Assembly (NCBI RefSeq): GCF_003574835.2
Contig: NZ_CP063196.1
Span: forward strand, 4,712,001-4,776,000
Reading direction: 5' to 3'
Length of the DNA stretch: 64,000 nt
Origin: Thermobifida halotolerans
Lineage (GTDB): Bacteria > Actinomycetota > Actinomycetes > Streptosporangiales > Streptosporangiaceae
The notes below the pieces were generated by a model. That model was given only the letters and a program-made list of their open reading frames with translations. It was not told the DNA's origin and ran no database searches. Position 1 is the stretch's first letter; each line of letters starts with the position of its first letter. Position numbers and translations under genes: made by a program. This document shows, one piece after another, positions 1 through 64,000 of the stretch.

Positions 1-2
1 GC

Positions 3-92
3 GGGGTCCACCACCTGTGCCCCTCCTACGGCGAGGGACCGGTGGACGAGAAGACCGCCCGGGCGCTCGTACGGACGGGGCCGTTCTCGTGA
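3..92 (+). CDS. nth: Endonuclease III, C-terminal end only (partial)
   Basis: The open frame entering from the left edge ends in HHLCPSYGEGP followed by about 17 residues and TGA at 90-92. This resembles the C-terminus of actinobacterial endonuclease III, a DNA glycosylase/AP lyase for oxidised pyrimidines, where the last Cys of the 4Fe-4S cluster sits in a CPS-G-GP context. The stop overlaps the GTG of the next gene (GTGA), so the two are probably translationally coupled. The order nth-NUDIX-MarP is also found in mycobacteria. Only 29 residues are visible, so the identity rests on the tail motif and synteny. Confidence 0.7.
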   Translation, partial: GVHHLCPSYGEGPVDEKTARALVRTGPFS

Positions 93-757
93 CCAGGCCG
101 CAGGTGACAACTCCCGAATGGTTGCTGTCGCTGTCCCGGGCCGCGCAGCGGATGCCGGTCCCGGCGGAGTTGCGTCCCCCCGCCAGCGGCGGACGCGACT
201 CGGCGGTCCTGGTGCTGTTCGGAGAGGGCGAAGCCGGTCCCGACGTCCTGCTCATCCAGCGCAACACCGGGTTGCGGCGGCACTCGGGGCAGCCGGCGTT
301 CCCCGGCGGCTCGATCGACCCGGACGACGACGGCCCCGTGGACTGCGCACTGCGCGAGGCGGAGGAGGAGACCGGGGCGGTCCGTGACGGAATCCACGTG
401 CTCGGGACGATGCCGCAGTGCTACATCTCCCGTACCGGGTTCCGGGTCACCCCCGTCCTGGCCTGGTGGCACACGCCGACCGACGTGCACGCCGCCGACA
501 CGGGCGAGGTCGCCTCGGTCGCCCGCGTGCCCGTCGCCGAGCTCGCCGACCCGGCCAACCGGGTGCGTACCCGTCTGTCCAACGGCCTCACCGGTCCGGC
601 TTTCCGGGTGAGGAACATGCTGGTGTGGGGCTTTACAGCGGGGATACTGGACCGATTGCTTGTATTGGGTGGTTGGGAACGTCCGTGGCTCGACGGAGGC
701 AGCGAGGTGATCGACGTGTTCCAGGTCCTCGCCCGTGACAGCGGCGGCACACCTTAG
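89..757 (+). CDS. NUDIX hydrolase, CoA pyrophosphatase (NudL/CoAse) type
   Basis: A 222-residue protein from GTG 89, chosen because it overlaps the upstream stop in a GTGA junction; the frame stays open upstream. The NUDIX box is visible as FPGG, then REAEEETG, with the metal-binding glutamates. Directly before it, LLIQRNTGLRRHSGQ matches the extra motif of the CoA-diphosphatase subfamily (LL-x-R...R-H-x-G-Q). The family cleaves CoA or acyl-CoA to 3',5'-ADP and phosphopantetheine; substrate here is inferred from that motif. It lies between nth and the MarP-like protease, probably in one operon. Confidence 0.85.
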   Translation: MTRPQVTTPEWLLSLSRAAQRMPVPAELRPPASGGRDSAVLVLFGEGEAGPDVLLIQRNTGLRRHSGQPAFPGGSIDPDDDGPVDCALREAEEETGAVRDGIHVLGTMPQCYISRTGFRVTPVLAWWHTPTDVHAADTGEVASVARVPVAELADPANRVRTRLSNGLTGPAFRVRNMLVWGFTAGILDRLLVLGGWERPWLDGGSEVIDVFQVLARDSGGTP

Positions 758-778
758 GAAAACCTCGGCAACAGGGGG

Positions 779-1969
779 ATGGGAGAGGGCGTGCTGGACG
801 CGATCCTCATAGCACTCGTCGCGATCTTCGCGGTCTCCGGCTACCGACAGGGCTTCATCGTCGGGGTCCTGAGTTTCGCGGGCTTCATCGGCGGGGGCGT
901 GCTCGCCGCGCTCGGCACGCCGCCGGTGATCCAGGCATTCGTGCCCAATCCCACCCAGCAGGCTCTGGCGGCCATAGCGATGGTGTTTCTGGCCGCCGCG
1001 CTGGGCCAGTTCCTCACCTCCTATCTGGGGGCGCTGATCCGCAACAGGGTCACCTGGGACTCGGCGCGGGTCATCGACGCCATGGGCGGCGCGCTGATGA
1101 GCGGTCTGTCGGTGCTGCTGGTCGCGTGGTTGATCGGCAGCGCGGTCGCCAACTCGGCGATCCCCATGGTCGCCAACCAGGTGCAGAGCTCCCGTGTCCT
1201 CCAGATCGTGGACGGCGTCATGCCCGACGCCACCCAGACGTGGTTCTCCACCTTCCGCAGGATCGTCGACCAGAGTGCCTTCCCGCAGGTGTTCAGCGGA
1301 CTGGGCACCAGCGAACCGGCCGAGGTGGCCGAACCCGACCCGTCGGTGCTCCACACCGAGGAACTGCGGCAGGCCAGCGAGAGTGTGGTCAAGGTGTTGG
1401 GGACCGCGCCGTCCTGTCAGCGCCGGGTCGAGGGCACGGGGTTCGTCTACGCACACGAACGTGTCATGACCAACGCGCACGTGGTGGCGGGAGTCGAGGA
1501 GGAGTTGCGCATCGTCACCCGCACCGGGGAGCAGTACCCCGCCACGGTCGTGCTCTACGACCCGCAGCAGGACCTGGCGGTGCTGGAGGTCCCCGGCCTG
1601 GACCGCACACCGCTGGAGTTCGAGATGGAGGCGGAGAAGGGCGACGACGCCGTGGTCGCGGGTTATCCCCGGGGCCAGGGGTTCACCGTGGCCCCGGCCC
1701 GCATCCGCGCCGAGCAGACCGCACGGGGCCCCGACTTCTACCACTCCCAGCAGGTGAGCCGCGAAATCTACCAGGTGCGTGCGGTGGTGCAGCCGGGCAA
1801 CTCCGGTGGGCCGCTGCTGTCCCCCCAGGGCACCGTCTACGGGGTGGTCTTCGCGGCCGCCACCAACGACGGGGAGACCGGCTACGTGCTGACTGCCGAG
1901 GAGGTCGCGGCCAACGCCGAGGCCGGAATCCGCGCCACCGAACCGGTGTCCACCCAGGAGTGCGACTAG
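779..1969 (+). CDS. marP: MarP-like membrane serine protease (CvpA/colicin V domain + trypsin-like domain)
   Basis: 396 residues. The first ~135 form four hydrophobic segments of the CvpA type, followed by a linker and a chymotrypsin-fold protease. The catalytic triad is readable: His234 (TNAHVV), Asp265 (DLAVLEV) and Ser342 (GNSGGPL). Only two Cys are present in the protease part, Cys213 and the penultimate Cys395. They bracket the domain like the disulfide described for mycobacterial MarP (Rv3671c), which protects against acid and oxidative stress from the periplasmic side. Start ATG 779 sits directly after a G-run; GTG 791 is an alternative that would begin at the first membrane segment. 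Synteny with nth-NUDIX supports the call. Confidence 0.88.
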   Translation: MGEGVLDAILIALVAIFAVSGYRQGFIVGVLSFAGFIGGGVLAALGTPPVIQAFVPNPTQQALAAIAMVFLAAALGQFLTSYLGALIRNRVTWDSARVIDAMGGALMSGLSVLLVAWLIGSAVANSAIPMVANQVQSSRVLQIVDGVMPDATQTWFSTFRRIVDQSAFPQVFSGLGTSEPAEVAEPDPSVLHTEELRQASESVVKVLGTAPSCQRRVEGTGFVYAHERVMTNAHVVAGVEEELRIVTRTGEQYPATVVLYDPQQDLAVLEVPGLDRTPLEFEMEAEKGDDAVVAGYPRGQGFTVAPARIRAEQTARGPDFYHSQQVSREIYQVRAVVQPGNSGGPLLSPQGTVYGVVFAAATNDGETGYVLTAEEVAANAEAGIRATEPVSTQECD

Positions 1970-2090
1970 GGTCCGGCCGGTGGGCCGTTCCGGGCCGGAA
2001 GCGGTCGGTGCGACCCGCGGACGGCCGGGCACAGGCACCGCGGGCGCCTCCCCGGGGGGAGACGCCCGCGCTGCGATGCTCCTGTCGGCG

Positions 2091-2636
2091 TCAGTCGAAG
2101 TCCGATGCGCCAGCGGCTCCCGCCTCGCCCCTGGTCAGCGGCCAGCTCATGCGGACCACCGTGCCGTCCTCGTTGGGTTCGATACTCACCTCGTCGGCCA
2201 GGCCCAGGATGACGGCCAGACCGACGTCGGGTGAAAGACCCGAGAACCCACCCGAAGAGGCGGAGTCGCCGAGGTAGGCCTGTGCACCGCCGTCGAAGCC
2301 GTTGAAGACGGGAGTGCCGACCTCCTTGGCCGGGGCACGGTCGGAGACGACCACCTCGAAGCGGTCGGAGCCACTGCCGTTGATCCGGTCCGGACCCACG
2401 GGGCCACCGGGGCCGGTGGGTTCCGAACTGTCGATCAACTCCAGTTGGACCGGCTGCTCGGGGCAGTGGGTGCGGTGCGCCTCCACGGCACGCGAGCAGG
2501 CCTCCCCGACCGCCAGGCGAATCTCGTCGAGAGTGGATTCGCCGACACCCGCACGCCGGGCCACGGCTGTGGCCATGAGCCGGGCGGTGCGTACATGCGC
2601 GGGCAGCGCACTGATCGTGAGCTGGACGATTGCCAT
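2091..2636 (-). CDS. Anti-sigma regulatory factor, GHKL ATPase fold (partner of the BldG-like protein)
   Basis: 181 residues of the RsbW/SpoIIAB-like histidine-kinase ATPase fold, 7 bp downstream of the bldG-like gene. The N-box reads EIRLAVGEACSRAVEAH; the Glu is kept but the usual metal-binding Asn is Arg. The G1 region is poorly conserved and there is a Gly/Pro-rich insertion around residues 70-85. G2 (GLAVILGLADEV) is recognisable. The same pair next to a helicase occurs in Streptomyces (SCO3548-bldG-SCO3550), where the product binds BldG. Role: inferred switch partner controlling a sigma factor. Whether it still acts as a kinase is doubtful from the N-box. Confidence 0.82.
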   Translation of the reverse strand: MAIVQLTISALPAHVRTARLMATAVARRAGVGESTLDEIRLAVGEACSRAVEAHRTHCPEQPVQLELIDSSEPTGPGGPVGPDRINGSGSDRFEVVVSDRAPAKEVGTPVFNGFDGGAQAYLGDSASSGGFSGLSPDVGLAVILGLADEVSIEPNEDGTVVRMSWPLTRGEAGAAGASDFD

Positions 2637-2643
2637 CGTTTGC

Positions 2644-2997
2644 TTACGACTGCTTCGACTTACGCTTGTCGATGGCTTCCTGCACCGACTCGTAGATGCC
2701 GAAGACCTTGGTCAGACCGGTGATGCGGAAGATCTTCAGAATCCGCTCCTGGGTGCAGACCAGGTCGAGCGTGCCGTCGTGGGCACGCACGCGCTTGAGA
2801 CCGCCCACGAGCACGCCGAGACCGGTCGAGTCGAGGAACTCCACCTTCTCCATGTTGACGACGAGGTGGTAGTTACCCTTGTTCACCAGGTCGATGAGGA
2901 GCTCTCGCAGGCGAGGCGCCGTATAGACGTCGATTTCACCTTCGACGACGACGATCTCGGTGTCGTCTTGGGTGTGGTGATCAAGCTTCAAGTCCAC
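2644..2997 (-). CDS. bldG: Anti-anti-sigma factor (STAS domain), BldG ortholog
   Basis: 117 residues, a single STAS domain. The phosphorylatable serine is Ser57 in [14 protein letters not shown], the same numbering as BldG. GTG start at 2997 with GGAGGA just upstream. It is first in the two-gene unit with the anti-sigma factor. BldG-type proteins sequester the anti-sigma factor when unphosphorylated and govern development and stress responses. The neighbouring helicase gene on the opposite strand matches the Streptomyces bldG locus, which strengthens orthology. Confidence 0.9.
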
Positions 2998-3216
2998 TAG
3001 TCCTCCAGCACCGAACCGCGAAAACTCGCGAGGGATCTCTGCCGGGCGTTACCCCCTCGGGGCGAAATTCAACCACGCCTGGCCTTGTCATCTGGTTGCC
3101 ATGTCAAGAAAACCACGCCACCGCGCGAGTCTTACCCCAGATGTAACACTGAATACCGTCAATCATCAGCTGCCGTCCTGAGCGAAGACGCGCGATCCAA
3201 CAGGAGGGTGTCGGGT

Positions 3217-5502
3217 TTGAACCGTTGGGAGCCGGTCCTCCAACGGCTGTGGCGTGACCATACCCGCACTTCGCAGGTAACACATGTGAAGCGCCTGGCA
3301 AGTAGCCCCGGGGTAAGGGAAGACTGGCCCGACTGGGTGTCGCCTGCGGTAGTGGAGCGTCTGGTCGAGTCAGGCATACCGGAGCCCTGGTCACACCAGG
3401 TGCGGGCGGCGAACCTGGCTCGCGATGGCAGCAATGTGATCATAGCCACTGGTACCGCCTCCGGAAAATCGGTCGGGTTTCTGCTCCCGTGTGCCGCCGC
3501 GGTCGCCGAGGGCGGAAGCGTGCTGTACCTGGCCCCCACCAAGGCGCTGGCGGCGGACCAGCGTCGGGTGCTGTCGGAGTTGGCGCTGCCCGGGATGCGG
3601 GCGGCCACCTACGACGGCGACACGGTCGCCGAGGAGCGGGCCTGGGTGCGGGCGCACGCCAACTACGTGCTGACCAACCCCGACATGCTGCACCGCTCGA
3701 TTCTGGCACGCCATTCCGCCTGGGCGGACCTCCTGCGTCGGCTCAGATACGTCGTGGTCGACGAGGCACACCACTACCGGGGGGTGTTCGGGTCGCACGT
3801 GGCGCAGATCCTCCGGCGGCTGCGGCGGGTGTGCGCACGCTACCGGTCCGAACCGGGGTTCATCCTGGCCTCGGCGACCTCGGCCGCGCCCGCCGACACC
3901 GCGCGGCGGTTGACCGGTCTGCCCGTGGTGGAGGTGGTGGAGGACGCCTCACAGCGCGCCCCGTTGGACTTCGCCCTGGTGGAGCCGGAACTGACCGAAC
4001 TGAGGGGTGAGAACGGGGCGCCGGTGCGCCGCACCGCGACGGCCTTCGCCGCCGAACTGCTGGCCGACCTGGCGGCGGAGGACGTGCGCACCCTGGTGTT
4101 CGTGCGTTCGCGCCAGGGCGCGGAACTGGTGGCGATGTCGGCGCAGCGGTCCCTGATCGAGGCCAGAAGGTCCGACCTGGCCCGCCGGGTGGCGGCCTAC
4201 CGGGGCGGCTACCTGGCGGGCGACCGCAGGAGCCTGGAACGGCAGTTGCGCTCGGGGGAGTTGGTCGGACTGGCCAGCACCAACGCGTTGGAGTTGGGGG
4301 TGGACATCACCGGACTGGACGCGGTGCTGCTGGCGGGCTGGCCGGGAACCCGGGCGTCGCTGTGGCAGCAGGCCGGGCGGGCGGGACGCGGCGGCCGCGA
4401 CGCCTTGGCGGTGTTCATTGCACGCGACGATCCGCTGGACACCTATCTGGTGCACCATCCGGAGGCGATCTTCGGGCAACCGGTCGAGGCCACCGTCCTG
4501 GACCCGGACAACCCCTACGTACTCGCACCGCACCTGTGCGCGGCGGCCGAGGAACTCCCGTTGACCCCGGAGGACCTGGCGGTCTTCGGACCGGCGGCTC
4601 CGGAGGTGCTGGCCGACCTGGTGGACCGGAGGATGCTGCGGCGCCGTCCCCGCGGATGGTTCTGGACCAGACGGGACCGTGCCTGCGACCTGGCCGATAT
4701 TCGGGGATCGGGTGGACCCCCGGTGCAGGTCGTGGAGGAGGACAGCGGACTGCTGCTGGGGTCGGTCGACGAGGCCGCCGCCCACACGGCCGTGCACACC
4801 GGCGCGGTCTACCTGCACCAGGGACTGACCTACGTGGTTTCCGAACTGGACCTCGAAGGCGGGGTCGCGCTGGTCCGGGGAGAGAACCCCGACTACAGCA
4901 CGTGGGCGCGCGAGGTCACCGAGATCGAGATCCTGAAGACGCTCCGCGAGGAGGCCTGGGGGGACGCGGCCGTGCGTTTCGGGGAGGTGCGGGTGGCCCG
5001 GCAGGTGGTGGGCTACCTGAAACGGGATCTGCGCACCGGATCGGTGCTGGGTGAGCAGCCGCTGGAGCTGCCGGAACGGGTGCTGCGCTCGCGCGCGGTG
5101 TGGTGGACGGTCGGTCGGGAGGCCGAGGAGCGGTTGAGGGCCGAGGGGGTGGAGCTGCGCGGCGCCGCCCACGCGGCCGAGCACGCCTCGATCGGGCTGC
5201 TTCCGCTGTTCGCCACCTGCGACCGCTGGGACATCGGTGGGGTCTCCACCGCCCTGCACGCCGACACCGGGTTGCTGACCGTCTTCGTCTACGACGGCCA
5301 CGAGGGAGGCGCGGGGTTCGCCGAGCGCGGCTACGCCGCCGCGCGCGACTGGCTGCACGCCACCCGCGAGGCCATCGCCGCCTGCGAGTGCACCGACGGA
5401 TGTCCCTCGTGCATCCAGTCGCCCAAGTGCGGAAACGGAAACGACCCGCTCAGCAAGCCGGGGGCGGTGCGGCTCCTGGACGCCTTGTTGGCGGCGGCCT
5501 GA
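3217..5502 (+). CDS. DEAD/DEAH-box helicase with DUF1998 domain (MrfA/YprA type)
   Basis: 762 residues from TTG 3217, preferred because AGGAGG at 3202-3207 is 9 nt away; GTG 3208 abuts the SD and the frame is open back to 3085. Superfamily 2 motifs: Walker A ATGTASGKS (about 77-85), DEAH (182-185) and a C-terminal helicase domain with QQAGRAGRGG. The C-terminus carries a Cys-rich signature, CECTDGCPSC plus a later Cys (residues 723-738), typical of DUF1998 proteins such as B. subtilis MrfA, a mitomycin-repair helicase. Streptomyces has the same gene beside bldG. Its 3' end meets the tad locus tail to tail. Confidence 0.88.
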   Translation: MNRWEPVLQRLWRDHTRTSQVTHVKRLASSPGVREDWPDWVSPAVVERLVESGIPEPWSHQVRAANLARDGSNVIIATGTASGKSVGFLLPCAAAVAEGGSVLYLAPTKALAADQRRVLSELALPGMRAATYDGDTVAEERAWVRAHANYVLTNPDMLHRSILARHSAWADLLRRLRYVVVDEAHHYRGVFGSHVAQILRRLRRVCARYRSEPGFILASATSAAPADTARRLTGLPVVEVVEDASQRAPLDFALVEPELTELRGENGAPVRRTATAFAAELLADLAAEDVRTLVFVRSRQGAELVAMSAQRSLIEARRSDLARRVAAYRGGYLAGDRRSLERQLRSGELVGLASTNALELGVDITGLDAVLLAGWPGTRASLWQQAGRAGRGGRDALAVFIARDDPLDTYLVHHPEAIFGQPVEATVLDPDNPYVLAPHLCAAAEELPLTPEDLAVFGPAAPEVLADLVDRRMLRRRPRGWFWTRRDRACDLADIRGSGGPPVQVVEEDSGLLLGSVDEAAAHTAVHTGAVYLHQGLTYVVSELDLEGGVALVRGENPDYSTWAREVTEIEILKTLREEAWGDAAVRFGEVRVARQVVGYLKRDLRTGSVLGEQPLELPERVLRSRAVWWTVGREAEERLRAEGVELRGAAHAAEHASIGLLPLFATCDRWDIGGVSTALHADTGLLTVFVYDGHEGGAGFAERGYAAARDWLHATREAIAACECTDGCPSCIQSPKCGNGNDPLSKPGAVRLLDALLAAA

Positions 5503-5889
5503 ACGGTCCTCCGGAACCGCCAGGGACGTGGCCGGGGCGCCCACGGGACCGGCGCGGGCGCGGGCCGCCACCCGTGCCGACCACAGACGGGTCGGCACGT
5601 CGACGGTGACGGTCAGGGTGAACCCGGAGAGCGAGCAGTGGATCAGCCTCGCCCGGTTCTCCTCGGCGGTGCGCCGGGCGAGCGCGCAGGCGTGCTCGGC
5701 GCCCCGCGCGGCCTCCTCGGCCCCGGCCAGCGCGGCGAGGTCGGCGGCGGTGGCGGCCCGGTGACGGTCGATCCGCACGCTCGCCGCCAGGAGGACGGCG
5801 GACGCGCAGAACCAGACCAGGGCGCACAGGGCGAGTATCCAGACGGTGCCCGAGCCGCGCTCACACGAGCGAAGCGGAAGAAGACGCAT
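5503..5889 (-). CDS. TadE-like secretion-neighbourhood protein (Rv3654c type), no in-frame stop before the helicase gene
   Basis: ATG 5889 with AAAGGGG upstream, 11 nt after the previous tadE stop. The product starts with a short basic segment and one membrane helix (WILALCALVWFCASAVLLAA), then RAATAADLAALAGAEEA, typical of small TadE/TadG pilus proteins encoded beside the helicase in actinobacteria. The interval given is only the part outside the helicase gene, about 129 codons. The frame has no stop there and stays open antisense to the helicase down to 3949. Either the protein has a long non-homologous tail or a frameshift has removed the native stop; a +/-1 shift would end it at 5450. Confidence 0.6.
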
Positions 5890-5900
5890 CGGAACCCCTT

Positions 5901-6302
5901 TCAGCGGTCGGGTTCGGCGGGGGCCGCGGCCGAGCCGCCGACCCGGAGAACGGGGGGTGTTCCGGGGACGATCCGGACCGTGGCGGTGACCGAGACGTGG
6001 ACGAATCCGGCCTCGGAGGAGAGTTCGACCACGGAGCCGGGAGGGCCGGCCCCGGAGGCCAGGGACCTGACCGCGGCCTCGTCCTCGCCCCGGGCGAGCG
6101 CGCGGGCCCCGATCCGGGCGGCGTCGACACATTCGAGATGGCTACCGGCGGCGTGGACGCAGGCGAGCGCGACGCTCAGAACGAGGACGAGGCAGGGCAG
6201 CGCCACGGCGGTCTCGGCGGTGACCGCTCCGCCGTCGCGGTGCGGGCCGCTCCCGCGACGGCGGGGAAAGGCACCGGGACGGACGCGGGAGCGGCGGGCC
6301 AC
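5901..6302 (-). CDS. TadE-family pilus assembly protein
   Basis: 133 residues from GTG 6302, one base after the pilin stop, so probably coupled. After a basic N-terminus the segment GAVTAETAVALPCLVLVLSV resembles a TadE pseudopilin: a Gly-x-x-x-Ala-Glu class prepilin motif followed by one hydrophobic helix. The remainder is a small extracytoplasmic domain rich in Val and Ala. TadE-type minor pilins support Flp pilus assembly. Third-position G/C is very high, as in its neighbours. Confidence 0.75.
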   Translation of the reverse strand: MARRSRVRPGAFPRRRGSGPHRDGGAVTAETAVALPCLVLVLSVALACVHAAGSHLECVDAARIGARALARGEDEAAVRSLASGAGPPGSVVELSSEAGFVHVSVTATVRIVPGTPPVLRVGGSAAAPAEPDR

Positions 6303-6303
6303 C

Positions 6304-6510
6304 TCAGCCCCCGATTCCGAGGGCGTCGACGACCAGGCGGGTGAGGAGATCACGGATCGTGGAACTGGTCACGACGGTGTAGAGGACGGCGGCGAACGCA
6401 CATGCCGCGACCGTGACGAGCGCGTACTCGGACGTGGCCATCCCGGTGTCGCGGCCCCGGACGACGGGACGGCGCGGACGGCGGGACGGCGGTGCGGTGA
6501 CGACGGACAC
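6304..6510 (-). CDS. DUF4244 Flp-like pilin
   Basis: 68 residues from GTG 6510, with GGGAGG upstream. After 23 basic residues comes TG-MATSEYALVTVAACAF: a Gly cleavage site, Glu at +5 and Tyr at +6, then one hydrophobic helix. That is the layout of Flp-type prepilins, and the family is DUF4244 of actinobacterial tad loci. It heads the pilin-tadE-tadE-like unit and is separated from tadC by about 410 bp containing its own promoter region. No prepilin peptidase (TadV) is encoded in this window, so processing must rely on a gene elsewhere. Confidence 0.78.
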   Translation of the reverse strand: MSVVTAPPSRRPRRPVVRGRDTGMATSEYALVTVAACAFAAVLYTVVTSSTIRDLLTRLVVDALGIGG

Positions 6511-6922
6511 AAGACCTCCCTGGAAGAAGGACGGCCGGAAGCGGACCGGAGAACCGGTGCGCTTCCAGGATGGGCGGTGGACACAGGCTGCGCCGGAGGG
6601 TTTTCTCTGTCTGTGGACAACCGGGCGGGATGCGGCCGCGGCTGTGCTCCGGCGCCCCGGCACGGAGCCGGTGCTGGGAAAACGGAAGGCCCCGGAGGGG
6701 CGGAGCCCAGAAGGCCCCGAAGCCGGTGTCGGGAAGCCAGGGGAGACGAGCTTTCGGGGCGTCTCGCCCCGAGGACCCTGTGGCCCCGGCCCGAGGGAGA
6801 ACGGGACGCTGTGAAAGGGCGCTGCGTCGCAAGGGGGTGCCCGTTTTGCTGCCGATCCGGGGCAGTCCGCACCGGACCGCCCCCTGGAACACCTCGTCGC
6901 CTCCCGCATTCCGGCGTCGGGC
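6511..6922. other. Intergenic region inside the tad locus (promoter of the pilin unit, hairpins)
   Basis: No credible gene in 412 bp. Next to the pilin start it holds the motifs shared with the upstream tad unit (see 6564-6622). Further on, two mutually exclusive hairpins overlap: GAGACG (6743-6748) with CGTCTC (6760-6765), and CGGGGCG (6755-6761) with CGCCCCG (6765-6771). They lie between the tadC stop and the pilin promoter and could end or attenuate transcription from tadC. The direct repeat GAAGGCCCCG occurs twice between about 6680 and 6720. Confidence 0.5.
6564..6622 (-). promoter_or_regulatory. Shared tad upstream motifs, copy 1 (pilin unit)
   Basis: Read on the minus strand, GGTTGTCCACAG (6622-6611) is followed 36 nt later by CCCATCCTGGA (6574-6564), about 55 nt before the pilin GTG. 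The same two words precede the ssd/tadZ start at 10822-10782. TTGTCCACA is exactly the actinobacterial DnaA-box consensus. Joint regulation of the two tad units is an inference from this duplication. Confidence 0.5.
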
Positions 6923-7666
6923 TCAGGGCAGGACGAGGTCCGACAGCAGACCCGCCGCCAACGGGACGACCCCGATGAGGACGAAGGCGGGTAGAAAGCA
7001 CAGCCCCAGGGGGATGACCACGGCCACACCGGTCCGCTGGGCCAGTGCCAGAGCCCTGGCGCGGGCGGCCCGGCGGCAGTCGGCGGCGTGCAGCTCCAGG
7101 ACGTCGGCAAGAGGGGCGCCGGTGCGGCTCGCCCGGGCCACGGCCCGGCCGAGCGCGCCCAACTCCTCGGGGCCGCGCACGCTCCGCCAGGCGTGCGTCG
7201 GGTCGACGCCGAGCCGGAGCCGCCGCGCCACCCCGTCCAGTTCGGCTCCGATCGGCCCGCCCGTCGCACGGGCGACCGTCTCGACAACGTCGTTGGGGTG
7301 CGCCCCCGAACGCAGACCGGACACCAGCAGATCCACCACCAGCGGCAGCACCGCCGTGGCCGCGCCGGCGCGGTCGTGCGGACCGTCCGGGGCCGTGCGG
7401 CCGAGCCGCCACCACACCAGCGCGCCCACCGCCAGGCCCACCGGTACGCCCGCTCCCGTTCCCAGCAGCGGCCAGGAGACGGCCAGCGGGACACCCGCCA
7501 GGAGGACGCGCGGCACCCGGCCCGCCGCCCGGCGTGGTCGGCGCGGCGGAGGGGACGGGGGCGCCAGCGCGGAGAGTCTCCGCTCCGCGGCCGAGCGTCC
7601 GTCTCCGAGGAGCAGCGCTCCGGCCGACGCGGCCAGGGCGACAACAGCGGCTTCGAGCCATCCCAT
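6923..7666 (-). CDS. tadC: TadC-like type II/Flp secretion inner-membrane protein
   Basis: 247 residues with hydrophobic segments at the N-terminus, around 55-85 and at the C-terminus (VAVVIPLGLCFLPAFVLIGVVPL). Between them lies a helical cytoplasmic T2SSF domain (SGLRSGAHPNDVVETVARAT; TGAPLADVLELHA). It follows tadB after 13 bp and is the last gene of the ssd-tadA-tadB-tadC unit. TadB/TadC form the membrane platform driven by the TadA ATPase. Assignment as TadC rather than TadB is by position only. Confidence 0.8.
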   Translation of the reverse strand: MGWLEAAVVALAASAGALLLGDGRSAAERRLSALAPPSPPPRRPRRAAGRVPRVLLAGVPLAVSWPLLGTGAGVPVGLAVGALVWWRLGRTAPDGPHDRAGAATAVLPLVVDLLVSGLRSGAHPNDVVETVARATGGPIGAELDGVARRLRLGVDPTHAWRSVRGPEELGALGRAVARASRTGAPLADVLELHAADCRRAARARALALAQRTGVAVVIPLGLCFLPAFVLIGVVPLAAGLLSDLVLP

Positions 7667-7679
7667 CTCCGGTCTCCGT

Positions 7680-8447
7680 TCATGCCTGCACCGTGCGCGC
7701 CACCCGGTCCACCATGCGCCGGATCCACCACAGCCCCAGGGCGTCCAGGGCGGTCCCGGCGGCCAGGCAGCCCACGCCCAGGGGAGTGGTCAGCAGAAAG
7801 GACAGCGGGGCGCCGCCCAGCGCCCCCGCCATCAGCAGGCCGAGCACCGGCAGCCCCGCGAGCAGCGCGGCGGTGGCGCGCGGACCCGCGAGTTGGGCGT
7901 CGAGTTCCCGCAGCAGCGCCTCCTCCTGGGTGAGTCCTTCGGCGAGGCGCTCGACCACCGCTGCGAGACCGGCGCCGGAGGAGGCGGCGACCCGCCAGCA
8001 CACCGCGAGACCGGCCAGTCCCGATGCTCCCGGCAGGCGGGCCGCCGAGCGGAGCGCGGGGGCCGGATCGTGTCCCGCCTCGGTGAGCGCCGCCACATCG
8101 GCCAGTTCTGCCGCCAGTAGTGGATCGGTGTCGCGGACGGCCGTCGCCAGTGCGGCGGCGGGGGTGCTGCCGCAGCGGAGTTCCGCGACCATGGTGCGGC
8201 ACACGTCCACGCAGCCGTGCAGGCGGCGACCACGCATCCGTCCGGGCCTCCGGGCGAGGCGGCGGCGGAGGGCCGTCCACAGGCTGTGGACGGTCGGCCG
8301 CGGGTCGAGTGGCGCGGTGAGCGACCGCAGTCGGAGTTCGGCGGCCGACGGCAGCGCCCATACCGCGGCGCAGCCGAGGCAGCCGACCGACCACAGCGCC
8401 CCACCGTACGGTACGAGCAACGCCGCCCAGCCGAGCACGGCGGTCAC
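7680..8447 (-). CDS. tadB: TadB-like Flp pilus assembly membrane protein
   Basis: 255 residues from GTG 8447, which overlaps the tadA stop (GTGA, 8444-8447); the frame is open further upstream but that part is antisense-like and ignored. Two hydrophobic segments at the N-terminus, a T2SSF domain (ELRCGSTPAAALATAVRD; SGAGLAAVVERLAEGLTQEE), then two more membrane segments near the C-terminus. Translational coupling to tadA and the following tadC fit the usual tad order. Confidence 0.8.
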   Translation of the reverse strand: MTAVLGWAALLVPYGGALWSVGCLGCAAVWALPSAAELRLRSLTAPLDPRPTVHSLWTALRRRLARRPGRMRGRRLHGCVDVCRTMVAELRCGSTPAAALATAVRDTDPLLAAELADVAALTEAGHDPAPALRSAARLPGASGLAGLAVCWRVAASSGAGLAAVVERLAEGLTQEEALLRELDAQLAGPRATAALLAGLPVLGLLMAGALGGAPLSFLLTTPLGVGCLAAGTALDALGLWWIRRMVDRVARTVQA

Positions 8448-9640
8448 GACAGCCTCCCCGACCGCAGGGCGAACCGGTCGCGCAACTCCTCGAAGGCGGC
8501 GTCGCGCAGCAGCCCGCCGCCGTCGGGAAAGGTGACCGCCGGCACCGCGGTGACCAGACCGCCGCTGCCGCGCCGCAGCACGCACAGTTGCGCCACCCGA
8601 CGCGGCCCGCCGGGCTCCCGGACCAGGTGTACGACGAGGGCGCGGGTGGCGGCGAGCTGGCTGTGCACGGCCTCGCGGCTCAACCCGGCGGCGCATCCCA
8701 ACGCCTCGATCCGGGCGGGAACGTCGGTGGCGGTGTTGGCGTGCAGCGTCCCGCAGCCGCCTTCATGGCCCGTGTTGAGGGCGTGCAGTAGAGAGACCAC
8801 CTCCGGCCCGCGCACCTCTCCGACGACCAGCCGGTCCGGGCGCATCCGCAGCGCCTGGCGGACCAGTTGGTCCAGCTCCACGCCGCCGCGGCCCTCGATG
8901 TTGGCGGGACGCGCCTGCAACCGGATCACGTGGGGGTGCTCGGGCCGCAGCTCGGCGGACTCCTCGACCAGCAGCAGCCGCTCCTGGGGACCGGCCAGCG
9001 AGAGCAGCGTGGACAGCAGGGTGGTCTTCCCGGTGCCGGTGCCTCCGGAGACCAGGAAGGGGAAGCGGGACTCGACCAGGGAGCGCAGCAGGAACACCCC
9101 CGGAGGTGGCAGGGCGCCCGAGGCGGCCAGTTCGGCGAGGGAGAACACCCGGTGCCGGGGCAGCCGCAGCGACAGGCGGGTGCCTTCGGGCGACACCGGG
9201 GGCAGGACCGCGTGCAGCCGCGCCCCGGAGGGCAGCCGCGCGTCGGCCCACGGCGCCGCCGTGTCGAGCCGCCGTCCGGCCTGCGCGGCCAGCCGCTGGG
9301 CCAGCCGACGCACCGCCTCCTCGTCGGCGAACCGCACCTCCTCGACCCGGCGCAGACCGGCGCCGTCGTCGACCCAGACGTCACGGGGGCCGTTGACCAG
9401 GATGTCGGTGATCTCGGGAGCGGCCATCAGGGGTTCGAGCGGCCCGACCCCGGCGAGGTCGGCGCGGAGGGTCCGGGAGATGGTCAGGACCTCGGCGTCC
9501 CCGAGCATCGCACCTTCGGCGCGCACGGCGGCGGCCACCGTGGCGAGGGTGGGTTCGGCGGCTTCGCGGATCAGACGGGTCCGGACCGCTTCGAGCAGTC
9601 GCGTGTCCGGTGCCCCGGAGGGCGGAGTCCGGCCGCTCAT
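8444..9640 (-). CDS. tadA: TadA/CpaF secretion ATPase
   Basis: 398 residues. N-terminal domain with PEITDILVNGP, then a GspE-type ATPase: Walker A GGTGTGKTTLL, Asp-box-like LLVEESAELRP, Walker B region RPDRLVVGEVRGPEV and the His box GHEGGCGTLHAN. These define the CpaF branch that powers Flp pilus assembly. The ATG overlaps the ssd stop by 4 bp (ATGA) and its own stop overlaps the tadB GTG, so three genes are tightly coupled. Length is normal for the actinobacterial branch. Confidence 0.92.
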   Translation of the reverse strand: MSGRTPPSGAPDTRLLEAVRTRLIREAAEPTLATVAAAVRAEGAMLGDAEVLTISRTLRADLAGVGPLEPLMAAPEITDILVNGPRDVWVDDGAGLRRVEEVRFADEEAVRRLAQRLAAQAGRRLDTAAPWADARLPSGARLHAVLPPVSPEGTRLSLRLPRHRVFSLAELAASGALPPPGVFLLRSLVESRFPFLVSGGTGTGKTTLLSTLLSLAGPQERLLLVEESAELRPEHPHVIRLQARPANIEGRGGVELDQLVRQALRMRPDRLVVGEVRGPEVVSLLHALNTGHEGGCGTLHANTATDVPARIEALGCAAGLSREAVHSQLAATRALVVHLVREPGGPRRVAQLCVLRRGSGGLVTAVPAVTFPDGGGLLRDAAFEELRDRFALRSGRLS

Positions 9641-10731
9641 GCCGACCGGGCCGGGACGGAGCGGAGCCGCGTCACGAAGGCGTCACCGAAGGCCGCGAGC
9701 GGCGAACGCGACTGTCGGGCGGGAGGGTCACCGCGGTCCAGCAGACGGGACAGTCCCGGTTCGTCGGTGAGTTCTCCGGCCAGCGGAAGACCGAGCGAGG
9801 CGGTGACCGTCTCGGCGGACAGGCCGTCGGGGGACGCGCCGCGGACGACCAGGCGCAGATCCGGGACGAGTTCGCGCAGCATGGGGACCAGTCGTTCGGC
9901 GGCCACCACCGAGTACACGTCGGCGGGAAGCACCAGCAGGGTGACGGTGGCACGGCGCAGCACCTCCCGGGCCGCGGCGTCCAGTGAGCGGGGAAGGTCC
10001 GCCACCAGCAGTTCGGAGCCCCTGGCGGCGGCGTTGAGGACCGTGCGCACGGCCGACGGGGGAATGGGCGCGCAGGGGCGGCGCGCGTTCCAGGTCACGA
10101 CGGGGATGCCGTGCGCGTGGGGCAGGGCGTCGCGCAGCGCCGACCAGACCATCCTGCCCTGTCGGTCGCTGAACTCCTCCCACCGGGAACCGGGAACGCG
10201 TTCGGCTCCGAGCAGCAGGTCGAGTCCGCCGCCCAGCGGGTCGGTGTCGACCAGGACCGTGCGGAGTCGGGCGCGGCGCCCGGCCAGCGCCAGGGCCACG
10301 GCGAGCAGGCTGGCTCCGGCCCCGCCCCGTCCGCCGACCACCGCGACGAGCGGCGCGTGGCCCGAGAGGCGTTCGGTGGATTCGGTGAGCAGGTCCACCA
10401 CGTGCTCCTCGTCGTCGGGCAGGGTGAGGACCTCGCGTGCTCCGAGGCGCAGCGCGTCGGCGTAGACCCCGACGTCGGAGGTCGGGGCGGCGGAGGTGCG
10501 GCCGACCACCACCGCGTTGGGATGGCGTTGCGGCTCCGTGTGGGCGAGCGCGCCGACGAGGTCGACGCCCACGGCGACCAGTGGGGCGTCGGTCCAGTAA
10601 CGGCCGCACCGCGCGGCGGAGGGGACCACGGTGACCTCGACGTTCGCTGCCGCGGCCAGCCGCAGCAGATCGTCGAGGAGTTCGGCGTCGTCGGTGACGA
10701 CCAGCGGACGGACCGGATCGGCGGACGGCAT
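9637..10731 (-). CDS. ssd: TadZ/CpaE-like protein (Ssd, septum-site-determining type)
   Basis: 364 residues from ATG 10731 with AGGAGGT 4-10 nt upstream; the longer open frame is ignored. The N-terminal ~125 residues resemble a receiver-like domain, followed by a ParA/MinD fold starting at VAVVGGRGGAGAS. The P-loop lacks the usual Lys of G-K-T/S, which is Ala here, as in other atypical TadZ-type ATPases. Asp in VLVDTDPLGGGLD marks the switch region. It leads the tad operon. The mycobacterial counterpart (Rv3660c, Ssd) influences septation, while TadZ proteins place the pilus machine at the pole. Confidence 0.82.
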   Translation of the reverse strand: MPSADPVRPLVVTDDAELLDDLLRLAAAANVEVTVVPSAARCGRYWTDAPLVAVGVDLVGALAHTEPQRHPNAVVVGRTSAAPTSDVGVYADALRLGAREVLTLPDDEEHVVDLLTESTERLSGHAPLVAVVGGRGGAGASLLAVALALAGRRARLRTVLVDTDPLGGGLDLLLGAERVPGSRWEEFSDRQGRMVWSALRDALPHAHGIPVVTWNARRPCAPIPPSAVRTVLNAAARGSELLVADLPRSLDAAAREVLRRATVTLLVLPADVYSVVAAERLVPMLRELVPDLRLVVRGASPDGLSAETVTASLGLPLAGELTDEPGLSRLLDRGDPPARQSRSPLAAFGDAFVTRLRSVPARSA

Positions 10732-10781
10732 GGGGACCTCCTGGAGGCGGCGGTGTGCTACCTCCACGCTCGCGAAAGCCG

Positions 10782-10822
10782 TCCAGGATGGGGGAAGCCG
10801 AATCCGCGGGCTGTGGACAACC
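10782..10822 (-). promoter_or_regulatory. Shared tad upstream motifs, copy 2 (ssd-tadABC unit)
   Basis: On the minus strand GGTTGTCCACAG (10822-10811) precedes CCCATCCTGGA (10792-10782) by 18 nt, and the ATG of ssd follows about 50 nt later. Both words recur before the pilin gene, there 36 nt apart. The first contains a perfect DnaA-box 9-mer (TTGTCCACA). A -35/-10 pair is not obvious. Confidence 0.5.
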
Positions 10823-10980
10823 ACCGGTTGCCGGTGGAGGCGCCCCCGGCGCCGAGTCCGGGCACGGCCCCGTCTTCCCGCGCCTTCGAGGACGGTTCCG
10901 CGCCACGGGGCACCGGCCCGGGGCGGCCGGTGCCCTTGCCCTCGGTCCGCCCGTGGAGGCGTGCCCGGACCCGGCGCCCA

Positions 10981-11114
10981 GGGCGCCTCGACCAGGCACG
11001 GCCAGCCCGTGGGAGCCCGCCCCGGGCGCCGGGGTGGAATGCCCCGCCTTCCCCCGGGTTCTCCGAGAAGAACCCGCACCCGCCGCAGAACCCGACACTC
11101 ACACCTCAGTCAGT
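10981..11114 (+). repeat. Dispersed structured element, copy A
   Basis: Begins GGGCGCCTCGACC, runs through a CACGG/CCGTG hairpin, a CCCCGG/CCGGGG hairpin, TGGAATGCC, and a GGGTTCT/AGAACCC hairpin. It ends CGCCGCAGAACCC...CACACCTCAGT. Two related copies lie at 37551-37630 (opposite orientation) and 37640-37765. The hairpins are kept while their sequences differ. Confidence 0.6.
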
Positions 11115-11174
11115 CACCCATGTCAGGGCCACCGCTGTTGGGGGCAGGGGGGACCTGGAACCGGATGAACGCCG

Positions 11175-11207
11175 AAGCCCCGGTGGAGAAACCCCGCCGG
11201 GGCTTTT
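11175..11207 (+). terminator. Intrinsic terminator reading rightwards
   Basis: AAGCCCCGG (11175-11183) pairs perfectly with CCGGGGCTT (11197-11205) and is followed by TT to give a TTTT run. It is the clearest U-tailed terminator of the window, yet no plus-strand gene precedes it. That implies an unannotated transcript from the region 10740-11175. Confidence 0.65.
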
Positions 11208-11508
11208 GCGCGGGTTCCTGAAGTTGGTCGACGCGGGGACCCTGCCCATCAGGGCGCACCACTCGGTGGAGTGGACTCCAGGCGGCCGGTGCGGCTGCCA
11301 CCTCGCCGGGCGGAAGCCCGCGAACCCCGGTGGTGTTCGATGTTCCTCCACCGACGGACAAGACAGAAGGACGTCCGTCACCACAGAGCCCGGCAACCGG
11401 TGGTGCGGGACCGCCCGGGAAGCGCGCGAAGGCGGAAGCGCGGGCGGATGCCGCGCCGGGGTGCCTCGGCCGCCCGCCGCCGATCCGACGGGACCGCCCG
11501 TGAATCGG

Positions 11509-11600
11509 AAAAGCGACGGCCCCCGCCAGGGGGGAGAGGCGGGGGCCGTCTCACGGTCCGGCTCCGGGGGGAAGAGCCGGTGCCGTATCCGGTGAGGTCA
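11509..11600 (-). ncRNA. 6C RNA (actinobacterial small RNA)
   Basis: On the minus strand two hairpins follow each other. The first is CCGGCTC/GAGCCGG (11580-11558) with CCCCCC in its loop. The second is a 13-bp perfect stem (11550-11515), again with CCCCCC in its loop, followed by GCTTTTCC as a terminator tail. Two hairpins with loops of six or more C's define the 6C family. Known members in Streptomyces (scr3559) and Mycobacterium (B11) sit at the same tad/ssd locus, so position supports the call. The exact 5' end is not visible; it is set near 11600. Confidence 0.82.
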
Positions 11601-12099
11601 GCTTCGGGACGGGGCCGGGGCGTCCGCCGCCACCGGGGGCGGGAGGGATTCCTCAACGCCCGGCCGAACCGGCCCTGTGAGTAATAGATGATATACACAA
11701 AGTTATCACGGTGCTTTGCTCGCTTGGTGAAAAAATGGTCTTCCGGGACCTTTCCAAGGCGCGCGGCGGGGCGTACAAAGGAAGCAGTCGATGGTGAAAC
11801 CCATCGGACACGCCAGCCGGGCACCCACGCGTCACCACGCCGCGAGCGGCCCGTCTAGGCCAGGCGCAACCTGGTCAGACTACAGATATCGCACGCATGT
11901 TAACCCGGTCTGACGTGTTTTGGGCGACGCTTTGAACAGTCCCCGCGCGGGAGTCCGGGCGTCGCCCGCTGCTGTGTGACCCGAACCACGGGAGCCACTC
12001 CGTAATCCCCCGGCGGAAACGGAGTCCGAGGTCGCCTTTCCACCAGCCGGTCCTGGGGGAGAATTCCACCTGAACGGCAGGGAAACGGATCGCTGCGGT

Positions 12100-12912
12100 T
12101 CAGGACCGCGACGATGCGCGCCGGATGGCCTCGCACGTGGCCAGGGAGTCGCGCGCCCCGTCCATGACCGCGCGGGCGCAGTGCGCCACCCAGCCGCCCA
12201 CCCCCTCGGGGGTCCCCGTCAGGTAGCCGCGCAGCGCGGAGACGTACTCCTCGCGCCGCTGTTCGTGGCCCAACTGGGTGGGGACCAGCGAGTTGGGGTC
12301 CAGCCCCCGTTCCAGCAGGGTCAGCCGTTCCGCGGCCCGCGCGACGATGCCGTCGCCCCACCCGAAGGGCCGCAGCGCCAGGAGTTCACCGTGCACGACC
12401 GCACTCACCACCAGGGCGGGGGCGTCGGTCCGAGCGGCCAGAAGAGCGGCGAGCGCCTCCAGGCGGACGGCGACCTCGGCCGAGTTCGGCGGCGCACCCA
12501 GCCCCAGGGGATCGGTCGCGCTCTCCCCCTCGCGTCGGGGCCGCCCCAGGTCCTCGGCGGCGACCGCGTCGGCCGCCGCCAGCATGTGCAGCCGCGCCAG
12601 CACCTGGCGCGGAGCCTTGGACCAGGTCTCCACGAGGAGCCCCAACTCCCCCGAGACCCGCAGCGCCCCCTTGACCCGGGGATCGTCGCTCTCCCCCGAA
12701 CGCACCTGTTCCAGGGCGGCGTCGGCCCCTTCGAGCACCGCCGAGGCGCGGGCGCCCCGCAGTGCGGCCTCCATCGAGACGTCGCTGCCGCGGCGGCGCA
12801 GCACCCGTTGTCCGATCAGCATGTCGACGAGGTCGCGTGCCTCCGTGACGGCTCGGGCGACCTCGGGAAGTTCGGCGATCCGCATCAGGGGATCGGTCGG
12901 CACAGCGTTCAC
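12100..12912 (-). CDS. Degenerate Fic-fold protein (actinobacterial conserved, Rv3662c-like)
   Basis: 270 residues from GTG 12912, seven bases after a TAGGGT -10, so possibly leaderless. Mostly helical. Near residues 190-210, VVHGELLALRPFGWGDGIVARA aligns with the Fic signature HPFxx(G/D)NGR, but the catalytic His is Arg and the final GR pair is altered. AMP transfer is therefore unlikely. Homologs sit beside ssd/tad loci in Streptomyces and mycobacteria, usually labelled oxidoreductase or hypothetical. No specific function can be assigned. Confidence 0.7.
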   Translation of the reverse strand: MNAVPTDPLMRIAELPEVARAVTEARDLVDMLIGQRVLRRRGSDVSMEAALRGARASAVLEGADAALEQVRSGESDDPRVKGALRVSGELGLLVETWSKAPRQVLARLHMLAAADAVAAEDLGRPRREGESATDPLGLGAPPNSAEVAVRLEALAALLAARTDAPALVVSAVVHGELLALRPFGWGDGIVARAAERLTLLERGLDPNSLVPTQLGHEQRREEYVSALRGYLTGTPEGVGGWVAHCARAVMDGARDSLATCEAIRRASSRS

Positions 12913-13102
12913 GTTACGAACCCTACGTCTGGGTAGTGGACAAGTGCACAACCGGGGGCGCCCCCGACCTCGACGGCCCGCCGGACCCCCTCGGCGGCAT
13001 TGCGTGGGACACACGCGCGTCGCACCGACGGCGCCTGGGAACCGTCCGGAAGGAACTGTGCGAGGATGCCCAGAAATAGGTCCGATGGAAGGAGCCGCCT
13101 CG

Positions 13103-13537
13103 GTGTCCGAAACCAACACGGGTGGCCGGGAACCGGTGGACGTCGACGCTTCCGGACGTTCACTGGGCGAACTCACCTCCGAGGTGACCGGTAACCTCAG
13201 CCAACTGGTGAGCCTGCAACTCGAACTCGCCCGGACGGAACTCGCCGCGGATGCCCGCAGGGTCGCCCTGGGGACCGGGATGTTCGTGGTCGCCGCACTG
13301 ATCGCGCACCTGATCCTCATCCTGGCCTCCATCACGATCGCCCTCGGGCTGGCCGCGATGGGGCTGTCCGGGTGGCTGGCCTTCCTGATCGTCACCCTCT
13401 TCTACACGCTTGTCGCGGTTCTTCTCGGCTTCCTCGGGTTCCGCGTCTACAAGAAGATCGAACGCCTGCCGCGCACCAAGGAGACCTGGGCCAGGACCAA
13501 GGCCGTGCTGCGCCGCGAACGCGCCGCCGGACTGTGA
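13103..13537 (+). CDS. Phage-holin-like membrane protein (DUF1469 / actinobacterial holin-X type)
   Basis: 144 residues from GTG 13103 with GGAAGGAG 8 nt upstream (ATG 13085 overlaps that SD). An amphipathic N-terminal region ELTSEVTGNLSQLVSLQLEL is followed by two long membrane helices (about 55-80 and 88-112) and a basic tail. This is the pattern of the DUF1469 group, common single genes in actinobacteria and not evidence of a prophage. It probably forms an operon with the hydrolase 18 bp downstream. Confidence 0.75.
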   Translation: MSETNTGGREPVDVDASGRSLGELTSEVTGNLSQLVSLQLELARTELAADARRVALGTGMFVVAALIAHLILILASITIALGLAAMGLSGWLAFLIVTLFYTLVAVLLGFLGFRVYKKIERLPRTKETWARTKAVLRRERAAGL

Positions 13538-13555
13538 CCGGTCGAGGCGGTGGCG

Positions 13556-14470
13556 ATGCCCGATGAGTCGGCGGTCCTGATCGACGGCCCGTGGACCCAC
13601 CGGACGGTCAGCGCCGGCGGAATCCGGTTGCACGTGGTGGAGGCCGGCGAGGGGCCGCTGGTTCTGCTGCTGCACGGTTTCCCGCAGTTCTGGTGGGCCT
13701 GGGAACGGCAGATCACGGCGCTGGCCGAGGCCGGTTACCGTGCGGTCGCGGTGGATCTGCGCGGCTACGGCGCCAGCGACAAGCCGCCCCGGGGCTACGA
13801 CCTGTTCACGATGGCGTCCGACGTCGCCGGTCTGGTCCGGGTTCTGGGCGCACCCGACGCGGCCGTGGCCGGTCACGGTGTGGGGGGCCTGGTCGGATGG
13901 ACGATGAGCGTCTGCCATCCCCGGACGGTCCGCCGACTGGCGGTGCTGTCGGCGCCGCACCCGGTGCGGCTGGCCGCGGCGGTGCCGCGGAGCTGGCACC
14001 AGGGGTGGGCGGTGCGGCACCTGCTCGGCTTCCAGGTGCCGGTGCTGCCCGAACGCCGCCTGGTGGCCGACGGCGCCGAAGCCGTGGGGCGCATGCTGCG
14101 CCGCTGGTCGCGTCCCGGCTGGCCGGACGCGGAGACCGAGTGGCGGTTCCGTGAGGCCTTCCGTATCCCTCTGGTGGCGCACTGCTCACTGGAGTGCTAC
14201 CGGTGGCTGTTCCGTTCCCGCTTCCGCCCGGACGGCTATCGTTATCTGCGTCGCATGAGTGTGCCCGGCACCGTTCCCACGCTGTACGTGCACGGCGCTT
14301 CGGACCCGCTCGTCCCGCCCGCGACGGCGCGCGGCACGGAGCGGTACGTGTCGGCGCCCTATCGGCTGCGAACGGTGGAACGCGCGGGGCACTTTCCCCA
14401 CCAGGAACGTCCCGACCAGGTCAACTCACTGCTTGTGGAGTGGTTCTCCTATGACGAACCGGACGCGTGA
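13556..14470 (+). CDS. Alpha/beta-hydrolase, epoxide-hydrolase (EphE) like, nucleophile replaced by Gly
   Basis: 304 residues from ATG 13556 (GAGG 8 nt upstream; GTG 13550 is alternative). The oxyanion motif HGFPQFWW, the late Asp (HGASDPLVPP) and the catalytic His (AGHFPHQE) are present. The nucleophile elbow, normally GHDWGG, reads GHGVGG, so residue 108 is Gly. MarP loci of mycobacteria carry EphE, which fits the general neighbourhood. It may bind rather than hydrolyse a ligand, or the group may have a different activity. Its 3' end overlaps the DUF309 gene by 20 bp. Confidence 0.78.
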   Translation: MPDESAVLIDGPWTHRTVSAGGIRLHVVEAGEGPLVLLLHGFPQFWWAWERQITALAEAGYRAVAVDLRGYGASDKPPRGYDLFTMASDVAGLVRVLGAPDAAVAGHGVGGLVGWTMSVCHPRTVRRLAVLSAPHPVRLAAAVPRSWHQGWAVRHLLGFQVPVLPERRLVADGAEAVGRMLRRWSRPGWPDAETEWRFREAFRIPLVAHCSLECYRWLFRSRFRPDGYRYLRRMSVPGTVPTLYVHGASDPLVPPATARGTERYVSAPYRLRTVERAGHFPHQERPDQVNSLLVEWFSYDEPDA

Positions 14471-14951
14471 CCCCCGCGACCGCGGCGCCGACGGTCGAGC
14501 CCAGAACCAGCGTCCCCGGGACCGCTACGGACGTCCCCTGCCGTACGGGACGCCGGGGGTGCCCCGTGTGCCCGACGACGCGGTGTTCACTCCCGCAGAG
14601 GGGTTGGCCGAGGCCCAGCGGCTGCTGGAGGAGGGGTACGCCTTCCACGCCCACGAGGTGCTGGAGGCGGTGTGGAAGGCGTCGGAGGCGTCCGAACGGG
14701 AACTGTGGCGCGGTCTGGCCCAGGTCGCCGTGGGGCTGACGCACGCCCAGCGCGGCAACGCGGTGGGCGCGGTCCGGTTGCTGCGCAGAGGCGCCGAGCG
14801 GGTCGCCGGATACGGCCCCGACGCTCCACACGGGGTGGACGCCGCGGGAGTGGCCGCGTACGGACGGGCCGCGGCCGACCGGGTCGAGGCGGGGCAGGCG
14901 GACCGGGTCGACCCCGCCGGGCTGCGGCTCACCCGCGCCCAGTCTGTGTGA
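14451..14951 (+). CDS. DUF309 family protein
   Basis: 166 residues from ATG 14451, overlapping the end of the hydrolase gene, so coupled. After a basic, low-complexity N-terminus (about 45 residues), the core has FHAHEVLEAVWK and a second helix with GLAQVAVGLTHAQRGN, the signature of DUF309, a helical fold of unknown function. The HE and W residues of the motif are intact. Confidence 0.78.
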   Translation: MTNRTRDPRDRGADGRAQNQRPRDRYGRPLPYGTPGVPRVPDDAVFTPAEGLAEAQRLLEEGYAFHAHEVLEAVWKASEASERELWRGLAQVAVGLTHAQRGNAVGAVRLLRRGAERVAGYGPDAPHGVDAAGVAAYGRAAADRVEAGQADRVDPAGLRLTRAQSV

Positions 14952-15434
14952 CGGGTCACACCGCGGCGAAAGGCATCCTGTCGCGGATGCGGTCCTGGTT
15001 GGGTGGAGCGGACGTCTGACTCCTGACCGGCTTCGGCCGACGCCATCCGGACGCCTGCTGTGTCACACGATGTGGAAACTGATTTCCGTGTGACTTGTGC
15101 ACCCTTCATCACGTTTTGTCCCTGATTTTCACAGAATGTGAAGAAAACGGCATTCCTCCTGATTTCGGAGGGTGTGCCGTATTTCTTGTCTCGACGCAGG
15201 GTCACATATCCCGGGGATTTCTCGAAAAGCTTCTTTGGGCCCTCACATTTTCGGGTAACGATGCGTAGACTCCCGGCACATCGAATCCGTTAACACGGCG
15301 GAAACGATGCGTTTTTTCCTGATCAGTGGTGGCACCGGCAAGACCCCGCCTGACGCGCTCCCGGGCGAACCGTCCGGACCGACCCGGACGGCAGCACGCT
15401 CACGCGGGGCCCTGCCCGTCTGGAGGAGGACGGA
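14952..15434. other. AT-richer leader/promoter region of the pyrophosphatase gene
   Basis: 483 bp without a gene. It holds short dyads: TGTGAC-GG-GTCACA across the DUF309 stop (14947-14960), and TCACA-GAA-TGTGA in the stretch near 15130. A possible -10, TAGACT (15266-15271), would give a leader of about 155 nt. Base composition is clearly lower in GC than the flanking genes. I see no known riboswitch. Confidence 0.45.
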
Positions 15435-17810
15435 TTGACCGGGCTCAACCTCGCCGTGGAAAGCGGCACAGGGCTCGCTCTGCACGGTATGGATCTCACA
15501 CTCGTCATTGTGGTCCTGGCGGTGGCGCTGCTCGCGCTGGCCGTCGCCGGAGCACTGGTGCGCGAGGTCCTCTCCGCGAACCAGGGCACAGAGCGAATGC
15601 AAAATATCGCAAGAGCCGTCCAGGAGGGGGCGGCGGCCTACCTCAAACGCCAGTTCCGCACCCTGGGTGTCTTCGTCGTCGTCATTCCCCTGCTGCTTCT
15701 CCTGCTCCCGGCGGACTCGGAGGCCGTCCGCTGGGGGCGTTCGCTCTTCTTCGCGGTCGGCGCGCTCTTCTCCGCGATGACCGGCTTCCTGGGCATGTGG
15801 CTGGCCGTGCGCGGCAACCTGCGGGTGGCGGCGGCAGCGCGCGCGGGGGCGGAGCACACGGCCATGCGGATCGCCTTCCGCACCGGTGGGGTGGCCGGAA
15901 TGTTCACCGTCGGCCTCGGTCTGCTCGGAGCGGCGGTCGTGGTCCTGCTCTACCGTGAGAGCGCCCCCCTGGTCCTGGAGGGCTTCGGCTTCGGCGCGGC
16001 GCTGCTGGCGATGTTCATGCGGGTCGGCGGCGGAATCTTCACCAAGGCCGCCGACGTCGGTGCCGACCTGGTGGGCAAGGTCGAACAGCACATCCCCGAG
16101 GACGACCCCCGCAACGCCGCGACCATCGCCGACAACGTGGGCGACAACGTCGGGGACTGCGCCGGAATGGCCGCCGACCTGTTCGAGTCCTACGCGGTGG
16201 TCCTGGTCGCCTCCCTCATCCTGGGGCGGGTCGCCTTCGGCGTCGAAGGACTGGTCTTCCCGCTGCTGGTACCGATGATCGGTGTCATCACCGCGATCAT
16301 CGGCATCTTCGTGGTGGCCCCCCGCGCCCGCGACAAGAACGCCATGGCGGCGATCAACCGCGGCTTCTTCGTCTCGTCGGTCATCTCCGCCGTCCTCGTG
16401 GTGGGCGCGGCCCTGCTGTACCTGCCCGCCACCTTCGCCGAACTGGAGGGCGTCTCCCCCGACATCGCCGCACTGGACGGCAACCCCCGGCTCATCGCGA
16501 TCGGCGCGGTCCTGATCGGCCTGCTGCTCGCCGCGGCGATCCAACTGCTCACCGGATACTTCACCGAGACCACCCGCCGCCCGGTCCGCGAGATCGGGGA
16601 GAGCTCCCGGACCGGCGCGGCCACCGTCGTCCTGTCGGGCGTCTCGGTGGGACTGGAGTCGGCCGTCTACTCCGCGCTGCTCATCGCGGGAGCCGTCTAC
16701 GCGGCCTTCCTGCTCGGCGCGGGCAACATCACCATCAGCCTGTTCGCGGTGGCGCTGGCCGGAACCGGACTGCTCACCACGGTCGGGGTGATCGTGGCCA
16801 TGGACACCTTCGGCCCGGTCGCGGACAACGCCCAGGGCATCGCCGAGATGTCGGGAGACGTGCAGGGCACCGGAGCCGACGTGCTGACCAGCCTGGACGC
16901 GGTCGGAAACACCACCAAGGCGATCACCAAGGGCATCGCGATCGCCACCGCGGTGCTCGCCGCGACCGCGCTGTTCGGCGCGTTCCGCACCGCCGTCGAA
17001 CTCGAACTGGGGGCCGAGGAGTTCAGTCTCTCCGTCGACCGGCCCGACGTCCTGGTCGGCGTGATCGTCGGCGCGGCCGTGGTGTTCCTGTTCTCCGGGC
17101 TCGCCATCATGGCGGTGGGCCGCGCCGCGGGCCGGGTCGTCCACGAGGTCCGCGAGCAGTTCCGAACCCGTCCGGGAATCATGGACGGCACCGAGAAGCC
17201 CGAGTACGGCCGGGTCGTCGACATCTGCACCCGCGACTCGCTGCGGGAGCTCATCACCCCCGGCCTGCTCGCGGTACTCACGCCCATCGCGGTCGGCTTC
17301 GCCCTCGGCTACGCCCCGCTGGGCGCGTTCCTGGGCGGCGCCATCGCCGCGGGTGCGCTCATGGCGGTGTTCCTCGCCAACTCCGGTGGCGCCTGGGACA
17401 ACGCCAAGAAACTCGTCGAGGAGGGCCACCACGGCGGCAAGGGGTCGGAGGCCCACGAGGCCACCATCATCGGCGACACCGTCGGCGACCCCTTCAAGGA
17501 CACCGCCGGACCGGCCATCAACCCGCTGCTCAAGGTGATGAACCTGGTCGCCCTGCTCATCGCGCCGAGTGTGGTCATCTACGCGGACAACCTCGCCCTG
17601 CGGATCGGTGTCACCGCCGTCGCGGTGGCCGTCGTCGTCGCCGCCATCGTGTGGGGCAAGCGGCGCGGCACGGACGGCACCTCCCCCGAGGGGACGGCCG
17701 AGGAGCGGAAGGGAGCCCTGGACCCCGGACAGAACACTCCGGCCGGGGCGGGGACGGACACCTCGGAACGGGCGCCGGTCGGTCAGGGCGGAAGCAACAC
17801 CAAGGAGTGA
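15435..17810 (+). CDS. hppA: Membrane-bound proton-pumping pyrophosphatase
   Basis: 791 residues with about 16 membrane helices. TTG 15435 start, GGAGGAGGA just upstream; ATG 15489 is the alternative. The PPi site DVGADLVGKVE and the repeated DNVGDNVGDCAGMAADLFE acidic motif are intact, as is the late GDTVGDPFKDT. The key subtype residue is Lys in GNTTKA, which marks the K+-independent, H+-pumping class. It couples PPi hydrolysis to proton export across the cytoplasmic membrane. Followed by a charged tail of about 50 residues that is longer than usual. Confidence 0.95.
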   Translation: MTGLNLAVESGTGLALHGMDLTLVIVVLAVALLALAVAGALVREVLSANQGTERMQNIARAVQEGAAAYLKRQFRTLGVFVVVIPLLLLLLPADSEAVRWGRSLFFAVGALFSAMTGFLGMWLAVRGNLRVAAAARAGAEHTAMRIAFRTGGVAGMFTVGLGLLGAAVVVLLYRESAPLVLEGFGFGAALLAMFMRVGGGIFTKAADVGADLVGKVEQHIPEDDPRNAATIADNVGDNVGDCAGMAADLFESYAVVLVASLILGRVAFGVEGLVFPLLVPMIGVITAIIGIFVVAPRARDKNAMAAINRGFFVSSVISAVLVVGAALLYLPATFAELEGVSPDIAALDGNPRLIAIGAVLIGLLLAAAIQLLTGYFTETTRRPVREIGESSRTGAATVVLSGVSVGLESAVYSALLIAGAVYAAFLLGAGNITISLFAVALAGTGLLTTVGVIVAMDTFGPVADNAQGIAEMSGDVQGTGADVLTSLDAVGNTTKAITKGIAIATAVLAATALFGAFRTAVELELGAEEFSLSVDRPDVLVGVIVGAAVVFLFSGLAIMAVGRAAGRVVHEVREQFRTRPGIMDGTEKPEYGRVVDICTRDSLRELITPGLLAVLTPIAVGFALGYAPLGAFLGGAIAAGALMAVFLANSGGAWDNAKKLVEEGHHGGKGSEAHEATIIGDTVGDPFKDTAGPAINPLLKVMNLVALLIAPSVVIYADNLALRIGVTAVAVAVVVAAIVWGKRRGTDGTSPEGTAEERKGALDPGQNTPAGAGTDTSERAPVGQGGSNTKE

Positions 17811-17951
17811 CCGGGGACTGACCTCCGCCACCCGATGACCCGTCGCGCCGGGAAGCACGCGGCTCCCCTTCCCGGCGCGACGCTCCTCCCCCACCACGGT
17901 GATCTCCGGGTCCAACTGGGACCGGCACCCGACACGTGGCAGACTTTCCGC

Positions 17952-18044
17952 ATGACCGGTATGAGAGGGCTCGCCATCATCGTCGGCGTGATGCTGGCGT
18001 TCATCGCCCTGCTGACCGTCGTGGCAACGGTGGCCTCGTCATGA
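17952..18044 (+). CDS. Small single-helix membrane peptide, coupled to sixA
   Basis: 30 residues: MTGMRGLAI then one hydrophobic helix to the end. ATG 17952 lies exactly 6 nt after CAGACT, a leaderless arrangement seen at several genes here. Its TGA overlaps the ATG of the next gene (ATGA), so translation is probably coupled. It is either a real small membrane protein or a leader ORF setting sixA translation. I know no family for it. Confidence 0.5.
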   Translation: MTGMRGLAIIVGVMLAFIALLTVVATVASS

Positions 18045-18514
18045 GTCGGCGGTTGATCGTGCTGCGGCACGCCCAGGCGGAGCACTCCGCGTCCCTGTCC
18101 GACATCGAGCGTCCGCTCAGCGGTGAGGGCCGCGGCCAGGCCAGGGCGGTCGGTGCGCTGCTGGCCCGCGAGGGACTCCTCCCCGAGCACGTCCTCTGCT
18201 CCACGGCGCAGCGCACCCGGCAGACCTGGGGCCTGGTCGCCGAGGAGCTGCCCTGCGAACCGGAGGTGGACTTCGAGGCGGAGCTGTACACCGCCGACGT
18301 GGACACCGCGCTGCGGCTGGTCACCCTGGTCGACCCGGAGGTGCGCACGCTGCTGCTGGTCGGCCACAACCCGACGATGGCACAGCTCGCCGCGGCGTTC
18401 GACAGCGACTCCGGGTACCTGTCCTTCCCACCGGCGTCGGCCGCCGTGATCGACCTGGAGGTCGACTGGCTCTACGCCGCCCCCGGAACGGGAAGCCTCA
18501 GGCTGCTGAACTGA
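18041..18514 (+). CDS. sixA: Histidine phosphatase, SixA type
   Basis: 157 residues. The phosphatase motif LRHAQAE (His of the RHG family) is near the N-terminus, and the second catalytic His is in LLLVGHNPTM. The short length and the RHA variant place it with SixA-like enzymes, which remove phosphate from protein histidines. The target here is unknown. The start is fixed by the ATGA overlap with the small ORF. Confidence 0.85.
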   Translation: MSRRLIVLRHAQAEHSASLSDIERPLSGEGRGQARAVGALLAREGLLPEHVLCSTAQRTRQTWGLVAEELPCEPEVDFEAELYTADVDTALRLVTLVDPEVRTLLLVGHNPTMAQLAAAFDSDSGYLSFPPASAAVIDLEVDWLYAAPGTGSLRLLN

Positions 18515-18565
18515 CCGTGGCCGGTGCGCGCCGCGGTCGCCCCGTGGCGCGCCGGTCGGCCGGGG

Positions 18566-19795
18566 TCACTGCTTCAGGTCGACGCGGTCGGCGGCCTCCA
18601 CGTGTTCCCGGGAGATGCCGAGCAGGAACAGGATGGTGTCGAGGTAGGGCACACTCACCGAGGTGTCGGCCTGGGCGCGTACGACGGGCTTGGCGTTGAA
18701 CGCCACTCCCAACCCCGCGACCTGGAGCATGTCGAGGTCGTTGGCGCCGTCGCCGATCGCCACGGTCTGGCTGAGCGGCACCCCGGCCTCCTCGGCGAAC
18801 CGCTCCAGAGCAACGGCCTTGCCCTTGCGGTCGATGATCGGCCCCACCACCTCACCGGTGAGTTTGCCGTCGACGATCTCCAGCGTGTTGGCCGCCGAGT
18901 AGTGGATGCCGAGCTCTTCCACCAGGTGGTCCGTGAGCTGGGTGAACCCGCCGCTGACGATCGCGCACTCGTAGCCCAGCCGTTTGAGGGTGCGGATCAG
19001 GGTGCGGGCCCCGGGGGTCAGCACCATCTTCTCGCGCACGTTCTCCAGCACCCCCGCGTCCAGTCCCTTCAGCAGGGCGACACGGCGGCGCAGCGACTCC
19101 TCGAAGTCGATCTCGCCGCGCATGGCCTCTTCGGTGACCCGGGCCACCTCGTCGCCGCAGCCCGCGTGCTGGGCCAGCAGTTCGATGACCTCGCACTGGA
19201 TGAGTGTGGAGTCGACGTCCATGACCACCAGATGCTTGGAGCGCCGGTGCAGGCCGCTGACCTGTACGGCCACGTCGATCGACTGGGTGACCGCCTCCAG
19301 CGCCAGGTCGGCGCGCAGCCGGTCGATGTCGGCCCCCGCGAGAGACAGCGAGAGCGCGGTCACCGGGTAGCTCGCCAGCCGCTCGATGCGGTCGATGTTG
19401 GCTCCTGCCCGTGCCACGCAGGAGGCGATCGCGCCGAGGGCTCCCGGGCGCAGCGGGTCGGCCATGATCGTGACGTCGAGTTTGTTCCCGCTGGATCTCA
19501 CGCGGTCGCCGTCCGTGGTGAAGTCGACGACCATGTCGAGGTCGACCGCGACCTTGGCGACGGCGGAGCGGATCTCCTCGAACAGCCGCTCACGGCGGAC
19601 GCCGGGGGCGACCCGCTCGTCAACCGTCAGAAGAACGCCCAGGAGCAGGCGGCCGCCGATGACCACCTGTTCCAGATCGGCGATGGTCACCGGGAAGACC
19701 GACAGCGTGCTCAACAGCCGAGCGCTGATCCCTGGGCGGTCCTTACCGGTAACCGTCACCAGAAGCGTTTCGGGCACGGAATTCGCAAAAGTCAT
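18566..19795 (-). CDS. serB: Phosphoserine phosphatase with N-terminal ACT domains (SerB2 type)
   Basis: 409 residues. Two ACT-like regulatory domains (starting LLVTVTGKDRPG) occupy the first ~180 residues. Then comes a HAD domain with motif I DVDSTLI, motif II IVSGGF and motif III/IV GDGANDLDM. It catalyses the last step of serine synthesis; the ACT domains bind amino acids in mycobacterial SerB2. Its 3' end lies 50 bp from the convergent sixA gene. Length and domain order are as expected for actinobacteria. Confidence 0.93.
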   Translation of the reverse strand: MTFANSVPETLLVTVTGKDRPGISARLLSTLSVFPVTIADLEQVVIGGRLLLGVLLTVDERVAPGVRRERLFEEIRSAVAKVAVDLDMVVDFTTDGDRVRSSGNKLDVTIMADPLRPGALGAIASCVARAGANIDRIERLASYPVTALSLSLAGADIDRLRADLALEAVTQSIDVAVQVSGLHRRSKHLVVMDVDSTLIQCEVIELLAQHAGCGDEVARVTEEAMRGEIDFEESLRRRVALLKGLDAGVLENVREKMVLTPGARTLIRTLKRLGYECAIVSGGFTQLTDHLVEELGIHYSAANTLEIVDGKLTGEVVGPIIDRKGKAVALERFAEEAGVPLSQTVAIGDGANDLDMLQVAGLGVAFNAKPVVRAQADTSVSVPYLDTILFLLGISREHVEAADRVDLKQ

Positions 19796-20053
19796 GACGG
19801 CTCTACGGTACTCCGCCGCGCGGTGGTGGAGTAGACCAGGCCACCGAACCTTTCTGCACCGTCAATGCCCTGTTCATCGGCTTGGGAAGCCTCAGACAGC
19901 GGTGAATCTGTGGCCTATGTCACCTCCCCGGTGAGGGGGAGTCGCCGTTCCCCGAAGCCTCCTGGATCCAGCGGTTCTCTCCGCTCACCCTTTCGGTCGG
20001 CGCCGCGGCGACGGGGGACAGGGCCGCCAGGTGGGCCCGAGCGGAGGAAGCCG

Positions 20054-20677
20054 TCAGCGTCCGCGCTTCCTCTTGAGCGCCTTGGTCCTCACCTCGATGC
20101 CGCCGAGCAGGCAGGTACCGGTGAGGCGGATCGTGGGAGCGTTCGGCTCGGCGGAGCTGTCGACCCCGCTCAGGTCGACCCCGCCCAGGATGGCGTTGGC
20201 CGCGCTGGTCACGCGCACCCCGTACGGCACCGTGATCGACAGGCCGCCGAGGACCACCGCGCACTGGATGACGACCTCGCGCTGCGACAACACCGCCTCG
20301 CGCAGGTCGAGTTCCACCCCGCCGCACAGCGTGGACACACTCGTGTGCGGTTCGACCAGCCAGCGTCCTCCGCGCTCGGCCCCGCCGAACACCGCGGAGA
20401 TGTTCTCCCGCCCCCGCCCCTCGGCCGCCAGCCGACGCGCCTCGTCGGAGGACACCGACAGGCCCACCGGCCCCGCGCCCGCCGTCTCCCGGCCGATGGG
20501 CGGCGGAAGGTCGCGGGTGACCTCGGCCAGTTCGCCCACGGTCTTGGCCCGGTACACCCGGTCCAGGCGCTCCTCCAGTTCGTCGTGGTCGAGTCGGCCT
20601 TCGGCGAGTGCGTCGCGGAGTCGCTCGGCGCCGCGTTCGCGGTCGGAGTCCGACGCGCGCAGGTGCTCCGGGTCCAT
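20054..20677 (-). CDS. DUF1707 SHOCT-like protein with LiaF-type C-terminal domain (paralog 1)
   Basis: 207 residues. N-terminal DUF1707: LRASDSDRERGAERLRDAL and a RLDHDELEERLDRVYRAKT segment. C-terminal half is a beta-rich DUF2154/LiaF-like domain with VELDLREAVLSQREVVIQC. No membrane helix, so cytoplasmic or membrane-associated. The next gene upstream on the same strand is a close paralog, 28 bp away. In firmicutes LiaF-like domains sense envelope stress; that role here is only a suggestion. Confidence 0.78.
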   Translation of the reverse strand: MDPEHLRASDSDRERGAERLRDALAEGRLDHDELEERLDRVYRAKTVGELAEVTRDLPPPIGRETAGAGPVGLSVSSDEARRLAAEGRGRENISAVFGGAERGGRWLVEPHTSVSTLCGGVELDLREAVLSQREVVIQCAVVLGGLSITVPYGVRVTSAANAILGGVDLSGVDSSAEPNAPTIRLTGTCLLGGIEVRTKALKRKRGR

Positions 20678-20705
20678 GTGCGGTTCCTCGATTCCGGATG
20701 TGGGG

Positions 20706-21344
20706 TCAGCAGAACCAGGCGGACTTCTTCGACTTCTTCTCCTTCCGAGCCCGGGTCCTGACGCTGACCGTGCTGAAGATCGCGGTTCCCGTCAGGCGGA
20801 CGGTGGGGGCGTCCGCGGGGACCGCCGAGTCGGCCCTCTTGAGGCTGACGTCACCGAAGACCGGCGTGACCTGGTTGACGACCCGCACTCCCGGAGGCAC
20901 GGTCAGCTCCAGGGAGCCGAAGAGCAGGCCGCACTGGATGACGACCTCGCGCTGGGACAGCACCGCCTCGCGCAGCTCCAGCGACACGGAGCCGAACAGG
21001 GTGGAGGTGTTGGTGCGCGGCTCCACCAGCCAGCGCCCGCCCCGGTCGGCGTGGGCGAACACCGCGACGATGTTCTCCACGCCCTCGGCGGAGGGGTGCG
21101 GCTGTACGGTCGAGTCCCCGGCCGCGGTGACCGGGGCGGCCTCCAGGTCGAGGGTGAGCGGCGCGAGTTCTCCCAGCGTCTTGGCGGCGTAGACGGCCTC
21201 CAGACGCTCGGAGTGCTCCTCCTGGGTCAGTCGGCCGTCGGCCAGGGCGTCGGCGAGGACCCGGGCGACGCGGTCGCGGTCGGCGTCGGAGGCGCGCAGG
21301 GGGCCCGGCCCCGCGGACTGCGAGTGGTTCAGGATGTTCGCCAT
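20706..21344 (-). CDS. DUF1707 SHOCT-like protein with LiaF-type C-terminal domain (paralog 2)
   Basis: 212 residues. The same two-domain plan as its downstream neighbour; the words LREAVLSQREVVIQC and GRWLVEP are shared. It ends in a Lys/Arg-rich tail and Cys. The start ATG 21344 is 5 nt after TACTGT on the minus strand, suggesting a leaderless mRNA and that the pair is transcribed from here. The two genes are an obvious tandem duplication. Confidence 0.78.
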   Translation of the reverse strand: MANILNHSQSAGPGPLRASDADRDRVARVLADALADGRLTQEEHSERLEAVYAAKTLGELAPLTLDLEAAPVTAAGDSTVQPHPSAEGVENIVAVFAHADRGGRWLVEPRTNTSTLFGSVSLELREAVLSQREVVIQCGLLFGSLELTVPPGVRVVNQVTPVFGDVSLKRADSAVPADAPTVRLTGTAIFSTVSVRTRARKEKKSKKSAWFC

Positions 21345-21413
21345 GGTCGACAGTATTCTTCCCCGGTCGGCGCGGTGGATCGGGAAACGACCCTGAGGTC
21401 TCCCCGAGTTTCC

Positions 21414-22217
21414 TCACCTCCGACCCTGAGTCCGATCCTCGGGCCAGTCCAGGACGGCGCAGTAGGCGGCGACACGGGCGCGGCGCACCGCCCGGTCCAG
21501 TAGGCGCAGCGCGAGTCGGCGGGACTCCGTCTGCGTGCCGCTCAGCCCTCGTCCCCGGTCGTCGTCCGCCAGGCGGACCACGACCGCCAACCGGTCGGCC
21601 AGCGCGGCGACCCGGTGGGCCCGCTGCGGATAGCCGGGGGCGAGGCCCGTGGTGGGCGGGCGGTCGGGGTCGCGCAGCGCGGTCAGCGCCCGCTGCACCT
21701 CGGGGCCCCACGACTGCGCGTCGTCAACGCGTCCGAACAGGGCGGCGGCCTCCCGGATCGCGGAGTTGAGGTCGTGTTCGGCCTCCGACAACTGGATCGA
21801 CTCGGGGCGGCCGTCGGCGGCCGGACGGGGCGTCCAGGCCACCCCCCGGTAGGAGGAGCCGCGCAGGTCGGTCCGCGGCACCAGCCCGATCCACCGGTCG
21901 GCCAGGCGCACCAGCACCGCCTCCCGGGCCTCGATGGCGGCAGCCGCCAGCTCCTTCCCGCCGGTCAGCCCCAGGGGGTCTCCGGGGACGGGCAGGCTGA
22001 GCCGGAACTCCGCCAGGCCCAGACCACGCAGCCGGGCCAGCGCGCTGCGCAGCGGCACGCCCGGCTCAAAGGGCAGGGCGGGATCGACCACCGTGTCGAT
22101 CAGGTGTGGTCCGGTGCGCCGCTCCACCGCGTCCACGGTGTCGTCGAGGCCCACCTGACCCGCCAGCCAGGCGTTCCCCCAGGCCACCAGAGCCGCTGAG
22201 GACAGTTCTGCAAGCAT
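21414..22217 (-). CDS. Conserved hypothetical actinobacterial protein
   Basis: 267 residues, no membrane segment, rich in Ala, Arg and Leu, largely helical. It begins MLAELSSAALVAWGNAWLAG and contains DPALPFEPGVPL and a WTPRP stretch. ATG 22217 follows TAAGCT by 7 nt on the minus strand (possible leaderless start). I do not recognise a defined domain; it resembles single-copy proteins of unknown function found in many actinobacteria. It is divergent from an ABC ATPase gene. Confidence 0.65.
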   Translation of the reverse strand: MLAELSSAALVAWGNAWLAGQVGLDDTVDAVERRTGPHLIDTVVDPALPFEPGVPLRSALARLRGLGLAEFRLSLPVPGDPLGLTGGKELAAAAIEAREAVLVRLADRWIGLVPRTDLRGSSYRGVAWTPRPAADGRPESIQLSEAEHDLNSAIREAAALFGRVDDAQSWGPEVQRALTALRDPDRPPTTGLAPGYPQRAHRVAALADRLAVVVRLADDDRGRGLSGTQTESRRLALRLLDRAVRRARVAAYCAVLDWPEDRTQGRR

Positions 22218-22489
22218 CGGTTCCAGCTTAGGACCTGCTTGGCGGATCGTTCCGGGTCCGCGACCGCCACAGCGACGCCCGGTGTCGCTCGAGCGGTCGG
22301 CCAGGACGCTCCTCGCGCGTCGCCGCAGCAGGCGCCGCCCCGGTCAGCGGGACCGCCCGCTGATCCGGAAGCCGCCACCGGACAGGCTCTGGAGCGCCAC
22401 ACGGGGCGGGTCGCCCTCTGGACGGAATCCGCTGCCGAGGACGATTCCGCGTCCAGTATGTTCGCACTCGGGTGTGACGAAGGAGGGCT

Positions 22490-23275
22490 ATGAACGGGCA
22501 CGTGCTGCGGATGAGCGGTGTCGGAGTGCGCCGAGACCGGACCGAGCTGCTGGACGGGGTGGACTGGACCGTCGAGGAGGACGAACGCTGGGTGGTCGTG
22601 GGGCCCAACGGGGCGGGCAAGACCACGCTGCTGCGGATCGCCGCCACCCAGCTCCACCCGAGCAGGGGGGCGGTCCACGTCCTGGGGGAGCGGCTGGGCG
22701 GCGGCGACGTGTTCGAACTGCGTCCGCTGGTCGGTTTCGCCAGCTCCGCGGTGGCCGCGCAGATCGAGGACGACTGGATCGTCCGTGACCTGATCGTCAG
22801 TGCCGCCTACGGCTACCTCGGCAGCGGCAGGGAGGAGTACGGCGCTCCCGACCACGCGCGGGCCCGCGCGCTGCTGGGCCGATGGGGGGTGCTGCGGTTG
22901 GAGGACCGCGCGTTCGGCACGCTCTCGGAGGGGGAGCGCAAGCGGGTGCTGATCGCGCGCGCCATGATGGCGGACCCGGAACTGCTGCTGCTGGACGAAC
23001 CCGCCGCGGGGCTCGACCTGGGCGGCCGGGAGGACCTGGTGCGTCGGCTCGGCACCCTGGCCCGGGACGACGCCGCGCCCACGATGGTGGTCGTCACCCA
23101 CCACGTGGAGGAGATCCCCGCGGGCTTCACCCACGGCCTGCTGCTGCGTGCCGGAAAGGTCGTGGCCTCGGGGCCGCTGGAGCAGGTGATGACCGCGGAC
23201 AACCTCAGCCGGACCTTCGACATCGAACTCAAGGTGGAACGCGACGGGGAGCGCTGGACCGCCCGAGCGGCCTGA
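22490..23275 (+). CDS. ABC transporter ATP-binding protein (orphan)
   Basis: 261 residues, AGGAGGG upstream. Walker A GPNGAGKTTLL, signature LSEGERKRVLIARAM, Walker B LLLLDEPAAGLDLGG and the switch His (VVVTHHVEEIP) are all present. The signature is LSEGE rather than LSGGQ. No permease gene is adjacent, so its membrane partner is elsewhere or it is a soluble member like ModF/YlmA-type ATPases. Confidence 0.85.
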   Translation: MNGHVLRMSGVGVRRDRTELLDGVDWTVEEDERWVVVGPNGAGKTTLLRIAATQLHPSRGAVHVLGERLGGGDVFELRPLVGFASSAVAAQIEDDWIVRDLIVSAAYGYLGSGREEYGAPDHARARALLGRWGVLRLEDRAFGTLSEGERKRVLIARAMMADPELLLLDEPAAGLDLGGREDLVRRLGTLARDDAAPTMVVVTHHVEEIPAGFTHGLLLRAGKVVASGPLEQVMTADNLSRTFDIELKVERDGERWTARAA

Positions 23276-23393
23276 CCTCCCGGACACCACCGGAGGACCG
23301 GCCACGGCGGGGCCGCCCCGGCCCTCGGCGCCGAAACAGCGGTTCGTAGACTGCACGGGATTCGGGGGACCGAAAACCGATGCGGGGGCGCGC

Positions 23394-24146
23394 ATGGACG
23401 TGTGGCAGGCACTCGCCGTCCTCGCGGCGGGGGCCGGGGCGGGAACCATCAACACGCTGGTCGGCTCCGGCACGCTGTTCACCTTCCCGGTCCTGCTGGC
23501 CTGCGGCGTCCCACCGGTGACGGCCGCGATCTCCAACAGCATCGGGCTGACGCCGGGCGCCGTCGCCGGTGCCATCGGCTACCGCAGGGAACTCGCCGGA
23601 CAGCGGACCCGGCTGCTGCGCTTCGGCGTGATGTCCTTCCTGGGCGCGATCACCGGCGGAACCCTGCTGCTCAACCTGCCCGAGAAGGTGTTCACGTCGG
23701 TCGTGCCGGTCCTCATCCTGCTGGCCTGCCTGCTCATCGTCTTCCAACCCCGGATCAACGCGTGGGCGCGCGGGCGCCGCGCCGCGCGCCCGAACGGCGG
23801 TCCCCTGCTGCCGTTCGGGGTCTACGGCGCGGGGGTGTACGGCGGCTACTTCACCGCGGCGCAGGGTGTTGTCCTGATCAGCCTGCTCGGCAGTTCCCTC
23901 GACGAGGACATCCAGCGCGTCAACGCCCTGAAGAACGTGCTGGCCTCGATCGTCAACGCCTCCGTGGCCACCTTCTACATCCTCTTCGCGGAGCCGTACT
24001 GGCCGGCCGCGGCCCTGATCGCCGGTGGCTCGGTCATCGGCGGCTACCTGGGGGCGCGTTTCGGACGCAGACTCAGGCCGACCGCGCTGCGCGCCCTGGT
24101 CGTGCTGATCGGCCTCACCGCAGCGGTCCAGTTGGTGCTGCGGTGA
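23394..24146 (+). CDS. TauE/SafE (TSUP) family membrane permease
   Basis: 250 residues with seven to eight hydrophobic helices and the family's N-terminal GAGAGTINTLVGSG and mid-protein GVYGGYFTAAQG motifs, the paired signature of TSUP exporters. Substrates in the family are sulfite, sulfoacetate or organosulfur anions; none can be inferred here. A TAGACT box 42 nt upstream of the ATG could be its -10. It converges on the HD-domain gene with a 7-bp gap. Confidence 0.85.
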   Translation: MDVWQALAVLAAGAGAGTINTLVGSGTLFTFPVLLACGVPPVTAAISNSIGLTPGAVAGAIGYRRELAGQRTRLLRFGVMSFLGAITGGTLLLNLPEKVFTSVVPVLILLACLLIVFQPRINAWARGRRAARPNGGPLLPFGVYGAGVYGGYFTAAQGVVLISLLGSSLDEDIQRVNALKNVLASIVNASVATFYILFAEPYWPAAALIAGGSVIGGYLGARFGRRLRPTALRALVVLIGLTAAVQLVLR

Positions 24147-24153
24147 GGACGGG

Positions 24154-24780
24154 TCAGCCCCGACTGAGGTATCCGCGCCGTTCCGCGTCGTCGATCAGCG
24201 CCAGTGCGTAGGCACCCAGGGCTTCGGAGCCCTCGGCGATGAGTTTCACGTTCTTCAGCACATCGCTCTTGGAGACCCGGAACTGCTGCCACAGGGTGCC
24301 CTCGGTGTGCCAGTTGGCGAGCAGCGGCGAGAGCCGGTCGACGGCCCTGGCGAAACGCGACTCGGGGGTCCTGCGTTCCTCGAACTCGTCCCACAGCTTC
24401 CGCGCCCAGACGGCCTGGTCCTCGGGCAGCAGGGCGAAGATGCGGTCCGCGGCGGCGCTCTCCCGCTCCGCCTGGGAGTCGACCGCGGCGGAGTCGTAGA
24501 CGAACGTGTCTCCGGCGTCGATCTCGACGATGTCGTGCAGCAGCAGCATGTTCACCACACGCTCGATGTCGGTGCCCTCGGGGGCGTACTCGGCGAACAC
24601 CCGCGCGAGTACCGCCACGTGCCAGGAGTGCTCGGCGGAGTTCTCCCGGCGGGCGCCGTCGACGAGCAGGGAACGACGCAGGACGCGCTTGAGTTTGTCG
24701 ACCTCCAGAACGAACCGGAGTTGGGAAGTGAGCCGTTCATGGTCGATTCCGCTGGTGAAAACCGGCGCCGGCTCGGTCAC
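24154..24780 (-). CDS. HD-domain hydrolase, YfbR/HDDC2-like 5'-deoxynucleotidase
   Basis: 208 residues from GTG 24780 with AGGAGGG upstream. Metal ligands: His in ENSAEHSWHVA, then LLLHDIVEIDAGD, and a later Asp in RAVDRLSPLL. This pattern matches the HD_3/YfbR subgroup that dephosphorylates deoxynucleoside 5'-monophosphates. Convergent with the TSUP gene and divergent from the FAD reductase gene. Confidence 0.8.
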   Translation of the reverse strand: MTEPAPVFTSGIDHERLTSQLRFVLEVDKLKRVLRRSLLVDGARRENSAEHSWHVAVLARVFAEYAPEGTDIERVVNMLLLHDIVEIDAGDTFVYDSAAVDSQAERESAAADRIFALLPEDQAVWARKLWDEFEERRTPESRFARAVDRLSPLLANWHTEGTLWQQFRVSKSDVLKNVKLIAEGSEALGAYALALIDDAERRGYLSRG

Positions 24781-24884
24781 GTGAGTCGCCCTCCTAGAAC
24801 TTGTCGCACGCGAGCCCCACGGGAAGACGCTCGCCCCGGACGAACGCCCAGCGGGGACAGTAACCGCCGAGTGGGGGACACCAG

Positions 24885-24899
24885 GTGATTATTCATCAC
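24885..24899. promoter_or_regulatory. Inverted repeat upstream of the FAD reductase gene
   Basis: GTGAT-TATTC-ATCAC, a perfect 5-bp dyad in the divergent region between the HD hydrolase and the FAD oxidoreductase, about 110 bp before the latter. Candidate operator; the regulator is unknown and the dyad is short. Confidence 0.35.
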
Positions 24900-25006
24900 G
24901 ATGATGGAGATCAGCGGGGGATGTCCGGTCCTTCGCCATGGAGGGAAGTGGTGACTCCATGCAAGAGGGACATTCTGACGGGGAGAACTCCAGCAGGGGA
25001 GGAACC

Positions 25007-26380
25007 ATGGAGCGGTCGGTGAACGGCGGACCACGGCTGGTTGCCATCGGCGGAGACGCCGCGGGGATGAGCGCGGCCTCGCAGGCCCGCCGCATCGGCC
25101 CCGGGGAGTTGGAGATCCTCGCCGTGGAGCGTGGACCCGTCACCTCCTATGCGGCGTGCGGTCTTCCCTATCTGGTCGCGAAGACTGTACCGAGTCCGGA
25201 GGACCTGATCGTCCGCGACCCGAAGACCTTCGAACAGGACTTCGCGATCCGGGTACACACCCGGACCGAGGCGACCGACATCGACCTCCAGGGACAGCGG
25301 GTCCACACGGTCGACGCCTCGGGACGGGAGCGTGAGGAACCTTACGATTTCCTCATGATCGCCACCGGGGGTGTGCCGCGCCGCCCGGAACTGCCGGGAG
25401 ACCGCGCCGAGGGGATCTTCGGCGTGCAGACCCTCGAGGACGGGGTCAGGCTCCGCGACTACCTGGACGAGCACCGTCCGCGGCACGCCGTGGTCGTGGG
25501 GGCCGGATACATCGGTCTGGAGATGGCCGAGGCATTCCTGACCAGGAAAATCGAGGTCACCGTACTGGAGGCGGGCCCCGAACCGATGGGCACCCTCGAC
25601 GAGGAGATGGGCGCACTGGTCCGCGAGACGATGGTCTGCATGGGGGCGGACTTCCGTCCGTGGACGCGGGCGATCGGCTTCGAGACCGACCGGGGGCGGG
25701 TGAGCGCGGTGGTGACCGAGGACTCCTCCTACCCGGCGGAGGTCGTGGTGCTGGGCCTGGGGGCTCGCCCCAACAGCGACCTCGCCCGGTCGGCCGGACT
25801 GCGGATCGGGCCGACCGGCGGGATCGCGGTGGACCGGCGTATGCGGACGTCGCAGGAGAACGTCTGGGCGGCCGGGGACTGCGTCGAGACCTTCCACCGG
25901 GTCTCGCGCGAGCCGGTGGCGATCGCGCTGGGAACGCACGCCAACAGGCAGGGCCGGGTCGCGGGCACCAACATCGGTGGCGGATACGCGAGCTTCGGCG
26001 GGGTCGTGGGCACCGCCGTCACCAGGATCTGCGGCCTGGAGGTGGGACGTACCGGCCTGAACGAGGCCGAGGCCCGGGCCGCCGGTTTCGAGTTCGAGTC
26101 GGTGACCGTGGACTCCACCACCCGCGCGGGGTACTTCCCGGGGGCACGTCCGATCACCGTGAGACTGCTCGCCGAACGGCGGACCGGTCGCCTGCTGGGC
26201 GGTCAGATCGTCGGCGGCGAGGGCGCCGCCAAACGGGTGGACGTGCTGGCCACCGCGCTGTGGAACGAGATGGGGGTGGAGGAGGTCGCCGGAATGGACC
26301 TCTCCTACGCCCCGCCGTTCTCCCCGACGTGGGACCCGGTGCTCATCGCCGCGCGCAGACTCGCCGAACGCGCCTACTGA
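25007..26380 (+). CDS. FAD/NAD(P)-dependent oxidoreductase, CoA-disulfide-reductase type
   Basis: 457 residues from ATG 25007 (AGGGGAGG 4 nt upstream; the frame is open to 24938). FAD-binding GGDAAGMSAASQARR at the N-terminus, the single redox Cys51 in SYAACGLPYL, NAD-binding VVVGAGYIGLEMAE, and the second FAD motif NVWAAGDCVE. The lone active-site Cys places it with CoA-disulfide reductase/NADH oxidase/persulfide reductase. Which substrate it uses is undetermined. Confidence 0.87.
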   Translation: MERSVNGGPRLVAIGGDAAGMSAASQARRIGPGELEILAVERGPVTSYAACGLPYLVAKTVPSPEDLIVRDPKTFEQDFAIRVHTRTEATDIDLQGQRVHTVDASGREREEPYDFLMIATGGVPRRPELPGDRAEGIFGVQTLEDGVRLRDYLDEHRPRHAVVVGAGYIGLEMAEAFLTRKIEVTVLEAGPEPMGTLDEEMGALVRETMVCMGADFRPWTRAIGFETDRGRVSAVVTEDSSYPAEVVVLGLGARPNSDLARSAGLRIGPTGGIAVDRRMRTSQENVWAAGDCVETFHRVSREPVAIALGTHANRQGRVAGTNIGGGYASFGGVVGTAVTRICGLEVGRTGLNEAEARAAGFEFESVTVDSTTRAGYFPGARPITVRLLAERRTGRLLGGQIVGGEGAAKRVDVLATALWNEMGVEEVAGMDLSYAPPFSPTWDPVLIAARRLAERAY

Positions 26381-26402
26381 CCCCGACCGGGGACGGTGCC
26401 GT

Positions 26403-27275
26403 TCACAGGCGGACGGTGGTCTCGGCTCCGGAGAGCAGGTGGGCGTGGAACCACTCGGCGAGGGCGCGGTCGGCGAGCACGGTGCCGGGAGTGGGCGGCC
26501 CCGGGTCCAGGCCGGGTTCGGGGCCCAACGCGTGGGCGAGGTCGGGGACCACGATGTGCCGCAGGGTGTGCGGAAGGTGACGGGAGGCCAGGGCGTCGTG
26601 CAGCAGGCGGCCGTGGCCGGGGCGGATGATCTCGTCGTGCTCGCCGTTGACGATGAGCATCGGGGGCTGCGGATCGCGGGAGGCCAGCTCCTCGGCCCGT
26701 TCGGTGAAGTCCAGCCACGTGGCGATCTCGCGGGACTTGTCGCTCCAGTGGTAGGTGATGCCGAGGTGGCGTTCCCGGGCCGCGAGCACCTGCGCCGGGT
26801 CGATGACGGGGTTGACCACGCCCACCGCGCCGACGGGAAGGTCGCCCTCGGCGAGCGCGAGGAACACCGCGGCTCCGCCCGCGCCGACGCCCATCAGACC
26901 GGCGGGGGCCTCGGAGACCGGGAAGGAGCGCCGCAGTTCGGCGACGACCCGGGGCAGTTCGGCCGCGGCCTGCTCCACGACGGGGCCGTACAACTGGATC
27001 AGGTAGTCGGTCTGCCCCAACCGGTTCACCTCGGGGACGCCGCCTTCGGGAAGCCGGTGCCCGAAGAGCGGAAGCCCGAGGTAGAACCGCCAGACGGGCA
27101 GCCCGAGCAGCGGCAGGGTTCCGGCGAGGGCCGCCTCGCTGCGCGGCGGCTCGAAGGCGTGCAGGCCGATGACCATCGGCGCGGACCGGTCGGGGTCGGG
27201 CGGCGGGACCGCGAGATAGGGAACCCCTGCGGCGGTTCCGGTCAATGGTTCGGTGAGTGTGCCGTTGGCTACCAC
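26403..27275 (-). CDS. Alpha/beta-hydrolase-fold protein, nucleophile Ser replaced by Gly
   Basis: 290 residues, GTG start, GAGGAAC upstream. The fold is shown by IGLHAFEPPR, an Asp-containing segment (VNGEHDEIIRPGH) and a His near the end (VPDLAHALGP). The elbow reads LMGVGAGGAAV where active esterases have G-x-S-x-G-G. The nucleotides there are GGC, so the substitution is not a reading slip. It follows the TetR gene on the same strand after 240 bp, and the regulator may control it. Confidence 0.7.
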   Translation of the reverse strand: MVANGTLTEPLTGTAAGVPYLAVPPPDPDRSAPMVIGLHAFEPPRSEAALAGTLPLLGLPVWRFYLGLPLFGHRLPEGGVPEVNRLGQTDYLIQLYGPVVEQAAAELPRVVAELRRSFPVSEAPAGLMGVGAGGAAVFLALAEGDLPVGAVGVVNPVIDPAQVLAARERHLGITYHWSDKSREIATWLDFTERAEELASRDPQPPMLIVNGEHDEIIRPGHGRLLHDALASRHLPHTLRHIVVPDLAHALGPEPGLDPGPPTPGTVLADRALAEWFHAHLLSGAETTVRL

Positions 27276-27516
27276 TGAGAGTTCCTCCCCTGTTCAGACG
27301 CACGCTGCCGCCCGCGTGAGGCGGGTGTGCCGACGCGTTGCGAACCTCGTGGTGGGAAGCGGGTGAAAAGGTCCTGGGTGGACCCGGCCGCGTGAGGCGG
27401 GCGAGGCGCCGTCTTCGTCCCCCGTGGCGACTCGCGCGCTGCCGCTGTGGATCGCAGACCGCACCACGGTCGGGTGGGACAGTGGCTCGCGGTGGTGTCG
27501 GCCGGATTGCGAATAG

Positions 27517-28320
27517 TCATTTTAGCGGTATTTTGTCGGATTCCTCGCTCTGTCGCAGACTCTGACGAGTTCCCCGTTCTGCGCGGAAAAGCTGCTCCAG
27601 GTATCCGCGGACCAGCAGCTTGGTCGAGGAGACGAGACGAGGATCACCTTCGGGGTCGTCGCGGAAAGCCAACTTGAGTACCGCGTCGGCGGCCTCGACC
27701 GCAACGACGGCCGCGAGGTCAAGCTTCTCACCTCCGGCCGCTCCGGCAACGGAAATCAGCAGGTCGCGTAGGCGTGTCGCGATAACCCTGTTGTTCTCGC
27801 GGGTGGAGTCGAGGAGTCGGGTGTCGACCGCGTCGCCAAAGTGCAGGCTGCGGAAGCCCGGTTCGTCGCGGTGCATGGTGATGTACTCGTCGATGATCGC
27901 GTCGACGGTCTCGGTCCAGTGGTCGAAATCCTGTTCCGCGATCCGATTGGCGACCCGCATGCTGAAGACGTCCAGATAACGCAGCCCCAGCGCCTGGGTG
28001 ACGGCCCGCTTGTCCGGGAAGAACTGGTAGACCGAGCCGATCGCGACCCCGGCGCGTTCGGCGATCTTGGTCGTGGTCAGTTCGGCGTAGCCGCCCTCGT
28101 CGAGGAGTTCCGCGCAGGCGTCCAGCATCCGCTGCACCCGCGCCATACTGCGCTGCTGCGCGGGCAGACGGCGCAGGGGCGCATTGACCAGGGACTGGGA
28201 GGTGGGAATGGTCCGGTTTCCCGGGAAAGGGCGCGCGGCGCCTCTCCGCCGCTCGCCGGAGCCGGAACTGTGACGTGGTGCGGGCGGAGTGGCTGAGGAG
28301 GATCGGGAATTGGTTGTCAC
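27517..28320 (-). CDS. TetR-family transcriptional regulator
   Basis: 267 residues from GTG 28320. The N-terminal ~60 residues are Ser/Pro/Arg-rich and may not be translated; an internal ATG at 28146 starts MARVQRMLDACAEL. The HTH is TTKIAERAGVAIGSVYQFFPDK, typical of TetR with the YxFFxxK ending. The C-terminal ligand domain is not assignable. AT-rich DNA lies on both sides (27500-27540 and 28320-28370), where operators are likely. Probable target: itself and the alpha/beta-hydrolase gene downstream. Confidence 0.85.
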   Translation of the reverse strand: MTTNSRSSSATPPAPRHSSGSGERRRGAARPFPGNRTIPTSQSLVNAPLRRLPAQQRSMARVQRMLDACAELLDEGGYAELTTTKIAERAGVAIGSVYQFFPDKRAVTQALGLRYLDVFSMRVANRIAEQDFDHWTETVDAIIDEYITMHRDEPGFRSLHFGDAVDTRLLDSTRENNRVIATRLRDLLISVAGAAGGEKLDLAAVVAVEAADAVLKLAFRDDPEGDPRLVSSTKLLVRGYLEQLFRAERGTRQSLRQSEESDKIPLK

Positions 28321-28592
28321 GGCCTCTATGATGCCTTTCTTAATTCGTTTGGTTCCGTACTATTCAGACTCCAAGGTGTGGACGGTCCGTTTCATGGGAT
28401 TTGGCCACTTGTGGCCGGGGTGAACGCCGGAGCCCGCGGGAACTCCGCAGTCCGGATACCTCAAAGGGGCTGTCCCGATCGTCGGAGAGCGGAGATGGGG
28501 CCCGACGGTTCCGGGACGTGTGGGAGCACCCGCCGACCGCGCGGTGGGAATTCGGCGGGACCGGTCAGCGGCCCTTTCGGTAACGTCAACGC

Positions 28593-29633
28593 ATGGACAA
28601 CCCCAGCGTCCCCCGCGCCGCGGTCGAGAGGTTCATCCAGGACCTGCCCAAGGTGGAACTCCACGTCCACCTGGAGGGCTCGATGCGTCCCCCCGTCTTC
28701 CTGCGGCTCGCCGAGAAGCACGGCGTCCCCGGACTGCCGAGGTCACCCGAGGAGGTGGCGGCCTACTACGAGTTCCGGGACTTCGCCCACTTCATCGAGA
28801 TCTACATCGCCTCGGTCCGGGTGCTGCGCGACGAGGAGGACTTCGCGCTGCTGACCGCGGACGTGGCCGAGCGGCTCGCCGCCCAGAACGTCCGCTACGC
28901 CGAGCTGCACATCAGCCTCTACAACCATCTGGTCCGCGGCATCCCCGCGTCCGTGGTCTTCGCCGGAGTGGAGCACGGGAGGCGCGAGGCCGAACGCGCG
29001 CACGGCATCGGGCTGCGGTGGATTCCCGACTTCCCCGGCGACTACGGGGTGGAGGCGGGAGAGCGGACGCTGGACGCGGTGCTCGCCGACGGTCCCCCCA
29101 GTGTCGTGGGGTTCGGCGTGGGCGGAATGGAGGTGGACCGGACGCCCTTCAGGGGCGTCTACGACCGGGCCCGGGCCGCCGGACTGCACAGCCTGCCGCA
29201 CGCGGGGGAGACCGGCGGACCGCAGAGCGTGTGGACCGCGGTCGAGCTGCTGGGCGCCGAGCGCATCGGGCACGGGATCGACAGCGTGAAGGATCCGCGC
29301 CTGGTCGACCTCCTGTGCGAGAGGCGCATCCCGTTGGACGTGTCCCCCACGTCCAACGTGTGCACCAGAGCCGTCGCCGACATCGTGGAGCACCCGCTGC
29401 CGCGCATGCTGAAGACGGGGTTGACGGTCACGTTGAACTCCGACGACCCGCCCATGTTCGGCACCGACCTGGTGAACGAGTACCGGACCGCGCACGCCCT
29501 CGGACTGGACCTGGCGGACCTGGCGCTGCTGGCGGGCAACGGCGTCGCGGCCTCGTACCTCGACGCCGCGGCCAAGCGCGAGTTGACCGCGGAGATCGAG
29601 TCGGTGCTGGCGGCGGCCCTGGACCCGAGATGA
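28593..29633 (+). CDS. add: Adenosine deaminase
   Basis: 346 residues with all family signatures: HVHLEGS (zinc His pair), LPHAGETGG (His and catalytic Glu), RIGHGI and SDDPPMFGT (zinc Asp). It deaminates adenosine or deoxyadenosine to inosine in purine salvage. ATG 28593 is exactly 6 nt after TAACGT, so the mRNA is probably leaderless; there is no SD. A strong hairpin follows the stop. Confidence 0.93.
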   Translation: MDNPSVPRAAVERFIQDLPKVELHVHLEGSMRPPVFLRLAEKHGVPGLPRSPEEVAAYYEFRDFAHFIEIYIASVRVLRDEEDFALLTADVAERLAAQNVRYAELHISLYNHLVRGIPASVVFAGVEHGRREAERAHGIGLRWIPDFPGDYGVEAGERTLDAVLADGPPSVVGFGVGGMEVDRTPFRGVYDRARAAGLHSLPHAGETGGPQSVWTAVELLGAERIGHGIDSVKDPRLVDLLCERRIPLDVSPTSNVCTRAVADIVEHPLPRMLKTGLTVTLNSDDPPMFGTDLVNEYRTAHALGLDLADLALLAGNGVAASYLDAAAKRELTAEIESVLAAALDPR

Positions 29634-29639
29634 GAAGGC

Positions 29640-29676
29640 GCGGGCCCCGGAGGCGTCGGTCGCTTCCGGGGCCCGC
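29640..29676. terminator. Bidirectional terminator between add and the CapA gene
   Basis: Perfect 12-bp stem GCGGGCCCCGGA (29640-29651) with its complement (29665-29676), 13-nt loop, no T-run. It lies 4 bp after the add stop and 22 bp before the end of the convergent CapA gene. Confidence 0.75.
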
Positions 29677-29697
29677 GGTGTCGGCCGTGCGGGCGGG

Positions 29698-30840
29698 TCA
29701 GACGGCCGGTTCGCCCGGCTCGGCGGTCAGATTGGTCCCGCCGCACTGCTCCCGGTAGCCCTCGAAGCTCGCCACTCCCTGGGAGACGGCGGACTCGTCC
29801 TCGTGCAGGATCGGGATGCCGCCCTGGATCTGGCCGGGCAGCCACTCGTCGTCGAGGATCTTGTCACCCTGGAGGGTGAGCCGCAGCACACCCGTCTCGG
29901 CGGTGGGGCCGCTGAAGTTGTAGAAGACGAAGTTGCCGAGTCCGTAGTGCACGTAGGCGTCGCCCATGTAGCCACCGGGGCTGACCACGTGCGCGTGCCC
30001 GCCCACCACGGCGGTGGCTCCCGCGTCGATGAGCTGCTGGGCGAGCCCGGGGGCGTGCGGCAGCGGGCAGTGGTCGCCCTCCAGGCCCCAGTGCAGGAAC
30101 ACGATGACGGCGTCGGCCCGGGAGCCGGCGTCCTCGACGGCCTGGATGGCGTGGGTGAGCATCTCGCCCTTGGTGGAGGCCAGACCCGGCTTGCCCTCGC
30201 CCGCGGTCCACTCGGAGATCAGGTGGTCGTCCAGCACGTCGGTGGCGCCGATGATGGCCAGGGTGTTCCCGTTGACCTCGAAGAACTCGGGTTCGTAGGC
30301 CTCGCTGAGGTCCCGTCCCGCCCCGATCACCGGGAAGTCCGCGGCCTCGGCGTTGTCGAGGGTGTCGATCAGGCCGTCGGTGCCGTAGTCCATGCCGTGG
30401 TTGTTGGCCACGGTCGCCACGTCGACGCCGGCCGACTCCAGTGCGGTGAAGGCCGTGGCGGGGGCGCGGAAGACGAACTGCTTGCCCGGTGCGGGGGTGC
30501 CGCCGTCGGTGACGGCGGTCTCCAGGTTGACCACGCTGACGTCAGCCTCCTGGAAGACCTCGGAGACCGGTCCCAGGGCGGTGGCCGGGTCGGAGTCCAG
30601 GCGCTGCCGGAGCATCCCCTCGAACATGACGTCACCGCCGATGGCGACGGTGTACGGCTCCTGGGAGGGCTCGGGAGAGGCGGACGGCGTGGGCTCCGCG
30701 GCATCGGGTGGGTCCGCGGCGGCTGCGGGGGCCTCGTCGCCCGAACCGCAGGCTGTGGCGAGCAGAGCCGTGGCCAGCAGCAGCGAGCCGAGGCGGAGCG
30801 GACGACCGTAGGGGCGTGGCGTCTGGGAAAGCGGGGTCAC
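29698..30840 (-). CDS. CapA-family (PGA capsule synthesis-like) lipoprotein
   Basis: 380 residues from GTG 30840, AGGAGA upstream. Signal peptide with lipobox LLATAC (Cys31) followed by an Ala/Pro/Glu linker. Then the metallophosphatase-like CapA fold: IGGDVMFEG, VNLETAVTD, ATVANNHGMDYG and GGHAHVVSP. It should be an outer-face lipoprotein. Related proteins occur in poly-gamma-glutamate capsule loci, but no capB/capC is nearby, so the role is unknown. Confidence 0.85.
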   Translation of the reverse strand: MTPLSQTPRPYGRPLRLGSLLLATALLATACGSGDEAPAAAADPPDAAEPTPSASPEPSQEPYTVAIGGDVMFEGMLRQRLDSDPATALGPVSEVFQEADVSVVNLETAVTDGGTPAPGKQFVFRAPATAFTALESAGVDVATVANNHGMDYGTDGLIDTLDNAEAADFPVIGAGRDLSEAYEPEFFEVNGNTLAIIGATDVLDDHLISEWTAGEGKPGLASTKGEMLTHAIQAVEDAGSRADAVIVFLHWGLEGDHCPLPHAPGLAQQLIDAGATAVVGGHAHVVSPGGYMGDAYVHYGLGNFVFYNFSGPTAETGVLRLTLQGDKILDDEWLPGQIQGGIPILHEDESAVSQGVASFEGYREQCGGTNLTAEPGEPAV

Positions 30841-31100
30841 ACGTATCTCCTGAGAAGCGGATTCGGCCGGTACTGGTAGGACGCGAGAGAGCGGTCCCCC
30901 GTTGTGGACGGGCCGACCGATGAACTTGATTTGTTACGAATGTCGGATTTGACGTCATCGAAACAGACCAGAATCACTACCTTGGGTGATGGTAGTGTGA
31001 CGCGGAGTCCGGGATCGGGAACTGGGGGAGCGGGAACAACGTTACGTCCGCGGTCCCGCGGAAACGGGGGCGGGGGGTTTAACTGGACATACTCATTTTC

Positions 31101-31135
31101 TTGAACAACTCCAGATAGTGGCCTAGGGTGAAGCC
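31101..31135 (+). promoter_or_regulatory. fur promoter, leaderless
   Basis: TTGAAC (31101-31106), a 17-nt spacer and TAGGGT (31124-31129), then 6 nt and the ATG. This is the best -35/-10 pair of the window and puts the transcription start at the start codon. The AT-rich ACTCATTTTC just before and over the -35 is a likely autoregulatory Fur box. Confidence 0.7.
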
Positions 31136-31558
31136 ATGGACGACGTCGCTGCCCTCCGCGCGGCCGGGCTGCGGGTGACCGCCTCCCGCCTGGCGATACT
31201 CGACGCGGTCCGTCAGGGAGACCACCTGGACGCCGACCGTGTGGCGCGTGCTGTCCGGGGCCGGGTCGGACACGTGTCGACCCAGGCGGTCTACGACAGC
31301 CTGCACGCCCTCACCGCCGCCGGACTGCTTCGTCGCATCGAACCCGCGGGTTCCCCCGCCCGGTACGAGACCCGCGTGGGGGACAACCACCACCACCTGG
31401 TCTGCCGCGACTGCGGTGAGGTGACCGACATCGACTGCGTGGTCGGGGAGGCCCCGTGTCTGCTGCCCTCGCAGACGCACGGCTACGCCCTCGACGAGGC
31501 AGAGGTGGTGTTCTGGGGGATCTGCCCCACGTGCCAGGCGGGGGAGCGGACTCGATGA
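31136..31558 (+). CDS. furA: Fur-family regulator (FurA/CatR type)
   Basis: 140 residues. N-terminal winged helix with HVSTQAVYDSLHALTAAGLLRR, the metal site DNHHHLVCRDCGEVTDIDC and a second Cys pair ICPTCQ (structural zinc). It sits 113 bp upstream of the catalase gene. In actinobacteria fur-kat pairs of this kind encode a peroxide-sensing repressor that controls itself and the catalase. The exact metal (Fe or Mn) cannot be read from sequence. Confidence 0.88.
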   Translation: MDDVAALRAAGLRVTASRLAILDAVRQGDHLDADRVARAVRGRVGHVSTQAVYDSLHALTAAGLLRRIEPAGSPARYETRVGDNHHHLVCRDCGEVTDIDCVVGEAPCLLPSQTHGYALDEAEVVFWGICPTCQAGERTR

Positions 31559-31671
31559 CCTGACCCTCCGGGCCTGTCCCGCACGGTGTGCGGCCCGGGG
31601 CCTCTCCATGGACGTCGGTTGACCCGACATCACCGTTTCCGAGGCTGAGCCTTAGCAGAAAGGTATGAGCA

Positions 31672-33120
31672 TTGGTCGCTTACAGCACCGATGACGCCGG
31701 TATCCCGGCCCCGCACGACGGCCTCTCGCAGTCGGTCGGCCCCAACGGCCCCCTGCTGCTCCAGGACCACTTCCTGATCCAGAAGATGGCCCACTTCAAC
31801 CGTGAGCGCGTGCCCGAGCGCGTGGTGCACGCCAAGGGCGGCGGAGCCTTCGGTGAGCTGGAGATCACCGAGGACGTCAGCCAGTACACGCGGGCCGACC
31901 TGTTCCAGAAGGGCAGGAAGACCCCGCTGCTCCTCCGCTTCTCGACCGTCGCCGGCGAGCTGGGCAGCGCCGACACCGCTCGCGACCCGCGCGGCTTCGC
32001 CCTGAAGTTCTACACCGAGCAGGGCAACTACGACATCGTCGGCAACAACACGCCGATCTTCTTCATCCGGGATCCCTCGAAGTTCTCCGACTTCATCCAC
32101 TCGCAGAAGCGGCGCGCCGACAACCAGCTGCGCGACAACAACATGCAGTGGGACTTCTGGACGCTCAACCCCGAGTCGGCGCACCAGGTCTCCTTCCTGA
32201 TGACCGACCGCGGCACCCCGAAGACCTGGCGCCACATGCACGGCTTCGGCAGCCACACCTTCATGTGGTACAACGCCAACGGTGAGAAGTTCTGGGTGAA
32301 GTACCACTTCAAGACCGAGCAGGGCATCGAGAACCTGACCGCCGCCGAGGCCAAGGCGATGGAGGCCGAGGACCCCGACGCGCACCGCCGTGACCTGTGG
32401 GAGAGCATCAAGAGGGGTGACTACCCCGCCTGGACGGTCAACGTCCAGATCATGCCCTTCGAGGAGGCCGCCGACTACCGGTTCAACCCGTTCGACCTCA
32501 CCAAGGTGTGGCCGCACAGCGACTACCCGGAGATCACCATCGGCCGGTTCGTCCTCAACCGGAACCCGGAGAACTACTTCGCCGAGATCGAGCAGGCGGC
32601 GTTCGAGCCCTCCAACCTGGTTCCGGGTGTGGCCGGCAGCCCCGACAAGATGCTGCAGGGGCGGCTGTTCTCCTACCCGGACACCCACCGCTACCGGATC
32701 GGTCCCAACTACCTGCAGTTGCCGGTCAACCGGCCGAAGTCGCCGGTCCGCAGCTACAACTACGACGGGCCGATGGCGTACTACAACAACCCCGACCCGG
32801 TGTACGCGCCGAACACCGCGGGCGGCCCCGAGGCCCAGCCCGACCTGTTCAAGGGCGAGGAGTACCACGTGGCGGGTGAGATCGTCCGCTCCGCCTACAC
32901 CCTCCACAAGGAGGACGACGACTTCGGCCAGGCGCGCACGCTGTGGGAGAAGGTCCTCTCCGACACCGACCGCGCCAACATGGTGGACAACATCGTCGGC
33001 CACGCCTCGGCGCCCGAGGTCACCGACGACATGAAGAAGCGCGTCGTCGAGTACTGGACCAACATCCACCCGGACCTGGGCGGCGGCGTCGCCAAGGGAC
33101 TGGGAGTCCAGCAGGCCTAG
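31672..33120 (+). CDS. katA: Catalase (monofunctional haem, small-subunit clade)
   Basis: 482 residues. Catalytic His in RVVHAKGGGAFG, Asn in GNNTPIFFIRD, and the proximal haem Tyr in RLFSYPDTHRYRIG. TTG 31672 is taken as the start. An ATG 7 nt upstream (31665) opens a different frame that ends after 9 codons, so initiation may be indirect. AAAGG lies 9 nt before the TTG. A candidate TTGACC-N16-GAGGCT promoter is at 31619-31646. Probably controlled by the adjacent FurA. Confidence 0.93.
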   Translation: MVAYSTDDAGIPAPHDGLSQSVGPNGPLLLQDHFLIQKMAHFNRERVPERVVHAKGGGAFGELEITEDVSQYTRADLFQKGRKTPLLLRFSTVAGELGSADTARDPRGFALKFYTEQGNYDIVGNNTPIFFIRDPSKFSDFIHSQKRRADNQLRDNNMQWDFWTLNPESAHQVSFLMTDRGTPKTWRHMHGFGSHTFMWYNANGEKFWVKYHFKTEQGIENLTAAEAKAMEAEDPDAHRRDLWESIKRGDYPAWTVNVQIMPFEEAADYRFNPFDLTKVWPHSDYPEITIGRFVLNRNPENYFAEIEQAAFEPSNLVPGVAGSPDKMLQGRLFSYPDTHRYRIGPNYLQLPVNRPKSPVRSYNYDGPMAYYNNPDPVYAPNTAGGPEAQPDLFKGEEYHVAGEIVRSAYTLHKEDDDFGQARTLWEKVLSDTDRANMVDNIVGHASAPEVTDDMKKRVVEYWTNIHPDLGGGVAKGLGVQQA

Positions 33121-33668
33121 CCGTCCCCGCCGGAGCGCGGTGACGCGCTCCGGCCGCGACGAGCCCCGGTCGAGGACCCTTCGCGGGTACCCGGCCGGGG
33201 CTTCGCCGTCTCCGGGCGGCGGACCGCGGCAGTGGCGGTCCGCCGCCTTCCGCATTCGGTACGGACAATTGCGCGCACACCGCTCCCCGGACCCGCGACA
33301 ACGAATTTGCTTAGTAATTCGCCGGAGAGATATGTGCTGCTTGGGGGGGTTTCCGGCGCTGTGGCAGTGTCTGCGAAGGTGGATCGGTAGGAAATTTGAC
33401 CAACAGACCCGTGAGTTTTGTGGAAGCTCTTGCAGAAAGTCTCGCGGAAAGCCGAGAAGCTGCTAACGTTACGGTCGGTCAGCGATCTGGAGCGGACCGT
33501 CGCTCTTTTTGGTTGGTCCGCCGTCAACCGGTTGGATCGCCCCCGTCGCTGTAGACAACATTCAAGCTTTGGATGTCGGGCCGTGGTTCACCGATCCCGC
33601 TCACGGTGACTCTTTGTGCTCAGTCATTCTCACTGGGTAGTGCAGTTAGCGAAAGGTCATACCGGAAC
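33121..33668. other. Long upstream region of the chaplin-like gene
   Basis: 548 bp with no gene. After the katA terminator it becomes AT-richer from about 33290 and holds short repeats and a GCGGACC/GGTCCGC hairpin near 33495-33520 with a T-rich loop. A long untranslated or operator-rich region is common before developmentally regulated genes, but no known motif is recognised. Confidence 0.45.
33129..33154 (+). terminator. Terminator after katA
   Basis: GCCGGAGCGCG pairs perfectly with CGCGCTCCGGC around a GTGA loop, 9 bp after the katA stop. No T-run, as usual in this window. Confidence 0.7.
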
Positions 33669-34484
33669 ATGCGTAAGACAATGCTCGCCACCGCCTCAAC
33701 CGCCGTGCTCACGGCCGGTCTGGTGGCCGGGTTCGCCTCCCCTGCCTTCGCGGGTCAGACGGTCAGCGGCAACCAGATCAACATTCCGGTGGATGTCGCC
33801 GTCGACGTCTGCGGCAACGCCATCTCGGTCGTCGGGGAGGCCAGGGCCCAGTGCACGGTGATCGTCGACGCGCTCCAGGAGGCCTCCGAGGACGGCGAGG
33901 GCGGCGAGACGACCGCGGAGGGCGGTGACAGCGTCGCCAGCGGCAACCGGATCAACATTCCGGTGGATGTCGCCGTCGACGTCTGCGGCAACGCCATCTC
34001 GGTCGTCGGGGAGGCCAGGGCCCAGTGCACGGAGGTCGCCGAGGCGCTCCAGGAGGCCTCCGAGGGCGGCGAGAGCGGCGAGAGCGGCGAGACGGCCGCG
34101 GAGGAGACCGGTGGCTCCAACGCCTCCGGGAACGACGACGTCCTCAGTGACAACGAGGTCAACGCCCCCGTGAACGCCGATGTCGACGTCTGCGGCAACT
34201 CGGTCGCCGTCCTGGGCTCCGCCGAGGCCGACTGCGAGGAGACCGCCCAGGCGGAGGAGCCCACCGGGGTCGAAGAAGGCGCCGAGACTCCCCAGGAGTC
34301 GGGGACCGCCGAGGAGCCCGCCGACGACAAGCCCGCTCAGGAGACCAGGGAGGTGGCGACCGACGAGACCCTGCCGGTGACCGGCGCCGCTCTCGGCGGT
34401 CTGGTCGCCGCCGCGGTCGCGGCCCTCGGCGGCGGCGGCGCGGCCATGTACCTCTCCCGCAGGAAGAAGGCGACCGAGGACTGA
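33669..34484 (+). CDS. Chaplin-like cell-wall protein, three modules, LPXTG sorting signal
   Basis: 271 residues from ATG 33669. Signal peptide ending SPAFA, then three chaplin-like modules. The first two carry VDVCGNAISVVGEARAQC, and the third is the diverged VDVCGNSVAVLG...C. Each has the two Cys of chaplins. Glu/Gly-rich acidic spacers separate them. The C-terminus has LPVTG, a hydrophobic helix and RRKK, a sortase signal. Chaplins coat aerial hyphae with amyloid and long ones are wall-anchored. Modules 1 and 2 are near-identical at DNA level (83 bp exact, 174-bp period). Confidence 0.87.
   Translation: MRKTMLATASTAVLTAGLVAGFASPAFAGQTVSGNQINIPVDVAVDVCGNAISVVGEARAQCTVIVDALQEASEDGEGGETTAEGGDSVASGNRINIPVDVAVDVCGNAISVVGEARAQCTEVAEALQEASEGGESGESGETAAEETGGSNASGNDDVLSDNEVNAPVNADVDVCGNSVAVLGSAEADCEETAQAEEPTGVEEGAETPQESGTAEEPADDKPAQETREVATDETLPVTGAALGGLVAAAVAALGGGGAAMYLSRRKKATED
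33776..34032 (+). repeat. Tandem 174-bp repeat inside the chaplin gene
   Basis: 33776-33858 and 33950-34032 are identical over 83 bp with an offset of 174 bp (58 codons). GCGCTCCAGGAGGCCTCCGAG also repeats. The identity at synonymous positions indicates recent duplication or gene conversion of a chaplin module. Confidence 0.85.
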
Positions 34485-34509
34485 GGCAGACCTCCTCCGT
34501 CATCCGTGT

Positions 34510-34541
34510 CCGTGCCCCCGGCCGATCGGCCGGGGGCACGG
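34510..34541 (+). terminator. Terminator after the chaplin gene
   Basis: CCGTGCCCCCGGCC (34510-34523) pairs perfectly with its complement (34528-34541) around GATC, followed by AGTTGTTC. Confidence 0.75.
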
Positions 34542-34673
34542 AGTTGTTCATGCGAGGGCGGAGAGTAACCAGTCAGAAGCAAACCGAAATCTGGCATTTT
34601 TTCGTGATCTGGGACACAATTCCTCTGCTGGAATGGGAAAGTCGGGGGGCTTCTTACCGGGAGAAGAACGCAT

Positions 34674-36686
34674 ATGAGCGCGCCGACAGGCCCTACCGAC
34701 CGTGGATTTCTCCCCGCGCTGACGATCGGGGGCGGACTCTGGCTCCTCCTCGACGTACTCCGGGTGTGGCTTCCGTCGCTGATCACGGTCTTCGGTCAGG
34801 CCGGGACGACGCCGCCGCAGGCCGTCGGACTCTTCGCGCTCGGCTGGTTCCTGGCGCCCCTGCCCGTCCTGTTCCTGCGCTCCCTGCTCGCGGGCGGCGC
34901 GGCCGAGGACACGGAGGACCGGATTCCCCGCCTGCCGCTGGACGTGTGGTTCGCGATCGCGCTGGGCGGAGTGCGTCTGCTGCTCCAGGCCGCCGGCGGG
35001 GAGCAACTCCAGTTGTACGCGGCCTCCGCCGGGGTCCTCATCGGACTCGCCTGGCTGGCCACGGTCGCGGCACGGGCCCGGCGCTCCCTGCTGCGCGGAT
35101 TCGCGCTCGGCCTCGCCCTGTCCACGCTCACCCACGCGGCACTCGGCACCTACGCGGCGGTGTGGCGGCCGGGGATGCTCGGCTGGGGGATCGTGGGCGC
35201 CCAGGTCGCCCTGTTCTGGTGGACGCTGACCAGGACACCGCGCCTCACCCGGCGGGACTTCGACGGGCAGGCCGCCGACCCGGTGCTGTGCTTCCTGTTG
35301 CTCCCCGCACTGCTGATCGCCGGCGTGCTCACGGCCTCGCCCGCGCGCGCCGAGGCCGCCGTCGGCTGGCCCGACGGCTGGGCCGCGGTGGTCGTCGCGG
35401 TGGCGGTCGCGATGGGATACGTCCTCTCGGGCGCGTCCGCGACCCCCGGACGCACGCCGATCGTTCCCGGAACGGCACTGGTCGCCGCGGTCGCGGTGGC
35501 CGCCTTCGGCACCGTCGAGGACGGAGGCGTTCCCGGACTGCCGCCCTTCTTCGCGGTCATCGCCCAGGCCGTGGGCGCACTGGCCCTCATCGCCTGCCTG
35601 GCCTGGGCCGACTGGCCCGGATCGCGGGGACGGGCGCCCCGGCCCGGCCGCGCCGGTCCGGCCGTGCTTCTCGGCGGCCTGGTGTTCCTGGGGGGCCTCT
35701 TCGGCTACTACGCGGGCTACGACCTGGGCTACCGCGCCGATGCCGTCCTGGTTGCCGTGGCGGTGCTGATCACCGCGACGGCGGCCGTGCACGGCCGCCG
35801 CAAGGACCGCGACTCGGGCAGCCGGGTGCGTCACCCGGCCGTCCACCGCTGGCCGGGCGCGGTGGTCGCGGCCGCCGGGACGGCGGCCGCCGTGTTCCTC
35901 CTGCCGTTCGTGACGGTGCCCGCGGCCGCCACGCCGTTCCCCGCCGCGGCCGCGGGAGGCGCCGACGAGGAACTGCGGGTGGTGGCCTACAACCTGCGGA
36001 TGGGCTACGACACGGCCGGCACCTACGACATCGAGGGAGTGGCCACGGCGATCCAGCGGGTCGACCCCGACGTGGTGCTGCTGAGCGAGGTGGACCGCGG
36101 GTGGTTCCTCAACGGAGGACAGGACGTGCTGGGCGTGCTGTCCGACGCGCTCGACATGGAGGCCGTGTTCGCGCCCGCCGCCGACCAGGTCTGGGGGGAC
36201 GCCGTGCTGACCCGGCTGCCGATCGTGGAGACCGTCGGCCACCGGTTGCGCTCCTACGGCGCCCCGATCGGCGCGCAGGCGCTGTCCGTGGTGGTCGAGC
36301 ACGAGGACACCGAGATCGAGGTGATCTCCACCCACCTGCAACCGCCCGCCGACAGGGAACCGACCATGCAGGCCGCGGACCTGGCCGACATCGTCATCGA
36401 GCGTGCCGGACTCGGGCGGCCGATCGTCGTGGGCGGCGACCTCAACTTCGCGCCGAACGGCGCCGCCTGGCGGGAGATGGAACGCGCCGGGCTCTACGAC
36501 GCGCTGTTCCGGATCCGTCCCGCCCCCACCTTCCCCGCGGACAGGCCGGAGCTGGAGATCGACCACATCCTCACCACCGAGGGGCTCGTCCGGGAACAGG
36601 CCGCCGCGCTTCCCGTGACGCACTCCGACCACCTTCCCGTCATGGCCGTGCTGCGGCTGGACCGGCCCACGGTGTACGGAACCTGA
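34674..36686 (+). CDS. Multi-spanning membrane protein with C-terminal endonuclease/exonuclease/phosphatase domain
   Basis: 670 residues. About eleven hydrophobic helices over residues 15-430, then an extracytoplasmic EEP domain: VVAYNLRMG, LLSEVDRGW, ISTHLQP, VGGDLNFAPN and THSDHLPVMAVL. Metal Glu, His and Asp residues are in place. Similar fusions in actinobacteria are of unknown substrate; the architecture suggests a lipid- or glycolipid-directed phosphodiesterase, which is inference. GGGAGAAG precedes the ATG. Confidence 0.8.
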   Translation: MSAPTGPTDRGFLPALTIGGGLWLLLDVLRVWLPSLITVFGQAGTTPPQAVGLFALGWFLAPLPVLFLRSLLAGGAAEDTEDRIPRLPLDVWFAIALGGVRLLLQAAGGEQLQLYAASAGVLIGLAWLATVAARARRSLLRGFALGLALSTLTHAALGTYAAVWRPGMLGWGIVGAQVALFWWTLTRTPRLTRRDFDGQAADPVLCFLLLPALLIAGVLTASPARAEAAVGWPDGWAAVVVAVAVAMGYVLSGASATPGRTPIVPGTALVAAVAVAAFGTVEDGGVPGLPPFFAVIAQAVGALALIACLAWADWPGSRGRAPRPGRAGPAVLLGGLVFLGGLFGYYAGYDLGYRADAVLVAVAVLITATAAVHGRRKDRDSGSRVRHPAVHRWPGAVVAAAGTAAAVFLLPFVTVPAAATPFPAAAAGGADEELRVVAYNLRMGYDTAGTYDIEGVATAIQRVDPDVVLLSEVDRGWFLNGGQDVLGVLSDALDMEAVFAPAADQVWGDAVLTRLPIVETVGHRLRSYGAPIGAQALSVVVEHEDTEIEVISTHLQPPADREPTMQAADLADIVIERAGLGRPIVVGGDLNFAPNGAAWREMERAGLYDALFRIRPAPTFPADRPELEIDHILTTEGLVREQAAALPVTHSDHLPVMAVLRLDRPTVYGT

Positions 36687-36736
36687 CCACCGTCGTCGGA
36701 GAGCCGGGTCGGTGCGAGCGGCGGCCGACGGTCCCA

Positions 36737-36749
36737 TAGCCTCGATATG
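36737..36749 (+). promoter_or_regulatory. -10 box of the first SURF1 gene, leaderless
   Basis: CATAGCCT with TAGCCT exactly 6 nt before the GTG start (36749). The second SURF1 gene has the same CATAGCCT-N6-GTG. No clear -35. Confidence 0.55.
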
Positions 36750-37552
36750 TGCTTCGTGTCCTGACCTCACCTCGGATGTTGGCGTTCCACGCACTGCTGC
36801 TCGTGGTGGTGCCCTCGTTCATCGCCCTGGGCCTCTGGCAGTACGAGCGGGCGCAGGCCAAGGCCGCCGTGGTCGAGTTGCAGGAGACCAATCTCGCCGG
36901 CGACCCGGTTCCTCTCGACGAGCTGACCGCGGTCGGCGAGGAGGTGACCCGGCAGGACCGCTGGCGGCAGGTCACCGTCACCGGAACCTACGACTCCGAC
37001 CGGGAACTCCTCGTGCGAAACCGGGGCGGCTCCGGCGGGGTCGGCATGCACGTCCTCACGCCGCTGGTGACCGAGGACGGCACGGCGGTACTGGTCAACC
37101 GGGGGTGGGTGCGGCAGCCGCCCACCGCGGCCGGGCAGCCCGAGGTGCCGCCCCCCGCCGAGGGGAGGGTCACGGTGACCGGGCGGCTGCAGATCTCGGA
37201 GACCCCCGAGAACACCGGGATCCGTCCCCGGGACGGACTGCCCGAGGGACAGATCATGATCATCGACGTGGCCGCCATCGCCGAGGAGCTGCCCTACGAC
37301 CTCTACGGCGGGTACGTGGAACTGGTCGAGGAGGCCCCGGAACCGGCGGCGGCGCCCGAGCCGGTCGAGGTGGCCGAGGTCAACACGGGAATGAACTTCT
37401 CCTACGCGGTCCAGTGGTGGGCCTTCACCGCCATCGCGATCGGCGGATGGGTCTTCCTGGTCCGCCGTGAGGTCCAGGAGGCGGAGACCGGGGACACGCC
37501 CCCGGCCCCGGAGAACTCCGACACCACGCCCAGCCCCACCCCCGGGGCCTGA
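36749..37552 (+). CDS. SURF1-family cytochrome oxidase biogenesis protein (copy 1)
   Basis: 267 residues. N-terminal membrane helix ending FIALGLWQYERAQAK, the hallmark WQYERA, then VTVTGTYDS, VLVNRGWV, and a C-terminal helix with YAVQWWAFTAIAI. SURF1 proteins help insert haem a into cytochrome c oxidase at the membrane. GTG start without SD; see the promoter entry. The C-terminus has an added Pro/Thr/Glu tail. A paralog is at 55076-55921. Confidence 0.9.
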   Translation: MLRVLTSPRMLAFHALLLVVVPSFIALGLWQYERAQAKAAVVELQETNLAGDPVPLDELTAVGEEVTRQDRWRQVTVTGTYDSDRELLVRNRGGSGGVGMHVLTPLVTEDGTAVLVNRGWVRQPPTAAGQPEVPPPAEGRVTVTGRLQISETPENTGIRPRDGLPEGQIMIIDVAAIAEELPYDLYGGYVELVEEAPEPAAAPEPVEVAEVNTGMNFSYAVQWWAFTAIAIGGWVFLVRREVQEAETGDTPPAPENSDTTPSPTPGA

Positions 37553-37765
37553 CTGAGGTGTGGGTGTTGGGTTCTGCGGTGGGCGCGGGTCTTCGCGGAG
37601 ACCCCCGGGGTGGGTGAGGCATTCCACCCCGGCCGTCCGGGGCGCCTCGACCGGTCACCGGCAGCCGGTGGTATCTCGTTTCCGGGGGTTTTGTGGAATG
37701 CCTCGGCCTTGCCGGGGTGCGGCGAAACCGCATCCGCCGCGAACCCGGCCATCACACCTCGGTGA
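37551..37765. repeat. Dispersed structured element, copies B and C in inverted orientation
   Basis: Copy B reads on the minus strand from about 37630 to 37551 and ends across the SURF1 stop. Copy C reads on the plus strand 37640-37765. Both contain GTGGAATGCCT, a central hairpin (B: GGGTCT/AGACCC; C: GGTGCGG/CCGCATC with a G-U pair) and an ending like GAACCC...CACACCTC. Together they make an imperfect palindrome of about 215 bp. Confidence 0.6.
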
Positions 37766-38253
37766 GCGCCGTCTCCGCGGCGGGACCTTCGTCCGGAACC
37801 GGACACGGACACAAAGGCCAGGCGAGAGGGCGCGGCACGGGACTTCGGCCGCGGTGCGGCGGAACTCCGCCATTCTCCGGACCCCGCCGAAACGGCCTGG
37901 TCAGAACGGACCGAAACGGTTCCGACCGTTGCGTGGACGGTGCCGCGCCGATGGACGGGCACAGACGTTGTCCCGTTCTCCCGGTGACCTTCCGCGCCGT
38001 CCGCACGTACCGGAGTCCCTGGAGGACGCCCGGGGCCGGGAGTTGACTGGGACCAGCACCACCGGCCCCCCACGAAAGAGTGTGTGAGATGTTGGAGAAC
38101 AGGGACACGGTCCGGACCGTCCCGCCCCCCGCCCGGGCCTGGTGCGGCGCCATCCGGCGCTGCGCTGACCCCGACCTCTCCGCCTCCTCGCCCCGGTGAG
38201 GAGGCGCGGCACGGCCCGGACACCGCGGGCGGGGCCGGTGCGAGGATGGGGGC
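37553..38253. other. Repeat-bearing region between SURF1 and the methyltransferase
   Basis: 701 bp. The first ~210 bp are repeat copies B and C. The rest is GC-rich with a possible 36-codon ORF (38089-38199) and, just before 38254, a leaderless promoter: GAGGAT (38242-38247), 6 nt, ATG. No other gene is visible. Confidence 0.5.
38089..38199 (+). CDS. Possible 36-residue peptide, unknown
   Basis: ATG 38089 with GAAAGAG about 9 nt upstream. The sequence begins MLENRDTVRTVPPPARAW and has two Cys. Almost every codon ends in G or C (34 of 35), stronger bias than the surrounding non-coding DNA, which argues for coding. It is soluble and basic. No family known; it ends 54 bp before the methyltransferase gene. 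Confidence 0.35.
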   Translation: MLENRDTVRTVPPPARAWCGAIRRCADPDLSASSPR

Positions 38254-39084
38254 ATGACCGATGACCTGAGGAGCGCGGCCGTGGAGCGGATCGCGCGCCG
38301 GAGGACCGACGAGGAGGAGAGCGCGCGGGCCAACCGGGTGTGGTGGGAGCGCGCGGCCGACGACTACCAGGCCGAGCACGGCGACTTCCTCGGCGACGCC
38401 GAGTTCGTGTGGGGCCCCGAGGGACTGACCGAGGGGGACGCGCGGCTGCTGGGCTCTCCGTCGGAACTGGCGGACCGCCGGGTTCTGGAGGTCGGCTGCG
38501 GTGCGGGACAGTGCGGCCGGTGGCTGCGCGCGCAGGGGGTGGCCGAGGTGGTCGGGATCGACGTGTCCGGACGCCAACTCCAGCACTCCCGCCGCATCGA
38601 CGAGGCCGTCGGGTGCGTGCTGCCCACCGTGCAGGCCGACGCCCAGCGACTGCCGTTCGCCGACGCCGCGTTCGACGTGGTCTGCTCGGCCTACGGCGCC
38701 TTCCCGTTCATCCCGGACGCCCACGCCGCGCTGGGAGAGGTCGCGCGGGTGCTGCGTCCGGGCGGACGGCTGGTGTTCTCGGTCAGCCATCCGGTCCGCT
38801 GGTGCTTCCCCGACGATCCGGGCGAGGCCGGGCTCCAGGCTCGCGACTCCTACTTCGACCGCCGTCCCTACGTTGAGGAGGACGGGCGGGGGCGTGCGCT
38901 GTACGTGGAGGCCCACCACACGGTCGGCGACTGGGTGCGCGCCATCACCGGCGCCGGACTCCTGCTGCGCGACCTCGTCGAACCCGAGTGGCCCGACGGC
39001 AACACCCGGACGTGGGGCGGCTGGAGTCCGCTGCGGGGCCGCATCCTGCCGGGCACCGCGATCTTCGTCGCCGACCGCCCGTAG
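38254..39084 (+). CDS. Class I SAM-dependent methyltransferase
   Basis: 276 residues. SAM motif I VLEVGCGAGQCGRWL at about 72-86, motif II region QADAQRLPFADAAFDVVCS, and post-motif VLRPGGRLVFSVSHP. The N-terminal 45 residues include RVWWERAADDYQAEHGDFLG, shared by a common actinobacterial methyltransferase group of unknown substrate. Leaderless start: GAGGAT-N6-ATG. Confidence 0.85.
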   Translation: MTDDLRSAAVERIARRRTDEEESARANRVWWERAADDYQAEHGDFLGDAEFVWGPEGLTEGDARLLGSPSELADRRVLEVGCGAGQCGRWLRAQGVAEVVGIDVSGRQLQHSRRIDEAVGCVLPTVQADAQRLPFADAAFDVVCSAYGAFPFIPDAHAALGEVARVLRPGGRLVFSVSHPVRWCFPDDPGEAGLQARDSYFDRRPYVEEDGRGRALYVEAHHTVGDWVRAITGAGLLLRDLVEPEWPDGNTRTWGGWSPLRGRILPGTAIFVADRP

Positions 39085-39249
39085 CGTGCCCGGCCGGCGA
39101 GGACGTCAGGTGTGGCGTCCGCACAGATGATCAATGGCCGTGTTCTCCGCCGACGCGCCGGATCCGGCGGCCTCCGAGGTGTCCCCGTCGAGCCTGTGGG
39201 TAGCGGCAGGCGGGTGACACGGTCGGGCTCCGGAGGAGGTGCGGTCGAC

Positions 39250-39504
39250 ATGGGCGGAGTGGAGTTCGGGCTGTTCCTGATGCTGCTGCTGGGCGTGGTC
39301 GTTCCGGTGGGGGTGATCATCATCGTCGTGGCGATCCTGTGGCGCTCGCAGCGGTCCGCCGAGCAGAGGGTGCGCTCGCCGGAGTACTGGGAGCAGCAGT
39401 GGGCCGAGAGCGACTCGCTCCTCCGCGACCTGGACCGGCGGTTGGCCGAGGGGGAGATCGACCGGAGTGAGTACGAGCGTCTCCGGGAGAGGTACCGGCA
39501 CTGA
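39250..39504 (+). CDS. Small membrane protein with SHOCT-like C-terminus
   Basis: 84 residues from ATG 39250 with GGAGGAGGT 9 nt upstream. One long hydrophobic helix (about 5-32) and a C-terminal helical hairpin ESDSLLRDLDRRLAEGEIDR then EYERLRERY, which is the SHOCT pattern (short C-terminal oligomerisation domain). Function unknown. Confidence 0.65.
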   Translation: MGGVEFGLFLMLLLGVVVPVGVIIIVVAILWRSQRSAEQRVRSPEYWEQQWAESDSLLRDLDRRLAEGEIDRSEYERLRERYRH

Positions 39505-39576
39505 GGGGTTCGGGACGGCCGTCGGGGCCGGTGGGCGTGGGCGCCGAGTGGGCGAAGGGACACGGAAGGAGAGGTC

Positions 39577-39816
39577 ATGGGAGTCATCCGCGCCGAGCAC
39601 GTGGAGGAGTTGCTGCGGTCGGCCGACGCCGAGGCGGTGCTCGTGGTCCGGGGCGGGGCGGCCGAGGTGGTGCCGCGCGCCCGGCTCGGGGACCCCGAGT
39701 ACCGGGGGGCGCTCCAGGTGGCGAGCCGCCGGGACCTGGAGGGGGAGGCCACGGCGGGAGACCCCGAGGCCCTGGCGCGCAACCTCGACGCGACGGTGGA
39801 GGGGATGGGCGGCTGA
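39577..39816 (+). CDS. Small hypothetical protein
   Basis: 79 residues, GGAAGGAG upstream of ATG 39577. Soluble and acidic; starts MGVIRAEHVEELLRSADAEA, ends in Gly. Located 72 bp after the SHOCT-like gene and probably in the same transcript. No recognised domain; codon bias matches coding DNA. Confidence 0.6.
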   Translation: MGVIRAEHVEELLRSADAEAVLVVRGGAAEVVPRARLGDPEYRGALQVASRRDLEGEATAGDPEALARNLDATVEGMGG

Positions 39817-39966
39817 CCCCGCGGCGGCCTCGGCGCGGCCCTGTCCGCCGCGGCTGGGGACCTCCGTCCCCGCGGCCGACGAAGTTGAGGTAAGGGCTTT
39901 CCTTCAATGCTGCAGGATGCCTGGGACAAAACCGCACGACGATCGGATGTCCGGGGTGACTGACCA

Positions 39967-40012
39967 TTGACACTCTGGACTTTCTGTGACTAGTGTCACG
40001 GCAAGCGCTTTC
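39967..40012 (+). promoter_or_regulatory. Pectate lyase promoter with two overlapping operators
   Basis: TTGACA (39967-39972), 18 nt, TAGTGT (39991-39996). The -10 is embedded in GTGAC-TAGT-GTCAC (39986-39999), and immediately after, over the predicted start point, lies GCAAGCGCTTTC (40001-40012), a LacI-family-like AAGCGCTT palindrome. This is the expected layout for sugar-responsive repression of a secreted polysaccharide lyase. Confidence 0.65.
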
Positions 40013-40089
40013 CAGAAATCTGGTCCCCCACATCCGCCGCCCGCTTCCCCACTCCGGCGTTCCCCGAGTCGGGCGGCAAGGAGAGTCCC

Positions 40090-41442
40090 ATGCGAAGAGC
40101 AGTCACCCTCGGCATCGCCCTCGCCCTGCCGCTCGCGTTGACCGCACAGGGCAGCGCGCTGGCTCGCCCCCACCACCATCACTCCGGCGTCTCGCACAAG
40201 GCCGAACGGGTCGCCCGCGAGGTGCTCGGCCCCAACGACGGCTGGGCCGCGCTCGGCACCGGCACCACCGGAGGCTCCGCCGCCGACGACGAACACGTCC
40301 ACGTCGTGGAGAACTACGCCGAACTGCGTGCGGCGCTGGACGGCGGACGCAACAACGACACCCCCAAGATCATCTTCCTGAAGGGGCGGATCGACGCCAA
40401 CACCGACGCGCAGGGCAACCGGCTCACCTGCGACGACTACGCCGACCCCGAATACGACCTCGACGCCTACCTGGCCGCCTACGACCCGGAGGTCTGGGGC
40501 TGGGACGAGGAGCCGTCCGGCCCCCTGGAGGAGGCCCGGGAACGCTCCTACCGGAACCAGCGCGACCAGATCGTCTTCGAGGTCGGCTCCAACACCACCC
40601 TCATCGGCCTCGGCGACGACGCCGCACTGGTCGGCGCGCAGATGATGGTGGAGAGCGTCGACAACGTCATCATCCGCAACATCTCCTTCGAGACCGCCCA
40701 GGACTGCTTCCCCCAGTGGGACCCCACGGACGGCTCCGCGGGCAACTGGAACTCCGAGTTCGACGGGGTGTCGGTGCGCCGCTCCACCCACGTGTGGATC
40801 GACCACAACGAGTTCAGCGACGGCGACGTGCTCGACAGCGAACTGCCCGAGTACCTCGGCCGCGAGTTCCAGGTCCACGACGGCCTGCTGGACATCACCC
40901 ACGGCTCCGACCTGGTCACCGTCTCCTACAACGTCCTGCGCGACCACGACAAGACGATGCTGATCGGCAGCACCGACTCGCCCACCCACGACGTCGGCAA
41001 ACTGCGGGTCACCCTGCACCACAACCGGTGGGAGAACGTGCTGCAGCGTGCTCCCCGGGTCCGCTACGGACAGGTGCACATCTACAACAACCACTACGTC
41101 ATCCCCGCCACGCAGGAGGGGGAGAAGACCTACCAGTACTCGTGGGGCGTGGGCGTGGAGTCCCAGATCCACGCGGAGAACAACTACTTCGACATCGCCC
41201 CGGGCACCGACCGCTCCCAGGTCGTCGCCCACTGGAAGGGCGTCCAGATGTACGAGTCGGGCAGCTACGCCAACGGCCGTTCCCGCCGGCACCGGATCAG
41301 CTTCCTGGAGCAGTACAACGCGGTCCACACTCCACTGATCGAGAACCGGGCGACCTGGGAGCCCGAACTCCACAACCGGATCCACCCGACCCAGGCGGTG
41401 CCCGCCAAGGTGCGGAAGGCCGGTGTCGGACGCGTTCTGTGA
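40090..41442 (+). CDS. Secreted pectate lyase, polysaccharide lyase family 1
   Basis: 450 residues. Signal peptide to about residue 25 (GSALA), then HHHH. Parallel beta-helix enzyme: NVIIRNISFE, the calcium/structural motif VWIDHNEFSDGD, DGLLDI, and catalytic-Arg motif LQRAPRVRYGQVHIYNN. It cleaves polygalacturonate by beta-elimination outside the cell. AAGGAG precedes the ATG. The regulated promoter upstream and the strong terminator downstream make it a single-gene unit. It marks a plant-biomass-degrading lifestyle. Confidence 0.92.
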   Translation: MRRAVTLGIALALPLALTAQGSALARPHHHHSGVSHKAERVAREVLGPNDGWAALGTGTTGGSAADDEHVHVVENYAELRAALDGGRNNDTPKIIFLKGRIDANTDAQGNRLTCDDYADPEYDLDAYLAAYDPEVWGWDEEPSGPLEEARERSYRNQRDQIVFEVGSNTTLIGLGDDAALVGAQMMVESVDNVIIRNISFETAQDCFPQWDPTDGSAGNWNSEFDGVSVRRSTHVWIDHNEFSDGDVLDSELPEYLGREFQVHDGLLDITHGSDLVTVSYNVLRDHDKTMLIGSTDSPTHDVGKLRVTLHHNRWENVLQRAPRVRYGQVHIYNNHYVIPATQEGEKTYQYSWGVGVESQIHAENNYFDIAPGTDRSQVVAHWKGVQMYESGSYANGRSRRHRISFLEQYNAVHTPLIENRATWEPELHNRIHPTQAVPAKVRKAGVGRVL

Positions 41443-41531
41443 CGGTGCGCCCCGCCGCCCAGGCGGTGCCGCACCACCGCGGCCTCGTCCCCGACCCCCT
41501 CCCTCTCCCCGAAGGGGAACGAAGCCCGGAA

Positions 41532-41565
41532 GGCGGCCCCGGCGTCCACGGACGCCGGGGCCGCC
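41532..41565. terminator. Bidirectional terminator between pectate lyase and methyltransferase
   Basis: A perfect 14-bp stem (41532-41545 with 41552-41565), loop CCACGG. It lies 7 bp before the end of the convergent methyltransferase gene. Confidence 0.8.
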
Positions 41566-41571
41566 GCCGTC

Positions 41572-42261
41572 TCAGGAGAGCGGCTTGCGCAGGTGGTAGA
41601 TCCAGGCGGGAGGGATGTTGCGGAACACGCGCTCCCGACCCACCCCGTACCGGTTCACCCACTCCTCCACCTCCCAGCCGGACCGGACCTGGCGCAGGTA
41701 GTCGTCGAGCGGCGCGATGACCGCCTTGACCTGCTTGGTGTACAGGTAGCCGAAGAAGGACAGGTGGCCGCCGGGGCGCAGCACGGTGAAGTAGTACTCC
41801 ATGATCGTGCGGACCTCGTCGGCGGTGAAGTTGGCGAACGGGAGGCCGGAGACGATGACGTCGAACCGGCGGTCCGTGCCCAGATCGGTGACCAGGGCCT
41901 GGTGCACGGTGACGCGGTCGGCGACCGCGAGGAACACCGGGTCGGTCTTGACCAGACCGTTCAGGTACTCCACGAACGTCGGGTTGGGTTCGACCATGTC
42001 GAACGTGTCGCCGCCGCGCATGCGCGAGGCGATGGCACGGGAGACGGGACCGGTTCCGGCGCCCGCCTCCAGGATGCTGAGAGGAGTTGACGGGTCGTCC
42101 CGTTCGGCGACGTAGCGAGTCAGCGCGTCGGCCAGCGCCGCTCCGCTGGGAATGACGGCGCCCGTGGCGCGGAAGGTCCGGACCGCCTGCTGGAAGAAGA
42201 TCCCCGCGTCGTGGAAGGGCTGGGACAGGCGGGAGACCTGGGGGTCATGGTTGGCTGCCAT
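41572..42261 (-). CDS. Class I SAM-dependent methyltransferase (PmtA-like)
   Basis: 229 residues. SAM motif ILEAGAGTGPVSRAIASRM, acidic loop MVEPNPTFVEYL, then VIVSGLPFANF and VLRPGGHLSFFGY. The GLPFANF segment and start with FFQQAVRTFRATGAV resemble rRNA-adenine-dimethylase-like phosphatidylethanolamine methyltransferases. The substrate is therefore possibly a lipid, but not proven. ATG 42261 follows TAGCGT by 6 nt on the minus strand, a leaderless start. Confidence 0.8.
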   Translation of the reverse strand: MAANHDPQVSRLSQPFHDAGIFFQQAVRTFRATGAVIPSGAALADALTRYVAERDDPSTPLSILEAGAGTGPVSRAIASRMRGGDTFDMVEPNPTFVEYLNGLVKTDPVFLAVADRVTVHQALVTDLGTDRRFDVIVSGLPFANFTADEVRTIMEYYFTVLRPGGHLSFFGYLYTKQVKAVIAPLDDYLRQVRSGWEVEEWVNRYGVGRERVFRNIPPAWIYHLRKPLS

Positions 42262-42297
42262 GGCTGAACGCTACTGCCCACGGGGCTAAGAAGGCAG

Positions 42298-43260
42298 TCA
42301 ACCGGACCGCCGTGTCGCGCCGATCGTGTCCCGCAGCACGGCCACGACGGGGATTTCGGCCTGGCGCCCCAGCGGAAGCAGCGAGCCCAGACCGAACATC
42401 CCGTGGAAGCCGCCGTTGACCCGGACGGTGGTGGCCGGAACCCCGGCGGCGGCCAGTGCCCGGGCGTAGGCCTCGGCCTCGTCCCGCAGTGGGTCGAAGT
42501 CGGCGGTGACCACCAGGGCGGGCGCGGCGCCGGACAGGTCGGCCGCGCGTATGGGCGAGGCGCGGAAGTCCCCGGCGTCGGCGGGATCGGCCAGGTACTG
42601 CTCGGCGAACCAGCGCATGCCCTCGGAGGTGAGGAAGTAGCCCTCGCCGTTGACGATCCGGGACGGGTACGGGGTGTCCTCGGTCACCGGGTATCCGGTG
42701 AGATCGGTCACCGGATAGATCAGGACCTGTGCGGCGAGCGCCGGTCCGCCGCCGCGGGCCAGCAGTGCCACCACCGCGGCGAGACCGCCGCCCGCGCTGT
42801 CGCCCACGACCGCCAGGCGGTCGGCGGCCACCCCCAGTTCCGCGGCGTGGTCGGCGACCCAGCGGGTGGCCGTGAAGGCGTCCTCGACGGCGGCGGGGAA
42901 ACGGTGCTCGGGAGCCAGGCGGTAGTCCACCGAGACCACGGCGGCCCCGCTCTCCGCGGCGATCAGCCGGGCCACGTGGTCGTGGGTGTCGAGATCGCCG
43001 ATGACGTAGCCGCCGCCGTGGAAGAACACCGCGCAGCCCGGAGCGGGACCGTCCGGCGCCGGATGGTAGAGCCGGACCGGAACGTCCCCGTCGGGAGAGG
43101 GAACGGCGAGATCACGTACCAGGGCGACGTCGGCGCCCACGATCCTGCGCTCCCTGCGGGACGAGCGCAGCAGTACGGCGTCCACCCCCACCGCGCCCGC
43201 CTGGGGCGAGGAGGCGACGAGTTCGTCGATGAATCTGCGGGTCTCCGGACTGAGCGACAT
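42298..43260 (-). CDS. Alpha/beta-hydrolase, hormone-sensitive-lipase (HSL) esterase family
   Basis: 320 residues from ATG 43260 (GGAAGG upstream). Oxyanion motif FFHGGGYVIGD, nucleophile Ser in VVGDSAGGGLA, Asp in VTADFDPLRDEAEAY and His in NGGFHGMFGL. All catalytic residues are intact, unlike the three other alpha/beta-hydrolase genes of this window that carry Gly. Likely a cytoplasmic carboxylesterase. Divergent from purQ. Confidence 0.9.
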   Translation of the reverse strand: MSLSPETRRFIDELVASSPQAGAVGVDAVLLRSSRRERRIVGADVALVRDLAVPSPDGDVPVRLYHPAPDGPAPGCAVFFHGGGYVIGDLDTHDHVARLIAAESGAAVVSVDYRLAPEHRFPAAVEDAFTATRWVADHAAELGVAADRLAVVGDSAGGGLAAVVALLARGGGPALAAQVLIYPVTDLTGYPVTEDTPYPSRIVNGEGYFLTSEGMRWFAEQYLADPADAGDFRASPIRAADLSGAAPALVVTADFDPLRDEAEAYARALAAAGVPATTVRVNGGFHGMFGLGSLLPLGRQAEIPVVAVLRDTIGATRRSG

Positions 43261-43454
43261 ACGGGACAGACCTTCCGTCGGGTGGACATCCAGACGATAA
43301 CCGCCCGGTTGCGGTTTCGGACGGTCCGGAACGCGCCGCGGGGAAGCACCACGACCGCCGCCCCGCACAGCGGGTAGTCTCGTAGGAGGTCGAGCTGTTC
43401 GGGACGAGACTCGGCCCAGCCTTACTCCCATCGACTTTTTCGGAGAGTGCCCAT

Positions 43455-44162
43455 ATGGCTGCCCCTTGTGTGGGCGTCGTCACCTTCCCCGGTTCCCTTG
43501 ACGACAGGGACGCCGCGCGCGCGGTGCGCATCGCCGGCGCCGAGCCCGTCTCCCTCTGGCACGGCGACGCCGATCTCAAGGGCGTCGACGCGGTCGTGCT
43601 GCCCGGCGGTTTCTCCTACGGCGACTACCTGCGCTGTGGGGCCATCGCCCGGTTCGCGCCGATCATGACCGAACTCGTGCCCGCCGCCCGCTCCGGGAAC
43701 CTCCCGGTCCTCGGCATCTGCAACGGGTTCCAGATCCTGTGCGAGAGCCACCTGCTGCCCGGTGCGCTCACCCGCAACTCCTCCCAGCACTTCGTCTGCC
43801 GCGACCAGTTGCTGCGGGTGGAGACCGCCGACACCGCGTGGACCAACGGCTACTCCGCGGGCCAGGAGATCCTCATCCCGCTCAAGAGCGGTGAGGGCAA
43901 CTACGTGGCCGACCCCGAGACCCTCGCCGAACTGAAGCGTGAGGGCCGTGTGGTGGTGCGCTACGTCGACTCCGCGCCCAACGGTTCCACGGACGACATC
44001 GCCGGGATCACCAACGAGCACCGCAACGTGGTCGGGCTCATGCCGCATCCCGAGCACGCCGTGGAGGCGCTGACCGGACCCTCGACGGACGGCCTCGGCT
44101 TCTTCACCTCGGTCCTGGCCCACCTGACCGGCGGCGCGCCGGTTCCCGCGGTCGCCGGTTGA
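43455..44162 (+). CDS. purQ: Phosphoribosylformylglycinamidine synthase, glutaminase subunit
   Basis: 235 residues. Class I amidotransferase: nucleophile Cys in [10 protein letters not shown] and His in MPHPEHAVE, with [11 protein letters not shown] upstream. It supplies ammonia for FGAM synthesis, the fourth step of purine synthesis, to PurL. Normally purS lies directly upstream; here only 194 bp separate purQ from a divergent esterase gene, and no purS is present in the window. Confidence 0.93.
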
Positions 44163-44198
44163 CCGCGCCCGCCGGAGGGCACGGGGGATGATGTCGCG

Positions 44199-44678
44199 AT
44201 GATGGCGCTGCTGCGGTCCAGGAAGATCCAGGTCGGCCTGGCGATTGCGGGGGTCCTCGCACTGCTGGCCACGATGGGCGTCACGCTGCTGTACCGGCCG
44301 TGGGCCTCCGACAGCGCCGTGCCCCCGCCTCCCTCCGCGCCCTCCATGGAGGTCCTGGGCGCGGCACCCGAGGGGGTGGCCTACACCGACCTCGGTGAGC
44401 AGTGCACCCAGTTCGAGTGCTATCGCGCGGTCGCGATCACCACCGACGGTCTCAGCGCCGAGGAGGCGATCGAGGCCGTCTACACGCACCTGCTCGACCA
44501 GGGATGGGGACGTCTGCTGCCCGAGGGGGAGACCGACCCCGAGGAGGTGCCCTACGCCGAGTCGGCGCTCAGCGACGGCTCGGTCATGGTCCAGGGCAGC
44601 CTGGAACCCTATATCGAGGGCACCACGGCCGGGCTGCTGCTGGCCTACCTCGTACCGCCGTCCTCCCCCACCTCCTAA
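44199..44678 (+). CDS. Hypothetical membrane-anchored protein between purQ and purL
   Basis: 159 residues. Basic N-terminus, one membrane helix (about 12-31), then a Pro-rich linker and an extracytoplasmic domain with [13 protein letters not shown] (two Cys, possible disulfide). ATG 44199 is 6 nt after GATGAT, suggesting its own leaderless promoter rather than read-through only. No known domain. Its position between two subunits of one enzyme is odd for an envelope protein. Confidence 0.65.
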
Positions 44679-44718
44679 GCTCCGATCCGCTCCGCTTCCC
44701 GAACGGAAAACAACCCGT

Positions 44719-47019
44719 ATGTCTGAAGAACCCCGGTTCGACACGGTCGCCAGGGCGGCGACCACCCCGGACCTTCCGCAGCCGTACACCGAACTCGGCA
44801 TGAAGGACGACGAGTACGCGCGGGTCCGCGAGATCCTGGGCCGCCGTCCCACCTCGGCCGAACTGGCCATCTACTCGGTCATGTGGAGCGAGCACTGCTC
44901 CTACAAGAGTTCCAAGGTCCACCTGCGCCAGTTCGGGGAGAAAGCCCCCGAGACCGACGTGCTGCTGGTCGGCATGGGCGAGAACGCGGGTGTCGTGGAC
45001 GTCGGCGACGGCTACGCGGTCACCTTCAAGATCGAGTCGCACAACCACCCCTCCTACGTGGAGCCACACCAGGGCGCGGCCACCGGAGTGGGCGGCATCG
45101 TGCGCGACATCCTCACCATGGGCGCGCGGCCGGTCGCGGTCATGGACGCGCTGCGGTTCGGTCCGGTCGACGCCCCCGACACGCGGCGGGTGCTGCCGGG
45201 CGTGGTGTCGGGCATCTCCTTCTACGGCAACTGCCTGGGCCTGCCCAACATCGGCGGCGAGATCGGCTTCGACGCCGGATACTCCGGCAACCCGCTGGTC
45301 AACGCCTTGTGCGTGGGTGTGCTCAAACACGAGGACATCAAGCTCGCCCAGGCCCCCGGCCCGGGCAACCACGTCGTGCTGTTCGGCGCGACCACCGGTC
45401 CCGACGGGATCGGCGGCGCGTCCGTCCTGGCCAGCGCCAGCTTCGACGACGAGAGCCAGGCCAAGCGCCCCAGCGTCCAGGTGGGCGACCCGTTCATGGA
45501 GAAGCTCCTCATCGAGTGCAGCCTGGAGCTGTTCGCCAGGGACCTCGTCGTGGGCATCCAGGACCTGGGCGCGGCGGGAGTCTCGTGCGCGACCACCGAG
45601 CTCGCGGCGGGCGGCACCGGAGGCATGCGCGTCGACCTCGACCGCGTCCCGCTGCGCGACCCTCGGCTGACGCCCGAGGAGATCCTGATGAGCGAGTCGC
45701 AGGAGCGGATGATGGCGATCGTCGAGCCCGCCAAGCTCGACGAGTTCCTGGCGGTCTGCGCCAAGTGGGACATCCTGGCCAGCGTGATCGGCGAGGTCAC
45801 CGACGTCACCCCCGAGGAGGCCGAGCGCGGCGGCCGTCTGGTCATGACCTGGCGCGGCGAGACGGTCGTGGACATGCCGCCGCGCACCGCCGCCGACGAG
45901 GGGCCGGTGTACCAGCGCCCCGTCGCACGCCCCGACGACCAGGACGCGCTGCTGGCCGACGATCCCGCCGCGCTGCCCCGTCCCGACACCGACGACCGGC
46001 TGCGCGAGCAGGTACTGCGGGTGCTGGCGGCCCCCGGAATCTGCGACCCGAACTGGGTCACCAGCCAGTACGACCGGTACGTGCTGGGCAACACGGTGCT
46101 GGCCGTGCCGCACGACAGCGGCATGATCCGCATCACCGACAACAGCGACCGCGGAGTGGCGCTGGCCACCGACGGCAACGGGCGCTACACCCGCCTCGAC
46201 CCGTACACGGGCACCCAGTTGGCCTACGCCGAGGCCTACCGCAACGTCGCGGCGACCGGTGCGCGCCCCATCGCGGTCACCAACTGCCTCAACTTCGGCT
46301 CCCCCGAGGACCCCGCGGTGATGTGGCAGTTCGCCGAGTCCACGCGCGGCCTGGCGGACGCCTGCCTCGCCCTGGGCACCCCGGTGACCGGCGGCAACGT
46401 CAGCTTCTACAACCAGACCGGGAGCACCGCGATCAACCCGACCCCGGTGATCGGTGTGCTCGGCGTCATCGACGACGTGAACAAGCGGCTGACCAGCGCT
46501 TTCAGCAACGATGCCGACGGTGCGGCGATCTTCCTGCTCGGTGAGACCCGGCCGGAGCTGGGTGGTTCGGCGTGGGCCGACGTCGTCCACGGGCACCTGG
46601 GCGGCCGTCCCCCGCGGATCGACCTGGACGCCGAGGCGGCGCTGGCCCGCGTGCTGGTCGACGGCGCGGGGGCGGGAGTGCTGGCGTCGGCGCACGACCT
46701 CTCCGACGGCGGGCTGGCGGTGGCGCTGGCCGAGTCCTGCCTGCGCGGCGGGATCGGTTGCGCGGTCGACCTCGGTGAGGACCCGTTCACCGCGCTGTTC
46801 AGCGAGTCCGCCGCGCGCGCGGTGGTGAGTGTGCGGCCGGAGAACGAGGCGGCCTTCACCGAGCTGTGCGCCGAGCACGGAGTCCCGGTCGCGCGGATCG
46901 GTTCCGTCGGCGGCACCGCGCTGGCCATGGCCCACCGCGGCGGCCGGATCAGCATCGAGCTGACCGAGCTGCGCGCCACCTACGAGTCGACGCTGCCCGC
47001 CGTCTTCGGCGGCGAGTGA
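44719..47019 (+). CDS. purL: Phosphoribosylformylglycinamidine synthase, synthetase subunit (small PurL)
   Basis: 766 residues from ATG 44719; the longer frame upstream overlaps the previous gene and is ignored. ATP/Mg motifs of the AIRS/PurM superfamily: [32 protein letters not shown] and [13 protein letters not shown]. The length is that of the small PurL, which needs PurQ and PurS as partners. It uses ATP and glutamine-derived ammonia to make FGAM. Confidence 0.95.
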
Positions 47020-47024
47020 CCGGT

Positions 47025-47059
47025 CCGGCCCGGCCCCCGCCGAGTCGGGGCCGGGCCGG
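47025..47059 (+). terminator. Terminator after purL
   Basis: CCGGCCCGGCCCC (47025-47037) pairs perfectly with GGGGCCGGGCCGG (47047-47059), loop of 9 nt, 6 bp after the stop. Confidence 0.75.
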
Positions 47060-47114
47060 AGTCTCTGTCCCGAGGGTGTTCGAGGAGTTCAGGGACCGCC
47101 GCCGCGGCGGGCTC

Positions 47115-47306
47115 TCACTCGCTCTCCTCCTCCCGCTGGACCGCCTCGCGGTCGGTGGCCGGAATTCCCTGGTCGTCGACCACGGGTTCGGGTTCACGCC
47201 ATTCCTCGGCGCGGGTGGGGCCCCCGCTCTTCAGCACACCGTCGATCTCCTCTTTCAGGTCCTCGTCGATCCGGGGCCCGTGCTTGTCGCTGCCGCGTTC
47301 TTCCAT
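47115..47306 (-). CDS. Small conserved actinobacterial protein
   Basis: 63 residues, very acidic and probably disordered. It starts MEERGSDKHGPRIDEDLKEE and contains RAEEWREPEP, a pattern I know from short conserved proteins of streptomycetes and relatives (SKHGPR...EEWR-EPEP). Function unknown. Divergent from the eRF1-like gene. Confidence 0.65.
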   Translation of the reverse strand: MEERGSDKHGPRIDEDLKEEIDGVLKSGGPTRAEEWREPEPVVDDQGIPATDREAVQREEESE

Positions 47307-47542
47307 GAGGGGCGCCTCCTTCCGCTCACCGAAACCGGCTGGACCCCCGCACTACCCGACCCGGGGGGCGGAAAACGCGCACGTCAGGGCGGGCCACGGC
47401 GCCGGGCGCCGCACGGGGCTCACCTCCCGGACAGGGGTTCCTTACCTCACGCATGCCCCCACAAGGGTCGGGCAGCGGCTCCGGACGAGGCGAACACCGA
47501 GTTCGGAGGGGGTGAGCGGGCCGCCGACCGGGCCCGCGGCGC

Positions 47543-48649
47543 ATGGATCTTGGTTTTCTGCGACCGTTGTACGAGACGACCGCTCCGGTGGCCTCGGTCT
47601 ACCTGGACACCACCCGGGCTTCGGAGAACGCTGACAAGGAGATCGAACTGCGCTGGCGCGGGCTGCGGGAGCACCTCGCCGAGCAGGGAGCCGACGAGGC
47701 GACCCTGAGTGCCCTGGACGCCGAGGTCGGAGGAGCCTCGGGCGTCCCCGGCCCGCAGGGGGAGGCGCTGTTCGCCTCCGAGGGGCGGCTGCTGGGCGCG
47801 TTCACGCTGTCCAGGCCGCCGCTGCGGGACCAGGCCGCCTGGCTGCCGGTCGCCGACACGCTGGGACTGACCGTCGACCGCGGTCGCCAGGTGCCCTACG
47901 TGGTGGTCGCGGCGGACCGGGAGGGCGCCGACGTCACCGCCTACAGCGTCGCCCACCACGACCCCGAGAGCAGGCGGAGCTTCAGCGGAAGCACCCTGCA
48001 CATCCAGAAGGTGCGCGTCGGCGGCTGGGCGCACAAGCAGTACCAGCGCAGGTCGGAGAACCTCTGGGACGCCAACGCGGAGGAGGCGGCCAAGGACGTG
48101 GAGGCCGCGGTCTCCGATGTGGCGGCCGAGGTCGTGTTCGTCGGTGGCGACGAGCGCGCCATCGGCAAGCTCCGCGACCACCTGAGCAGGTCGGTCCTCG
48201 ACATCCTCGTCGAGCAGCCCGGCGGGGGACGCTACGACTACGCCGCTCTGGCCAGTCTGCGCGATTCGGTGGACCAGGCCCTGGAACGGGCGGTGACCCG
48301 GGCCAGGGCGGAGGAGCAGGCCGAGTTCACCTCGGCACTGGGGCGGAACGAGGGCGCGGTCGAGGGGGTGGAGGCGACGACCGAGGCGCTGCGCCGCGCC
48401 CAGGTCCGTGTCCTGCTACTGGCCGCCGACCTCGGTGACGAACCGCGGATCTGGGCTTCCCGGTCCGACCCCCTGGAGGTGTCGGTGGACCGGAACCGAC
48501 TCAGCGCCCCCGACTCCGCGTTCCAGGCACCGGCCAGCGCGCTGATGCTGCGCGCGGCCACGCAGACCGACGCCGAATTCGTGGAGTTGTCCGAGACGAA
48601 GGCGGCGGAGGGGACCGGCGCTCTGCTCCGCTTCGTGACCGCCCAGTGA
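47543..48649 (+). CDS. Vms1/eRF1-like protein (baeRF family, Rv2629-like)
   Basis: 368 residues. N-terminal SVYLDTTR, central VVFVGGDERAIGKLRDHL and a C-terminal half rich in helices (DYAALASLRDSVDQALERAV). The plan matches bacterial/archaeal eRF1-like proteins now grouped with Vms1/ANKZF1 peptidyl-tRNA hydrolases; the mycobacterial member Rv2629 is induced in dormancy. A ribosome-rescue role is inferred. No good SD precedes the ATG. Confidence 0.75.
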   Translation: MDLGFLRPLYETTAPVASVYLDTTRASENADKEIELRWRGLREHLAEQGADEATLSALDAEVGGASGVPGPQGEALFASEGRLLGAFTLSRPPLRDQAAWLPVADTLGLTVDRGRQVPYVVVAADREGADVTAYSVAHHDPESRRSFSGSTLHIQKVRVGGWAHKQYQRRSENLWDANAEEAAKDVEAAVSDVAAEVVFVGGDERAIGKLRDHLSRSVLDILVEQPGGGRYDYAALASLRDSVDQALERAVTRARAEEQAEFTSALGRNEGAVEGVEATTEALRRAQVRVLLLAADLGDEPRIWASRSDPLEVSVDRNRLSAPDSAFQAPASALMLRAATQTDAEFVELSETKAAEGTGALLRFVTAQ

Positions 48650-48692
48650 CGGCCGCCCTGTCCGGGACGGCACGGCAAGAACAGGGAGGAGC

Positions 48693-48923
48693 ATGCGACG
48701 GGGACAGCCGAGGGGACCGCTCGGCAGCCATGACCGACCGGCCAGCGCGCTGACGTTCCGGCTGGTTCTCGCCGTCTTCGGAGCGGTGGCCTTCCTCGTG
48801 GGCGCGGTGCTGGCCATGACGATGACGGATTCGCTCCCGTTGACGGTCCTCCTGGTCGCCGGGTTCCTCGCCGCCTGCCTGAACGTCTTCTGGGTCAGCC
48901 GTCGCCGCCGCTACGAACGTTGA
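48693..48923 (+). CDS. DUF6343-like small membrane protein
   Basis: 76 residues. The conserved ASALTFRLVLAVFGAVAF leads into two hydrophobic helices, ending RRRRYER. Similar short two-helix proteins with an ARS-L-RL start are common in actinobacteria (DUF6343). GGGAGGAG lies just before the ATG. Function unknown. Confidence 0.65.
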   Translation: MRRGQPRGPLGSHDRPASALTFRLVLAVFGAVAFLVGAVLAMTMTDSLPLTVLLVAGFLAACLNVFWVSRRRRYER

Positions 48924-48975
48924 CCGGGGCGCCACAGCCGACCGGCCGGGAACCAGCGGACTCGGGAGTTTCGCC

Positions 48976-49027
48976 GCGGGGAGGAGCCCCGGGCGGCCTC
49001 GGAAGGCCGCCCGGGGCTCCTCCCCGC
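48976..49027. terminator. Very strong bidirectional terminator
   Basis: 24-bp perfect stem (48976-48999 with 49004-49027), CGGA tetraloop. It lies between the plus-strand DUF6343-like gene and the end of the minus-strand ABC/XRE operon (49033). Confidence 0.85.
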
Positions 49028-49032
49028 AGGGG

Positions 49033-49275
49033 TCAGGAGGACTTCTCCGCGCTGCCGATCCGGGGGAACGGGGTGGTGGAGAAGACCACCTCCACGGGGA
49101 CCTCGAAGTATTCGGCGATCCGCAGTGCCAGGTGCAGACTGGGGCTGTACTCGCCGCGCTCCAGGTAGCCGATGGTCTGGTAGTGCACTCCCAGGGCCTC
49201 GGCGAGTTGACGGCGGGACACGCCCCGCTCGACGCGCAGCACCGCGATGCGGTTGTAGACGTTCTCGCCGCTCAT
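49033..49275 (-). CDS. XRE-family helix-turn-helix regulator
   Basis: 80 residues from ATG 49275 (AGGAGG upstream). HTH: VSRRQLAEALGVHYQTIGYLERGEYSPS, with LALRIAEYFEVPVEVVF, the short YozG/Cro-like type often placed with ABC exporters. It is the third gene of the ATPase-permease-regulator operon and probably controls it. Confidence 0.87.
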   Translation of the reverse strand: MSGENVYNRIAVLRVERGVSRRQLAEALGVHYQTIGYLERGEYSPSLHLALRIAEYFEVPVEVVFSTTPFPRIGSAEKSS

Positions 49276-49300
49276 CGCCCTGCCTCCTCTCACGCGCGAT

Positions 49301-50167
49301 TCACCCGACCCGCTGCATCGCCCTGTGCCGCCGCTCCTCCAGGCTCGCACCGGACTCGCGTCGGGCCATCCGGCGCAGCACGACGGGAGCCAGTGCCAGG
49401 CCGACGACCGCCCACGCGCCCAGCACGCCGACCGTCTCCAGGTGCCGCCAGGACTCGCCGATCTCCTCGACCGTGGCGGTGTCGGGCAGCATGCCCGAGC
49501 GCATGCCCAGGCCCAGCCAGTAGATCGGGAACACCTGGGCGATCCACTGGGCCCACTCGGGGAGCAGGGTGATCGGGAAGAAGATACCGGAGACCACGAC
49601 CAGTCCCATGAGCAGCAGCATCAGGATGCCCACCACGGTACGCGGGTTGGAGAACAGCGATCCCAGAATCGCGCCGATCGGCAGGGTCGCCAGGAATCCC
49701 AGGGCGATCACCCACAGCAGGGTCAGCGCTCCCCGGGCGGTGAACTGGAACCCGTCGATCGCCAGCACGGCGGGCACCAGGATGACCAGCATGCTCAGCA
49801 GGGTCATCAGCGACACGGAGACCACCTTGCCGACCAGGTAGCCGTGCGTTCCCCTGGGAATGGCCTTGGCCCGCAGCAGGGTGCCGTCCTCGCGGTCGGT
49901 GGCCAGCAGTTGGGCCATGGTCAGCAGCCCGCCGAACACCAGCGTCATGGCCAGCACCCCGGGCAGCGCCAGCGTCGCCTGGGTGACGCCCGTCCCCGAC
50001 AGTTCGGTGTTCTCCATGCCGTTGTCGCTCATGAACAGCAGGATGGCCAGGAAGATCACGCTGTTCAGCAGGTAGGAGCCGAGGTCGGAGAGGCTGGTCA
50101 GGGTCTGGCGGAACTCGGTCCACCCACGGAGCAGCCCCAGGCGCAGGGCGAAGAGTGTCGTGTTCAC
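49301..50167 (-). CDS. ABC-2 type exporter permease
   Basis: 288 residues, six hydrophobic helices, ending near ALAPVVLRRMARRE. The motif of ABC-2 proteins around LLATDREDGTLLRAKAIPRG (E-x-x-x-G-T-L) is present. GTG 50167 overlaps the ATPase stop (GTGA), so the two are coupled. It forms a drug, lipid or peptide exporter with the preceding ATPase. Confidence 0.85.
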   Translation of the reverse strand: MNTTLFALRLGLLRGWTEFRQTLTSLSDLGSYLLNSVIFLAILLFMSDNGMENTELSGTGVTQATLALPGVLAMTLVFGGLLTMAQLLATDREDGTLLRAKAIPRGTHGYLVGKVVSVSLMTLLSMLVILVPAVLAIDGFQFTARGALTLLWVIALGFLATLPIGAILGSLFSNPRTVVGILMLLLMGLVVVSGIFFPITLLPEWAQWIAQVFPIYWLGLGMRSGMLPDTATVEEIGESWRHLETVGVLGAWAVVGLALAPVVLRRMARRESGASLEERRHRAMQRVG

Positions 50168-51138
50168 CGGTTCTCCTTCCGCTCCCCGAAGCCGGGGTCG
50201 TCGTCGCCCGCGGAGCCGGTCTCGTGCCGGTGCACCATGGTCAGGTAGACGTCCTCCAGCGTGGCGCGGCGCACCTCCAGGTCGGTGATCTCCTCGCCGT
50301 ACTGCGCGAGCAGTTCACGGACGAAGGCGGTGCCGTCGGTGGCCGAGTGCACGAACCGCTGTCCGCCGCGGCTCCAGCGGATCTCGGTCTCACGGCTCAC
50401 CTGCTGGGAGAGCTGCTCCGCGCTGCCGTCGGCGACGATCCGGCCGCCCGCGAGGATCAGGATGCGGTCGGCCAGTTTCTCCGCCTCGTCCAGGTCGTGC
50501 GTGGTGAGCAGGACGGTGGTGTCCTCGAGGTCGGCCAGTCGGTGCACCAGGTCGTGGAAGTCCCGTCGGGCCTCGGGGTCGAAACCGGCGGTCGGCTCGT
50601 CCAGGAACAGCAGTTCGGGACGGCCGATGATGCCGACCGCGACATCGAGTCGGCGCCGCTGGCCTCCGGAGAGCTCCTTGATCCGCCTGCCGGCGTGTTC
50701 GGTCAGGCCCACGATGTCGAGCAGTTCCGCGGTGTCGCGCGGTCGGTGGAGTTCGGGGGTGGAGTAGGGGGCGTAGTACCGGCCGAAGTGCTCCAGCAGT
50801 TCGGCGACCCGCCATTTGCCGTGGTCGCGCCAGGACTGCAGCACCACGCCCAGACGGGCCCGCCACCGTTCGTCGCCGTGGGCGGGGTCGGTTCCCAACA
50901 CGCTCACCCGTCCGGCGGAGCGCATCCGGAAGCCTTCGAGGATCTCGATCGTGGTGGTCTTTCCCGCGCCGTTCGGGCCGAGCAGCGCCAGCACCTCGCC
51001 GCGGTCGGCCCGAAAACTCACCCCTTTGAGCACGTCCGTCGATCCGTAGCGCATCCGCAGGTCGCTGACCTCGACCACGGACTGCTCCGATGACCCGGGC
51101 GGCTGGGAGGCGGTGACGGGCTGGGGAACCGTCGCCAT
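50164..51138 (-). CDS. ABC exporter ATP-binding protein
   Basis: 324 residues from ATG 51138 with GGAGAAGGAG upstream. Walker A LLGPNGAGKTTTIEIL, signature ELSGGQRRRLDVAVG, Walker B LLFLDEPTAGFDPEAR and switch LLTTHDLDEAEKLADR. The C-terminal domain is that of DrrA/CcmA-like multidrug exporters. First gene of the exporter-regulator operon. Confidence 0.9.
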   Translation of the reverse strand: MATVPQPVTASQPPGSSEQSVVEVSDLRMRYGSTDVLKGVSFRADRGEVLALLGPNGAGKTTTIEILEGFRMRSAGRVSVLGTDPAHGDERWRARLGVVLQSWRDHGKWRVAELLEHFGRYYAPYSTPELHRPRDTAELLDIVGLTEHAGRRIKELSGGQRRRLDVAVGIIGRPELLFLDEPTAGFDPEARRDFHDLVHRLADLEDTTVLLTTHDLDEAEKLADRILILAGGRIVADGSAEQLSQQVSRETEIRWSRGGQRFVHSATDGTAFVRELLAQYGEEITDLEVRRATLEDVYLTMVHRHETGSAGDDDPGFGERKENR

Positions 51139-51335
51139 ACTCCTTCTCCTTACCGTTGTCGTCCTGTATACATTGATAGCACATGTACTACATTCCGACA
51201 ATCTCGTACTCCATCGTGGAGTGCCATGGAATGCCCACGGTGAGCACGGGGGACGCGTTCGGGTCTTGGAGTACGGCCGCGGCAACGGCAGAATGTGGTT
51301 CATCAACCGTCCGGCGGCTCTGGAGGAGGCGCCCT
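51139..51335. promoter_or_regulatory. AT-rich divergent promoter region of the ABC exporter operon
   Basis: Around 51160-51215 the sequence is strikingly AT-rich with TGTATACA and ACATGT palindromes and TACTACA, a likely XRE operator and -10 region for the minus-strand operon. A VOC gene starts on the other side at 51336. Confidence 0.5.
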
Positions 51336-51728
51336 GTGCGAATGAGTTACGTCCGACTCCTGGCAGACGACTACGAGGCGTGCTTCCGGTTCTACGCCGA
51401 CGTGCTGAAACTTCCGGTGCTCCGCGGATCGGAGCACACCCGCTACGCCGAGTTCGGGACGGGCGCCGACACCAGGCTCGCACTGAACCAGCGCGAGGTG
51501 GTCGCCGAGGCGCTGGAAACCGACATGGAGGACCCGTACCTGCCCCGCCAGGACCGGGTGGCGGTGATCTTCGAGGTGGACGACGTGGACGCCAAAGCCG
51601 CCGAACTCATCGCGACGGGCGTCCCCCTGGTCTCCCCGGTCAAGGAGTGGACGGCGCTCGGCATCCGCGCGGCGCACTTCCGCGACCCCGACGGCTACCT
51701 GCTGGAGTTCAACCAGCCGCTACTGTGA
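51336..51728 (+). CDS. VOC-family (glyoxalase/bleomycin-resistance-like) protein
   Basis: 130 residues from GTG 51336, GGAGGAGG 6 nt upstream. One VOC module pair: YVRLLADDYEACFRFYADVL, RYAEFGTGADTRLAL, VIFEVDDVDAKAAEL and FRDPDGYLLEFNQPL with the metal Glu near the end. Substrate unknown. The longer frame to 51183 runs through the promoter region and is not used. Confidence 0.85.
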   Translation: MRMSYVRLLADDYEACFRFYADVLKLPVLRGSEHTRYAEFGTGADTRLALNQREVVAEALETDMEDPYLPRQDRVAVIFEVDDVDAKAAELIATGVPLVSPVKEWTALGIRAAHFRDPDGYLLEFNQPLL

Positions 51729-51751
51729 CCCGCACCGACCCGTCGCCGAGG

Positions 51752-52537
51752 TCAGGGCCAGCGGACCGCCATCGGATCCAGATGCCTCAGCAGCAGGTCG
51801 TTGACCAGGTCCGCGCGTTCGATGTTGGCCAGGTGCGCGGCTCCGTTGACCACCTCGAAGTGGGCGTCGGGAAGGGCGCTGGCGAGCCGGCGGCCGTGCC
51901 CGGGAGGAGTCTGCGGGTCGTGCGCGCCCGAGATGACCACCGTCGGCACCCGCACTCGTGCGGCCAGGGAACGGTGGTCGACGTCCGCGACGGCGTCACA
52001 GCACCCGGCGTAGCCCTCCGGGTCGGTTTTCTCGAACTCCTCGGTGAACCGCGACACGATGTCGGGTCGCCGCTCGCAGAACCCGGGGGTGAACCACGAA
52101 CGGGTGACCTCGTCGGCCACCGATGCGACGCCGAAGCTGCGCACCCGTTCGCCGATGCTCCGCCAGCGCAGTGACGGGGGCGCCCACGAGGTGGTGGACA
52201 CCAGCGCCATCCGGGTGATCCGTGAGGGTTCGGCCGCGGCCGCCCACAGCGACACCATGGCCCCCAGACCGACGCCGATGAAGGAGACCTGCTCCAGTTC
52301 GCACTGGTCGAGCAGGGACAGCAGGTCGCCTCCGAGTTCCGGCACGGAGTAGGGGCCACGGGGCGCGGGCGAGGTGCCGTGCCCGCGGTGGTTGACCCGA
52401 AGCACCCGCATGCGGCGGGTCAACTCCGGCATCTGCGGCTCCCACATCGACCACTTCACGCCGAGCGTGGGAACCAGCACCACCACCGGTGCGGTCCGCG
52501 GCCCGTCAAAGCGGTACTGAAGGGGAACAACGGCCAT
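51752..52537 (-). CDS. Alpha/beta-hydrolase, enol-lactonase-like, nucleophile Ser replaced by Gly
   Basis: 261 residues from ATG 52537 with AGGAGG upstream. Fold motifs: VLVPTLGVKWSMWEPQMPEL, VNHRGHGTSPAP, late Asp in ISGAHDPQTPPGHG and His in GAAHLANIE, very close to 3-oxoadipate enol-lactonases. The elbow reads FIGVGLGAMVS where that family has G-x-S-x-G-G. The codon is GGT. It may be inactive or bind a ligand only. Confidence 0.75.
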   Translation of the reverse strand: MAVVPLQYRFDGPRTAPVVVLVPTLGVKWSMWEPQMPELTRRMRVLRVNHRGHGTSPAPRGPYSVPELGGDLLSLLDQCELEQVSFIGVGLGAMVSLWAAAAEPSRITRMALVSTTSWAPPSLRWRSIGERVRSFGVASVADEVTRSWFTPGFCERRPDIVSRFTEEFEKTDPEGYAGCCDAVADVDHRSLAARVRVPTVVISGAHDPQTPPGHGRRLASALPDAHFEVVNGAAHLANIERADLVNDLLLRHLDPMAVRWP

Positions 52538-52630
52538 CTGGGACCTCCTGGAACAGCGAGCCAAAAGCCTACCGACATTCCCTCACACCGAAAGGGCGGT
52601 CGGTGCTCCGCGCTGGACGGATCGTCGCGG

Positions 52631-54460
52631 TCACTGACCCGTCGGAGAGACGGCCACCCTTCCGGAGTCTCCGGTCCCCCAACCTCCGCCGCCCCCGGTC
52701 GACGCGGTCGGCCCGTCGTCCTCCATGTCGGCGTCCTCGGTCGGTTCGGTGGTCTCCTCTTCTTCCTCCCAACCGGGCTCCTCGGTCCAGGTGTCCTCGT
52801 CGGTGGGGTGGTAGGGGGTCAGCGAGGGGTCCGGCTGGTGGCTGTTGGGCGGAGTGGAGGGTGCGTACGTCTCCTCGTCGAAGCCCGGGTCCGTCTCGTT
52901 GTCCACCTCGGGCGGTGAGGCGGCGGGCCGGTCGTCCTCCACCTCCGAGCCATCGGTGGTGGAGCCGTCCACGGGGGTGGCCTCGGGCCGTCCGTCGGAC
53001 AGGAGGAAAGCGTCGACCAGGTACCAGCCTCCCGCCAACGCCATGATGAGGATGCCCGCGGCCATGACCAAGGACAGCGTCCGCCGGGTGCCCCGGCCGC
53101 CCCCGGAGCGGGGAGGCGGTGGTTGCCGGTTGTCCGGCGGAAGTCCCGTTCCGGGCGGGGGACCGTAGCCGCCGCCGTCTCCGGGCGGGCCGTAGGCGGC
53201 CGGAGCGGCGCCGCCGGCCGCGGCACCCGCGGCTTCCCACGCCGCGCCCTGCTGGGCCGCGGCGCCCCCCGGGGGAGTGACGCGCGCGGTTCCGTCGGCC
53301 GTGCCGGACGCGGGCGTGTTGACCGTCTCGGTGGCTTCCGTGTTGCCGACCAGTGCGGCGAGTCCGCTCGTGGTGCGCAGCGGGCCGCTGGTGGGTCCGG
53401 TGCCCGGACCGCTGTACGGGGTGCCGTCGGCGGGGCGGTCCGCCGCCAGCGCGGCCAGACCGCTGCTCGGTGTTCCGCCCGGGTCCTGCGGGTCGTCGTC
53501 GGCGGCGGGCAGCACCGCCGTGGGAGCGGCCTCCGCCGGTTCCTCCGGCGGGGCGATCGGCAGTGCCGCCGTGGCGGCGATCTGTGTCTGCTCGCTGATC
53601 GCCGCGGTGTAGCCCTCCTCGAGGACCTCCGTGACCGGTACCCGGGTCACGTCGGCCGGATCGTGTCCCACCAGCGCGCCGAGCACCTGCACGGCGGTGG
53701 GACGGCGCTCGGGCTCCTTGGCCAGGCAGGATTCGAGCAGTGGCCGCAGAGGTCCGTCCACACCGTCCAGTCGGGGCGGACGGTTCAGCACGCGATGGAT
53801 GATCGCGGGCAGGGTCTCGTCGTGGAACGGGGACTCGCCGGTGGCGGCGAACACCATGACTCCGGCCCAGGCGAAGATGTCCACCGCGGGGGTGAGTTCT
53901 CGGCCCTCGACCTGCTCGGGAGCCATGTAGGCGGGGGTGCCCACGATGGAGTTGGTCGCGGTGACCGTGGCCTCGGTGGACCGGGCGATCCCGAAGTCGA
54001 TCACCCTGGGGCCGTCCGGGCCCAGCAGAACGTTGGCCGGTTTGAAGTCGCGGTGCACGACTCCCGCCTGGTGGATCGCGACCAGCGCGGTGGCCGTGGA
54101 GATGGCGAGACGGTCCAGGGCGGCTCCGGTGCGCGGTCCGTCCCGCAGCACGGCCTCGCGCAGTGACGGTCCCTCGATGTACTCACTGACGATGTAGGGC
54201 GGTTCGGCGTCGATGTCGGCGTCCAGCAGCGTCGCCGTGCAGAAGGGGGCGACCTTGGACGCGGTCTCGATCTCCTTGGCGAACCGGCTGCGCGCTCGGG
54301 CGTCGGAGGCCCAGGAGCTCTCCATGACCTTCACCGCGACCCGAGTACCGTCCGGCCCCTGGCCGAGGTACACGACGCCCTGGCCGCCCTTGCCGATTCG
54401 GGCGATAAGCTCGTAATCTCCGACCCGAGCGGGATCCTCGGGCCGCAACGGACTCGTCAT
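52631..54460 (-). CDS. Transmembrane Ser/Thr protein kinase (PknB-like)
   Basis: 609 residues from ATG 54460. Kinase domain: glycine loop IGKGGQGVVYLG, Lys in VAVKVM, catalytic HRDFKPANVLL, DFGIA, and APE-like MAPEQVEGRE. Then about 220 residues of Ala/Pro/Gly-rich linker, a single membrane helix (LSLVMAAGILIMALAGGWYL) and a highly acidic extracellular tail rich in Glu, Asp and Thr. No PASTA or other sensor domain is visible. HRDF replaces the usual HRDL. More than 600 bp of regulatory DNA precedes it. Confidence 0.9.
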   Translation of the reverse strand: MTSPLRPEDPARVGDYELIARIGKGGQGVVYLGQGPDGTRVAVKVMESSWASDARARSRFAKEIETASKVAPFCTATLLDADIDAEPPYIVSEYIEGPSLREAVLRDGPRTGAALDRLAISTATALVAIHQAGVVHRDFKPANVLLGPDGPRVIDFGIARSTEATVTATNSIVGTPAYMAPEQVEGRELTPAVDIFAWAGVMVFAATGESPFHDETLPAIIHRVLNRPPRLDGVDGPLRPLLESCLAKEPERRPTAVQVLGALVGHDPADVTRVPVTEVLEEGYTAAISEQTQIAATAALPIAPPEEPAEAAPTAVLPAADDDPQDPGGTPSSGLAALAADRPADGTPYSGPGTGPTSGPLRTTSGLAALVGNTEATETVNTPASGTADGTARVTPPGGAAAQQGAAWEAAGAAAGGAAPAAYGPPGDGGGYGPPPGTGLPPDNRQPPPPRSGGGRGTRRTLSLVMAAGILIMALAGGWYLVDAFLLSDGRPEATPVDGSTTDGSEVEDDRPAASPPEVDNETDPGFDEETYAPSTPPNSHQPDPSLTPYHPTDEDTWTEEPGWEEEEETTEPTEDADMEDDGPTASTGGGGGWGTGDSGRVAVSPTGQ

Positions 54461-54790
54461 TCGCGTGCTCTCTCCCTCGACTCCTGAGCATTGGACGGCT
54501 CCGAACCGCGTCATGCCGGGAACCGTCCGGGAATGAGCGGGCAGATCAGGCTGTTGATCAGCTGGAACGGCCGTTCCCCACCAGCGAACCACACCGCGAG
54601 CGACCCCGCCAGGGCACATTCCCGTTCCCCGGACGCGCAACGCACCTCACAGGAATAGATGCACGAAACCACAGGAAGGTTCGCTCTGTCGAAAGGTCCG
54701 AAAACCGCGTTGGGGGCATTGTCGGACAAAAGGCAGCGATGATCATCATTGATGGTGAAGGTGTGGGCGATCTCCCATGCCCGCAGCGCA

Positions 54791-54877
54791 AAGGCCGCCC
54801 CCGTGTCCCCCCTCAAAGCACGGAGGCGGCCTTCGCATGGGAACGGTCGCCGGCTCCTCCCCCCAGAAGCCGCGACC
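54791..54877 (+). ncRNA. Second 6C-like RNA: two hairpins each with CCCCCC in the loop
   Basis: Hairpin 1: 15-bp stem (54791-54805 with 54819-54833, one G-U or mismatch depending on strand), loop with exactly six C's (54807-54812). Hairpin 2: GGTCGC-GGCT with AGCC-GCGACC (54845-54877, one bulged C), loop with six C's (54859-54864). This is the 6C plan, but no T-run follows. The opposite strand could equally use hairpin 1 as an attenuator of the kinase gene. A possible promoter is TTGTCG-N16-GATCAT (54719-54746). Confidence 0.5.
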
Positions 54878-54988
54878 TCGGAAAGGTCCGCGTCACGGGA
54901 GGTTGTGCTCCTCTCCCGTGGTGACACCCAGATTACCCATGCCCATCTGGCGAAACAACCGTCCGTCACCGTGTGACACTTAAAGTGA

Positions 54989-55017
54989 TTGCTATTCGTT
55001 TCCCTGCTCACCGTCAA
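54989..55017 (-). promoter_or_regulatory. Candidate promoter reading towards the kinase gene
   Basis: TTGACG (55017-55012), 17-nt spacer, TAGCAA (54994-54989). Transcription would begin near 54983, giving the kinase a leader of over 500 nt that contains several stable stems and the 15-bp hairpin at 54833-54791. Confidence 0.5.
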
Positions 55018-55075
55018 CTCCACCGTGCGGTGGGGGCACCGAACGGCCCGTTCGCGTCGCACATAGCCTGGGAGG

Positions 55076-55921
55076 GTGCGTTTCCCACTTCTACGGCCCC
55101 GATGGCTCGGCATCCACCTGGTGGCGGTCATCGCGGTACTCGGTTGCTTCCTGCTGGGCTACTGGCAGTACGAGCGCGCCCAGCGACCCGACCGTGAGAC
55201 GGTCACCAACCCCGTCGAGGACCTCGCCGCGGCGGAGGACATCAACGCACTGCTCGAACCCGGCGAGTACATGCCGCAGGACATCGCCAACGAGGCTGTC
55301 ACCGCGACGGGAACCTATGACGCCGGACAGCAGCTGCTCTCCCCCGCGCTGTCTCCGGACGGCGAGGAGGGGTACTACGTGGTGGTGCCGCTGGTGACCG
55401 AGGACGATGCCGCGGTGGCCGTGAACCGGGGATGGGTGCCCGCCGACGCGGTCGACGCCGACGGTGCGATCCCGCCCGCCCCGGAGGGGGAGGTCACCGT
55501 CCGGGGGTGGCTGCAGCTTCCGCAGGACGAGGCGACCAAGGGCTACTCGGCGATCGTCCCCGAGGGGCAGGTGCCGCGGATCTCTCCGGCGCTGCTGGTC
55601 AACAAGTGGCCCTACCGGCTCTATGCGGGCTATGTCACCCTGGGCGAACAGACCCCGCAGGCCTCCGCGGGGACGGGGGCGCTGGAGAGGATTCCGCCGC
55701 CGGATCCGCCGCAGGAGATCGTCTGGAACTTCACGAACCTGAGCTACGCCGCCCAGTGGTGGGTGTTCGGGGCGGCCGCCGTCGTGTTCTGGGTCTCACT
55801 GGTGCGGCGCGAACTGGAGGAGCGGCGCTCGGCACGGGAGGACGACGGGGGCGACGGGGGCCGGGACTCCGCCGCCGACGCCGGGTCGCTTCACCCCTCG
55901 GCGGGCACGGCCGCGGACTGA
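55076..55921 (+). CDS. SURF1-family protein (copy 2)
   Basis: 281 residues. N-terminal helix ending CFLLGYWQYERAQRP, VTATGTYDAGQ, VAVNRGWVP, and a C-terminal helix with YAAQWWVFGAAAV. It assists cytochrome c oxidase assembly. GTG 55076 is 6 nt after TAGCCT, the same leaderless layout as copy 1. Identity to copy 1 is moderate, so the duplication is old. Its 3' end overlaps the convergent DUF3817 gene by 31 bp. Confidence 0.9.
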   Translation: MRFPLLRPRWLGIHLVAVIAVLGCFLLGYWQYERAQRPDRETVTNPVEDLAAAEDINALLEPGEYMPQDIANEAVTATGTYDAGQQLLSPALSPDGEEGYYVVVPLVTEDDAAVAVNRGWVPADAVDADGAIPPAPEGEVTVRGWLQLPQDEATKGYSAIVPEGQVPRISPALLVNKWPYRLYAGYVTLGEQTPQASAGTGALERIPPPDPPQEIVWNFTNLSYAAQWWVFGAAAVVFWVSLVRRELEERRSAREDDGGDGGRDSAADAGSLHPSAGTAAD

Positions 55922-56316
55922 GCGGTCCCGGCGGCCTGCTCCTCGGCCTCGATCGCGGCCTTCTCCCGGGCCGCGATCCGACGCTCGACGAAGAACCCCA
56001 CCACGGGAATCGTTCCGGAGAGCATCACTCCGACGGTCCTGGGGGCGTTCCACCGGCGCTTCAGTGCCAGCCACAGCACGGACAGCACGAACGCCATGTA
56101 GATGTAGCCGTGCGGAACCGCGATGTACATCATCAGCGGTGTCTCGTCGCCGAACCACTGCTCCATGCCCGCGGGCGCGTCGACCAGGGAGAACCGCGCG
56201 GTCTCCCCGACGAGGTACTTGGCGGGCATCGCCACGAAGGTCAGCAGCAGCAGCCACGTCGAAGTGACGTAGGCCAGCACGCGGTAGAGAGTGAGAGGAA
56301 GACGCTTGTTGTCCAA
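55891..56316 (-). CDS. DUF3817 membrane protein
   Basis: 141 residues from TTG 56316 (GAGGTG upstream). Three membrane helices: YVTSTWLLLLTFVAMPAKYL, MYIAVPHGYIYMAFVLSVLW and VGVMLSGTIPVVGFFVERR, the DUF3817 pattern with HGY-Y. Actinobacterial members often sit beside SURF1 or respiratory genes. The C-terminal Ala/Glu-rich tail overlaps the SURF1 gene on the other strand. Confidence 0.83.
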   Translation of the reverse strand: MDNKRLPLTLYRVLAYVTSTWLLLLTFVAMPAKYLVGETARFSLVDAPAGMEQWFGDETPLMMYIAVPHGYIYMAFVLSVLWLALKRRWNAPRTVGVMLSGTIPVVGFFVERRIAAREKAAIEAEEQAAGTAQSAAVPAEG

Positions 56317-56344
56317 CGGGGCACCTCGGCTCGGATCTCGCGAC

Positions 56345-56401
56345 CGGACCCGGCCGTTCGGCGCCCACCACCTGGTGGTGGGCGCCGAACGGCCGGGTCC
56401 G
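56345..56401 (-). terminator. 57-bp perfect palindrome, strong terminator
   Basis: 28-nt perfect arms (56345-56372 and 56374-56401) around a single T. It lies downstream of the glycosyltransferase stop (minus strand) and 28 bp upstream of the DUF3817 start. It should end transcription of the former; it is unusually long for a terminator. Confidence 0.75.
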
Positions 56402-56486
56402 TGCTGTTCTTCTCTTCGAGCCTAAGCGCTGGGACAGGCGGCCGTGATCCGGGTGGACCGTCGGCGGCCGGTTCGGGCCGGGGCGG

Positions 56487-58040
56487 TCAGACCTTGATCG
56501 ACACGCGCTCGGGGCTCTTCCACCGGCCGTCGGACTTCGCGGTCCACGCCTGCGGGATCGTGAGCAGGGTCAGGTAGGAGTCGAGCAGTCGCAGCGGCAG
56601 GAAGAAGAACCCGTAGAACAGGTAGCTCGGCCGCCGCCGGACCATCGCGATGACGCAGGTGAGGATGTAGTCGGGGACGAACAGGCCGACCGCCACCGTG
56701 CTCAGCGGCAGCACCGACGTCACCGCCCGGTAGCCGTCGGCGTACCAGTCGAAGGCCAGCACACCGTCGCCGAACAGCGTCGGAGGGAGCACGAACACGA
56801 AGATCAGCGCGGTGACGAGCAGCATGGCCGCGACCAGCACGACCTCCAGGATGTAGAAGAACAGCGAGAACCAGAACATGCTCGGCCACACGCCGTGCCG
56901 CCGCACCGTCTGCCAGAAGCCCAGGCTCCACCGCCGCACCTGGCTCTTGTAGTCGCGCAGGGTGAAGGGGTCCTGGGAGTAGGCCTTGGTGTCGGGGCGC
57001 ATCGAGATGCGCCCCAGCTTCTTGTGGTGCACCTCGAAGGTCATGTTGAAGTCCTCGATGACCAGCCCCTTGGGGTTGATCTCCAGGTGCTTCAGAACAC
57101 CGGTGCGGTAGGTGCTGGCGAAGCCGGGGACGATGAAGGAGACGCTGGTGAAGCGCCAGGTCTGCCCGAACCGGAGCATGTACTGCAGCAGCCAGTAGAG
57201 CCGGTCGCGGTAGGCCGAGATCAGCCGTCCGACGACGGTGCGCTGCTGCGGTTTCCACTCGGCGACGACGAATCCGGCGACGGCTGCGACGGTGGGGTCC
57301 CGGAACTGGTCGCGCACGCCCCTGACGTAGTCCTCGTGCAGTTCGGTGTCGGCGTCCAGGATCACCACGCCGTCGTAGTTCTCGATGAGGTCGAACTCCT
57401 GGATGACCGCCTCGATCGCGCCGGCCTTGCCGCGGTTGGTCAGCAGTTCCAGGACGTTGACACCGGTCTGCGCCGCGATCTCGGCGGTGGCGTCCTTGGA
57501 GCTGTCCGACACCACGTAGATGTCCCACCGGTCGAACAGCCGCAGCGCCGACCGGATCGCCCCGTCGATGACCGGTTCCTCGTTGTGCGCCGGGATGATG
57601 ACCGCCAGCGTGATCGTGTCGGGGTCGGTGTTGACCCGGGGCATCTCGAACTCCCCGGTGTCGGGCCCCGAGGCCAGCGCGCGGCCACCGGAGTGGCGCG
57701 GCGCGTACCGGTCGTCGCCGCGGGACCGGGAGGCGACCGTCACCCGCTTGTCCTCGTCCCGGACCCGGGCGCCCGCGGGGAGCGGTGCCTCCCTGCGGGG
57801 CAGGATCGTGGCGTTGTCGCGCCGCAGGAGTTTGTGCACGGACTCGTCCACCAGCCGGATCAGACCGATGAGCGACCAGACCATGAGGTTGAGGCCCAGG
57901 CCGACGACCAGTAACAGCAGGACAGGGGTGTCTTCGGCCGAGCCGAGCACGAACCGCAGCCACAGCACGAAGAGCAGAGCCGCAGTCGACAACGAGAGTA
58001 GACCCGCGAGCCAGCTTCCGATGAAACGCGCGGTGCGCAC
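56487..58040 (-). CDS. Membrane glycosyltransferase family 2 (cellulose-synthase-like)
   Basis: 517 residues from GTG 58040 with GGAGGT upstream. Two N-terminal helices, then the GT2 domain: VIIPAHNEEPVID, DSSKDAT, LDADTELHEDY (DxD metal site), VIEDFNMTFE (catalytic ED) and QVRRWSLGFWQTV (QxxRW), followed by four to five C-terminal helices. This is a processive-type GT2 that may polymerise and export a glycan. Divergent from a deacetylase/epimerase operon, which suggests a shared surface-polysaccharide pathway. Confidence 0.88.
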   Translation of the reverse strand: MRTARFIGSWLAGLLSLSTAALLFVLWLRFVLGSAEDTPVLLLLVVGLGLNLMVWSLIGLIRLVDESVHKLLRRDNATILPRREAPLPAGARVRDEDKRVTVASRSRGDDRYAPRHSGGRALASGPDTGEFEMPRVNTDPDTITLAVIIPAHNEEPVIDGAIRSALRLFDRWDIYVVSDSSKDATAEIAAQTGVNVLELLTNRGKAGAIEAVIQEFDLIENYDGVVILDADTELHEDYVRGVRDQFRDPTVAAVAGFVVAEWKPQQRTVVGRLISAYRDRLYWLLQYMLRFGQTWRFTSVSFIVPGFASTYRTGVLKHLEINPKGLVIEDFNMTFEVHHKKLGRISMRPDTKAYSQDPFTLRDYKSQVRRWSLGFWQTVRRHGVWPSMFWFSLFFYILEVVLVAAMLLVTALIFVFVLPPTLFGDGVLAFDWYADGYRAVTSVLPLSTVAVGLFVPDYILTCVIAMVRRRPSYLFYGFFFLPLRLLDSYLTLLTIPQAWTAKSDGRWKSPERVSIKV

Positions 58041-58394
58041 TGGGGACCTCCGAAGGGTGACGGGGCGACAGCGGGGGTGAACCACCGTTGTAAGGACGTT
58101 CCAACGGGGCGGTCAGTTGCCCGGCGGGAGCGACCGGATACCGGGACGCCGGAAACACGCGCGAACCCACCGCGAGCCTGCACCACTGCCCCGATAATCA
58201 GGAACGCCACCCCGCCTTATGGGATTGTCCCGCACAAAATTTCGTCGTAATTGGGGATGCGCCGCGTTCTCAGGTCACGAATATATGACTTGGGCTATGA
58301 AAGAGCTTGTTCCGAGTCAAGAGGAGGGTGGCACGGCGGCTCGTCCCGTACTCTCGACGACGGACCATGAGCATCTCGACAGCTCGAAGGGGAA
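58041..58394. other. Divergent promoter region of the glycan genes
   Basis: 354 bp. AT-rich between about 58190 and 58300 (ATAATCAGG, CACAAAATTTCG, GAATATATGACTT), where promoters for both directions are likely. The plus side contains a possible small ORF at 58297-58398; otherwise I see no gene. Confidence 0.45.
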
Positions 58395-58398
58395 ATGA
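58297..58398 (+). CDS. Possible 33-residue ORF coupled to the WbqC gene
   Basis: ATG 58297 opens a frame starting MKELVPSQEEGG whose TGA overlaps the next ATG (ATGA). TATGAC lies 7 nt before the ATG, so the mRNA may be leaderless with this ORF first. It is acidic, soluble and has weak codon bias. More likely a translational leader than a functional protein. Confidence 0.35.
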   Translation: MKELVPSQEEGGTAARPVLSTTDHEHLDSSKGK

Positions 58399-59108
58399 CT
58401 GTGCGTGTTGCCATGCACCAGCCGCACTACCTGCCATGGCTGGGCCTGCTGGACAAGATCGACCGCTGCGACCTGTTCGTTGTGCTCGACCACGTCCAGT
58501 TCGAACGCAAGGGGTGGCAGCACCGCAACTACGTGGCGTCGAAGAACGGTCCGGTCCTGCTCACCGTTCCCGTGGTGCAGCGCAGCCGTGACGAACGGAT
58601 CATGGAAAAGTCCGTCAACAATGACTCGCCGTGGTGGGACAAGCACCGTAAGACACTCGCGGAGCACTGTTACCGCAAGGCGCCTTTCTGGGGGGACTTC
58701 GGCGCTGACATCATGGCTGTCTACGACCGCCGATGGGAGAATCTGGCCGATCTTTCCATGGCGACCACCGACCTCGTCCTCAACGCGTTCGGAATCACCA
58801 CTCCCATGGTGCGTTCGAGCGAACTCGGTGAGTTCACCGTGCAGAAGAGCGAGCTGCTCGCCCAGATCAGTGCCAAGGTCGGCGCGACGTCGATGCTCTC
58901 CGGCGAAGGCGCCCGCGACTACCTCGACTCCGAGGTCTTCCGCAGTCACGGCGTCGAGGTCGAGTGGCAGGGGTTCCGTCATCCGGAGTATCCGCAGCAC
59001 AACCGGCGCGGGCAGGAGTTCCTGCCCCGTATGGCCGCAGTGGACCTGCTGCTCAACGTCGGCCCCGAAGGCATGGACCTGGTGCGTGCGGCCCGCACCG
59101 CGGCCTGA
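58395..59108 (+). CDS. WbqC-family protein
   Basis: 237 residues. Starts VAMHQPHYLPWLGLLDKI and contains FVVLDHVQFERKGWQHRNYV and TVPVV, the defining WbqC signature. Members occur in O-antigen and other glycan loci, often with aminotransferases, and may act as acyl- or glycine-transfer enzymes. The ATG overlaps the preceding small ORF; GAAGGGG lies upstream. First main gene of the WbqC-deacetylase-epimerase operon. Confidence 0.85.
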   Translation: MTVRVAMHQPHYLPWLGLLDKIDRCDLFVVLDHVQFERKGWQHRNYVASKNGPVLLTVPVVQRSRDERIMEKSVNNDSPWWDKHRKTLAEHCYRKAPFWGDFGADIMAVYDRRWENLADLSMATTDLVLNAFGITTPMVRSSELGEFTVQKSELLAQISAKVGATSMLSGEGARDYLDSEVFRSHGVEVEWQGFRHPEYPQHNRRGQEFLPRMAAVDLLLNVGPEGMDLVRAARTAA

Positions 59109-59198
59109 CCCCGCTGTCCGTCTCCCCGCCATCGAGTCCACGCGGCCGTCGAGGGCCGCATCTATCGCCCGATGCCCTATGTGTTTTAAGGACACCGA

Positions 59199-59912
59199 AT
59201 GACGATCGACTGGTCCCGAGAGCGGATTCTCATTCTCGCACCGCACCCCGACGACGAGACCCTCGGCTGCGGCGGCCTGATGCGCAGGGCCAAGGACATG
59301 GGAGCCGAGGTCTACATCCAGTTCATGACGGTCGGGGACACCGCGGACAACTCCGCCAGGGGCCTGTCCACCGCGGACGAGCGGTGCGGGGAGGTCAAGG
59401 AGGTCGCCGAGTTCTTCGGCTGGGACGGCTGGGACTTCGCCTTTCCCGGGGACCGCTACCACCTGAAGCTCGACACGGTGTCCCGGTTCGAGTTGGCCAA
59501 CGCGATCGAGCGGAACAGCCCGCTGTCTGTCGCCGAGTTGCAGCCGACCACGGTGATCGCGCCCCACCGCACCAGCTACAACCAGGACCACCAGGTGACC
59601 GCGGAGGCCGTGCACACGGCGCTGCGGCCGTCCAACAACCGGTTGCGCCACCACCCGCGCCTGGTGCTGGCCTACGAGGAGGCCGCCGACCAGTGGCGGT
59701 ACGACGCCACGCCGCCGCCCAACTTCTTCGTCGAGCTCACCGAGGCGCAGTTGGACGCCAAGATCAAGGCGATGCACCTGTACGGGACCCAGACCCACGA
59801 GCATCCGCACACCCGTTCCGACCTCACCCTGCGGAGTCTGGCCGCGCTGCGCGGAATGCACGCGGGAGTGTCCTTCGCGGAGGCCTACCACATGATGCGC
59901 TGGCTGGCCTGA
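59199..59912 (+). CDS. PIG-L/LmbE-family deacetylase
   Basis: 237 residues. Zinc motif LILAPHPDDETLGCGG at the N-terminus and His in APHRTSYNQDHQVTAEAV. PIG-L enzymes deacetylate GlcNAc-containing substrates or related amides. Between WbqC and an epimerase, so a sugar-modification step is likely. It differs from MshB/BshB by length, so a mycothiol role is less likely. Confidence 0.87.
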   Translation: MTIDWSRERILILAPHPDDETLGCGGLMRRAKDMGAEVYIQFMTVGDTADNSARGLSTADERCGEVKEVAEFFGWDGWDFAFPGDRYHLKLDTVSRFELANAIERNSPLSVAELQPTTVIAPHRTSYNQDHQVTAEAVHTALRPSNNRLRHHPRLVLAYEEAADQWRYDATPPPNFFVELTEAQLDAKIKAMHLYGTQTHEHPHTRSDLTLRSLAALRGMHAGVSFAEAYHMMRWLA

Positions 59913-59998
59913 CCGTATGGGGAGCGGCGACGCCACCGTGCGGACACCGTGAACAGTCAACGCCCTTTCCGGGCCGTGTCTTCTGAAGGAGAAACAGC

Positions 59999-60958
59999 GT
60001 GAAAGCCTTGGTCACCGGTGGCGCCGGGTTCATCGGCTCCCATCTGTGCGACTACCTGATCGCCCACGGGCATCAGGTGACCGTGCTCGACGACCTGTCC
60101 ACCGGTTCCGAGGAGAACCTGAGGCAGCTCGCCGACGCCCCCGACCTCCAACTGGTCAAGGGATCCATCCTGGACACCGCTCTGGTCGACGACCTGGTCG
60201 GCTCGTCCGACACCGTGTTCCACCTGGCCGCGGCGGTCGGCGTGCACACCATCGTGGACAAGCCGCTGGAGTCGCTGCGCACCAACCTGCACGGCACCGA
60301 GAACGTGGTCGACGCCGCCGCCCGGCACGGGGCGCGCATCATGGTCGCCTCCACCAGCGAGGTGTACGGCAAGAACGACGCCGACGGACTGACCGAGGAC
60401 GCCGACCGCGTTCTCGGTTCGCCGCTGAAGAGCCGCTGGTCCTACGCGGCGGCCAAGGGCCTGGACGAACTGGTGGCCTACGTCTACGGCAGGGAGACCG
60501 GCGTTCCCACGGTCATCACCCGGTTCTTCAACATCGTGGGGCCGCGCCAGACCGGCCGCTACGGCATGGTCGTGCCGCGGTTCGTCGGTCAGGCGCTGGC
60601 GGATGAGCCGATCACCGTCTACGGTGACGGTTCCCAGCGGCGCTGTTTCGGCTCGGTCTTCGACGTTGTTCCGGCCGTGGTGAAACTGATGGACACGCCC
60701 GCCGCCTACAACCGCGCGGTCAACCTCGGCGGCCTGGAGGAGGTCTCCATCCGCGGCCTCGCCGAGCGGGTCATCGAGCTGACCGGGTCGAAGAGCACGA
60801 TCGAGTACATCCCGTACGAGAAGGCCTACGGCGAGGGCTACGAGGACATGCGCCGCCGCATGCCCGACACCTCGCTCGCCAGGGAGCTCATCGACTACGA
60901 GCCGACCCGCCGCCTCGACGACATCATCAACTCCATCGTCGAGTCCAAGCGCGCCTGA
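59999..60958 (+). CDS. NAD-dependent sugar-nucleotide epimerase/dehydratase
   Basis: 319 residues from GTG 59999; AAGGAG upstream. Rossmann motif VTGGAGFIGSHLCDYL, Ser in VASTSEVYGK, the YxxxK pair in WSYAAAKGLDE, and PRQTGRYGMVVPRFV for nucleotide-sugar binding. Extended SDR, likely UDP-glucose/UDP-GlcNAc epimerase or decarboxylase-like. Ends the glycan operon. Confidence 0.88.
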   Translation: MKALVTGGAGFIGSHLCDYLIAHGHQVTVLDDLSTGSEENLRQLADAPDLQLVKGSILDTALVDDLVGSSDTVFHLAAAVGVHTIVDKPLESLRTNLHGTENVVDAAARHGARIMVASTSEVYGKNDADGLTEDADRVLGSPLKSRWSYAAAKGLDELVAYVYGRETGVPTVITRFFNIVGPRQTGRYGMVVPRFVGQALADEPITVYGDGSQRRCFGSVFDVVPAVVKLMDTPAAYNRAVNLGGLEEVSIRGLAERVIELTGSKSTIEYIPYEKAYGEGYEDMRRRMPDTSLARELIDYEPTRRLDDIINSIVESKRA

Positions 60959-61022
60959 CCAGGAACGCTCCCGGCGTCGGGACCGCGGAACACCGGCCCC
61001 CGGCACCGGGACACAAGGAGGA

Positions 61023-61376
61023 TCAGCGCGGGACGGCGGTCAGGATGGTCGCCGTCCCCAGCCCCATCACGGCGACGCTCAGCAGTATGAGCGTCCACGG
61101 GCGGGCCAGGGGCGCGGGAGGGGTGCCCAGGGACTCGTCGTGGAGGCCGTGGTCGGTGCGCCGCCACCGCAGCCGCAGGTGCGCGGTGAGTACGATGGCC
61201 GCGCCGAGGGGGGTGAACACCACCGCCATCTGGCCGAACACCCCGGCGGGGATGCTCTCCGCCGGAATCCGCAGGTACAGCAGCGCCACCGCGATCAGCA
61301 GGAACAGGGTCCGCTGCCAGGACAGCAGAGTGCGTTCGGGCTGCAGACCGCTGTCCCGCTTCCGGGGTCCGCTCAT
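61023..61376 (-). CDS. DUF202-type membrane protein (second of pair)
   Basis: 117 residues from ATG 61376, overlapping the upstream gene by 4 bp (ATGA). LQPERTLLSWQRTLFLLIAVALL is the DUF202 start (ER-x-x-x-x-W-x-R-T), followed by three membrane helices. Function unknown. The longer frame to 61775 runs through its neighbour and is ignored. Confidence 0.8.
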   Translation of the reverse strand: MSGPRKRDSGLQPERTLLSWQRTLFLLIAVALLYLRIPAESIPAGVFGQMAVVFTPLGAAIVLTAHLRLRWRRTDHGLHDESLGTPPAPLARPWTLILLSVAVMGLGTATILTAVPR

Positions 61377-61738
61377 GGCCAGTAGTTCCCCACGACGACA
61401 GCCAGACAGATCAGGGCGACGCCCACCGCGGTGATCAGCGGCAACGGAGTGGTCGGCAGCGGTTGGCCGTGGCGCATGGCGCGCTGTACCTGCCGCCAGC
61501 GCACCGGGGCGTAGCCGGTGATGATCACGGCCAGCACGGCGAGCGCCAGTCCGACGGACAACTGCGTCGCGCCGTGCCACTCCAACGGAACCAGGTGCAG
61601 TACCGCCACCGCCCCGGCCACCAGCGCCAACGCGGTCCGGATCCATGCCAGGAAGGTGCGTTCGTTGGCGAGGGTGAAACGGTAGTCGGGTTCCCCGCCG
61701 TCGCCGCGTCCTCGCTCCCGGTCCGGATTCGACCCCAC
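61373..61738 (-). CDS. DUF202/YidH membrane protein (first of pair)
   Basis: 121 residues from GTG 61738, GAGGAGGGG upstream. FTLANERTFLAWIRTALALVAGAVAVL carries the DUF202 signature, with three helices in total. Paired DUF202 genes are common in actinobacteria; their role is not known. Confidence 0.85.
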   Translation of the reverse strand: MGSNPDRERGRGDGGEPDYRFTLANERTFLAWIRTALALVAGAVAVLHLVPLEWHGATQLSVGLALAVLAVIITGYAPVRWRQVQRAMRHGQPLPTTPLPLITAVGVALICLAVVVGNYWP

Positions 61739-61947
61739 GTGTTTTTCCCCTCCTCTGTGTCGTCACCCGCGCCACCGAATGTATGCGCGGAGGAATTTTC
61801 CTCCCAAATCGGTATTGATCTGGGGTTTTGTCGGGTTCTCGGGTTGCCCGGGAACACGGAGGCCGATGCGGGTATGCGGAACAATCGAGTGGGAAAAACC
61901 GCTCTAGCTAGCGAAGACCGTTGCCGACGCCACGATCAGGAGAGCCT

Positions 61948-62328
61948 GTGGCCACCATCGAACTGACCAAGGACAACTTCAACGAGACGCTTCAGGACAA
62001 CGACTTCGTCCTCATCGACTTCTGGGCGTCCTGGTGCGGGCCGTGCAAGATGTTCGCTCCCGTCTACGAGCGGGCCTCAGAGAAGCACGACGACCTGGTC
62101 TTCGCCAAGGTCGACACCGAGGCCCAGCAGGAACTGGCGGCCAGCTTCAACATCCAGTCGATCCCGACACTGATGATCGTGCGCGACCGCACCGTCCTGT
62201 ACGCCCAGCCCGGCGCCCTGCCCGAGACCGCGCTGGAGGACCTGATCCAGCAGGCCCGCGACCTCGACATGGACGAGGTCCGCAAGCAGATCGCCCAGCA
62301 GCAGGGGGACGGCTCCGCACAGGAGTGA
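61948..62328 (+). CDS. trxA: Thioredoxin
   Basis: 126 residues from GTG 61948 with AGGAGAG upstream (the frame is open back to 61921). Active site FWASWCGPCKMF, cis-Pro in IQSIPTLMIV. The C-terminus is extended by about 20 charged residues. Cytoplasmic disulfide reductant; the gene is alone between DUF202 genes and a terminator. Confidence 0.93.
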   Translation: MATIELTKDNFNETLQDNDFVLIDFWASWCGPCKMFAPVYERASEKHDDLVFAKVDTEAQQELAASFNIQSIPTLMIVRDRTVLYAQPGALPETALEDLIQQARDLDMDEVRKQIAQQQGDGSAQE

Positions 62329-62338
62329 ACACCGTCTC

Positions 62339-62376
62339 CGCGGTGGGCCGTGCCCCGTCCGGCGCGGCCCACCGCG
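62339..62376. terminator. Terminator between thioredoxin and the spermidine-synthase-like gene
   Basis: CGCGGTGGGCCG (62339-62350) pairs perfectly with CGGCCCACCGCG (62365-62376). Convergent genes on both sides. Confidence 0.75.
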
Positions 62377-62380
62377 TGTG

Positions 62381-63070
62381 TCAGCCCTCCCGGTCCGGGC
62401 GGACCAGGTACACCACGTCCGGATCACCCCGGCGCACCGGGACCCTGACCTCCTCGACCGCGCCGAACCGGCGTTCCAGCAGTGCCGCGAAGTCCGGCGC
62501 GGGCATCGCGCTCCAGAACGCCACCACTCCGCGGGGAGCGGTGATCCGCGCCAACCGGTCCAACCCGGGCGGCCCGTACAACCGCTCGTTGCCCTCGACC
62601 ACGGTCCAGTCGGGGCCGTTGTCGATGTCCAGGCACACCGCGTCGAAGACCTCCTCCGCGGTGTCCAGCCACTCGACCAGGTCGGCGCAGGTGATCCGGC
62701 ATCGCGGATCGTCGGTCGGGCGCCCGGCGACCTCTCCCAGGGGACCGGAGTGCCAGGCGATGACCCGCGGCTCCACCTCGACCACCCGCACCAGAGCCAC
62801 CTCGGACCGGGCCAGCGCCTCGGCGGCGGAGAACCCCACACCGAGCCCGCCGACCAGCACCCGAAGGTCGGTGCGCCCGCCGGGCAGGGCACGCAGGCAG
62901 GCGCGGACCATCTCGCGTTCGGACCGGCCGTCACGGGTGTCCATGAGGAACACCCCGTTGCTGATGATCTCGTAGTCGGCGCCGACCCGCCGCAGCACCA
63001 GTTCTCCACCGCTCACCCCCCGGGCGCGGTCGACAACCACCGGCTCGGTCGGTTCGGCGGGAAACGGCAT
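62381..63070 (-). CDS. Spermidine-synthase-like methyltransferase-fold protein
   Basis: 229 residues. GELVLRRVGADYEIISNGVFLMDT, then VLVGGLGVGFSAAEAL (nucleotide-binding Gly loop), VVEVEPRVIAWH and VCLDIDNGPDW. It resembles the C-terminal domain of spermidine synthase, as in many actinobacterial proteins of unknown substrate. The N-terminal beta-domain is very short, so true polyamine synthesis is doubtful. Confidence 0.75.
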   Translation of the reverse strand: MPFPAEPTEPVVVDRARGVSGGELVLRRVGADYEIISNGVFLMDTRDGRSEREMVRACLRALPGGRTDLRVLVGGLGVGFSAAEALARSEVALVRVVEVEPRVIAWHSGPLGEVAGRPTDDPRCRITCADLVEWLDTAEEVFDAVCLDIDNGPDWTVVEGNERLYGPPGLDRLARITAPRGVVAFWSAMPAPDFAALLERRFGAVEEVRVPVRRGDPDVVYLVRPDREG

Positions 63071-63095
63071 TCCTACTGCGGACCTCCCCGGCCGC

Positions 63096-63950
63096 CTACA
63101 GGCGGCAGGCGTAGATGTCGGTGACCAGGATGGCGCGCGCCCCGATCTCCCAGAGATCGTCCATGATCCGCTGGGCGTCCCGGCGCGGCACCATGGCGCG
63201 CACCGCGACCCAGCCCTCCCGGTGCAGCGGGGAGACCGTGGGTCCCTCCATACCGGGAGTGAGCGCGATGGCGTCGTCCAGGCGCTCGGCGTGCACGTCG
63301 TAGTCCATCATCACGTAGTCGCGGGCGACGAGCACGCCGCGCAGTCGCCGCAGCATCTGCTCGACCTTCGGGTCGTCCGGCTCCCCCCTGCGGCGGATGA
63401 CCACGGCCTCGGACTCCAGGATGGGGTCGCCGAACGTCTCCAGCCCGGCCTGGCGCAGGGTGGTACCGGTGGACACCACGTCGGCCACCGCGTCGGCCAC
63501 GCCCAGTTGGATCGAGCTCTCCACCGCGCCGTCCAGGTGGATGACCCGCGCCTCGATGCCGCGCTCGGCCAGGTAGGCGGCGAGCAGTCCCTCGTAGGAC
63601 GTGGCGATGCGCTTCCCCGCGAGGTCCTCGACCTTCATCGAGGAGCCGTTGCGCGCGGCGAAGCGGAACGTGGAGTTGCCGAAGCCCAGCGGCAGCAGTT
63701 CCTCGACCGGGGCGCCCGAGTCGAGCAGCATGTCGCGGCCGGTGATGCCGACGTTGAGGATGCCCTCGCCGACGTAGACGGCGATGTCCTTGGGGCGCAG
63801 GAAGAAGAACTCGGTCCCGTTGTCGGGATCGAGCATGACCAGGTCGCGCGAGTCCTTGCGCTGACGGTATCCGGCCTCGCTCAGCATGGCGACGGCCGGT
63901 TCGGAGAGCTGGCCCTTGTTGGGCACGGCGATGCGGAGCAGGTCGTTCAT
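63096..63950 (-). CDS. hisG: ATP phosphoribosyltransferase, long form
   Basis: 284 residues. VPNKGQLSEPAVAML at the N-terminus, YVGEGILNVGITGRDML, DGAVESSIQLGVADAVADVVSTGTTLRQAGL (PRPP-binding). The C-terminal ~80 residues form the regulatory domain of the HisG-L type, so no HisZ is needed. It starts histidine synthesis and is feedback inhibited by histidine. Near the window's right edge a minus-strand frame ends with TGA at 63969-63967, 16 bp before the hisG ATG. That may be the end of hisE, the usual upstream partner, but too little is visible to say. Confidence 0.95.
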   Translation of the reverse strand: MNDLLRIAVPNKGQLSEPAVAMLSEAGYRQRKDSRDLVMLDPDNGTEFFFLRPKDIAVYVGEGILNVGITGRDMLLDSGAPVEELLPLGFGNSTFRFAARNGSSMKVEDLAGKRIATSYEGLLAAYLAERGIEARVIHLDGAVESSIQLGVADAVADVVSTGTTLRQAGLETFGDPILESEAVVIRRRGEPDDPKVEQMLRRLRGVLVARDYVMMDYDVHAERLDDAIALTPGMEGPTVSPLHREGWVAVRAMVPRRDAQRIMDDLWEIGARAILVTDIYACRL

Positions 63951-64000
63951 GAGGTGCTTCCTCGACTCACGGGTTCAGGTTCTGGACGTCGGGACAGGGC

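Follow-up and report, generated by a model that had tools for sequence, protein, structure and literature searches.

Passages in PMC3049150 and PMC2229807 describe the proposal that RUP, a repeat of Streptococcus pneumoniae, is moved by IS630-Spn1. The target duplication of published IS630 elements is TA and not 3 bp, as the work on ISY100 shows in the parts of PMC2170065 that deal with it, and a title in the reference list of that paper reports a preference of IS630 for TA within CTAG.

In the window, by which we mean the whole 64,000-nucleotide stretch of the Thermobifida halotolerans genome analysed here, we find one complete and one truncated element of a repeat family that can be compared with these systems (Table 1). 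It is very likely that the family consists of MITE-like, non-autonomous DNA transposons, probably moved in trans by the DDE_3 transposase of a resident insertion sequence (IS) with similar tips.

Elements of the window and their genome-wide family

The original prediction described three copies of a dispersed structured element. The sequence sharing is real and far above chance, and the coordinates were nearly right, but the unit was mistaken, since what had been taken for copies are arms. Those placed at 37551-37630 (-) and 37640-37765 (+) together make up a single element, one arm each, with TGA duplications on both flanks. The remaining one contains a further B arm, which belongs to a second, truncated element whose core extends back to ~10824. 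A left arm of this second element is absent from the genome arm lists obtained with the A, B and C models.

Table 1. Features of the repeat family in the window (window positions) and loci of further arm types found next to the core
Feature	Position or loci	Strand	Basis or remark
Target duplication TGA, left copy	37550-37552	+	This TGA is also where the SURF1-family gene 36776-37552 stops
Complete element 2, 210 bp	37553-37762	.	Left B arm, right A arm; arms by models R1 and R2; IS-end matrix tips 37553 (+) and 37762 (-); fold z -6.65
B arm of element 2	37553-37627	-	GTGGAATGCC at inner end
A arm of element 2	37693-37762	+	Arm reads and alignment
Target duplication TGA, right copy	37763-37765	+	Flank comparison
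Truncated element 1	10824-11109	.	Inner core and right-hand B arm; core matches at genome 4722824-4722970 and 4722953-4723111
B arm of element 1	11034-11109	+	Tip CCTCAG, then TCAGTCA; top IS-end matrix score of the window
Arm type D, seven loci	L013, L016, L021, L024, L027, L047, L053	n/a	Tips like TGCCGGGAAGTCRGGCGGGC, short palindromic, carry GTGGAATGCC
Arm type E	L017, L044, L045	n/a	Next to GTGGAATGCC
Arm type F	L029, L046	n/a	Next to GTGGAATGCC
Arm type G	L041, L056	n/a	Next to GTGGAATGCC

The core 10-mer GTGGAATGCC occurs 68 times in the 5.5-Mb genome, compared with 2 occurrences of its reversed control, and when all 68 core sites were read, many proved to belong to one of several types of outward-facing arm. 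The models rest on alignments of 35 B arms, 24 A arms and 11 C arms. Beforehand, 4 reads of type A, 3 of B and 2 of C had been discarded, some of them second reads of one arm, and one of these A reads was moved to C. Searches of the genome with the models (E <= 0.01) returned 93, 83 and 31 matches, including cross-hits between arm types. The final list was sorted by hand, leaving out the cross-hits and keeping weak hits, at least one of which (2927528) falls within a predicted gene and may be a chance match. It holds 124 arm calls, which form 73 clusters and yield 47 outward-facing pairs. The prediction of a dispersed palindromic repeat family is borne out at the scale of the genome, and further copies exist well beyond the window.

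The clusters comprise 40 simple outward pairs (26 A/B and 14 C/B), 4 compound clusters and 29 single arms. The arms point outward in all 40 simple two-arm clusters, and in a typical complete copy the left arm is of type B and the right arm of type A or C. From outer arm end to outer arm end the simple pairs measure 116-416 bp, which is too short for a transposase gene; the elements are gene-less, as MITEs are, and our own simple gene finder, run on the element loci, served for the flanking genes only. The tips form terminal inverted repeats, also a MITE feature, with the consensus CTGAGGTKTGA / TCAMACCTCRG for A, B and C arms.

Several loci merit mention for their surroundings. Head-to-tail elements with common tip bases occur at L026 (1786-2281), L049 (1806-2366) and L062, an arrangement expected if the tip CTGAG itself serves as a target. 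At L107 (1853-2018) an element splits a gene that looks like the YoeB-type toxin of a toxin-antitoxin pair, and at L059 an element lies between a gene end and a region that resembles 5S rRNA. A CRISPR-like repeat, GTTGCTGCCCCTCGTAGGGGCGATGAGGAAC, is present more than once at close spacing near position 2065 of L040.

At other core sites, GTGGAATGCC is followed by different recurrent outer arms, including types D to G (Table 1). The inner core of L058 matches 7 of 16 such loci (L048, L017, L056, L041, L046, L029 and, weakly, L027) and misses the other 9; L027 is the sole D locus among the matches. At L017, L041, L056, L029 and L046 the likeness of the core is partial. These alignments firmly suggest a core common to some E, F and G members and weakly suggest one common to D, where the overlap may go little beyond the 10-mer. 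Ends of type D are present 14 times in the genome when up to 2 mismatches are allowed and 28 times with up to 3, compared with 5 for the reversed control at the latter setting. Tentatively, the repeats could be mosaic passengers, with one GTGGAATGCC-bounded core combined with arms A, B and C, also with E, F and G and perhaps with D, alongside an IS630-like lineage whose 3-bp stagger (TSA in CTSAG) would be one base longer than the TA in CTAG of classical IS630. More than one transposase may then act on such a core; we hold this broader picture to be possible but doubtful.

Target sites, empty sites and a candidate partner

We compared the bases outside each tip in the 47 pairs with those in 2000 shuffles. 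An exact 3-bp duplication, as expected of MITEs, is present in 27 of the 47 pairs (shuffled mean 11.5, maximum 23 in 2000). Other widths are near chance: widths 4-8 gave 0 of 47, and widths 1 and 2 gave 7 and 2, with shuffled means of 7.1 and 0.9. Among the 20 pairs lacking an exact duplication, 8 match at two of the three bases and 12 at fewer. The duplications are TGA (15), TCA (9) and ACA, AGA and CGA (one each), so that they are mostly TSA; they are preceded by C in 26 cases and followed by G in 26, and the joined target reads CTSAG in 22 of 27. The third duplicated base is A in 27 of 27, and a shorter duplication plus a fixed A would also fit the pair data taken alone. The evidence favours a width of 3 bp, since the three pairs with a first base other than T still match and the empty site at L019 holds the whole CTGAG.

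Duplication of a TGA that serves as a stop codon restores the stop, so that the host gene keeps its reading frame. This is the situation of element 2, which lies behind a SURF1-family gene whose TGA stop is the duplicated target and whose frame is intact, and it demonstrates that insertion at a TGA stop can be harmless to the frame. A special mechanism for targeting stop codons, which we considered, is not needed: stop-codon sites make up 7 of the 27 duplicated pairs, about equal to the background of 5 among 20 non-coding CTSAG sites in the window (5 stops and 15 others, with our own simple gene finder).

Ten joined sites, from which the element had been removed, were searched in three sister genomes. 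The site at L019 is gaplessly empty in all three, with 84-90% identity over 273-278 bases, and there the sister genomes have a single TGA where this genome reads TGA-element-TGA. This is the one gapless case of the 10; a second site (L009) is crossed at the junction with 2 gaps in one genome. At L092, L116 and the window site the junction is crossed with 10-39 gaps or the alignment stops there, while alignments of L104, L022 and L064 end at or short of the junction. L059 has no match in the three sister genomes, and L067 has short left-side matches only, none of them across the junction. The 3-bp duplication together with the empty L019 site shows, at the level of sequence comparison, that the elements have transposed, and the family may have been active recently.

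The B-arm model, the only one used for this purpose, gave no match at 1e-4 with stricter filters in 40 relatives (the 3 congeners and 37 further genomes). It therefore seems that the spread of the family in this lineage came after the three congeners had split off, or that they have lost it. One congener has mildly raised numbers of GTGGAATGCC (14 versus 2), but of the 22 congener sites 20 were read by eye, and none of these is this repeat. An exact pattern scan of the genome contig collection, from which the window's own genome records were perhaps left out, returned no match.

A search for 13-mers resembling the tips found three copies of TGAGGTTTGATTG, which led to an IS of ~1.1 kb. Its resident copies carry HTH_33/HTH_32 and DDE_3 domains, as expected of a partner, and the protein of the first frame has 8 matches at 6 places in the genome, one of them just 29% identical. 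The copy at 2225213 has TCA on both flanks, being the sole resident copy with a clean duplication, and its catalytic frame is interrupted by a stop following NPVE. In a copy found by protein search (C1:2266363), neither of the two overlapping frames is interrupted, and DDE_3 lies in the second; this copy is flanked by TGA at one end and TCA at the other. The ends of two other resident copies are altered or composite. Nocardiopsis algeriensis has relatives of the protein at two loci (85% and 56% identity), and one of these IS copies has the flanks TCA and TCT. At genome positions 1982482-1983835 (L032/L147), a complete element adjoins a decayed IS630-like copy, with the junction sequence CTCACTGAG common to both.

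The tips of the elements resemble those of this IS. When both strands of the 64-kb window were scanned with a 25-base matrix built from 8 IS ends, the top three positions were the element tips 11109 (-), 37553 (+) and 37762 (-), with scores of 19.5, 17.0 and 11.7, followed by 4.6 for the next position. The 47 pairs have 94 tips. All 29 A tips score above the best non-element position of the window, as do 41 of the 46 B tips and 12 of the 19 C tips; the other 5 B and 7 C tips do not exceed the background. This matrix is not fully independent, as 6 of its 8 ends come from the three IS first found through the tip-like 13-mer. With a control matrix from five ends of IS found by protein search, in which the tips were still placed by a fuzzy motif, the same three tips lead (14.7, 14.7 and 9.6; next 6.8). 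They also lead with three N. algeriensis ends alone (16.5, 16.5 and 13.1; next 8.6). When just the two ends of the 2266363 copy are used, the third tip scores 8.6, equal to a position outside the elements. Tips common to the element and an autonomous IS of the same genome, as MITEs have, are seen with both matrices. The TA target duplication typical of IS630/Tc1-mariner is not seen; in its place stands the 3-bp TSA.

Taken together, these features suggest that an element with such tips inserts at CTSAG and duplicates TSA, and that the IS630-like IS would supply the DDE_3 (IS630/Tc1-mariner-type) transposase, probably acting in trans. Where the target is a TGA stop, the host frame would be spared in the way described for element 2.

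Fold, covariation and rival explanations

The complete element (37551-37764) folds end to end (RNA z -6.65, DNA z -6.12). This strong fold follows from the inverted-repeat build and can be explained without selection on an RNA fold. Covariation had been proposed for a central hairpin, a claim that found no support: the hairpins compared belong to two arm types (GGGTTCT and GGGTCT to B, the third to A), and within a type the pairing does not exceed permutation. Native pairing is reached by 443 of 2000 permutations for the B-arm hairpin (33 of 35 arms parsed) and by 1528 of 2000 for the A-arm hairpin (22 of 24 parsed), and 0 of the 8 pairs in the A-arm helix change on both sides. RNAalifold consensus structures have 4 pairs for the 35 B arms, none with a double change, 12 pairs for the 24 A arms and 17 for the 11 C arms, with one double change in each of the latter two. 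Pairing of a B arm with the A or C arm of its own element is no better than with swapped arms (2871/5000 for 28 pairs and 4257/5000 for 18 pairs, one C-A pair being left out).

The 5' inner hairpin, also said to covary (CACGG/CCGTG versus CACCGG/CCGGTG), finds some support overall and in B, and none within A or C. Native pairing is reached by 0 of 5000 permutations with the 55 of 78 copies that could be parsed and by 11 of 5000 with 30 distinct copies; by type, the counts are 24/5000 for B and 5000/5000 for both A and C. At the position where the two versions differ, 22 of the 55 copies have no base pair. This signal is modest, and it is weakened by the relatedness of the copies, by the 23 of 78 left unparsed and by the apparent misregistration of a few B rows. 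Overall, the covariation test proposed with the original prediction was negative for the B and A arm hairpins and between arms, and modestly positive in one inner hairpin. Rfam at gathering thresholds has no match at the elements. The single match in the window is a 6C RNA (RF01066) at 11511-11587 (-), with 65.7 bits, ~400 bp beyond the point where element 1 ends.

A structured regulatory RNA or terminator family under fold selection would suit the strong folds (z -6.65 and -4.17), the position of some copies directly after genes and the modest inner-hairpin covariation. We nevertheless regard it as very unlikely, given that neither arm hairpin nor the pairing between arms of one element covaries beyond permutation, that Rfam is silent at the elements, that the B-arm model finds nothing in the congeners and further relatives, and that stop-codon sites are about as frequent as in the non-coding background. 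The other form of the original proposal, REP-like elements mobilised by a RAYT (a Y1 tyrosine transposase), appears extremely improbable. Although the repeats are palindromic, dispersed and often intergenic, and the genome has two Y1_Tnp (PF01797) genes, neither of these loci (~3.2 kb each) holds the core 10-mer or the tip motif (up to 2 mismatches), and the nearest listed arms lie tens of kilobases away. The elements, moreover, carry terminal inverted repeats. Y1 enzymes are not expected to leave 3-bp target duplications, and REPs are shorter than these elements. The inverted repeats, the duplications, the empty site and the IS630-like tips speak against both a REP-like element and a small-RNA family under fold selection.

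A further alternative keeps the same kind of mobile element and changes its enzyme: another transposase, for example of the IS5 type, may move the family, and the IS630-like tips would then reflect shared descent and not present use. IS5-type enzymes that make 3-bp duplications exist, such a duplication is unusual for IS630, and the IS630-like copies are few. Against this, those copies, including the ones found by protein search, have similar 25-bp tips, and one has the same kind of duplication. We consider a different enzyme unlikely and prefer MITE-like elements served by the resident IS630-like IS.

Comparison with described systems

The family appears to be a well-resolved set of MITEs for which a likely partner IS and an empty site are available, and its bacterial host genome is very G+C-rich. 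Its less usual features are a 3-bp duplication combined with IS630-like ends and a core common to other end types. If the 3-bp duplication is truly the work of an IS630-like enzyme, it would provide a natural variant with which to study how the stagger of Tc1/mariner-type transposases is set. Our literature search found no 3-bp IS630 duplication and no matching account of MITEs from the same or related genera, of MITEs at stop codons or of chimeric MITEs, which is no proof of absence.

Like REP/RAYT systems, the family consists of dispersed palindromes; it differs in its direct duplications and its greater length, and no Y1 transposase was found nearby. The likeness to BOX of S. pneumoniae, as presented in the passages of PMC3049150 on these repeats, lies in a modular build and in inverted repeats that resemble a resident IS; BOX, however, is assembled from boxA, boxB and boxC subsequences, whereas here the outer arms vary around a common core. 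With IS630 and ISY100 of the Tc1/mariner superfamily, going by the sections of the published work cited above, the candidate partner shares HTH and DDE_3 domains, and their CTAG is CTSAG without the S, but their target duplication is TA and here it is 3 bp. RUP, in the published passages on it, is likewise a high-copy gene-less repeat with terminal inverted repeats that resemble a resident IS630-family element, and trans-mobilisation has been proposed for it. It is 107 bp long with TA-containing insertion sites, whereas the present elements measure 116-416 bp with a 3-bp duplication at CTSAG, and are very G+C-rich and two-armed, with arm types that differ. RUP and IS630-Spn1 are the closest pair that we met in these sources, and by analogy the present family would behave like a RUP-type passenger, except for its 3-bp duplication.
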